DNA of 22,935 nt from a virus. The stretch covers positions 1 to 22,935 of the IMG/VR virus record IMGVR_UViG_3300046665_000493; one strand, written 5' to 3'. Made by a program: the position numbers and the translations under genes. This document shows positions 1-22,935 of the stretch, piece after piece. The notes under the pieces were generated by a model. The model was not told the origin of the DNA. It ran no database searches and was given only the letters and a program-made list of their open reading frames with translations. Position 1 is the first letter of the stretch, and every line of letters begins with the position of its first letter.

Positions 1-356
1 AAGTACGCATCGAGCCGGGAGATGCGCTGCTCAAACTCGCGCTCGTCGGCGTCCTTCTCTTCGTCTGGCTTGTCGTGGTCGATCTTGTGGTCGAGGTAGA
101 CCAGCAACACCGACGCGCAGGTAATCTCCTTGATGTCGTCGGTGGTGTGCGCCTCGTGCTGATGCTTCGTGATGTAGTCGCTTAACGCTTGTTTCGCTTC
201 GATTGGAGGCTGCGACTGAGACGGGCTCGTAGCAACTCCTGTGGAGACCTCGGTGGCTCCATCTCGGATGACCCAGACGGCTCGGGTGTCGAGCTTGCCT
301 GCCTTGTAACGAGCTTTCCTCCGGGCGAGGTGCGGGCCTTGGCCGGTACGCGACAT
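1..356 (-). CDS. int: Tyrosine-type site-specific integrase, N-terminal part (cut by left edge)
   Basis: An open frame begins at an ATG at 354-356 and runs unbroken off the left edge (118 codons visible). It starts MSRTGQGPHLARRKARYKAG, then has AVWVIRDG, a following STG and QALSDYITKHQ, and then an alpha-helical stretch with SVLLVYLDHK and FEQRISRLDAY. This order (basic start, 'xVWxIRDG...STG', 'AxxALxxYI', then a SAM-like core-binding domain) is what I know from tyrosine recombinases of alphaproteobacterial phages and islands. The catalytic R-H-R-Y domain would lie outside the window. The first 175 nt overlap the excisionase-like gene in a different frame, so the frame is easily missed. Family assignment rests on N-terminal resemblance only, because no catalytic residue is visible. 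It would recombine phage and host attachment sites. Confidence 0.68.
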   Translation of the reverse strand, partial: MSRTGQGPHLARRKARYKAGKLDTRAVWVIRDGATEVSTGVATSPSQSQPPIEAKQALSDYITKHQHEAHTTDDIKEITCASVLLVYLDHKIDHDKPDEEKDADEREFEQRISRLDAY

Positions 357-592
357 AACTTCCTCATTTCATCAATATCGGCGAGCGTTGTGTACTGCTT
401 GCCTGCGATCACTTCAATGTTGAGACGACCCTTCGCCGCCTCTCTTCTAAGTCCACGCAGCCCAATCGATCCGTCCGGGAAGGCGATGCGAGCAGCGAAC
501 TCCAGCCGCATCGGCGTGTCTCGATAGATGACGCCGATCTCAGTCTGGATTCCTCCAGACTGGATCTTGTTGTCGTTCGCGTGGTCAGGCAT
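182..592 (-). CDS. Excisionase-like small DNA-binding protein (putative recombination directionality factor)
   Basis: A 136-aa protein starting at ATG 590-592, where ATGCCTGA overlaps the stop of the upstream gene by 8 nt. Residues about 28-85 contain MRLEFAARIAFPDG, GLRREAAKGRL, IEVIAGKQYTTLADIDEM and LCRVPAKA. This 'winged helix then arm' pattern is what I associate with small proteins encoded just upstream of integrases in alphaproteobacterial elements (MerR/excisionase-like). The C-terminal third is Ser/Pro/Arg-rich, probably disordered, and is the part encoded in the overlap with int. A role as excisionase or regulator of Int is inferred from position and resemblance. It could instead be a transcriptional regulator. 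Confidence 0.66.
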   Translation of the reverse strand: MPDHANDNKIQSGGIQTEIGVIYRDTPMRLEFAARIAFPDGSIGLRGLRREAAKGRLNIEVIAGKQYTTLADIDEMRKLCRVPAKARTSPGGKLVTRQASSTPEPSGSSEMEPPRSPQELLRARLSRSLQSKRNKR

Positions 593-866
593 CGCTCGCC
601 TCGAAGAGCGGATCGCGGATCAGTTTGCAGTCGGCCCTGATCCGCTCGGCCTCCTCGTTCTCGCCATAGTCACAGTCACCGCAGCGGGTGCATTTGTGGA
701 CCGGTACCGAGCAGATGCAGGTGTCCTGCCTGTCGTCGCAGCTGGCACAGCACCCGCCGAACGACTTCATGTCGCAGCCCAGCTCCCGGCAGGTGGCCGT
801 CGCTGCGATCCGTTCGAGCCGGGCTACCTCCGCCTTGGCTGCCTCGATCTGCTCAGTCAGGCTCAC
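585..866 (-). CDS. Cys-rich small protein, probable zinc binder
   Basis: A 93-aa protein. Residues 1-25 form a charged helix (SLTEQIEAAKAEVARLERI). Eleven cysteines then follow at about 26, 31, 39, 40, 43, 50, 52, 59, 62, 65 and 80, including CTRCGDC. The spacing suggests one or two zinc sites rather than disulfides in a secreted protein, since there is no signal peptide. It is coupled to both neighbours: its ATG shares a 4-nt ATGA with the upstream stop, and its stop overlaps the next start by 8 nt. I do not recognise a named family. Function unknown; a regulatory or adaptor role is only a guess. Confidence 0.72.
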   Translation of the reverse strand: MSLTEQIEAAKAEVARLERIAATATCRELGCDMKSFGGCCASCDDRQDTCICSVPVHKCTRCGDCDYGENEEAERIRADCKLIRDPLFEASDA

Positions 867-1039
867 TGCGCCTCTCCGATCAGGATGCGCTTGCTATCGC
901 GGACGTTGCCGATCCAGCAGTTGGTGATGCCCGTGTAGCTCCGGATGTCCTTGTGGTGCATCTCGGCCTCAGCCTCGGAGTCGTAGGGGCCGGCCTGATA
1001 GTCCTTACCCATGAGGGTGTAGTTGACGTAATGCTTCAT
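863..1039 (-). CDS. Small hypothetical phage protein (58 aa)
   Basis: A 58-aa protein beginning [20 protein letters not shown], with a compact alpha/beta-looking pattern and a C-terminal NCWIGN segment. A longer in-frame extension to 1258 exists, but it is out of frame with, and overlaps, the upstream gene and has Arg/Gln-rich shadow composition. ATG 1039 forms a standard ATGA overlap with the upstream stop, so I chose it. The 'YxAGPYxSxxEAxxHxxDI' pattern resembles short phage early proteins I have seen without known function. No catalytic motif, signal or membrane segment. Confidence 0.72.
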   Translation of the reverse strand: MKHYVNYTLMGKDYQAGPYDSEAEAEMHHKDIRSYTGITNCWIGNVRDSKRILIGEAQ

Positions 1040-1359
1040 GGCTTTTTCCCAAATACGCTGTCGACGCTGGGGCCTCGCTCGGGCGGCGCCGACCAGCTCT
1101 TGATCCTGTTCTTCGGAACGAAGCGCTCGCCTCGGACCTGGAAGTCCTGCGTCTGGCGAGCGCGGTTGAGTTTGGCAACCAAGACCTTGAAGCCAGCGAG
1201 CACGGCTTCGTCCTGAGACCGGAAGTTCTTGGGCTTGCCGTCTGTATCGTTGACCCACATGGGCGGTTCGCCCGGAATGCCAAAGGTCGCCTGATACAGC
1301 CCGTCGATCTCCTTGTGGTTGACCGCTGACGAGTAAAAGGCGCTGGCAATCTTCGTCAT
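1036..1359 (-). CDS. Hypothetical phage protein (107 aa)
   Basis: A 107-aa basic protein starting [20 protein letters not shown]. The centre ([15 protein letters not shown], then [18 protein letters not shown]) reads as a short beta region followed by an amphipathic helix. The tail ([17 protein letters not shown]) is basic and Pro-rich. The start at 1357-1359 forms an ATGA overlap with the thyA stop, and the gene ends in an ATGA overlap with the next start. I recognise no family. Its place between thyA and the 58-aa gene says only that it belongs to the same transcript. Confidence 0.72.
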
Positions 1360-2195
1360 ACGGACACCTGAGCCTTTATGCTGGGATGGGGGTCGTAATC
1401 GACCAACTCGAAGTCCTCGTAGCGGAACGAGAAGATGTCCTTCACGTCGGCGTTGAGCTTCATGGTTGGCAAGGGGCGCGGATCTCGCGTCAGCTGAAGT
1501 CGAGCCTGGTCGAGATGGTTGAGGTAGAGGTGCGTGTCGCCGAACGAATGCACGAAGTCGCCGGGCTCGAGTCCGGTTACCTGGGCAATCATCATGGTGA
1601 GCAGCGCATAGGACGCGATGTTGAAGGGCACGCCGAGGAACACGTCGGCCGAGCGCTGATAGAGCTGGCACGACAGCTTGCCGTTGGCGACGTAGAACTG
1701 GAACAGGCAGTGGCACGGCGGCAGCGCCATCTGATCGACCTCAGACGGATTCCATGCCGATACGATCAGGCGCCGAGAGTTCGGATTATTCTTGATCATG
1801 TCGACGACGCTGGCGATCTGGTCGATGCTGCGACCGACGTAGGCGACCTGGAGCGCATCCTGCATGTGATCAGGCGCGCGGTCATAAGCGGGCCAGGAGC
1901 GCCATTGTGCGCCATAGACGGGGCCGAGGTTGCCGAACTCGTCCGCCCACTCGTCCCAGATCGTGACGCCGTTGTCGCGCAGGTACCTGATGTTGGTGTC
2001 GCCCCGCAGGAACCACAGCAGCTCGTGGATGATGGCCTTCAGCGGCAGCTTCTTCGTCGTTAGCAGGGGGAATCCCTCGGACAGGTCGAAGCGCATCTGG
2101 TGGCCGAAGATCGACATCGTGCCGGTGCCGGTACGGTCGCCCTTGAGGACGCCATCGTTGAGGATTTTCGCGAGCAGTTGTTTGTATGCGAGCAT
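1356..2195 (-). CDS. thyA: Thymidylate synthase (ThyA)
   Basis: Converts dUMP to dTMP using methylene-tetrahydrofolate. The protein is 279 aa, close to the usual 264-ish. Diagnostic blocks are [19 protein letters not shown] (N-terminal folate/phosphate region), [17 protein letters not shown], the catalytic ALPPCHC (nucleophile Cys161), [20 protein letters not shown] (substrate-binding region; the Asn in FNIASY is the residue expected for dUMP rather than dCMP) and HSFGDTHLY. It should therefore be a true ThyA, not a hydroxymethylase. I start at ATG 2195; an upstream in-frame TTG at 2207 has no better ribosome site. A copy of the TTGCATTC motif lies 24 nt upstream. With NrdJ and the MazG-like genes it fits phage dNTP supply. 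Confidence 0.97.
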
Positions 2196-2218
2196 GTTCA
2201 GATCCAAGAGCTAGTAGG

Positions 2219-2240
2219 TTGCATTCGCGTTCAAATTGCG
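2219..2240 (-). promoter_or_regulatory. Degenerate copy of the TTTGC-N6-GCAAA element upstream of thyA
   Basis: The plus strand reads TTGCATTCGCGTTCAAATTGCG, which contains TTGCATTC and an offset TTCAAATTGC. It lies in the short gap between the 162-aa gene and thyA, 23 nt from the thyA ATG. It is the weakest of the set, but its place fits the other copies. Confidence 0.4.
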
Positions 2241-2259
2241 CTTTGCTTCGGCCATGGTT

Positions 2260-2748
2260 TCAAACGGCCTCCGGGGGGATCGGGATCGACTTAAGGAGCA
2301 GATCAACCTGTGCCTTGAGCTGCCGGATCTCGTCGCGCTGAGCCCGGTTCTCAAAAAGCTTCTCGTTGTTGGACGTGATCAGCTCCTTGATGCGATCCTC
2401 CGCGACCGTGGCATCGACGAGCAGATCCTCCACCGCATCAAGCACGCGCGGTAGCGACCGCATCATGCCCGTCAGGAAGCGAGCGCGCTCGGCGGCGTCC
2501 GGCGTGTTGCCGGTCATCGCCAGCACCAAGCCGCTTCCAGCGATCCGGACCGAGTGCATCACGGTCTTCTCTGGCAACGAGGTGTTCTCGCGGGTCTTGG
2601 CGAGATGGGTCTTCATCTCATCGACATGACCTTCGTCCGTCAGCTCGGCTGAACCAACCCATTCCGGGTCCGCTACAAACTTCAGGAACTTCCTCGCTTC
2701 GCGAACGAACGAGAGCATCTCTTGGTCGGTGTTCTGCTTGTCTGACAT
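2260..2748 (-). CDS. Hypothetical coiled-coil protein (162 aa)
   Basis: A 162-aa, mostly helical acidic protein starting MSDKQNTDQEMLSFVREARK. The N-terminal half carries FLKFVADPEWVGSAELTD. The C-terminal quarter (DRIKELITSNNEKLFENRAQRDEIRQLKAQVDLLLK) is a convincing coiled coil of about 40 residues, suggesting dimerisation or attachment to a partner. No enzyme motif, signal peptide or membrane segment. It is the first gene after the strong terminator of the TAXI gene, so it probably needs its own promoter in the 2749-2820 gap, but I see no clear one. Family not recognised. Confidence 0.78.
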   Translation of the reverse strand: MSDKQNTDQEMLSFVREARKFLKFVADPEWVGSAELTDEGHVDEMKTHLAKTRENTSLPEKTVMHSVRIAGSGLVLAMTGNTPDAAERARFLTGMMRSLPRVLDAVEDLLVDATVAEDRIKELITSNNEKLFENRAQRDEIRQLKAQVDLLLKSIPIPPEAV

Positions 2749-2820
2749 TTTGATGCCTTATGCTGCTTCGCGTAGTTCGCGGGGTGAAGGAGTCGGAGTG
2801 ATCTGGAAAATTGACAAATG

Positions 2821-2864
2821 AAAAAAGGTGACGCGCCCCAGGGACAGAAAACCTGGGGCGCGTC
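2821..2864 (-). terminator. Strong Rho-independent terminator after the TAXI gene
   Basis: A perfect 13-bp inverted repeat (2830-2842 GACGCGCCCCAGG with 2852-2864) has a 9-nt loop. On the minus strand it is followed by ACC and six T (2821-2826). It lies 46 nt past the TAXI stop, in the 161-nt gap before the next gene. This is one of only two classical terminators in the window and isolates the accessory block from the thyA-int segment. Confidence 0.93.
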
Positions 2865-2909
2865 GGGGACGGCAGAGTTAGCGCTCGCCGGCCCTCCCCG
2901 CGGGGGTCG

Positions 2910-3794
2910 TTACTTCGGCTGAACGAGCTTCGCGATGTCGGGCTTGGCGTTGGCGAAGCCGTCAACGATCTTCTCGAAGTCGTTGCTGTGAGCCGCGATC
3001 CAGTCGCGGTTGGCAACGAACACGGCGTCGACCTGGATGGTGTCGACCGACTTCGAACCACCGAACATGCCGGTCGGCTGGATACCCTTGTAGGTGTTGG
3101 CCGGGATCTCGCCGTAGGTGTAGACGGGCTGACCGCGGCTATCCTTGGCGTTCTTCGTCATGTCGCGGTCGTCGGTGGCGACCAGGGCAACGCTGTCGGC
3201 GTACTTCGGCGCTTCGTTCTTGAGGAACGATGCATTCAAAGCCGTGACGATCAGGGCGCACTGCACTTCCGAACCGTCGTTGACGGCGCTCAGGGCGAGG
3301 GTGCCAGCCAGGTCGGACGTGCGAACCTTGCCGTAGCGCGCCTTGTCGGCTGCAACGAAAGCGGCCCACGTCGTGTTGGCGCCCGAACCTTCGGGACCGA
3401 TGGCGACCGTGAAGTTGGAGTTCAGGTCGACCATGCGGGCGGAGGTGTAGGCCTTGCGGTTGCAGATCAGGTTCGCCTGCTCCTGGTAGAGCACGCCGGC
3501 ACGCTGGAGCGCCGAGATCGCCTTGGCGTTGCGGCTGGAGTAAACGAGCAGCGCGTCGGACTGGACGAACGCGCCGTCGCACTCGCCAGCCGTGACCTTG
3601 TCGAGGTTGTCCAGCGAACCCTTGGTCTCGACGACCTCGACCGCCGGAGCGTGACGCTTCAGGTGCTGACCAGCAGCGTAGTAGTTGAGCTTCTGATTAC
3701 CGGTGCAGAGACGGAACTTGTCCGCAGCCTGCGCCGAGGTGGCCGCCGAGAGGCCGATGGTTGCTGCGGCGATCAACAGAAAGAGCTTCTTCAT
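2910..3794 (-). CDS. Secreted TAXI/TRAP-type periplasmic solute-binding protein
   Basis: A 294-aa protein with a clear Sec signal peptide: MKKLF, a hydrophobic core LLIAAATIGLSAA, and a cleavage site near TSAQA/ADKF (residues 1-23). The mature part has FRLCTGN, VEVVETKGSLDNLDKV, GECDGAFVQSDALLVYS, VAIGPEGSGANTTW and SEVQCALIVTALN. This matches the order seen in TAXI-family binding proteins: a glycine turn after strand 1, then 'G(S)xxNL..l..GexD.afvQsD'. Such proteins deliver small organic acids or amino acids to TRAP permeases, but no permease is encoded here. ATG 3794 is chosen because it gives the signal peptide and has AAGGAG upstream; an in-frame TTG at 3833 lies inside the operator-like motif. 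It ends at a strong terminator and looks like a lysogen-conversion (moron) gene. Substrate unknown; the family call is moderately sure. Confidence 0.82.
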   Translation of the reverse strand: MKKLFLLIAAATIGLSAATSAQAADKFRLCTGNQKLNYYAAGQHLKRHAPAVEVVETKGSLDNLDKVTAGECDGAFVQSDALLVYSSRNAKAISALQRAGVLYQEQANLICNRKAYTSARMVDLNSNFTVAIGPEGSGANTTWAAFVAADKARYGKVRTSDLAGTLALSAVNDGSEVQCALIVTALNASFLKNEAPKYADSVALVATDDRDMTKNAKDSRGQPVYTYGEIPANTYKGIQPTGMFGGSKSVDTIQVDAVFVANRDWIAAHSNDFEKIVDGFANAKPDIAKLVQPK

Positions 3795-3806
3795 GTAGTT
3801 CTCCTT

Positions 3807-3822
3807 GCCTGCATTTGCAGGC
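3807..3822 (-). promoter_or_regulatory. Inverted repeat in the TAXI gene leader
   Basis: GCCTGCA-TT-TGCAGGC is a perfect 7-bp inverted repeat sitting between the TTGCATTCAAACAAAC motif (3824-3840) and the ribosome-binding site of the TAXI gene. The same heptamer pair, with the arms in reversed order, occurs in the terB leader (6639-6657). It may be an RNA hairpin or a second operator. Confidence 0.5.
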
Positions 3823-3823
3823 G

Positions 3824-3840
3824 TTGCATTCAAACAAACG
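3824..3840 (-). promoter_or_regulatory. TTTGC-N6-GCAAA-type element upstream of the TAXI gene
   Basis: The plus strand reads TTGCATTCAAACAAACG, a near-palindromic copy (half-sites TTGC and ACAAA around the ATTCAA spacer). It lies 29 nt upstream of the ATG in the 54-nt gap after the 37-aa gene. It is nearly identical to the copies at 11778 and 17135. Confidence 0.65.
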
Positions 3841-3848
3841 CGAGGGGA

Positions 3849-3962
3849 CTAAAAAAACCAGCGGGAGATGGGCTTCCGCATGGTGATCTTGATGGCGGCG
3901 GTGACGATCAGATAGAGACCGCACGCATCGAGAAGGTGGTTGGCGAGAAAGACACCGTACAT
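3849..3962 (-). CDS. Small single-pass membrane peptide (37 aa)
   Basis: A 37-aa ORF from ATG 3960-3962, starting two nucleotides after the stop of the upstream gene and thus probably translationally coupled. The sequence MYGVFLANHLLDACGLYLIV then TAAIKITMRKPISRWFF has a hydrophobic span from about residue 3 to 25 and a basic C-terminal tail. This predicts one membrane helix with the tail in the cytoplasm. No homologue is recognised. It directly precedes the secreted TAXI binding protein. It could be a membrane partner of that protein, an inhibitor peptide, or an unrelated moron. Confidence 0.6.
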   Translation of the reverse strand: MYGVFLANHLLDACGLYLIVTAAIKITMRKPISRWFF

Positions 3963-3964
3963 GG

Positions 3965-4354
3965 CTAAGCCTCGATGGCGTTGGGCAGGCCCGTTGCCGC
4001 GTTGTAGGTCTGGTCTGCGGTGCGGGCGAGCCGGGTCGGGTCTTCGCCGTTCATCAGCAGACGCTTGATCTCCTGGACCAGGAACGCCACGCCGACGACG
4101 ATGTTCGGGATGTCGCCGCCGTAGCTGCGGAAGCCGCTCCAGTCCTTCGGATAGCAGTCCGGGATTTCCTTGAAGGCCCACTCCATATCGAAGCGGTGAT
4201 CAAAGGTCGCTTCCAGCTGGGCGAAACCGGCTGCGAAGAGCTGGCCCCTGGTTACGTCGGCTCTCTCGTTCTGCTGGCCCCACATCTTGTTCTGAAGGCC
4301 GATCTCGCCAAGTACCAGTTCGAGGGCCTTCGTCTCTGCTTCAGTTGCGTTCAA
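3965..4354 (-). CDS. Hypothetical helical phage protein, weakly NTP-pyrophosphohydrolase-like
   Basis: A 129-aa protein. I choose the TTG at 4352-4354 because AAAAGGAG lies 6-8 nt upstream; the longer ORF to 4387 begins inside the regulatory motif. The sequence has LVLGEIGLQNKMWGQQNERA near the start. Short phage proteins I associate with all-alpha pyrophosphohydrolases often begin with a similar 'EI..Q..KWG.QN' motif, but the EExxE metal site is not evident here. The middle (DMEWAFKEIPDCYPKDWSGF) and the hydrophobic helix PNIVVGVAFLVQEIKRLL are distinctive. Family call is weak; the existence of the gene is well supported. Confidence 0.72.
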   Translation of the reverse strand: MNATEAETKALELVLGEIGLQNKMWGQQNERADVTRGQLFAAGFAQLEATFDHRFDMEWAFKEIPDCYPKDWSGFRSYGGDIPNIVVGVAFLVQEIKRLLMNGEDPTRLARTADQTYNAATGLPNAIEA

Positions 4355-4380
4355 GGTCAGTCTCCTTTTGCAGTGGTGTA

Positions 4381-4394
4381 TTTGCATTCAAGCG
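4381..4394 (-). promoter_or_regulatory. TTTGC-N6-GCAAA-type element
   Basis: The plus strand reads TTTGCATTCAAGCG. The left half-site and spacer are perfect, and the right half-site is only GC. It lies 26 nt upstream of the TTG start at 4354, in the gap after the MazG-like gene. Confidence 0.55.
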
Positions 4395-4402
4395 CACGAG
4401 AA

Positions 4403-4425
4403 AGCAAGCGAAAAGTTCGCTCGCT
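4403..4425 (-). terminator. Hairpin after the MazG-like gene, possible weak terminator
   Basis: A 10-bp stem (4403-4412 with 4416-4425, one G-U pair) has a 3-nt loop and begins at the last base of the MazG-like stop codon. The minus-strand downstream run is only TTCTC, so termination would be inefficient. It could instead protect or process the transcript. Confidence 0.4.
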
Positions 4426-4838
4426 CAGTACTTCTTTCCGCCCGCCTTTGCGCGGTTCTCCAGCTTGTGGTCCGGCCGGGTCGCGTTGACCAAAGCCTTC
4501 GCCACGGCCGGCGCGCCCAGGTCGTATCCCATGGCGCCTGCCAAGTCGCCGACGCGGAACAGAACGTCGACCAGCTCAACGGCAATGCCGGGAAACTGGG
4601 GCAGCTTGTCGTCCATGGCGTCCGTGCGATGCGCTTCGAGTGCCTCGGAAGCTTCGCGCATGACGAGGGCCAACTTGACCGGAACCATCAGAGGGTTCTT
4701 GCGCAGATCTTCTCCGGTCACTGGGTCGATCCACCAATGGGCGGCCATCTTGTGGGTGATGCGGACGAGGGAGTTGATGGATCTCTGCAGCTCCTCGACG
4801 TCCGCTTGGTTGAAGTTGTCGTTCGCTACTACGGTCAT
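4425..4838 (-). CDS. MazG-like nucleoside triphosphate pyrophosphohydrolase
   Basis: A 137-aa all-alpha protein. Hallmarks are REASEALEAHR (Glu62 and Glu65, the ExxE metal site), DDKLPQFPGIAVELVDVLFR (Glu88 and Asp91, the ExxD site), VGDLAGAMGYDLGAP, and a tail with RPDHKLENRAKAGGKKY. This pattern is typical of phage and bacterial MazG-fold enzymes that hydrolyse (d)NTPs to (d)NMP and PPi. The likely roles are cleaning up unusual nucleotides or steering the dUTP/dUMP supply for ThyA; a (p)ppGpp-related role is also proposed for some MazG proteins. It overlaps the upstream gene by ATGA. The N-terminus has the ANDN motif common in proteins of rhizobial phages. Confidence 0.85.
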   Translation of the reverse strand: MTVVANDNFNQADVEELQRSINSLVRITHKMAAHWWIDPVTGEDLRKNPLMVPVKLALVMREASEALEAHRTDAMDDKLPQFPGIAVELVDVLFRVGDLAGAMGYDLGAPAVAKALVNATRPDHKLENRAKAGGKKY

Positions 4839-5164
4839 GATGCCTCCTTAAATCGGAACTCGTCAGCCAGGTCCTGGAACATCCGGACCACCTCTTGCTG
4901 ATTACGTCCAGTCTGGTCGTTCCAATCGAATGGATGCTTGCCCAGCTGGGTTTTTATCAATGGGACGAAGCGCGCATACGCGCCTCGGTCGTCTTCGCCA
5001 GCTGCTCGGCGGATCGCGCCCTCAATGTCGAAGGTGCGAGCCTCACGGCTGAATACGGGGACCGGCTTACCAAGCCCATCCCGTGCGCAGGTCTTCTGCG
5101 TCCACCGTCCGCGCTTTGAAAACAGCAACAGGCACCGTTCCACAATTTCGAGTTCGGAGAACAT
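4835..5164 (-). CDS. DUF6197-like hypothetical phage protein
   Basis: A 109-aa protein beginning MFSELEIVERCLLLFSKRGR, followed by WTQKTCARDGLG and FDIEGAIRRAAG. A first helix, then 'W.Q...ARD..G' and 'A....GA...A', is the layout I recall for DUF6197, a family of small actinobacterial and phage proteins of unknown function. The start at 5162-5164 lies within the 3' end of the upstream gene. The nearest GGAG is 13 nt away, farther than ideal. It ends in an ATGA overlap with the MazG-like gene. Assignment to the DUF is from memory of the pattern. Confidence 0.68.
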   Translation of the reverse strand: MFSELEIVERCLLLFSKRGRWTQKTCARDGLGKPVPVFSREARTFDIEGAIRRAAGEDDRGAYARFVPLIKTQLGKHPFDWNDQTGRNQQEVVRMFQDLADEFRFKEAS

Positions 5165-5363
5165 TGCGCTTGCTGAACTCCCATTCGAATGATGCGATAC
5201 GGCTGATGTCGCGGCGGCCGAGCCTCATGAGGTCGAACGCCAGGGTGTGGAGGGGGACTCTCGACGGGAGGGAGACGAAATCAGGCGGGGTGTAGACCGC
5301 CTGATCCGTTTCCTTGTCGATGATCCAGAGGCGCTTGTGCCTCTTGGCTACGAAGAGGTGCAT
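5067..5363 (-). CDS. Hypothetical protein (98 aa) with a long overlap into the next gene
   Basis: Starts at ATG 5361-5363 (MHLFVAKRHKRLWIIDKETD) with AGG 6 nt upstream. It continues YTPPDFVSLPSRVPLHTLAF and ISRIASFEWEFS. Codons up to about 5165 lie outside any other gene and look coding. The last 98 nt overlap the DUF6197-like gene in another frame, so the C-terminal 30 residues may be under dual constraint. No known family, signal or membrane segment. Basic, probably cytoplasmic. Confidence 0.62.
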   Translation of the reverse strand: MHLFVAKRHKRLWIIDKETDQAVYTPPDFVSLPSRVPLHTLAFDLMRLGRRDISRIASFEWEFSKRNVLRTRNCGTVPVAVFKARTVDAEDLRTGWAW

Positions 5364-5428
5364 CAGTGACCTGCAATGCAGCGGGCGACCCCGTAGGCGC
5401 AGATGCACCAAACGAACAGGATCGCCAA
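5363..5428 (-). CDS. Possible 21-aa hydrophobic peptide
   Basis: The 84-nt gap between the terC stop and the next ATG contains an open frame ending at 5363-5365, in a TGATG junction with the downstream start. From a TTG at 5426-5428 it encodes LAILFVWCICAYGVARCIAGH, a hydrophobic span rich in Cys. There is no ATG in frame and the AGGTGG is too close to the TTG, so translation is uncertain. The TGATG junction and membrane-like composition are the only support. Confidence 0.28.
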   Translation of the reverse strand: MAILFVWCICAYGVARCIAGH

Positions 5429-5447
5429 CCACCTCAGCTGGTCTGCA

Positions 5448-6119
5448 TCAGGCAGCCTCAGCAACGACCTCTTCCTTCTTGAAGAAGCGGACGCCGAAGC
5501 CGATGAGCAGGACCAGAGCCGTTCCCGAAGCGGCGGCCAGGTAGTGGCTCGCGTAGGGCGCTGCCCACGGGTCAGCAGCGATGATGCCGCCAGCAACCCA
5601 GCCCAGCAGAGCCGCGCCGGCCCAGGTCAAGATCGGGAATCGGCCGATGACCGCCGAGATGATGGCACTGCCGGCGATCACGAGCGGGATCGACAGGAGC
5701 ACGCCGAGTGCCATCAACAGGGTTGACCCATTCGACAGGGCGGCGATGGCCATGACGTTGTCGAGGCTCATGCTGGCGTCCGCGACCGCGATGGTCCAGA
5801 TCGCTGCGCCCAGGGTGATCACCTTCTTGGCGGGACCGGCTTCGTCGTCGCCACCCATGACCAGCTTGGCCGCGACCCAGAGCAGGAAGAGTCCGCCGAT
5901 GATGCTCAGGGCAGGCACGCCCAGGAGGAAGGAGGCGAAGAACGACATGACGACGCGCAGGCCGATGGCCGCCGCGGTGCCGCCGACGATGCCCCACTTC
6001 TGCTGGTTCTCCGGGAGCTGCCGGCTGACGAGGGCGATGACGACCGCATTGTCGCCGGAGAGCAGAAGGTCGATCCACACGATGCCAAGCAGCGCGACCC
6101 AGAAGATATGGTCAAACAT
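5448..6119 (-). CDS. terC: TerC/YjbE-family integral membrane protein
   Basis: A 223-aa multipass membrane protein. It has the two family signatures: WIDLLLSGDNAVVIALV near the N-terminus and ADASMSLDNVMAIAALS in the second half. These are the 'GDN' and 'S(L)DN' acidic motifs inside membrane helices 1 and 4-5. About seven hydrophobic segments are seen. Members of this family are linked to tellurite resistance and to metal-ion (notably Mn) homeostasis. Start at ATG 6117-6119 with TTGGAG 6 nt upstream; a longer in-frame start at 6131 lacks a ribosome site. The tail FFKKEEVVAEAA is cytoplasmic-like. It follows terB, and such a pair is unusual in a phage region. Probable lysogen cargo. Confidence 0.9.
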   Translation of the reverse strand: MFDHIFWVALLGIVWIDLLLSGDNAVVIALVSRQLPENQQKWGIVGGTAAAIGLRVVMSFFASFLLGVPALSIIGGLFLLWVAAKLVMGGDDEAGPAKKVITLGAAIWTIAVADASMSLDNVMAIAALSNGSTLLMALGVLLSIPLVIAGSAIISAVIGRFPILTWAGAALLGWVAGGIIAADPWAAPYASHYLAAASGTALVLLIGFGVRFFKKEEVVAEAA

Positions 6120-6146
6120 TGTAGACTCCAAAAAATGAAAGAGGGT

Positions 6147-6168
6147 CGGGCGGCCCGAAGACCGCCCG
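6147..6168 (-). terminator. Hairpin between terB and terC, possible attenuating terminator
   Basis: A perfect 7-bp CGGGCGG/CCGCCCG stem has an 8-nt loop, 15 nt past the terB stop. On the minus strand it is followed by ACCCTCTTTCATTTTTT, so a T-run exists but 12 nt late. It may reduce terC relative to terB expression. Confidence 0.5.
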
Positions 6169-6182
6169 TAGTTCTCGTTCGC

Positions 6183-6620
6183 TTAGGCGGCGAGCAGCTT
6201 GTCGGCGTCGACGTTGATCAGCTTGCCGATCTCGGTGAGCACGACCTTCTCCTCGGGGCCGATGCCGCCCTGGTCTGCGGTGTCAGCCGCGATCAGGAAC
6301 ACGTCCTGGCGCACGCCGATGTCGCGGGTCTGGAGCGCCTCGATTGCACGCTTGTTCTCCATGCGGCCGGCACGGGACTTGGCGCGGGTGAGGGCGGCGT
6401 TCAGAGCCTCCTCGATCTGCGAGCCGCTGTAGGAGGCGGACACGATCGGGTTGGCCTGCATGCCGGAGATGGCAGCATCGACCTCGGAGTCGTCGATCGA
6501 GCCGTCAGCCGCGGTCACGTTGGCAGCCGCCGCAGCAACACCAGCGAGGAACACCTTGTCGCCCGTGTAGCTGACGAGGGACTTGTTGGCCTGGTCGAGG
6601 AATTTCTTGAAGAAGCTCAT
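6183..6620 (-). CDS. terB: TerB-like protein
   Basis: A 145-aa helical protein starting MSFFKKFLDQANKSLVSY. It has the TerB signatures FLAGVAAAAANVTAADGSID (acidic loop with AADG.ID), SEVDAAISGM and a second acidic loop TADQGGIGPEEKVVLTEIG. In TerB these conserved acids bind divalent metal, and the protein works with TerC-like membrane proteins at the cytoplasmic face. ATG 6620 is chosen because GAAAGGAAA precedes it; the longer ORF start at 6671 falls in the regulatory motif. It is co-directional with and just upstream of terC. Tellurite resistance, stress or phage-defence roles known for Ter systems are possible but unproven here. Confidence 0.88.
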   Translation of the reverse strand: MSFFKKFLDQANKSLVSYTGDKVFLAGVAAAAANVTAADGSIDDSEVDAAISGMQANPIVSASYSGSQIEEALNAALTRAKSRAGRMENKRAIEALQTRDIGVRQDVFLIAADTADQGGIGPEEKVVLTEIGKLINVDADKLLAA

Positions 6621-6638
6621 GTTGGTTTCCTTTCGATT

Positions 6639-6657
6639 TGCAGGCTTCCGGCCTGCA
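6639..6657 (-). promoter_or_regulatory. Inverted repeat in the terB leader
   Basis: TGCAGGC-TTCCG-GCCTGCA is a perfect 7-bp stem with a 5-nt loop, lying between the TTTGCATTC motif (6661) and the terB ribosome site. It uses the same heptamer as the TAXI leader repeat, with the arms swapped. Confidence 0.5.
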
Positions 6658-6660
6658 CGG

Positions 6661-6676
6661 TTTGCATTCACGCACG
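6661..6676 (-). promoter_or_regulatory. TTTGC-N6-GCAAA-type element upstream of terB
   Basis: The plus strand reads TTTGCATTCACGCACG. The left half-site is perfect and the right half-site is partial (GCACG). It sits in the 117-nt gap between the ParB-like gene and terB, 40 nt from the terB ATG. The rest of the gap shows only a short CCGGA/TCCGG inverted repeat. Confidence 0.5.
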
Positions 6677-6737
6677 TCGTGGTGCATGGGTCGTCGACCG
6701 GACCCGTAGATCCGGTTAATCGGGACTTCTCAGCGCA

Positions 6738-7640
6738 CTAGCGGGAGATTTCCGGCCACTCCTTGCACACCTGCAAGCGATCGAGCGTGTTACCCTCGCG
6801 ATAGTGATTCCATGACCTGAGGCACAGCTCCATCATCTCGTTGATCTGCTTTCGTCCAGCAGATTTCGTTCGCTTATCCCTGGTCAAGCGCGCACGCAGG
6901 ACGTGGATCGGGCTGTCGCCATCGAGGTTCGCTCCCGACAGGAGCTTCTCCATGAAATAGTCAGCCTCTTCCAAACCTGCCTTCCGCTTGAAGAGGATGT
7001 ACAGGGTCGCCATAGCCTGCACATTCAGCAGCTCCCTTGCTGCCGGCTTGTTGATGGCTGCCAAAGCCAGCTGGATTTCTTCCAGGTTCTCGATGCAGTA
7101 CTCGTTGGTGACGCTCGGCGACGGGCTCCTGGCATTGATATGGCCATGATGCTCATAGCACCAGAGGTAGGCGCCGACGTTGCCGACGTCCCGGTGGTCT
7201 GACTCAACGCCCCTCATTGTCAGGTAGTCCGAGGTGGTTCGCGATGCCTGCATCGAGTCGACAGTCATGCGGGTCTCGCGCGCTACACCGAACGTCATAG
7301 CCGAGCGAACCGTCTTGCCGCTGCGTTCGATTGCGATCAGCCGATTTTGGCCGTCGTTGACGAATCCGTCCGAAGCAATGATGATCGTCTCGCCGTTCAG
7401 CTCGAACCTGTCCTCGGCGATCGCTTCCATTACGCCGTTGATGACGTACTTTTTCGTCGGTCGATTTTCGGGGTTCAGCGTGAGCAGATAATTTGCGACG
7501 GACGGGCTAATCGTCATCGTTCCCATATGGATCACGCGACGACCCTTCTCGATGGCCTCTTTCATTTCGAAAAGCGGAACATCCAAGGGCGCACGCTCCC
7601 GTCTCGACGAAGCTAGTTGTCGTGGCATCGAAGAAAACAT
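6738..7640 (-). CDS. ParB/Srx-like 'DGQNRL' phage protein
   Basis: A 300-aa protein. Its core is TISPSVANYLLTLNPENRP, KKYVINGVMEAIAEDRFELN, GETIIIASDGFVNDGQNRLI, then AIERSGKTVRS. This 'select, Y/L, NRP..., W/F.LNGE.I..a.DG...DGQ.RL.A' layout is common in phage and island proteins related to the ParB N-terminal/sulfiredoxin-like fold, where DGQ(H/N)RL is the signature box. The C-terminal 170 residues are helical. The biochemical role in phages is unclear: DNA binding, nuclease or NTP-dependent switch have been discussed for relatives. Start at ATG 7640 with AAAAAGGAG 9 nt upstream. It stands alone after the nrdJ hairpin. Confidence 0.75.
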   Translation of the reverse strand: MFSSMPRQLASSRRERAPLDVPLFEMKEAIEKGRRVIHMGTMTISPSVANYLLTLNPENRPTKKYVINGVMEAIAEDRFELNGETIIIASDGFVNDGQNRLIAIERSGKTVRSAMTFGVARETRMTVDSMQASRTTSDYLTMRGVESDHRDVGNVGAYLWCYEHHGHINARSPSPSVTNEYCIENLEEIQLALAAINKPAARELLNVQAMATLYILFKRKAGLEEADYFMEKLLSGANLDGDSPIHVLRARLTRDKRTKSAGRKQINEMMELCLRSWNHYREGNTLDRLQVCKEWPEISR

Positions 7641-7667
7641 AGGTTTTATCTCCTTTTTGGATTGATA

Positions 7668-7694
7668 GGTGATGACGGGGCGAACCCCATCACC
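7668..7694 (-). other. Hairpin with UUCG loop just after nrdJ
   Basis: The minus strand reads GGTGATGGGG-TTCG-CCCCGTCATCACC. The stem pairs 11 bp with a small 2-nt bulge and is capped by the very stable UUCG tetraloop. It starts 9 nt after the nrdJ stop. There is no T-run, so it is more likely an mRNA 3'-end stabiliser or processing site than a terminator. The ribosome site of the next gene follows 12 nt later. Confidence 0.6.
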
Positions 7695-7703
7695 ATGATT
7701 GTT

Positions 7704-10700
7704 TCAGCTGCAGCCCGTGGTCTCGCCGCACGACTCGCACTTCAGGCAGGTGCCGTTCCGCACCATCTGAAAGCTTGAGCAGTTGCCGCAGCTGTCGCCC
7801 GTGTAACCGGACATCTTCGCGACCGCGCGCTTATCAGGCAACACCGTCGTTTTGACCTGCGAGACGATCTTCTCCAGGACAGCGTCCGACGCATCAGCCA
7901 CGTTGACCGTGATCTGATTGCTGACGTTGACCACCGGCATGGCCATCCCGACCGAGGTATTCTCGCTCTCGTCGGGGGTGACGTGAGCCAGATCATCGCG
8001 GCCGGCGTAGTTGATGCCGAGGTCTCGCCAGACGAAGTCGATGATCGACGACGCGCTCTTGACCCGCTCGTGCGACTGGACAAAGCCAGCCGGCTCGAAC
8101 TTGAAGAACGTGAAGGCGTCCACATACTCCTCGACCGGAACTCCGTACTGGAGGCCGATGCTGATGGCGATCGCGTAGGCGTTCATCATGGATCGGAAGG
8201 CGGCGCCCTCCTTATGCATGTCGATGAAGATCTCACCGAGCCGACCATCCGGGTACTGCCCGGTGCGGAGGTAGACCTTGTGACCTGCCACGATGGACTT
8301 CTGCGTGTAGCCAACGCGCTTGTCCGGCATCCGCTCGCGCTTCCGCACGATCTTCTCGACCACCTTGACGACGTCCTGCTTGACCTCAACGATCGAGGGC
8401 TCGTCAACTTCGTCCTCATCGACCAGAGCAGAGCTGAGCGGCTGGGACAGCTTCGAACCATCGCGATAGATCGCGTTGGCCTTCAGTCCCAGCTTCCACG
8501 ACATCATGTAGGCCTTGCTGATGTCCTCCACCGTAGCATCGTTCGGCATGTTGATCGTCTTGGAGATTGCACCCGAGATGAACGGCTGAACCGCAGCCAT
8601 CATCTTGATGTGACCCTTCCAGTGGATCGATCGCGTGCCGCTCTTGCCGCACGGGGTCGCGCAGTCGAAGACCGAATAGTCGGCGACGTCCAGACCCGGA
8701 GCGCCCTCCAACGTCATCGTTCCGCAGGCGTAGATGTTGGCCTGTTCGATCTCCGGCTCGGAGAAGCCCAACTTGTCCCATTCCGCGAGGAAGCGGATGT
8801 CGAAGGTGGACCGAACATCCTGCTCGGTGATCGTCAGGCCAGCAGCTTTCGCAGCCAGCTCGAACTTCGCCGGCAAGCTGCCGTGCCCCGTGGCGTACGT
8901 CGAGATAGCGTCGATGTCCGCCGCGGTGTAGCCAAGCACATTCAGGGCCGCCGTGACCGACTGGTTGATGATCTTGAAGTAGCCACCGCCGGCCAGCTTC
9001 TTGAACTTCACCAGTGCATAGTCCGGCTCGATGCCCGTCGTGTCGCAGTCCATCACCAGGCCGATCGTCCCGGTCGGGGCGATCACCGTCGTCTGGGCGT
9101 TGCGGAAGCCGTGATCCCCGCCAAGGCGGAGGACTTCGTCCCAGATGTCGCTGGCCGTCTGCGCCAGGCCGTCCTGATACTCGTGCTCCCAATCGAGACC
9201 TTCCGGCCGGATGGAGAGACCGGCATAGGGAACCGATCCGCTCTTTTCCGCCGCGGCGTGGTGGTTGTGCATCACCCGCATCATGGATGCGGCGTTCTCC
9301 TCGTATTTGGGGAACGCACCCAGAGCTTCAGCCATCTCAGCCGACGTGCGATAGGCCACGCCGGTCATGATCGCAGAGATTGCCCCGGCGAGAGCACGAG
9401 CCTCGTCGGAGTCGTACGCGATGCCAGCCTGCATCAGCATGCCGCCCAGGTTGGCAAAGCCGAGACCCGTGGTGCGGTACTGATAGGAGAGCAGCGCGAT
9501 CTCCTTCGACGGGAACTGAGCCATGGTGATCGAGATGTCGAGCACGATTTCGATCAGACGGCAGGCATGGATGAAGCTGCTGTCGTCGAACACGAGCGGA
9601 CCGTTGCCGTGCCGCGTCGTGAACTTCATCAGGTTGGCCGAGGCCAGGTTGCACGCCGTGTCGTCCAGGAACATGTACTCCGAGCACGGGTTGGACGCGC
9701 GGATGCGACCGCCGGCCGGGCAGGTGTGCCAGTCGTTCATGGTCGTGTTGAAGTGCAGACCCGGGTCAGCAGACTCCCAGGCAGCACGACAGATCTGGTC
9801 CCAGAGGGCTCGGGCCTTGACGGTCTTCATGACCTTGCCGTCTTTGCGAGACTTCAACTCCCAATCCATGCCGAGCTGAACGGCCTGCAGGAAGTCGTCC
9901 GTCACCGACACCGTGTTGTTCGAGTTCTGACCCGACACGGTCTCGTAGGCTGCCGACTGCCAATCGACATCGAACTCGGGGAAGTCGAACCCTTCGCCTT
10001 CTTCAGCGAGCTGCAAGACACGCTTGATGTACGTGTCCGGCAGGAAGGCAGCGCGAGCCTGACGGATCGCTTCCTTCGTCTTGGGATCCTTATCGCCGCG
10101 GGCGACGCACTGGTTGTAGACCTCCTTCAGATACTTCTTGGCAGCCTTCGAACCGGCCACCAGAGCCGCAACCTTCTTCTCCTCCTCGACCTTCCAGCCG
10201 ATGAACTCCGGGACGTCCGGATGATCGACATCGACCACGACCATCTTGGCCGCGCGCCGCGTCGTCCCGCCCGACTTGATCGCGCCGGCTGCCCGGTCAC
10301 CGATCTTGAGGAACGACATCATTCCCGACGACGTGCCGCCGCCCGACAGCTTCTCACCCTTGCCACGCAGGCTCGAGAAATTGGTGCCGGTGCCGGAGCC
10401 GTACTTGAACAGCCGAGCCTCGCGGACCCACAGGTCCATGATGCCGCCTTCCTTGATCAGGTTGTCGCCGATCGACTGGATGAAGCAGGCGTGAGGCTGC
10501 GGGCGCTCATAGGCGGAGGTCGAAGCCAGAACCTGCGGCATCATGGTGATGTCGCGGTCGTCAACGTAGAAGTGACCCTGGGCCGGTCCGTCGATGCCGT
10601 ACGCCCAATGCAGACCGGTGTTGAACCACTGCGGAGAGTTGGGAGCGAACATCTGGGTGGCGAGCATGAAGCGCAGCTCGTCGAAGAAGGCGAGAGCGTT

Positions 10701-11135
10701 CGACTCCGCATCCTCATTGAGGTCGGCGATGGTGATGTACTGGCTCATGGAACCGGGCTTGAAGTAGCCGTGCTTCCAGCCCCAATAGGTCCAGCAGCCC
10801 GCGAGACGGTCGAACACCTGCTTCGCCGAGGTCTCGGAGGTCAGATAGTCCTTGGCGTAGTCGGTCGGGTAGGGCATTGCGACGCTGCGCTGAAGCCACT
10901 CCGGAACGCCGTCCTCGGCGACCTTCGTCAGCTCACGCGGCACGCCGGCTTTGCGGAAATACTTCTGCGCCAGGACGTCGACCGCAACCTGCGACCATCC
11001 TTCGGGCACCTCGATGCCCTCCAGACGGAAGACGACAGAGCCATCCGTGTTCTTGATCTCGCTGACGGCATTGCGCCAGCCGATCATGGCGTAGGGTGAG
11101 ACGCCGGCCTTCGTGTATCGTCGCTCAATTCTCAT
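7704..11135 (-). CDS. nrdJ: Adenosylcobalamin-dependent (class II) ribonucleoside-diphosphate reductase
   Basis: An 1143-aa single-chain reductase that makes dNTP precursors and uses coenzyme B12 to generate the thiyl radical. Visible landmarks are [14 protein letters not shown] (about 161-174), HACFIQS with Cys217, the active-site loop [20 protein letters not shown] (Asn482, Cys484, Glu486), [10 protein letters not shown], and [20 protein letters not shown] (about 686-705). The C-terminus carries the CGNC...CLKCESC zinc ribbon plus terminal Cys expected for re-reduction by thioredoxin. This is the large proteobacterial/phage NrdJ type (usual length about 1000-1250). I see no intein or frameshift. 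No B subunit gene is needed or seen. It follows a 94-aa gene by only 3 nt. An oxygen-independent reductase lets the phage replicate in microaerobic hosts, but it makes it depend on host cobalamin. Confidence 0.96.
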
Positions 11136-11138
11136 TCG

Positions 11139-11423
11139 TCACTCGTCTTTCGGGAGGAAAACGCAATACGGCCAGTCGGCCGGGATCGGGTCGTAGTCGG
11201 ACGTGGCCTTTGACGGCGGCGCCCAATCATTGATGTGGTAGATGTTGCCGGTCGCGGTCCGGAAGACGTTCGGCTCGATCTCTTCGACCACCTTGGCGGT
11301 GTAGATGAACCAGCCGTCGCTATACTGGCTCTTGATGTCGCTCCAGATCGTGCCTCGCAGCGAGAAGCCGCCGCCCGGAATGGAGACTCGTTGGGCCTTC
11401 TTCAGCGTGCCGCGGACCTGCAT
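11139..11423 (-). CDS. Hypothetical phage protein (94 aa)
   Basis: A 94-aa, beta-rich protein. It starts MQVRGTLKKAQRVSIPGGGF, then has GTIWSDIKSQYSDGWFIYT, a VFRTATGNIYHINDW hairpin and the tail YDPIPADWPYCVFLPKDE. The pattern 'W.D.......DG..i.T..V......v.rT..G..Y.i' recalls short phage proteins of unknown function that form a small beta-barrel. Its ATG is one nucleotide from the upstream stop, and its own stop is 3 nt from the nrdJ start, so the three are co-translated. No catalytic residue evident. Confidence 0.75.
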   Translation of the reverse strand: MQVRGTLKKAQRVSIPGGGFSLRGTIWSDIKSQYSDGWFIYTAKVVEEIEPNVFRTATGNIYHINDWAPPSKATSDYDPIPADWPYCVFLPKDE

Positions 11424-11424
11424 C

Positions 11425-11763
11425 TCAGTAGCCCTGGCGCTTGGAGGCGTAGGGATAGGTCTTCGAGCTGTCGATGCGCTGCTCGTGCTTCACGGGCACG
11501 AACTTCACAGGCAGCACGCTCAGCAGCTTCAGGATCGCCTGGGCTTGATCCTTGCTGGCCTCGTCACGCGGATTGAGGGCCTTCAGCTTGTCGAGCAGAT
11601 CCTTGACCTGCTTCGACTCCAGCTTAGAGAGCGGGCGCGTGGCGTGAACGTTGTTGCCCATGTCGCGGTAGAAGCGCTTCTGCTTCACCTGCCGCGACGA
11701 CTGCTGGTTCACCAGCATTCCGAACGCCCGTAGGAGGCCGTCCTCTGTGGTTCTGACTTCCAT
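11425..11763 (-). CDS. Hypothetical basic protein (112 aa)
   Basis: A 112-aa basic protein starting MEVRTTEDGLLRAFGMLVNQ. I choose ATG 11763 because AAAAAGGAG lies 8 nt upstream; the longer start at 11784 falls inside the regulatory motif. The middle (SKLESKQVKDLLDKLKAL and QAQAILKLLSVLPVKF) is helical. The ends are Lys/Arg/Tyr-rich, suggesting contact with nucleic acid or a complex. It is the first gene after a gap with a good copy of the palindrome, and it leads the nrdJ transcript. Family not recognised. Confidence 0.7.
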   Translation of the reverse strand: MEVRTTEDGLLRAFGMLVNQQSSRQVKQKRFYRDMGNNVHATRPLSKLESKQVKDLLDKLKALNPRDEASKDQAQAILKLLSVLPVKFVPVKHEQRIDSSKTYPYASKRQGY

Positions 11764-11777
11764 ATTGTCTTCTCCTT

Positions 11778-11793
11778 TTTGCATTCAAACAAA
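11778..11793 (-). promoter_or_regulatory. TTTGC-N6-GCAAA-type element upstream of the nrdJ transcript
   Basis: The plus strand reads TTTGCATTCAAACAAA, differing from a perfect palindrome by one base. It starts 14 nt from the ATG, directly abutting AAGGAG. It is among the best copies and would control the 112-aa gene, the 94-aa gene and nrdJ. Confidence 0.68.
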
Positions 11794-11795
11794 CG

Positions 11796-12017
11796 TCACG
11801 GCATGGCTCGGATGCGACGTCTGATCTGTTGTCGGGCGTAGTTGCTCGAATATGGAGTCCGAGGGGATTGGGCGACTGGCACCGACATCCACTTGCCTCG
11901 GACACGAAACTCAATGAGGTGGTGCTTCCGGTCGTGGCCGAATGTGAAGGCCTCGATCTCTCCGCTCGCCTTCAGCTCCTCAGCTACCTTTTTGACCTCG
12001 CGAACGTGCCTTTCCAT
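11796..12017 (-). CDS. Hypothetical small basic phage protein (73 aa)
   Basis: A 73-aa protein beginning MERHVREVKKVAEELKASGE, then IEAFTFGHDRKHHLIEFRVRG, VPVAQSPRTPYSSNYARQQ and a basic end RIRRRIRAMP-like. A helix, then a two- or three-strand sheet, then 'SP....N..R..R..R' matches a family of short proteins I often see in alphaproteobacterial phages, with no known role. Start at ATG 12017 with GGGGA 4 nt upstream, 38 nt inside the HNH gene's 3' end. The upstream in-frame extension to 12176 is a shadow of that gene. Confidence 0.68.
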   Translation of the reverse strand: MERHVREVKKVAEELKASGEIEAFTFGHDRKHHLIEFRVRGKWMSVPVAQSPRTPYSSNYARQQIRRRIRAMP

Positions 12018-12468
12018 CTTTTCCCCGCTTCTCGAACGGCCGACTGGGCCACTGTTTTTTCCGTCGAGGCGGCGCGGGAGCCTCCACATCGGGGTCCACC
12101 TTCGCCAGCATTCGACGTCTGAACTCTTCGGTCTGTCTGGCGACCCGCTTGGTGTGGGCGATCTCTTGCACGTCACCGCGGGTCAGCTCCTCACTGGAGC
12201 CGAACGTCTTCTTCGCGTGACAGTCTGCGTGCTTGGCAAAAATGAACTCTGGGTCGTTCGACCGCGGAGTCGTGTCCTTGGTGTCAGCGTCCCAGCAGCG
12301 AAGCTGGATCGCCGGGACGTGATCGAATTGGGTGTCGTCGAGCTTGCCCAGTCGCTCGCCGCATTTGGCGCAGAGACTGTGCTGTCTGATCACCACCTCC
12401 AGCTTCACGGTGACCGGTATGGCCTTCCGGAAGCCTGGAGGGGGAGCAAGGTCGAGGACGGTTTGCAT
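11980..12468 (-). CDS. HNH-family endonuclease-like protein
   Basis: A 162-aa protein. A zinc-knuckle pair (SLCAKCGERL, Cys33/Cys36) is followed by DTQFDHVPAIQLR (His50, the general base in the first H box), then NDPEFIFAKHADCHAKKTFG (Asn71, His80, Cys83, His84). This is the C..C-H-N-H layout of HNH nucleases. The last 60 residues are basic and disordered (PPRRKKQWPSRPFEKRGKDG). ATG 12468 is chosen; the 57-residue extension to 12639 would run through the motif at 12481 and the 60-aa gene, and it looks non-coding. The ribosome site is weak. The role may be DNA processing, nicking or homing. It is free-standing rather than inside an intron. Confidence 0.8.
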   Translation of the reverse strand: MQTVLDLAPPPGFRKAIPVTVKLEVVIRQHSLCAKCGERLGKLDDTQFDHVPAIQLRCWDADTKDTTPRSNDPEFIFAKHADCHAKKTFGSSEELTRGDVQEIAHTKRVARQTEEFRRRMLAKVDPDVEAPAPPRRKKQWPSRPFEKRGKDGKARSRGQKGS

Positions 12469-12480
12469 GTGCTTTTGGTA

Positions 12481-12496
12481 TTTGCATTTGAGCAAA
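12481..12496 (-). promoter_or_regulatory. Perfect TTTGC-N6-GCAAA palindrome upstream of the HNH gene
   Basis: The plus strand reads TTTGCATTTGAGCAAA: perfect half-sites with a 6-bp spacer, 12 nt from the ATG. A further AAGCAAATG half-site follows at 12502-12510. It is in the short gap after the 60-aa gene. Confidence 0.7.
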
Positions 12497-12511
12497 CAGT
12501 CAAGCAAATGT

Positions 12512-12694
12512 TTAGGGCTCAGGCAGAGGGAGAGGCACTCTCCCAAGGCAACCATCAGGTGTCGGCTGGCCTGGTTTCCAGCCTTGCTCACGAGCACAGC
12601 CGTAGCTCCTCGGGCAACCTTCGGGCGGGCAGAAGACAAACGGGTTCTTCCCGCATCGCCAGCTCGCCCAGTCGTCGAGACCTCCCTCAGCCAT
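12512..12694 (-). CDS. Small Cys-containing protein (60 aa)
   Basis: A 60-aa ORF from ATG 12692-12694. The ATGGCTGA junction overlaps the upstream MazG-like stop by 8 nt, the same kind of junction seen at 585-592 and 15283-15290. The sequence MAEGGLDDWASWRCGKNPFV continues FCPPEGCPRSYGCAREQG, with four or five Cys in a small domain that could bind zinc, and a Pro-rich tail (VPLPLPEP). The region is easily lost under a longer overlapping shadow frame. No known family. Confidence 0.62.
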   Translation of the reverse strand: MAEGGLDDWASWRCGKNPFVFCPPEGCPRSYGCAREQGWKPGQPTPDGCLGRVPLPLPEP

Positions 12695-13127
12695 CGACCC
12701 GCTCCGGATCAATATACATCCGGTATTCCAGGCCTTCGCGGTGCCACTGACCATCGCACACGGCGATAACCTTGTTGGCAGCCAGGAAGTCCTCGTCCGT
12801 TCCCTCTGCTTCGTACAGCTCGCGCAGCTCCTTGGCCGGCACCAGATCGTTGGTCCAGACCAACTCGGTGTTCCCGACCTTGATCCTTGCCATGTCCGTG
12901 ATGCTGTTCTCGATCGTCGAGATGGCGTGGCGCAAATCCGCCATCTCCGACAGCAGCAGAGCCGCATTGTTCGGGCCACCGCCCGGATAGGCGCTCAGGA
13001 ACCCGAACCGGTCGATCTTTCCGTTGGCGCGCAAGACTCTGCCGATGACCTCGACGACCTCGCCGGCTTCCTCGCCGAGGCGGTCAACCTTGCCTTGAGG
13101 GGTGGTGGGTAACAGCTTCGGGTTCAT
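12687..13127 (-). CDS. MazG-like protein (second copy, phage type)
   Basis: A 146-aa protein starting MNPKLLPTTPQGKVDRLGEE. The N-terminal half has the MazG-fold metal sites: LGEEAGEVVEVIGR (Glu19, Glu20, Glu23) and LLLSEMADLRHAISTIE (Glu61, Asp64). Between them is FGFLSAYPGGGPNNAA, a loop I associate with a rhizobial-phage subgroup of these enzymes. The C-terminal 60 residues (TNDLVPAKELRELYEAEGTD and IAVCDGQWHREGLEYRMYID) are a separate small domain. Probably hydrolyses a nucleoside triphosphate, substrate unknown. It overlaps the upstream gene by ATGA. It is unlike the copy at 4425 in sequence, so the two are not a recent duplication. Confidence 0.78.
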   Translation of the reverse strand: MNPKLLPTTPQGKVDRLGEEAGEVVEVIGRVLRANGKIDRFGFLSAYPGGGPNNAALLLSEMADLRHAISTIENSITDMARIKVGNTELVWTNDLVPAKELRELYEAEGTDEDFLAANKVIAVCDGQWHREGLEYRMYIDPERVDG

Positions 13128-13669
13128 GCTTTTGCCACCTTCAACGCCGTCGTCAGGGCAACCTCGACCCGGCGGTCGATCTCCGCGTTGGTGATCGAGT
13201 TGATCTTGCGGCTGATGCGCTCGTCGATGTTGGCCATCGCCTTCTCGCTGACGCGGTCGAAAGCAGCCTGCGCAGCCGCGGCGACCATCTGCTCGCCCGT
13301 GATGGCGTATTCTTTCATCAGGGCGTTGACCTGGGTAGCCACGGCGTCGTCCAGCCTCTTCTTCGCCTCGGGCTTCAGGGTGTAGGAGTCGCCGCGCCAA
13401 ACGTCCTTCTTGACGTTGATCAGGGCAGTTTCGAACATCTGCTCGAAGCGCTTCTTGAAGGTCTCGTTCTCCTTGATCATGTCGACCAGGGAGTTGGCCT
13501 CGCCGCCGAACACGGCCTCGACGAGCTTCAGCACGTCCTTGCTGATGTATTTCTCGAATAGGCGGCGGCAGATCTCGGCGATGACAGCCTGTTGGAGATC
13601 CACCTTGGCTTCGTCGGAGGCGAATAGTGCAGAGACGGCACCGGCATCAAGTTTCAATGCGATAGTCAT
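13124..13669 (-). CDS. Hypothetical helical protein (181 aa)
   Basis: A 181-aa, almost entirely helical protein starting MTIALKLDAGAVSALFASDE. Notable segments are ISKDVLKLVEAVFGGEAN, KENETFKKRFEQMFETALIN and, near the end, MANIDERISRKINSITNAEI. The alternating charges and lack of Cys suggest an elongated, oligomeric protein. No motif points to catalysis. It overlaps the upstream gene by 23 nt and the downstream MazG-like gene by 4 nt. Function unknown. Confidence 0.78.
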   Translation of the reverse strand: MTIALKLDAGAVSALFASDEAKVDLQQAVIAEICRRLFEKYISKDVLKLVEAVFGGEANSLVDMIKENETFKKRFEQMFETALINVKKDVWRGDSYTLKPEAKKRLDDAVATQVNALMKEYAITGEQMVAAAAQAAFDRVSEKAMANIDERISRKINSITNAEIDRRVEVALTTALKVAKA

Positions 13670-13925
13670 CAGATCCAGATCCTTCGGAAGCGAGTTTGAT
13701 AAGATTGTTGGCCACGAGCCAGGCCAGCAGGTTGAATGCCGACATCCAGCGGATGCGAGTGCCGTCCTCCTTGACCTGGAGGAGCTTGCCCCGCGGAAAC
13801 TTCGGTGGTGGCTTGAAGCCCTTTGGCAAGGTCAGGACGGTGCCGGCCTCCTTCGCGGGGAGGCCAAGCTTCTTGGCTGCGTTCAGCGAATTGACGCACA
13901 GCTGGGCGAGATCGGCTGGGTTCAT
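13647..13925 (-). CDS. Hypothetical phage protein (92 aa)
   Basis: A 92-aa protein starting MNPADLAQLCVNSLNAAKKL, then TVLTLPKGFKPPPKFPRGKL, a short strand pair (LLQVKEDGTRIRWMS) and AFNLLAWLVANNLIKLASEG. 'FPRGxLLxxxxDGxxxR...xxLLAWLxxxxLI' recurs in small rhizobial-phage proteins of unknown role, as far as I recall. It starts in an ATGA overlap with the upstream gene and its last 23 nt overlap the next gene. Not membrane or secreted. Confidence 0.72.
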   Translation of the reverse strand: MNPADLAQLCVNSLNAAKKLGLPAKEAGTVLTLPKGFKPPPKFPRGKLLQVKEDGTRIRWMSAFNLLAWLVANNLIKLASEGSGSDDYRIET

Positions 13926-14368
13926 GCGGCTTCCTGCTGCGGAAATCGCGCCCTCAGTTCAGCCTTCACACGATCTATGACGCGGCCGGAGAAGTTGTCC
14001 GGGTGGCGCGGGTCGGTGATGATGCCGTCCGTCAGCTCATTGTCCTCCGCCTCGGTGTAGGGGTTGTTCGCATGCCACATGCCGTAGTAGTTCCGGATCG
14101 ACATCGGGGAGAACAGCAAGCAGCCGGCATGCTCCGGCACCTCCACCTTCGGGGCGAACGGGATCACCCGATCTCCGAGCGGCGGGAAGCGCCAGCTCCA
14201 CGGATCGAGCCAGCGCTGCACGGCCACCGGGTCGGCGCTGACACGCTTGAGCACATCGGCGACGACACCGTCCTCGTCCAGATACTTGCCGAACCACGGA
14301 TCTTGCTGCGGCTTCTCGTCCTTTCCGACGCCTCGCAGCAGGTTCGAAAGCTTCTTCAGGATTTCCAT
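13922..14368 (-). CDS. Hypothetical protein (148 aa)
   Basis: A 148-aa protein from ATG 14366-14368, sharing one base with the upstream TGA (TGATG). It begins MEILKKLSNLLRGVGKDEKP and has aromatic-rich stretches WLDPWSWRFPPLGDRVIPFA and MSIRNYYGMWHANNPYTEAE, then ITDPRHPDNFSGRVIDRVKA. The density of Trp/Tyr and Pro points to a compact folded domain, perhaps with a ligand. I know no family with this signature. No signal peptide. Confidence 0.74.
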   Translation of the reverse strand: MEILKKLSNLLRGVGKDEKPQQDPWFGKYLDEDGVVADVLKRVSADPVAVQRWLDPWSWRFPPLGDRVIPFAPKVEVPEHAGCLLFSPMSIRNYYGMWHANNPYTEAEDNELTDGIITDPRHPDNFSGRVIDRVKAELRARFPQQEAA

Positions 14369-14886
14369 CACGCAACCTCTTGGTCGGAACGCTCGTCGTT
14401 GTCGTTGGCGGCGTCTTTGTAGTTGGATTTGGCCCGAGCCTCTTTCAGCAGCTCTTCGAGATCGAGCCCGGGGATGACGGCACTGGCAATGATCTCCATC
14501 GCCGTATCGAAGTAGACCTTGAACTCCTCTTCCGGCATCGCATCGAACGCCGTGGAGGAGGGGAAGTAGATGAACTCGCCTGCCATGGTCACGACCGGCT
14601 CGGTGACATTGCAGGCCAGCAGCAGCGATTTGTGGAGCGCGTCCTCGGTAGAGAACTTGTCGGTGTTATCGACGACGATCCTCAGAGCCACTCGGTACAG
14701 GCGGTGCCTCGGACCACTGCGGGGCTGTGCAAGCTGGATGCGGAGGGGAACGCCCTCCGGAAACCGCTCCAGCATTTCGACGTCGTAGGGAGCGTGCGGC
14801 ACCAGCACAGGAGAGCTGAAGCCATCCACGAACGTCTTTCTGAAGAGCATCCACATGCTCTTGGACTTGTTACTTGCCTTGCTCAT
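14368..14886 (-). CDS. DUF1367-like phage protein
   Basis: A 172-aa protein. It opens MSKASNKSKSMWMLFRKTFV and has LVPHAPYDVEMLERFPEGVP, the conserved-looking block RSGPRHRLYRVALRIVVDNT, an inner AGEFIYFPSSTAFDAMPEEEF, and a final helix EIIASAVIPGLDLEELLKEA. The order 'P.......e.l....G......l...R...HR.fy..l..v......', then 'S..f..M...eF......' is what I recall of DUF1367, found in lambdoid and other phages near replication and recombination genes. Function of the DUF is unknown. It ends with the phage-typical AANDNDE tail. Confidence 0.72.
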   Translation of the reverse strand: MSKASNKSKSMWMLFRKTFVDGFSSPVLVPHAPYDVEMLERFPEGVPLRIQLAQPRSGPRHRLYRVALRIVVDNTDKFSTEDALHKSLLLACNVTEPVVTMAGEFIYFPSSTAFDAMPEEEFKVYFDTAMEIIASAVIPGLDLEELLKEARAKSNYKDAANDNDERSDQEVA

Positions 14887-14893
14887 TGCGTCC

Positions 14894-15145
14894 TCAGATC
14901 AGCGGGAGTTGCCGCGCCTTGTGCTTGCGCGGGGCCGGCGGCGGCGGTGCGTCCTTGGCAATCTCACCAAGATCCCGGATGTGGTCGCGGCAGGCGTTGG
15001 CCAGCGCGTCGATCTGCTCCTGGGACAGCTCGTACTTCTTCCGGTGGGCGGTCTCGCCCGACCACCAGGCACGAAGAGCGCTGGCGCTGCGCGCAGTCTT
15101 GATTGCGAACAGCGCCATCTGGCAGTAAGCCTCAGCTCGGGTCAT
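14894..15145 (-). CDS. Hypothetical phage protein (83 aa)
   Basis: An 83-aa protein starting MTRAEAYCQMALFAIKTARS. It has ALRAWWSGETAHRKKYELSQ, then EQIDALANACRDHIRDLGEI and a Pro/Lys-rich tail (DAPPPPAPRKHKARQ). Two helical segments around a 'LR.WW..E...R..Y.L' core recall short rhizobial-phage proteins of unknown role. The start at 15143-15145 overlaps the upstream gene's 3' end by 14 nt; the longer ORF to 15196 is a shadow. Confidence 0.68.
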   Translation of the reverse strand: MTRAEAYCQMALFAIKTARSASALRAWWSGETAHRKKYELSQEQIDALANACRDHIRDLGEIAKDAPPPPAPRKHKARQLPLI

Positions 15146-15290
15146 GCCACTTGCCGAGGAATCTCGCCGCCTGCTCGTAGAAGGGCAACCAGCCACCTTG
15201 ATGCACGGTGCTCTGGTTGGCCTTCAGCCAGTTGCGGTACAGCTTCTTGGCCAGCTGCACCGCCTTGTCGTCGTGCTTCGGATTAGCCAT
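15132..15290 (-). CDS. Small hypothetical protein (52 aa)
   Basis: A 52-aa ORF not easily found because of its size. ATG 15288-15290 overlaps the upstream stop by 8 nt (ATGGCTAA). The protein MANPKHDDKAVQLAKKLYRN continues WLKANQSTVHQGGWLPFYEQ and AARFLGKWHDPS. It is a basic, helical small protein that fills an otherwise empty gap between two accepted genes. Function unknown. The coupling junctions and the gap are the main support. Confidence 0.66.
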   Translation of the reverse strand: MANPKHDDKAVQLAKKLYRNWLKANQSTVHQGGWLPFYEQAARFLGKWHDPS

Positions 15291-16140
15291 TCGCGGCTTC
15301 CTTCGCCGGCTTGGACCAGCCGAGATCCTTCAGGCGCTGGGTAGCGAAGGCACGCAGATCCGAGACCTCGTCCTTCGACATCTCAGCCATCAAGGCCTTC
15401 ACGTCCTTGCTGTTCATGAAGTCCGTGACCTGCTTGATCTCCTTGCAGTTCCGCAGGTCGGTCTCGGCCTTGATGATCTGGTCCTCGATGCGATTGCCGC
15501 CACGCTGCTCGCCGCCATCGCTGCGGTTGTCGTTGCTGGCCTGATCGCGGCGATCATCGCGGCGGTTGTCCTGACGATCATCACGACGGTCGTCACGGTC
15601 GTCACGGTCGTCACGGTCGCCACGGTCATCACGACTATCGCCACGCGCCGGGCTCTTGAAGTCGTCAGCTTCCTCGGACGAGTAGGCGTCGCCGTGCAGA
15701 TCGGCCAGCTTGAGGATGACGCGATCCTTCGCCCGCTTCTCGGCCATGGCGTACGGATAGGCAGCCTGGGAACCGCTGACGATGTAGTTGCCGAAGCAGC
15801 CATCCTTCGGCTCCTTGATCGGCTTGTTCCAGTTGTTCTTCCTGCCGGTGTCGATCAGCTGGGTGATCTTGGCCTCGCCGATGGACCACTCCATCTTGTC
15901 ACCGACGCTGCCGAACACGATGATCACAGCCTCGTCCGCCTCAGCGCGGATGATCTGCGGCTTGTCGTAGCGGATGCCCATCGCAGCACCGAGGCGCTCG
16001 ACGTCCTTGTGCTTGACGACCGGAGTGCCCTGGACTTCCCAGATGGCATCCTTGTCGATGTCGACCTTGTGCTTGTCGAAGACGTCGTAGATCTTGTCGA
16101 GCCGGGCGCGATTGTTCCCGTTGTTGTTCTGACGTGCCAT
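15283..16140 (-). CDS. Putative single-strand annealing recombination protein with a DDR-rich insert
   Basis: A 285-aa protein. The N-terminal domain (1-165) has DEAVIIVFGSVGDKMEWSIG, EAKI, a central 'N(W)NKPIKEPKDGCFGNYI' and SGSQAAYPYAMAEKRAKDRV followed by ILKLADLHG. The 'IGEA...YPxAMAEKRAxDRxxLKL' block is the part I associate with phage annealing proteins of the Rad52/Sak-like group. Residues about 168-210 are a low-complexity RDDRDDR stretch, followed by a short helical C-terminal domain (KDVKALMAEMSKDEVSDLRA). The gene sits 11 nt after a YqaJ-like exonuclease, the usual exonuclease-annealase pairing. Likely role: annealing resected phage DNA. Family call inferred from the block and the neighbour. 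Confidence 0.66.
   Translation of the reverse strand: MARQNNNGNNRARLDKIYDVFDKHKVDIDKDAIWEVQGTPVVKHKDVERLGAAMGIRYDKPQIIRAEADEAVIIVFGSVGDKMEWSIGEAKITQLIDTGRKNNWNKPIKEPKDGCFGNYIVSGSQAAYPYAMAEKRAKDRVILKLADLHGDAYSSEEADDFKSPARGDSRDDRGDRDDRDDRDDRRDDRQDNRRDDRRDQASNDNRSDGGEQRGGNRIEDQIIKAETDLRNCKEIKQVTDFMNSKDVKALMAEMSKDEVSDLRAFATQRLKDLGWSKPAKEAANG
15583..15636 (-). repeat. Tandem 9-bp repeats encoding RDD units
   Basis: Consecutive GTCACGGTC units (plus strand) at 15592, 15601 and 15610, with variant units on both sides, encode DRD-type residues in the insert of the annealing protein. A similar but more degenerate tract is in ssb (21180-21400). They are coding low-complexity tracts, prone to slippage. 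Confidence 0.75.
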
Positions 16141-16151
16141 CGTGGCCTCCG

Positions 16152-17123
16152 TTATGCCGCTTCTTCAGCGGCGGGTTTCTCGTTGGTGTTGGCGGCTTCC
16201 GGCTTCTTGCGGGAGGCCCGGGGTTTCGGCGCAGGCTTCTCTTCCTCAACCGGCGGCGGCAGGTTCGCGGCGTCAGCCACGGCCTCCTTGATGGCCTCCT
16301 CGTCGAACTTGAACAGCTGCTTGCCGTCCTTCGACAGGTTGATCGCAACGCCCTTGCCGGCTGCCGACTTAGCGTCGGCCGGGAAGAGCTTCTTGATCGC
16401 CTTCTTCGCCTTCTCGTGCCTCTCGACAGACGGCTTCGTGCTGAGCAGCGTGAAGGCCAGATCGCACCACTCGTTGTTGGTGGTCATGTCGTGGATCTTG
16501 ATGCGCTCGGCGATCGGGATCTCGATCTTCGGCGCGCCCGGCGTGCGGCCGGTGACGACGCAGTCCCAGAAGTCCTTCTCGGCTTCGAGCAGGGCGAGCT
16601 GGTAGAACAGGTCAGCCTCGACATCGAGAATGACGTGCTGAGCGGCGCCGGTCAGGATCGACAGGTATCCCTTCGGCAGATCCGTCACCATCATGTTGTG
16701 CTGGACCTGCGGGTAATACTTCTCGTACGCCTCCTGCTTGTTGAAGCCGAAGGGGAACATGAACTTGAACTCGACGATGGCGATCGGGTCCGACTCCGGC
16801 GTCCGGCGCACCAAGCCGTCGAGCGTCGTGTGAGCCAGCTCCCAGGCGTAGTAGTGGACCTTCTTCTGCTCGTCGGTGACGTGCATATCCATCTCGTCCT
16901 CGAACAAGTCGGCGTTCAGAGGCTCGGTCAGGTTGCCAAGGTTGATCAGGATCACCTCGTCGAGGTTCTCCGGAACAGCTTCGCCGCGCTTCTCCAGCCA
17001 CAGGCGCTCGATCGCGTCCTGGTCGCCGGACATGATGATCTTGGCGTCGGATCCGCCGATCGACTTCATACGGGCGGCGCGAGCCTCTTCGCTCATGCCG
17101 ATGTGGCCAGTTCGCTTCCTCAT
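16152..17123 (-). CDS. YqaJ-family (lambda-exonuclease-like) viral recombinase
   Basis: A 323-aa protein with a PD-(D/E)XK nuclease core: RMKSIGGSDAKIIMSGD (helix with the Ser/Asp), LGNLTEPLN (Glu67), AHTTLDGLVRR (Asp102), IAIVEFKFMF (Glu118-x-Lys120) and YYPQVQHNMMVTD (Gln139, Gln141). This is the E-D-ExK-Q series of YqaJ/Exo enzymes that resect dsDNA ends 5' to 3'. The C-terminal 60 residues are Pro/Lys/Ala-rich and disordered. ATG 17123 is chosen because the longer start at 17144 is inside the regulatory motif and AAGGA lies 8 nt upstream of 17123. It pairs with the annealing protein downstream and would repair or recombine phage DNA. Confidence 0.88.
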   Translation of the reverse strand: MRKRTGHIGMSEEARAARMKSIGGSDAKIIMSGDQDAIERLWLEKRGEAVPENLDEVILINLGNLTEPLNADLFEDEMDMHVTDEQKKVHYYAWELAHTTLDGLVRRTPESDPIAIVEFKFMFPFGFNKQEAYEKYYPQVQHNMMVTDLPKGYLSILTGAAQHVILDVEADLFYQLALLEAEKDFWDCVVTGRTPGAPKIEIPIAERIKIHDMTTNNEWCDLAFTLLSTKPSVERHEKAKKAIKKLFPADAKSAAGKGVAINLSKDGKQLFKFDEEAIKEAVADAANLPPPVEEEKPAPKPRASRKKPEAANTNEKPAAEEAA

Positions 17124-17134
17124 GGTGCAAATCC

Positions 17135-17149
17135 TTGCATTCAAACAAA
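17135..17149 (-). promoter_or_regulatory. TTTGC-N6-GCAAA-type element upstream of the recombination pair
   Basis: The plus strand reads TTGCATTCAAACAAA, 11 nt from the YqaJ ATG and filling the gap after the DnaQ-like gene. It is nearly identical to the copies at 3824 and 11778. Confidence 0.65.
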
Positions 17150-17152
17150 TGG

Positions 17153-17827
17153 TTAGACGTACTCGCGCCAGATGGCCTTATCGCCGAGCGTCTCGACGAA
17201 AGCCCTATGGGCGGTGATTTCCTCGTTGGTCAGGCGCTTCGACAGCGGCGTGGGCCGCTGCAGAGTCTTTGGCGTTGCGAACTGCTCCTCTTCCTTGAGG
17301 AGGTCCATCTGCATTCCGAATTGTCGGCCGCCGCACATCTCCACGTAGACCTGAGCCAGAAGCTCGGAGTCGAGGAGAGCGCCGTGCGTCGTTCTTCTCG
17401 ATGCGTCGATGCCGTAGACCGAGCAGAGCGCATCAAGGGTGTGCCGGCGGCGAGGATGGATCTTCTTCGCCAGCTCCAGAGTGTCGACCACCTCGTTCTC
17501 AAGCGGGGCAATGTCGAGCCTGTCCAGCTCTTCATTGATCATCCCCATGTCGAAGGACGCATTGTGGATCACCAGCCTGGCGCCCTCGATAAAGCTCAAG
17601 AACCGGTTGTGGATCCGCTTGAAGGTCGGCTTCGTGCGAAGAAAGACGTCGCTGAGGCCGTGGACCTTGTAGGCCTCCTTGTGAACGGCGACGGTCGGGT
17701 TGCAGTATTGGTGGTAGACCCGGTCGGTCGGCACCATGTCGACCATCTCGACACAGCCGATCTCGCAGATTCGATCGGTCTTCCGGTCGAGCCCCGTGGT
17801 CTCTGTGTCGAGAATGATTTCCCTCAT
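17153..17827 (-). CDS. dnaQ: DnaQ-like 3'-5' exonuclease (DNA polymerase III epsilon-like)
   Basis: A 224-aa DEDDh exonuclease. The Exo I motif is IILDTETTGLD (Asp7, Glu9), Exo II is LVIHNASFDMGMINEEL (Asp93), and Exo III is RTTHGALLDSELLAQVY (His148, Asp153). Length and layout match the proofreading epsilon subunit, without the C-terminal clamp or tau-binding tail being obvious. Here it may proofread for the phage or host polymerase, or act alone as a trimming enzyme. The start at 17825-17827 is in an ATGA overlap. No polymerase is seen in the window. Confidence 0.92.
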   Translation of the reverse strand: MREIILDTETTGLDRKTDRICEIGCVEMVDMVPTDRVYHQYCNPTVAVHKEAYKVHGLSDVFLRTKPTFKRIHNRFLSFIEGARLVIHNASFDMGMINEELDRLDIAPLENEVVDTLELAKKIHPRRRHTLDALCSVYGIDASRRTTHGALLDSELLAQVYVEMCGGRQFGMQMDLLKEEEQFATPKTLQRPTPLSKRLTNEEITAHRAFVETLGDKAIWREYV

Positions 17828-18075
17828 CGTCGTATCGGCTTCCTTGTGACCGGGTCGATCCCGTCTTCGAGCATCTGAACGTCGAGCTGTTCGATCGTTC
17901 GATCGAGAATGGCCTCGGAAGCGGCGTGGTAAGCCGACCTCGCCATTTCGATCTCGTGAGGCGAGGAGGCGGCCAAGACCGTGGACTTGAACCGCTCCAG
18001 CGTTGAGAACTGCACATGGAAGGCCGCGTGCAGGTTCAGGTGAGCTTGCGCCCCTTCATGGCTACGCTGCGCCAC
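17824..18075 (-). CDS. Hypothetical helical protein (about 83 aa, start uncertain)
   Basis: The frame ends in an ATGA overlap with the DnaQ-like start. Its reliable part runs from LHAAFHVQFSTLERFKSTVL through SSPHEIEMARSAYHAASEAI to LDRTIEQLDVQMLEDGIDPV. No in-frame ATG lies downstream of the upstream stop. I choose GTG 18075 (MAQRSHEGAQ...), which overlaps the cupin-like gene by 14 nt. A GTG farther in (VQFSTL) or a TTG at 18117 are alternatives. It has a helical hairpin and an acidic tail ending PVTRKPIRR. Function unknown. Confidence 0.58.
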   Translation of the reverse strand: MAQRSHEGAQAHLNLHAAFHVQFSTLERFKSTVLAASSPHEIEMARSAYHAASEAILDRTIEQLDVQMLEDGIDPVTRKPIRR

Positions 18076-18697
18076 GAGCCGCGGTCTTTTCGAGCTCGAT
18101 GCCGGTCCGCACTTCAAAGCGGCGCAGCATCGCGATGACTTCGTCCGCGTTGAACTTCGAGTAGAGACCGTCCAGCGACGCCGGCTGATCCTTGAAGAAG
18201 GTCGAGGTCGGCTTCTCGATCGGATAGATGTCCTCGAACTGGACCAGCATCAGCACCGTGTCGTTGCCGGCGATGCGGATGGTGTGCAGGTCATCGGCCT
18301 GCATGTAGTAGGACTCGCCGTTGATGAACCGGCTGCGGTGAGCCTCGTACAGCATCTCCTCACCAGCGAAGGTGAAGCCGTTGCCGCCGTTCATCGGGGT
18401 GCGGTATTCGAACCAGTTGAAGATCTTGCCCAGTTCGTCGTTCATGGTCCGGCGGAACCAGACGTTCTCGACCGCGCCGGCCGCGACGTAGGTCTCGAAG
18501 TCGTAGCGATGATCGTGCGGCGCGATGACCTCGGGCATGGAGTTCACGTCGCCGTCGAAGAAGTACAGCTTGACCGTCTCCGTCTCCGAACGCTGGAGGC
18601 AGAGATAGTGGAAGCCCTTGGTGTGGAGGTCCTTGAAGGAATGCTCGACGATATGGTCGATATCCAGTCTCTGGGGGATCGGCAGATCACGCAGCAT
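18062..18697 (-). CDS. Cupin-like protein, putative metal-dependent enzyme
   Basis: A 211-aa protein. A cupin motif 1 is visible at residues 61-74, PHDHRYDFETYVAAG: His61-x-His63-x4-Glu68-x5-Gly. A motif-2-like histidine follows at His138 in YYMQADDLHTIRIAGNDTVL. These residues suggest an RmlC-like barrel holding Fe or another metal, as in small dioxygenases or isomerases. The flanks are EVIAPHD..., VENVWFRR and FNWFEYR. The gene overlaps the RlmN-like gene by 11 nt, so the two are co-translated and may act on one substrate. Fold inference is fair; catalytic function is not established. Confidence 0.62.
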   Translation of the reverse strand: MLRDLPIPQRLDIDHIVEHSFKDLHTKGFHYLCLQRSETETVKLYFFDGDVNSMPEVIAPHDHRYDFETYVAAGAVENVWFRRTMNDELGKIFNWFEYRTPMNGGNGFTFAGEEMLYEAHRSRFINGESYYMQADDLHTIRIAGNDTVLMLVQFEDIYPIEKPTSTFFKDQPASLDGLYSKFNADEVIAMLRRFEVRTGIELEKTAARGAA

Positions 18698-19640
18698 CGA
18701 TAGCTCCTGGGGTGTGAACGAGGGGAAGGCCGCGGCCGATGCTCGGCTTGGCCAATTCGGGGTGTTCCTTCATCCAGTTCTGGACGAACCAGAGCTGGCC
18801 GCAGCCGCCGCCGATGGTGTCCTGGCCGGCGGGATCGAACACACGGACGTCGAAGCCGCGCTCGACCAGCTTGATGCTGAAGTCGCTCGCCAGCCCGCGC
18901 TGGTGGTCGTTGGTGGCCGGCAGGCCTTCGGAGCGCTCGCAGACCACGCTGACGGTGGCGTTCCAGATTTGCGGATCGAACAGCGCCAACAGCCGATCAG
19001 CGTCCTCTGCCGAGGAGTTGCCGTCGTGGGCGCAGTAGTTGAAGAACGGGTGGCGGCCGGTGACCTCGTTCCAGATCTTGCCTTCGCGGGCGATCTGAGC
19101 GAGCGTCAGCTTTGCCTTGAACGGAACCAGGGCGTCACGGGCAGCGTCCGTCGACTCGTGGACGGAGAACTGCAGGCCGATCGTCGGGATCTCCATCGAG
19201 ATTTCCCGCACCATCTCGTAGTTGATGCTGGGCGCCGAGGTCGAGATCAGCAACGCGGCGTTGGGATAGCTCTTGTAGAGCTGGCGGAGCGCCGGGATCA
19301 GGCCCTTCAGGTTCAGGAGCGGCTCACCCATGGACATGAACATGATCTGGAGACGCTTCATCTCCGAAGCGCGGATGCCGGTCTGCTCGATGGAGTGGCC
19401 GACCTGGTCGACGATCTCCTCGGTGGATAGCGATCTGACGAAGTTGTCGCCGGCACCGCAGAAGCGGCAGCCGACCGGGCAGCCCGATTGCGTCGAGCAG
19501 CAGATCACGGTGCGCGTGGCATAGTCGGGGTACTTGTAGAGCACCGACTCCGCGACTGCGGTGGCGCTGCTGAACACGAACTTCGCAACGTTCTGAGCAG
19601 CATCGTCGATGCGCCTCACGTTGGTCCAGGTCTGTCTCAT
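18687..19640 (-). CDS. RlmN-like radical SAM methyltransferase
   Basis: A 317-aa protein with the radical SAM cluster motif SGCPVGCRFCGAG (Cys54, Cys58, Cys61; CxxxCxxC). RTVICCSTQSGC places Cys47 where RlmN/Cfr have the first cysteine of the catalytic pair, and AGQDTIGGGCGQLW places Cys280 at the methyl-carrier cysteine. FMSMGEPLLN supplies the SAM-binding GEP motif, as in RlmN. Hence it has the complete residue set for C2-adenosine methylation in RNA. It is about 60-70 residues shorter than cellular RlmN because the N-terminal accessory domain is largely missing. The substrate could be 23S rRNA, tRNA or something phage-specific. It overlaps the upstream gene by ATGA and the cupin-like gene by 11 nt. 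Confidence 0.88.
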   Translation of the reverse strand: MRQTWTNVRRIDDAAQNVAKFVFSSATAVAESVLYKYPDYATRTVICCSTQSGCPVGCRFCGAGDNFVRSLSTEEIVDQVGHSIEQTGIRASEMKRLQIMFMSMGEPLLNLKGLIPALRQLYKSYPNAALLISTSAPSINYEMVREISMEIPTIGLQFSVHESTDAARDALVPFKAKLTLAQIAREGKIWNEVTGRHPFFNYCAHDGNSSAEDADRLLALFDPQIWNATVSVVCERSEGLPATNDHQRGLASDFSIKLVERGFDVRVFDPAGQDTIGGGCGQLWFVQNWMKEHPELAKPSIGRGLPLVHTPGAIDAA

Positions 19641-20227
19641 GCGTAAAATTCCTTGAAAGCGATACCGTCCGCCGGAACGATGCCGGGGGTTTTCTTCAGG
19701 CCGGTCAGGATGAAACCGATCGTCCTGGTGCGAATGTCGTAGGAGACCTGCCGATCCCGCGTGCGGGGGCTGGTCGGCCGGTAGATCTTGTGGACCAGCT
19801 CGGAGTCGCCGCCGCGAGCGAGGGCGATTGCCGCCTTGCTCAGGCGCTCCGGGATGCGGGCAGAGTTGAGGAAGCGCATCCAGGCGAGGACGCCGAGAGC
19901 GCGATCAACGTCGTTCCGCTGCGGCGAGGTCTTTGCCTTGCCGTCGAATGGCTTCATGGCGCAGAGCAGCCTGATCTTCTCGATCTCGACCATCTCGGCA
20001 CGCGACATGCCGACCATGTTCCAGCCGCCAGATCTCTGACCGGACGTAAGCCATCGCCGCTCAGTGTCCGGCGTCTTGTCGATGACCTCGACGGCCTCGA
20101 CGAGAAGTTGCCAGATCACGTCGGAATGACGCGCTTGATCACCCTTCAGCGCCACAGCCAGCTCGCCACCATGGGCGAGCCAGCCGAGCGTGTTCGTGCG
20201 ATCCTCAAGCAGGGACGAAGTTGTCAT
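19637..20227 (-). CDS. Hypothetical protein, possible DUF6362-like
   Basis: A 196-aa protein. Central stretch TERRWLTSGQRSGGWNMVGM is followed by RAEMVEIEKIRLLCAMKPFD, then NDVDRALGVLAWMRFLNSAR and a basic C-terminal region with RDRQVSYDIRTRTIGFILTG. 'ERR.L..G.RS.W..v......', then 'D..D..L.WLRwL', then a helix-turn-helix-like end, is how I recall DUF6362, a phage family with a sigma-factor-like tail. If so, it might be a DNA-binding regulator. Here the tail could bind DNA, but I cannot confirm the helix-turn-helix. It overlaps the upstream gene by 23 nt. Confidence 0.6.
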   Translation of the reverse strand: MTTSSLLEDRTNTLGWLAHGGELAVALKGDQARHSDVIWQLLVEAVEVIDKTPDTERRWLTSGQRSGGWNMVGMSRAEMVEIEKIRLLCAMKPFDGKAKTSPQRNDVDRALGVLAWMRFLNSARIPERLSKAAIALARGGDSELVHKIYRPTSPRTRDRQVSYDIRTRTIGFILTGLKKTPGIVPADGIAFKEFYA

Positions 20228-20555
20228 TCCTGATATCCGAGCCCGTGGTTTTGCTGCCGGAGACCCGGCGGCGGGTTGCGCGGTATTCGAAGAGGTTCGC
20301 GCCGATGCGGAGCTGCGTCAGATGAAGCAGGCCCTGCTTCGAGTCCTTGAAGGCTCGATCGGCAACGAAGTGGAGAGCGCTGATGCGAGCGCGCTCGGTT
20401 GAGCGGAGGACGTCATCGGCCGAGACCACCACCTGACGGTCGTACTGGAGGTCGCCCTGCCAGTAGACGAGGACGTCGCCATCGGCGGCTCCCTTCATCC
20501 AGTCGTAGTATTCAGCCAACGCGCCCGGACCGATTTCCAGGACGGTTCTCGTCAT
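20205..20555 (-). CDS. Hypothetical phage protein (116 aa)
   Basis: A 116-aa protein starting MTRTVLEIGPGALAEYYDWM. It continues KGAADGDVLVYWQGDLQYDR, then a helix (STERARISALHFVADRAFKD) and SKQGLLHLTQLRIGANLFEY, ending in a basic tail (RATRRRVSGSK). The pattern 'GD.lvYw.GdL..dR', then 'G.l.L.Q.R.....fEY.A.R' matches a recurrent family of small rhizobial-phage proteins of unknown role, possibly DNA-associated. It shares an ATGA with the upstream stop. Confidence 0.72.
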   Translation of the reverse strand: MTRTVLEIGPGALAEYYDWMKGAADGDVLVYWQGDLQYDRQVVVSADDVLRSTERARISALHFVADRAFKDSKQGLLHLTQLRIGANLFEYRATRRRVSGSKTTGSDIRNDNFVPA

Positions 20556-20968
20556 TGCGCCACCAGCTCCGTCAGCAGAGCTGCGTGGATCTCGACGACC
20601 GTCGTCAGGCCCTCGATGATGCGACCGAGCTGAGCGACAGCCTCGATCTTGTCATCCTGGGACATCTCGATCGGATCGAAGTCGAAGTCCGGCTCGAACA
20701 CGACTTCCAGCTCGTCCTCGTCGTCCTCGTCATCGTCGGCGGGGTCGGTCTCGTCGCCGCTGTCGCGGGCGAGGCCGGGATCGAACTGCGCGGTCAGGAA
20801 GTCGGGGAAGCCCGAGCCTTCACCGAGGCACAAGCCGGGCGGGCAGTCGCACAGCTCAGGCTTCTCGCCGAAGGCACCGAGCAGGGTCAGGAAGCTGAGC
20901 AGCTCCGGGGACCAGCCAGCCTTGGCCAGGGCGTCCGCGCTGATGTCTTCCGGGTTGAAGGCTTTCAT
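20552..20968 (-). CDS. Acidic hypothetical protein (138 aa)
   Basis: A 138-aa protein from ATG 20968 with GGAG 5 nt upstream. It starts MKAFNPEDISADALAKAGWS, has a Cys cluster CDCPPGLC, then an acidic low-complexity stretch DETDPADDDEDDEDELEVVF (residues about 72-91) and a helical C-terminus (LGRIIEGLTTVVEIHAALLT). Strong negative charge suggests DNA mimicry or a flexible linker, but this is speculation. The longer ORF to 21067 crosses the ssb terminator and is not real. It leads the transcript down to dnaQ. Confidence 0.72.
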   Translation of the reverse strand: MKAFNPEDISADALAKAGWSPELLSFLTLLGAFGEKPELCDCPPGLCLGEGSGFPDFLTAQFDPGLARDSGDETDPADDDEDDEDELEVVFEPDFDFDPIEMSQDDKIEAVAQLGRIIEGLTTVVEIHAALLTELVAQ

Positions 20969-20978
20969 TCGTACTCCG

Positions 20979-20994
20979 TTTGCAATCGTGCAAA
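20979..20994 (-). promoter_or_regulatory. Perfect TTTGC-N6-GCAAA palindrome upstream of the 20968 transcript
   Basis: The plus strand reads TTTGCAATCGTGCAAA: perfect half-sites around a spacer that differs from the usual ATTCAA. It lies 10 nt from the ATG and just after the ssb terminator. The conserved half-sites with a changed spacer argue that the half-sites are what is recognised. Confidence 0.72.
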
Positions 20995-21006
20995 TCATTG
21001 GATGTG

Positions 21007-21050
21007 AAAAAGGGGCGCCCTGGCACGCACAACCAAAACAGGGCGCCCCT
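21007..21050 (-). terminator. Strong Rho-independent terminator after ssb
   Basis: A perfect 12-bp AGGGGCGCCCTG inverted repeat (21011-21022 with 21039-21050) has a 16-nt loop and is followed on the minus strand by a T-run (21007-21011). It is 73 nt past the ssb stop. It would end the helicase-ssb transcript, so the 20968 gene needs its own promoter. Confidence 0.92.
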
Positions 21051-21055
21051 CGATA

Positions 21056-21074
21056 TTCCCCGCTCAACGGGGAA
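21056..21074 (-). other. Second small hairpin ahead of the ssb terminator
   Basis: TTCCCCG/CGGGGAA, 7 bp with a CTCAA loop, lies between the ssb stop and the terminator and lacks a T-run. It could stabilise the ssb mRNA 3' end. Confidence 0.5.
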
Positions 21075-21122
21075 GCTCAGATCAGTCCGAACCGCATCCG
21101 GTCCAGGGTCGACAGCCGTTCA

Positions 21123-21782
21123 TCAAAACGGAATGTCGTCGTCCATGTCCTTGTTGCGACCCGAGGAGGCGGTGTTGCCACCGCGGCTGCCGCCACGGTC
21201 GTCACGGCCACGGTCGTTGTCACGGTCATTGCCACGGCTGCCACCACGGCTGCTGCCACGGTCATCGCCGCCACGGTCGTCGTCGCGGGAGTTGCCACGG
21301 CTCGACGAGGAACCGCGGCTACCGCGGTCATCCTTGCCGCCGCGATCGTCGCGGTCACGGCTGTTGCCGCTGCTGCGGGAGCTTCCGCCACGATCATCAC
21401 GGTCGCCGCCGCTCTTGTTGTCGTTGTCGAACGACAGCTTCATCAGCGCATCGATCGGGGCGAAGGCGGGGATGACGATCTCGGTCGAGTAGCGATCCTT
21501 GCCGTCCTGATCTTCCCATTTGCGGGTCTGGATCTTGCCTTCGAGGCGGACGAGGTCACCCTTCTTCAGGTACTTCTCGACGAACTCGATCGTCTTCTCG
21601 TTCCAGACGACGATGTTGTGCCACTCGGTCTTCTCCTGCTTTTCGCCGGAGCGCTTGTCCTTCCAGCTCTCGCTGGTGGCGACGCTGAAGTTGGCGACGG
21701 AAGAACCGTTCGAGAGGTTCTTCACCTCGGGGTCCTTGCCGAGGCGGCCGATCAGCTCAACCTTGTTCAAACTTGATGCCAT
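21123..21782 (-). CDS. ssb: Single-stranded DNA-binding protein
   Basis: A 219-aa SSB. The OB-fold (1-110) has [73 protein letters not shown] and the usual YSTEIV strand. Residues about 120-205 are a long [10 protein letters not shown] low-complexity linker, longer than in most bacterial SSBs. The tail is the canonical acidic DMDDDIPF, which docks partner proteins. Start has AAGGAG 8 nt upstream. It sits after the primase-helicase and before the terminator; it coats ssDNA during replication. The DDR linker resembles the insert of the annealing protein at 15283. Confidence 0.95.
21180..21400 (-). repeat. Low-complexity repeat tract in ssb
   Basis: Degenerate repeats of CCACGGTCGTC-like units encode the [14 protein letters not shown] linker of SSB. 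It is a coding repeat, likely to vary in length between relatives. Confidence 0.7.
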
Positions 21783-21800
21783 TGGTCTCTCCTTCTGTGG

Positions 21801-21833
21801 TTTGCATTAGCAGTTCGTTTGCATTCAAGCAAG
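21801..21833 (-). promoter_or_regulatory. Double TTTGC element upstream of ssb
   Basis: Two copies: a half-site TTTGCATTAG at 21801-21810 and a near-palindrome TTTGCATTCAAGCAAG at 21818-21833, both in the 58-nt gap between the helicase stop and the ssb ATG. This is the only tandem arrangement seen. The nearer copy is 18 nt from the ATG. Confidence 0.62.
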
Positions 21834-21840
21834 CGTTATT

Positions 21841-22935
21841 TCAAAAAAGTGGCTTCACGAACAGTCCGGTGGTCTCGTTGAACGACATGATCGCCGAACC
21901 GGTGTTGCCGGCGATACGCTTGAGACGCACCTTCGGGATCATGATCTTGCGCGAGTTCGGATCCTCAGCGTCGTCCGCGTGGACGATGATGCCGAGGTCC
22001 GGCTTGTTCGCCCAGTGAGCGGAGTCCGAGATGCTGTACAGGCCGGGGATTGCTCCCGGGTCCAGCTTGGTGGGGTGGGCCACCACGATGACGCAGACAC
22101 CGAACTGCTTGGCGAACCTCTTCAGCTGCTTGATCGCCTTCCCGACATACTCGGTCAGCGACATCGCCCCGGGCCGGTTGTGCTCAAGCTCGTTCCACGG
22201 ATCGATGATTAGGCACTTGACGCCATCGCGGAACACCGCGGCGGCTGCCGTGTCGATCAGGAACTTCACGTCGATCTCGAAGTCCTTGCTGTCGTCGTAG
22301 TCGATGAACTGGAAGTAGCGCTCGACGAAGGCCTCCGCTTTCTTCTTCTCCTCGAACGACCATGCCTTGCGCTCCTTGTCGAGGAACGCGGTCATCAACT
22401 CGTGTGCCAGGAACGGCTTGACGTCCTTCTCACCCGAGAAGATGGCGATCGGCCATTTGTGCTTCTTCGCCAGCAGCACCGCGACCTGGTTGATCAGGGT
22501 CGACTTGCCGACGTTGGGCGTGCCGGTGCAGACGACGAACTGGCCGCCGTAGAACTTCATCAGCGTGTCCAACTCCTCGGACAGGCCGATTTCGCACATG
22601 GTCGGGATGTCCAGCTCCGGATAGTCGGAGAGACGGAACAGGCCCTTGACCGGCCACGGCTTCACGTTGTCGAGCATCTCCTGGACGCGCTCGGCGCCGA
22701 GATACTTCTTGACCTCGTTCAGATCCTTGCACGATCTGAACTCGCCCTTGTTCTTCTTGTCGGGAACGACCTGGTCATCCGGGAACGTGACCCAGAAGCA
22801 CTTGGCTGCACCGAGACGTCTGACCAATTCCTTGGCGAGGCGCTGGCCGGGCTCGTCGGCGTCGGTGCAGATGATGTGGTGCTTGACCTCCATCAGCTCG
22901 TTCATCAGCCGGCCCATGAAGGCGAACTTGTCGTC
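21841..22935 (-). CDS. TOPRIM primase-helicase (Twinkle/DnaB-like), 3' part (cut by right edge)
   Basis: 364 codons are visible, and the frame is open to the right edge (DDKFAFMGRL...), so the N-terminus is missing. The visible part begins in a TOPRIM domain with IICTDADEPGQRLAKELVRR. A linker follows (about 60-120), then the RecA-fold helicase: Walker A GTPNVGKST (about residues 137-145), IFSGEK, Walker B CLIIDPWNELEHN, and VIVVAHPTK (H4/sensor-type histidine). The 'IDPWNE' form is typical of phage replicative helicases of the Twinkle/T7 gp4 kind. A zinc-binding primase head may lie outside the window. It unwinds phage DNA and possibly primes it. ssb follows 58 nt later. Confidence 0.93.
   Translation of the reverse strand, partial: DDKFAFMGRLMNELMEVKHHIICTDADEPGQRLAKELVRRLGAAKCFWVTFPDDQVVPDKKNKGEFRSCKDLNEVKKYLGAERVQEMLDNVKPWPVKGLFRLSDYPELDIPTMCEIGLSEELDTLMKFYGGQFVVCTGTPNVGKSTLINQVAVLLAKKHKWPIAIFSGEKDVKPFLAHELMTAFLDKERKAWSFEEKKKAEAFVERYFQFIDYDDSKDFEIDVKFLIDTAAAAVFRDGVKCLIIDPWNELEHNRPGAMSLTEYVGKAIKQLKRFAKQFGVCVIVVAHPTKLDPGAIPGLYSISDSAHWANKPDLGIIVHADDAEDPNSRKIMIPKVRLKRIAGNTGSAIMSFNETTGLFVKPLF

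Follow-up and report, generated by a model that had tools for sequence, protein, structure and literature searches.

The short motif described here is probably, judging from its genomic context, the operator through which a master repressor encoded by the phage acts, with some copies serving as ordinary operators and others as stoperator-like sites; binding, a dimer, repression and roadblock are what we infer. Most likely, a single viral repressor would keep the whole virus silent through 20-35 dispersed switches, nearly all of which face the direction of the genes. The motif was recognized in a window of 22,935 nucleotides (the whole stretch of DNA that was analysed, from IMG/VR virus record IMGVR_UViG_3300046665_000493), which is part of a family of temperate Bradyrhizobium phages of ~120 kb. 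Along transcription, the motif reads YTTGC-NNGAAT-GCAAA; the window genes lie on the minus strand, so the core along transcription is TTGAATGCAAA.

Sites in the window and across the phage family

Allowing up to two mismatches, the window holds 12 matches to TTTGC-N6-GCAAA versus 6.5 ± 2.5 in shuffled sequence, a modest excess that 3 of 100 shuffles reach, and 16 matches to TTTGCATTCAA versus 2.9 ± 1.8, a number reached by 0 of 100 shuffles. Chance or composition could be entertained from the modest palindrome count in the window alone, but the genome-wide and comparative tests given below contradict it, and we give it practically no credence. The original prediction listed ten copies, which are as follows:

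21818..21833, minus strand: site CTTGCTTGAATGCAAA, upstream of ssb (ATG 21782; SSB Pfam E 2.3e-37); a promoter-operator with -35 TTGCTT (~21832-21827), 17-nt spacer and extended -10 (TGC)TAATGC (~21809-21804)
21801..21816, minus strand: TGCTAATGCAAA, -10 region of the 21818 promoter, originally listed as a copy
20979..20994, minus strand: site TTTGCACGATTGCAAA, 10 nt ahead of ATG 20968
17134..17149, minus strand: site TTTGTTTGAATGCAAG, 10 nt ahead of ATG 17123 of a YqaJ-type recombinase gene (YqaJ Pfam 9.8e-13)
12481..12496, minus strand: site TTTGCTCAAATGCAAA, between TTGACT and TACCAA (17-nt spacer), 12 nt ahead of ATG 12468
11778..11793, minus strand: site TTTGTTTGAATGCAAA, immediately 5' of AGGAG and ATG 11763
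6661..6676, minus strand: site CGTGCGTGAATGCAAA, upstream half damaged, 40 nt ahead of the likely ATG (~6620) of a TerB-like gene (a weak match, below cut-off)
4381..4396, minus strand: site TGCGCTTGAATGCAAA, two upstream-half changes, 26 nt ahead of TTG 4354; outside the counted set
3823..3838, minus strand: site TTTGTTTGAATGCAAC, 28 nt ahead of ATG 3794 of an NMT1_3-type protein gene
2219..2234, minus strand: right half-site CGAATGCAA, no full site, before thyA (thymidylate synthase Pfam 1.1e-124)

Eight of the ten (3823, 4381, 6661, 11778, 12481, 17134, 20979 and 21818) are sites; at 2219, the right half-site stands alone, with TTGC missing at the right spacing, and 21801 is a promoter element instead of a separate copy. 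All eight point one way, as had been claimed for the copies with an asymmetric spacer, and their distances to the likely starts agree with the 10-40 nt first reported. The copies at 12481 and 20979, described as perfect palindromes, are both exact TTTGC-N6-GCAAA, while the damage in 4381 and 6661 is in the upstream half. Sites with more than one half-site or more than two spacer mismatches were dropped from our counts, which removes 4381 and 20979, the latter because the clade A rule does not cover its spacer. The variant seen at 4381 is present unchanged in phage BDU-MI-1 (at 33224), where TTTGCACGAATGCTAA lies 10 nt ahead of the gene after ssb, its equivalence to site 20979 being judged from gene order.

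The checks suggested together with the original prediction (a wider search, controls and related phages) were run and came out in its favour. Ranked against other gapped palindromes, TTTGC-N6-GCAAA comes first in five of six genome-length relatives and third in the other (G016); exact copies number 5-12 versus about 0.1 expected in genome-length records, and 11 of 16 records show a clear peak at a spacing of 6 and at no other. When viral contigs were scanned for exact matches to CTTGCTTGAATGCAAA, at least 80 stretches came up, many of them in contigs of this phage family and others in further contigs. Across 13 records, 298 of 335 sites are intergenic according to the gene caller (34/35 in BDU-MI-1), and under the deposited annotation of BDU-MI-1, whose genome is 87% annotated, a consensus scan places 46 of its 51 strand-hits between genes. 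The distribution amounts to 20-34 intergenic sites per record in 11 records (seven from clade A and four others) and six in each of the shorter records WIN and G011.

Orientation was counted in the co-directional gaps of the 13 records, leaving aside sites inside called genes and gaps between oppositely directed genes: 222 sites point the same way as transcription and 23 the opposite way (133:20 in clade A, 89:3 in four other records). Among records that are not independent, given that orthologous sites repeat and some loci are near-identical or come from one record, the sites recur ahead of the same orthologous genes, with same-gap conservation of 25/32 vs 2/124 for the window against clade A and of 63/97 vs 11/530 for BDU-MI-1. 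The gap of site 12481, for instance, contains a site in 12 of 12 other genomes with the orthologue.

Promoters, start codons and the spacer

About 15% of the sites overlap sigma-70-like promoters, in few orthologous groups, 30% lie near a start codon with no promoter seen, which is stoperator-like, and 55% do neither. A recognisable promoter was found at 46 of 298 intergenic sites, ahead of at most 15 downstream-gene groups, four of which (10, 7, 5 and 12 records) account for 34 of the 46; as many as 163 of the 298 have no promoter association and no nearby start. Two types of promoter-operator occur. The left half-site is the -35 in the first, followed 17 nt on by an extended -10; of 91 distant clade A sites, 22 have TGnTA where it is expected vs 0.7 in shuffled sequence, 20 of the 22 with a spacer of 17. 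The second type has the site within the spacer of TTGAC-17-TA. One such promoter is kept around a site in 12 records; TTGAC at -7 is followed by TA in 12/12 cases, all from one orthologous gap, and TTGAC at -6 in 2/9. Within 100 nt above near-start sites, TTGAC-17-TA was detected in 4/68 cases vs 4/1524 control genes, which exceeds the control but is rare. The proposal of a dispersed, co-oriented, stoperator-like repressor regulon is supported by comparison, but a minority of sites are ordinary promoter-operators and the half-sites are dyad-symmetric, unlike L5 sites. Copies close to the ribosome site that have no promoter may stop transcription.

The TTGC/GCAA half-sites are constant and make the motif nearly symmetric, while each clade has its own dominant 6-bp spacer (TTGAAT, AGGAAT, GCGATT, AAGCAT or AAGAAT), which is loose in G010 (AAGCAT 4/20) and G014 (AAGAAT 4/10). 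It looks as if whole regulons had switched together under one trans-acting protein. Half-site changes fall on either side (TAGC 11 left and 15 right), and some are lopsided: TTGT 19 left and 6 right, TTGA 1 and 10, and, in G013, TTGA 0 and 9. Flanking the clade A sites are TG at -10/-9 and CG at -2/-1 (near-identical flanks were omitted from the logos); TG at -10/-9 is present in 18/30 sites of BDU-MI-1, is weaker elsewhere (9/31, 9/28, 7/23 and 4/20), and in G014 is more frequent at another offset. A symmetric dimer accounts neither for the bias in orientation nor for a TG that stands at -10/-9 on one side only. A third half-site ~11 bp further is clear in G013 only.

Such polarity might instead mark phage promoters, in which the oriented motif and its TG/CG extension are read by a phage-specific sigma factor, activator or RNA polymerase and transcripts begin just past GCAAA. 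This would suit the orientation, the conserved asymmetric spacer, the clade A flanks, the start codons often found 10-17 nt past the site, and the large share of sites with no other visible promoter. However, a subset sits inside host-type promoters with a 17-nt spacer, where a repressor would be placed; half-site symmetry with two-sided changes is not promoter-like, and the pairs in the repressor leader point away from the gene. A phage-specific promoter factor, which had been offered as the alternative, is thus judged less likely than a repressor regulon, and we consider it unlikely in its own right.

Bacterial sigma-54 recognizes TGGC-N7-TTGCW, with GG at -25/-24. A sigma-54 promoter was considered and rejected: the TG-TTGC spacing fits, but G makes up just 2% of the -24 column. 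The T4 MotA box was set aside because a -10 at constant distance is missing from most sites.

The start-associated sequences (SAS/ESAS) of cluster K phages, as described in two reports, are asymmetric, lie mostly in one orientation directly 5' of start codons and recur ahead of the same gene families; the ESAS consists of 17-bp repeats with a spacer of mostly 4-13 bp, and its consensus varies between subclusters (PMC3203893; PMC12699233). The cluster K SAS is GGGATAGGAGCCC, and the Bradyrhizobium phage motif is different. A comparable RNA or translation element, in which the motif, once transcribed, folds into a hairpin or is bound by a regulator at the ribosome site, appears improbable for our sites. 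The near-start mode (10-17 nt) and the orientation agree with it, and UUUGC...GCAAA pairing is possible (mean -3.8 kcal/mol), but stem changes are compensated in none of the 17 clade A intergenic strand-hits that carry two of them, many sites are located 30-150 nt upstream, and some are in promoters; structure just 5' of the sites is not above that of site-less gaps (mean z -0.66 and -0.72 vs -0.80). Terminator hairpins ahead of the sites, visible by eye at some, show no enrichment over control gaps.

Candidate repressor and prophage state

The candidate reader of the motif is a conserved XRE-type phage repressor, predicted from co-occurrence, location and architecture. In BDU-MI-1, it is encoded by CDS 15009-15698 (ARQ95258.1, 229 aa; HTH_26 4.5e-6), an XRE/Cro-C1-type helix-turn-helix protein whose C-terminal part is possibly CI/LexA-like. 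An S24 match was obtained in one of five scanned members, below cut-off (E 0.0017), and the putative catalytic Ser column, placed together with the Lys position from the LexA pattern, varies between S, T, A and V. The AlphaFold model is confident in the HTH part only (mean pLDDT 49.5), with HipB as its best Foldseek match (E 0.017), and a PDB search with the repressor profile had no sequence match at E 1. Of 35 records with an RNR relative, 20 encode a homologue, weak in one case; single-query scans with the G013 and G010 repressors matched their own records only. The 31 repressor-bearing loci contain 140 spacing-6 sites versus 10.5 for the summed means at other spacings. Exceptions are G031, which has the repressor yet one spacing-6 site in 21.7 kb, and G015, with three in 34.8 kb. 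The recognition helix is nearly constant, whereas the loop after it varies in four classes that parallel those of the spacer. The motif could instead be read by a different conserved phage protein.

The repressor leader carries two degenerate sites, both pointing away from the repressor gene. In clade A, all 13 leaders that were aligned have the pair, and its positions are conserved; by eye, such a pair was not obvious in the leaders of distant clades.

Under the proposed repressor model, a dimer would read the TTGC...GCAA half-sites across the 6-bp spacer, the BDU-MI-1 protein (ARQ95258.1) being the predicted binder of TTTGCTTGAATGCAAA. In a lysogen, the repressor might sit on some 20-35 sites across the ~120 kb prophage, where a site on a sigma-70-like promoter would block initiation, a site before a gene without promoter would act as an oriented, stoperator-like roadblock, and the two degenerate leader copies may provide autoregulation.

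The phage had looked temperate from the outset, and its family is indeed temperate, with a candidate repressor. The prophage state was demonstrated for one relative, G016, which sits in a tRNA-Met gene with a 48-bp repeat (97.9% identical), encodes an integrase (Pfam 1.9e-10) and is bordered by genes unlike those of relatives. In this Bradyrhizobium hipponense lysogen (strain aSej3, ~22 intergenic sites), the gene at the left edge of the contig, where an integrase was expected, is an MFS transporter; the integrase adjoins the left repeat. All eight YTTGCNTGAATGCAAA matches of the 8.8 Mb B. hipponense genome are on the prophage contig, and the spacer varies by phage clade, both of which speak against host regulator sites exploited by the phage; some sites do use host-type promoters, but we regard this explanation as very improbable.

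Comparison with known systems

According to two reports on cluster A phages (L5, Bxb1 and TipsytheTRex), 20-30 stoperators are dispersed and oriented with transcription, some in promoters and most not, and their motif varies between phages in step with the repressor (PMC6550527; PMC9283540). L5-type stoperators and the Bradyrhizobium phage sites have in common 20-30 mostly intergenic, dispersed sites oriented with transcription. However, L5 sites are 13-14 bp long, have no dyad symmetry and each take up a monomer that carries two DNA-binding domains, whereas the Bradyrhizobium phage sites have the dyad half-sites TTGC-N6-GCAA and a 229-aa XRE protein as candidate repressor. The published stoperator case that we found is that of actinobacterial phages, with a repressor that is monomeric in the structure described there.

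In SPbeta, the master repressor MrpR acts on SPBRE, a repeated intergenic element of this large prophage (PMC10516654). One prophage master repressor and a repeated intergenic element are thus shared features, but the fold of MrpR is that of a tyrosine recombinase, and SPBRE, as reported, is a 15-bp motif in promoter regions; a text search of that paper did not find the word orientation. These comparisons are best read as pointing to a system that resembles those of L5 and SPbeta and differs from them by its dyad half-sites and oriented spacer.

More tentatively, and with rather less confidence than in the operator assignment, we suggest that this may be proteobacterial stoperator-type immunity built from an ordinary XRE dimer repressor, in which polarity would come from the asymmetric 6-bp spacer of a symmetric operator and the immunity group would shift when the repressor loop and the spacers of ~30 sites switch together. 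Five spacer types on one constant half-site pair make such a joint specificity change of the repressor and tens of sites directly testable. A second stoperator case, on dyad-symmetric sites, would reveal which of the features orientation, dispersal and concerted site evolution hold generally, and would also delimit immunity groups among the phages that infect an agricultural symbiont, the hosts being root-nodule bacteria.

Finally, CI repressors of the 434 type are XRE dimers which bind 4-bp half-sites around a 6-bp spacer at a handful of operators forming one switch. The half-site and spacer layout and the XRE repressor resemble those proposed here, but the Bradyrhizobium phage sites number in the tens per genome.

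A repeated dyad in intergenic gaps

The window, a 22,935-base virus record, carries its genes on the minus strand, the single plus-strand call being a 105-base frame. Among the encoded proteins are thymidylate synthase, a TerC-family protein, YqaJ recombinase, RNase_T exonuclease, SSB and a class II ribonucleotide reductase, the last named after its counterpart in the closest annotated phage, Bradyrhizobium phage BDU-MI-1 (KY940711, 121,342 bp; 77.9% identity over 42% of the window). A scan with the reductase retrieved 53 viral loci, several in records of 109-128 kb.

Selected window genes
2910-3833, minus strand: NMT1_3-type protein (Pfam 6.2e-11), preceded by a site
5448-6119, minus strand: TerC-family membrane protein (Pfam 1.8e-41)
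18687-19640, minus strand: Radical SAM protein (Pfam 2.4e-7), RlmN-like by eye

The NMT1_3-type protein has an apparent N-terminal signal peptide, judged by eye, and a weakly TerB-like gene (6183-6671; E 0.0054, below cut-off) lies immediately upstream of the TerC-family gene.

Ten places in the window had been listed as TTTGC-N6-GCAAA copies, of which eight are sites; 2219 is a half-site only, and the entry at 21801 belongs to the promoter at 21818, as its -10 region. All eight sites point along transcription, with likely start codons 10-40 nt away. In the window alone, the palindrome excess is modest (12 vs 6.5 expected) and that of the asymmetric core is clear (16 vs 2.9). It is the genome-wide evidence that settles the matter.

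In a ranking of 5-mer palindromes that allowed 0-12 bp between the halves, TTTGC-N6-GCAAA came first in five of six genome-length records and third in the related record G016, with 5-12 exact copies per genome-length record against about 0.1 expected, which bears out the proposed enrichment. Of the 25 records that have a reductase relative, 17 contain it and one contains the backward-read pattern. When TTGC-Nk-GCAA was counted for k from 0 to 12 in 16 records, k=6 was the sole clear peak in 11 (9-25 copies vs at most 5 at other k), and the window had 4 copies vs 0. Record G013 has 20 copies at k=6, and smaller numbers at k=9 (12) and k=10 (8); G015 and G031 have few at k=6 (3 and 1), and in G012 these counts give no k=6 excess, nor was a repressor homologue found there.

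In BDU-MI-1, 46 of 51 strand-hits with up to four mismatches to TTTGCTTGAATGCAAA, some places being counted on both strands, are intergenic by the deposited annotation, which covers 87% of the genome. Under half-site and spacer rules with our own gene caller (204 of 211 annotated BDU-MI-1 ends recovered, among 226 calls), 13 records together hold 335 sites, of which 298 are intergenic (34/35 in BDU-MI-1 and 77-100% in the others). Because the 298 precede 164 downstream-gene groups, the count does not come from one gene family repeated. Distances to the start have a mode of about 10-17 nt, the remainder being mostly 20-150 nt. The strand bias also held in co-directional gaps, with 133 sites along vs 20 against transcription in nine records of clade A, the phage group of the window and BDU-MI-1, and 89 vs 3 in G009, G013, G010 and G014.

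Sites recur in the same gaps, as had been proposed: 25 of 32 clade A orthologues of window genes with a site keep it, vs 2 of 124 orthologues of genes without. The corresponding figures are 63/97 vs 11/530 for BDU-MI-1, and 8/12 vs 5/42 and 13/25 vs 11/99 in other clades. Every one of the 12 other records with an orthologue of the gene that starts at 12468 carries a site in the gap before it, with a spacer that depends on the clade. Constant half-sites, recurring gaps and a genome-wide change of spacer are together the trace expected of a trans-acting reader.

Commonest spacer per record (exact TTGC-N6-GCAA sites)
BDU-MI-1: TTGAAT, 10/22; next ATGAAT, ACGAAT
G009: AGGAAT, 15/25
G013: GCGATT, 13/20
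G010: AAGCAT, only 4/20
G014: AAGAAT, 4/10

The candidate repressor

A candidate reader is encoded at 15009-15698 of BDU-MI-1, where a 229-aa protein annotated as hypothetical has a Cro/C1-type HTH (HTH_26 4.5e-6) and matches PHROG transcription-regulator groups. Nearby genes encode a RuvC-like protein and a replication initiator, and a site lies at 16659 in the divergent gap. Homologues were found in 20 of the 35 records that have a reductase relative (one weak and partial), and 31 repressor-carrying loci, which include near-identical ones and several from one record, hold 140 spacing-6 sites vs 10.5 (summed means of the other spacings). Two degenerate sites in the repressor leader, kept in position in every one of the 13 clade A-type leaders that were aligned, point away from the gene; by eye, the pair was not seen in repressor leaders of distant clades.

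The recognition helix (PST-LR) is nearly invariant. The loop after it, which presumably touches the central operator bases as in 434-type repressors, falls into classes that match the spacer classes, four classes being few.

Loop after the recognition helix and spacer
NP-type: TTGAAT-like
NSK-H-FNIS: AAGCAT/AAGAAT
NNKNHTYLPS: AGGAAT
NDERNHHSLS: GCGATT

Self-cleavage seems doubtful, since by the LexA pattern the position of the putative catalytic Ser holds S, T, A or V and that of the Lys seemingly Val. A weak S24 match was obtained in one of five scanned family members (E 0.0017, below cut-off). L086 (G020 25142-25534) and L157 (G015 15234-15611) show, adjoining the repressor, an extra partial match to its C-terminal part. 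In G016 another protein (L066, 18926-19153) carries a repressor-like HTH in a longer frame.

Promoter overlap and proposed mode of action

The main rival explanation is that the sites are phage-specific promoters, which would account well for their orientation and the asymmetric part of the motif. Half-site changes fall on both sides, evenly for TAGC (11 left, 15 right) and lopsidedly for TTGT (19 left, 6 right) and TTGA (1 left, 10 right; 0 and 9 in G013), and none of 17 doubly changed strand-hits shows compensation. In the logo the symmetry reaches further, to roughly CRYTTGC-N6-GCAAAYG, and clade A sites also show a TG on one side only, at -10/-9 (18/30 in BDU-MI-1), which is weaker in other clades. 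A CG at -2/-1 from the motif start, seen above all in clade A, is mirrored downstream, unlike that TG.

Among 91 clade A sites at least 30 nt from the start, 22 are followed by TGnTA with the T in the range 23-25, and at exactly 24 in 20 cases (a TTGCNN-17-TA arrangement), against a mean of 0.7 and a maximum of 4 in shuffled downstream sequence; other clades gave 4/53 vs 0.4 (maximum 3). Within 18 nt of the start, TGnTA occurs in 2/62 and 2/36 sites, no more than shuffles reach. TTGAC at -7 is followed by TA 17 nt on in 12 of 12 sites, which represent a single conserved promoter because all precede one orthologous gene; with TTGAC at -6, TA follows in 2 of 9. Promoter overlap is thus genuine but confined to a minority, and the majority of sites have no visible promoter.

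Promoter association of the 298 intergenic sites
Extended -10: 32 sites, 12 downstream-gene groups (three of these in 10, 7 and 5 records)
TTGAC form: 14 sites, 3 groups
Near start, no promoter found: 89 sites, 54 groups
Neither promoter-associated nor near start: 163 sites, 112 groups

The sites are probably operators of a phage repressor regulon, a reading that draws mainly on their distribution, their conservation and the repressor. A dimeric repressor would keep the prophage silent, blocking initiation where it binds promoter sites; that it would form an oriented roadblock at promoterless sites before genes is a separate and more tentative proposal, somewhat short of an even chance. The analogy originally drawn with L5-type stoperators holds for the number and orientation of the sites and for the way they covary with the repressor, and fails for symmetry, since the sites here are dyads, whereas L5-type stoperators are described in passages of PMC6550527 and PMC9283540 as lacking dyad symmetry and bound by a monomer. 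The master-repressor logic recalls SPbeta MrpR (PMC10516654), and placement at the start codon and group-specific repeats recall cluster K SAS/ESAS (PMC3203893, PMC12699233). The system resembles all three in its working and is assigned to none. In searches of the open-licence PMC literature on Bradyrhizobium and rhizobium phages, phage 16-3 operators and stoperators, no title or abstract opening described the motif.

Prophage state and a second palindrome

G016 sits in a 144.7 kb contig of Bradyrhizobium hipponense aSej3, with an MFS gene on the left edge and, right of tRNA-Met, genes without a match in the compared relatives; 48 bp of the 3' part of tRNA-Met are repeated (97.9% identity) adjoining the phage integrase gene. 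All eight matches to YTTGCNTGAATGCAAA in the 8.8 Mb host genome are on this contig, as are 6 of 18 TTTGC-N6-GCAAA places, the other 12 being without the motif spacer and exceeding the backward control (6).

Another palindrome is repeated too: TGTCA-N7-TGACA, which in G016 reads TGTGA-N7-TCACA. Its copies often have G or C runs beside them and cluster inside the replication-initiator gene in both BDU-MI-1 and G001; further clusters lie elsewhere, partly in non-coding sequence. These clusters look like origin iterons.

Places of the second palindrome
L003: 17065-17175
L081: 8870-9000
L083: 5856-5940
L067: 2915
L068: 17356-17440
L075: 3166-3230

Follow-up and report, generated by a model that had tools for sequence, protein, structure and literature searches.

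The window analysed here, a 22.9-kb stretch of phage DNA, encodes a radical SAM protein (rSAM) of the RlmN/Cfr type whose best reading, by motif and fold, is that of a class-A radical SAM C-methylase, this activity being predicted. Judged from its sequences, the family to which it belongs is a distinct and mostly phage-borne one of such putative methylases. The best explanation overall, to which we assign a probability of about one half, is that the enzyme is tied to phage NAD+ metabolism and probably modifies an NAD-related metabolite.

The window is a fragment of a Bradyrhizobium-type phage, the best annotated relative being BDU-MI-1 (78% identity over 42% of the window). The rSAM gene (18687..19640, minus strand) encodes 317 amino acids, including C47, C54, C58, C61 and C280, without an N-terminal RNA-binding domain. 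It is followed on the same strand by the gene of a cupin-fold protein (18062..18697; 211 amino acids; PHROG 8313). Both open reading frames of the original prediction, 19640..18687 and 18697..18062 on the minus strand, were thus recovered, as was their 11-nt overlap (18687..18697, minus strand); an AGGAG ribosome-binding site lies just upstream of the cupin ATG, within the end of the rSAM gene. Neighbouring genes of this operon generally overlap, by 4, 23, 4, 11, 56 and 4 nt at six successive junctions, and therefore the one between rSAM and cupin carries no special meaning. The pair is flanked upstream by a conserved 196-aa protein (19637..20227, minus strand) and downstream by a 97-aa protein (17824..18117, minus strand), neither with an assigned function. 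The former marks the upstream border of a variable slot in all sister phages, and the latter its downstream border, ahead of a DnaQ-like, DNA polymerase III epsilon-like exonuclease (RNase_T, PF00929; 17153..17827, minus strand), a backbone gene which served as the basis for synteny. Elsewhere the window encodes a thymidylate synthase (1356-2207), a large class II (B12-dependent) ribonucleotide reductase of 1143 amino acids (7704-11135) and a candidate ORF resembling NMT1/TRAP solute receptors (2910-3833), which is odd for a phage.

The radical SAM domain (PF04055) of rSAM was recognised above the Pfam cut-off, the CX3CX2C motif being C54-x3-C58-x2-C61. Cys47, 54, 58, 61 and 280 align one-to-one with C105/112/116/119/338 of Cfr and with C118/125/129/132/355 of E. 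coli RlmN, and these five catalytic cysteines are invariant in all 53 aligned family members. The claim that every cysteine of the RlmN mechanism is kept was thereby confirmed, and the alignment supports RlmN-type (class A) chemistry as the predicted one. Class A radical SAM methylases possess two conserved cysteines and transfer methyl groups to sp2 carbons by the RlmN/Cfr mechanism (PMC9692996); the invariant C47 and C280 represent this pair in rSAM. Likewise, E31 and Y37, equivalent to E91 and Y97 of Cfr, are kept in 53 of 53 members. The AlphaFold2 model of rSAM showed a pLDDT of 88.6, and its top Foldseek matches were all RlmN or Cfr.

Identity with RlmN or Cfr was nevertheless rejected, the scores lying far below the cut-offs: rSAM reached 99.4 bits with the RlmN model TIGR00048 (curated cut-off 290) and 63.8 and 69.2 bits with the Cfr models (cut-offs 530-550). 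Additionally, a true RlmN is present in 15 of the 16 bacterial genomes with a family member, the latter scoring 91-124 bits. We are nearly certain that rSAM is distinct from RlmN. With RlmN, which methylates C2 of A2503 in 23S rRNA and of A37 in tRNA, it shares the fold, CX3CX2C, the equivalents of the resolving Cys118 and the methyl-carrier Cys355, and the Glu and Tyr of the beta extension. However, it lacks the N-terminal accessory domain, as foreseen from the DNA (the RlmN profile is matched only from position 71 of 355), its RNA- and ribose-contact residues are replaced, and identity in structure alignments is 20-26%. With Cfr, the C8-methylase of 23S rRNA A2503, it has the five cysteines and the equivalents of E91/Y97 in common, but not the HhH2 domain, and W101, S103, S151, S153, N208, T210, H286, R327 and F330 are all changed.

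The family comprises approximately 185 IMG/VR loci, many of them in large uncultured phages, and phages that infect Stenotrophomonas, Salmonella, Vibrio and Aeromonas also carry relatives, with ~46-73% identity. Among 84,980 bacterial and archaeal genomes 34 loci were found. When the bacterial orders to which two MAG carriers belong were searched for further rSAM operons, one genome among 288 and one among 295 were recovered, in each case the starting genome itself, and the plasmid collection gave no rSAM match at 1e-40. No fusions of rSAM to NAD domains were detected, the sole long ORF being due to an intein. In the phage of locus L198, which carries an NAD island, the rSAM gene at 4801-6726 is interrupted by an intein that includes a LAGLIDADG domain (Pfam Intein_splicing, LAGLIDADG_3). 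Inteins favour conserved sites of important proteins.

It is the gene neighbourhood that makes a functional link of the family to NAD+ metabolism likely. Neighbours were clustered for 139 non-redundant rSAM loci, antisense ORFs being set aside, and family identities were confirmed with Pfam. Among the 133 loci outside Bradyrhizobium phages, the commonest neighbours were NMNAT/Nudix (27; a single-linkage cluster in which NMNAT-Nudix, Nudix-NrtR and free-standing NMNAT proteins are combined) and NAMPT (26). Next came PRPP synthetase (10), Nuc_deoxyri_tr2 (10), the nicotinamidase-type isochorismatase PncA (9), the NAD synthase NadE (8), Macro (7), Band_7 (7), NADAR (6) and RtcB (6), Macro and NADAR being ADP-ribose genes. 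An NAD enzyme is encoded within 6 kb of rSAM in 37 of these loci, and two or more in 34. NMNAT(-Nudix) and NAMPT, the two commonest neighbours, are the components of phage NAD+ reconstitution pathway 2. The Nuc_deoxyri_tr2 protein, whose role is not assigned, recurs beside rSAM in NAD islands (loci L034, L037, L064, L069, L081, L082, L084, L087, L201 and L229).

NAMPT/NAPRT was found in 30 of 50 rSAM-bearing records, on the same strand as rSAM in 27 of the 30. The two genes are within 4 kb of each other in 18 of these 30 records, against 2.6 expected from the length of each record (P = 4e-14, uncorrected and ignoring kinship). The closest associations are operons. On the bacterial MAG contig of locus L155 the order is PncA-NAPRT-rSAM-NadE, with tightly packed and partly overlapping frames, and on a phage contig (L182) it is PncA-rSAM-NadE; locus L149 shows PncA-rSAM-NrtR/Nudix. 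When the presence of NAD neighbours was mapped on a tree of 134 proteins, 23 changes were required, at least 12 of them forced by supported branches, and hence the linkage has been formed or lost many times. As a control, NAD genes were seen near the cupin in 0 of 26 non-redundant cupin loci (Fisher P = 7e-4).

In contrast to phages with NAD+-salvage gene sets, the lineage of the window has no detected NAD genes. None turned up in the window itself, in a 45-kb piece of BDU-MI-1 or in ~98%, 83% and 84% of three sister phages, using NAD profiles which were derived from the rSAM neighbours and might overlook divergent enzymes. The surveys consulted on phage NAD/ADP-ribose genes and on jumbo phages (PMC9503650, PMC7824862) mention no radical SAM component, nor was a step of this kind found for the NAD metabolism of phages in the literature searched, in which the coverage of journals is incomplete.

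The neighbourhood might also be explained indirectly, rSAM belonging to a set of counter-defence cargo genes that accumulate in the same phage islands, with a protein, DNA or RNA as its true target. This would fit the presence of Macro, NADAR, RtcB and Band_7 genes near rSAM and the 96 of 133 non-redundant non-Bradyrhizobium loci in which an NAD enzyme was not seen within 6 kb (in some cases on truncated contigs). It would also fit the Bradyrhizobium phages, which hold rSAM in a one-slot cargo position and in which no NAD genes were found; the proximity of NAD and RNA-repair genes may reflect no more than a shared place in counter-defence islands. However, the operons of L155 and L182 place rSAM inside compact NAD biosynthesis units and not in mixed islands, NMNAT and NAMPT are by far the top neighbours whereas other metabolic genes that are common in phages failed to emerge, and the loci of the cupin, itself a cargo gene, show no NAD genes. 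We consider an indirect link unlikely.

A further alternative is an RNA methylase that introduces m2A, m8A or a related C-methyl group into tRNA or rRNA during infection and binds its RNA through another protein or through a part of its own. The closest characterised relatives of rSAM are RNA methylases, and the adenosine-site residues E31 and Y37 are retained. RtcB is found near rSAM in six loci, tRNA or RNA-ligase genes are close by in a few, and tRNA genes adjoin rSAM in Stenotrophomonas phage ANB28. The binding apparatus argues otherwise. In Cfr, the residues touching the RNA U-turn or the target nucleotide are W101, S103, S151, S153, N208, T210, Y252, H286, R327 and F330 (PMC13001441). 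In the rSAM family these ten positions differ, mostly through family-invariant replacements (V45, Q98, M100, G155, Q157, F199 in 49/53, V232, F268, A271); the equivalents of Cfr Y97 and S187 are retained. C234 and E235 are invariant and specific to the family (53 members), and of two extra cysteines conserved only there, C234 is present in 53/53 and C203 in 51/53. The N-terminal HhH2-type RNA-binding domain is missing, and Cfr truncated of its N-terminal part confers no resistance and is non-functional on rRNA (PMC8752094). Because of the absent domain, the changed pocket and the behaviour of truncated Cfr, the substrate of the family is probably a different one. Since, in addition, the hosts already carry RlmN and the NAD gene context is recurrent, an RNA methylase appears rather improbable. 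The suggestion that ribosome or tRNA methylation changes in infection can be upheld as a possibility, but it is weakened by the missing domain, the replaced RNA contacts and the recurrent link to NAD genes.

The original prediction read the rSAM and cupin genes as a functional unit, with rSAM and a putative metal oxygenase acting in a two-step base modification. They are indeed adjacent, on the same strand and overlapping by 11 nt, and both are plausible metalloenzymes; against this, as noted above, gene overlaps are the rule in the operon. Conserved adjacency, one of the checks proposed at the time, was examined on phage records, and the genes proved to be rarely neighbours in relatives, an outcome named in advance as speaking against the pairing. 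Among 80 rSAM loci and 45 cupin loci taken from IMG/VR, the two stand side by side only in the window and in two contigs ~92% identical to it. In whole-record searches rSAM occurred in 3 of 46 cupin-bearing records, namely the pair itself and two with the genes far apart, and the cupin in 2 of 50 rSAM-bearing records. In syntenic Bradyrhizobium phages the slot between the 196-aa and 97-aa genes is empty (BDU-MI-1) or holds rSAM alone (L010-L021), the cupin alone (L089-L100) or both.

The affinities of the window are mixed as well. Its exonuclease gene has 83-85% DNA identity to the cupin-only lineage versus 73% to the rSAM-only lineage, and its YqaJ-like gene 87-91% versus 75%, whereas its rSAM gene is 84% identical to that of the rSAM-only lineage. 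The exonuclease-side backbone being nearer to the cupin-only lineage, and rSAM being near the rSAM-only lineage, this suggests that rSAM was acquired by recombination; the addition of a second cargo gene to the slot in this way would be a simple explanation. A conserved rSAM-cupin module was rejected on the co-occurrence counts and the single-gene slots. It is highly probable that the pair is not conserved, and the cupin looks like independent cargo whose arrangement with rSAM arose by chance. A two-step pathway, already contradicted by the sister phages in which each gene occupies the slot alone, is therefore extremely unlikely.

The cupin was examined in its own right. The AlphaFold2 model of its 211 residues is a confident cupin fold (mean pLDDT 91), and the best PDB matches found by Foldseek are cysteine-dioxygenase-type cupins. 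His61, His63 and His138 are invariant among relatives and, according to the model and the Foldseek matches, constitute an HxH...H metal site in a double-stranded beta-helix. The proposed HxHx4Ex5G site is thus present as a motif and the cupin fold is confirmed by the model, but the motif-1 glutamate at position 68 is not conserved, being E, H, W, D, A, K or another residue among relatives, and a classical 3His-1Glu cupin site was rejected on these grounds. With the cysteine dioxygenase-type cupins (B. subtilis YubC, 3eqe/4qm9) the protein shares the thiol-dioxygenase-like fold, the best structural match in the PDB and three conserved histidines; however, identity is 11-13% and the query TM-score ~0.44. 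No Pfam or NCBIfam model, including the curated cysteine dioxygenase model, was matched above its cut-off. The recurrent partner of the cupin is RlaP (5 of 26 non-redundant loci), with RtcB in 2 of 26; both are RNA-repair genes, which suggests an RNA-repair connection for PHROG 8313. RlaP and RtcB have been described as phage RNA-repair components (PMC7824862). The RlaP nucleotidyltransferases recur near the cupin in L104, L106, L112, L118 and L125, and in L125 the cupin is directly upstream of RtcB.

If rSAM is a C-methylase acting in NAD+ metabolism, the reaction might proceed as in the ping-pong mechanism of RlmN/Cfr. Cys280 would be methylated by SAM and, once methylated, would lose a hydrogen to a 5'-deoxyadenosyl radical. 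The methylene radical so formed would attack an sp2 carbon in a ring of the substrate, and Cys47 would resolve the enzyme-substrate adduct. That the substrate is an NAD-type metabolite we regard as having somewhat less than even odds. The target ring may be the pyridine of NAD+ or of a precursor, or else the adenine, at C2 or C8, which is a candidate because Glu31 and Tyr37 are conserved. As NAD+ has a role in anti-phage immunity, a benefit to the phage can be envisaged: a methylated NAD+ pool, or the ADP-ribose signals derived from it, would serve NAD-consuming immunity less well, or the NAD+ made by the phage would be tuned in some other way. In the phage of the window, with no NAD genes of its own seen, rSAM would act on host NAD+. 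We put forward only tentatively that phages and a few bacteria produce NAD+, or a precursor of it, methylated on a ring carbon, and that the resulting pool or its ADP-ribose products are poor substrates for NAD-consuming immune enzymes.

The failed rSAM-cupin pairing shows that a single cargo slot can create misleading gene pairs. The rSAM family itself is, as far as its sequences indicate, a new variant among the class-A radical SAM methylases, with a link to NAD+ salvage that is strong but unexplained. If the ring-methylated NAD+ tentatively proposed above is indeed made, a class-A radical SAM methylase would act on a small nucleotide instead of RNA, and a radical SAM enzyme would take part in NAD+ metabolism. 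Phages are known to counter NAD-depleting immunity by salvaging NAD+, and the recurrence of a conserved RlmN-like family in operons with NAMPT, NMNAT, PncA and NadE suggests that the NAD arms race includes a chemical step not recognised before.
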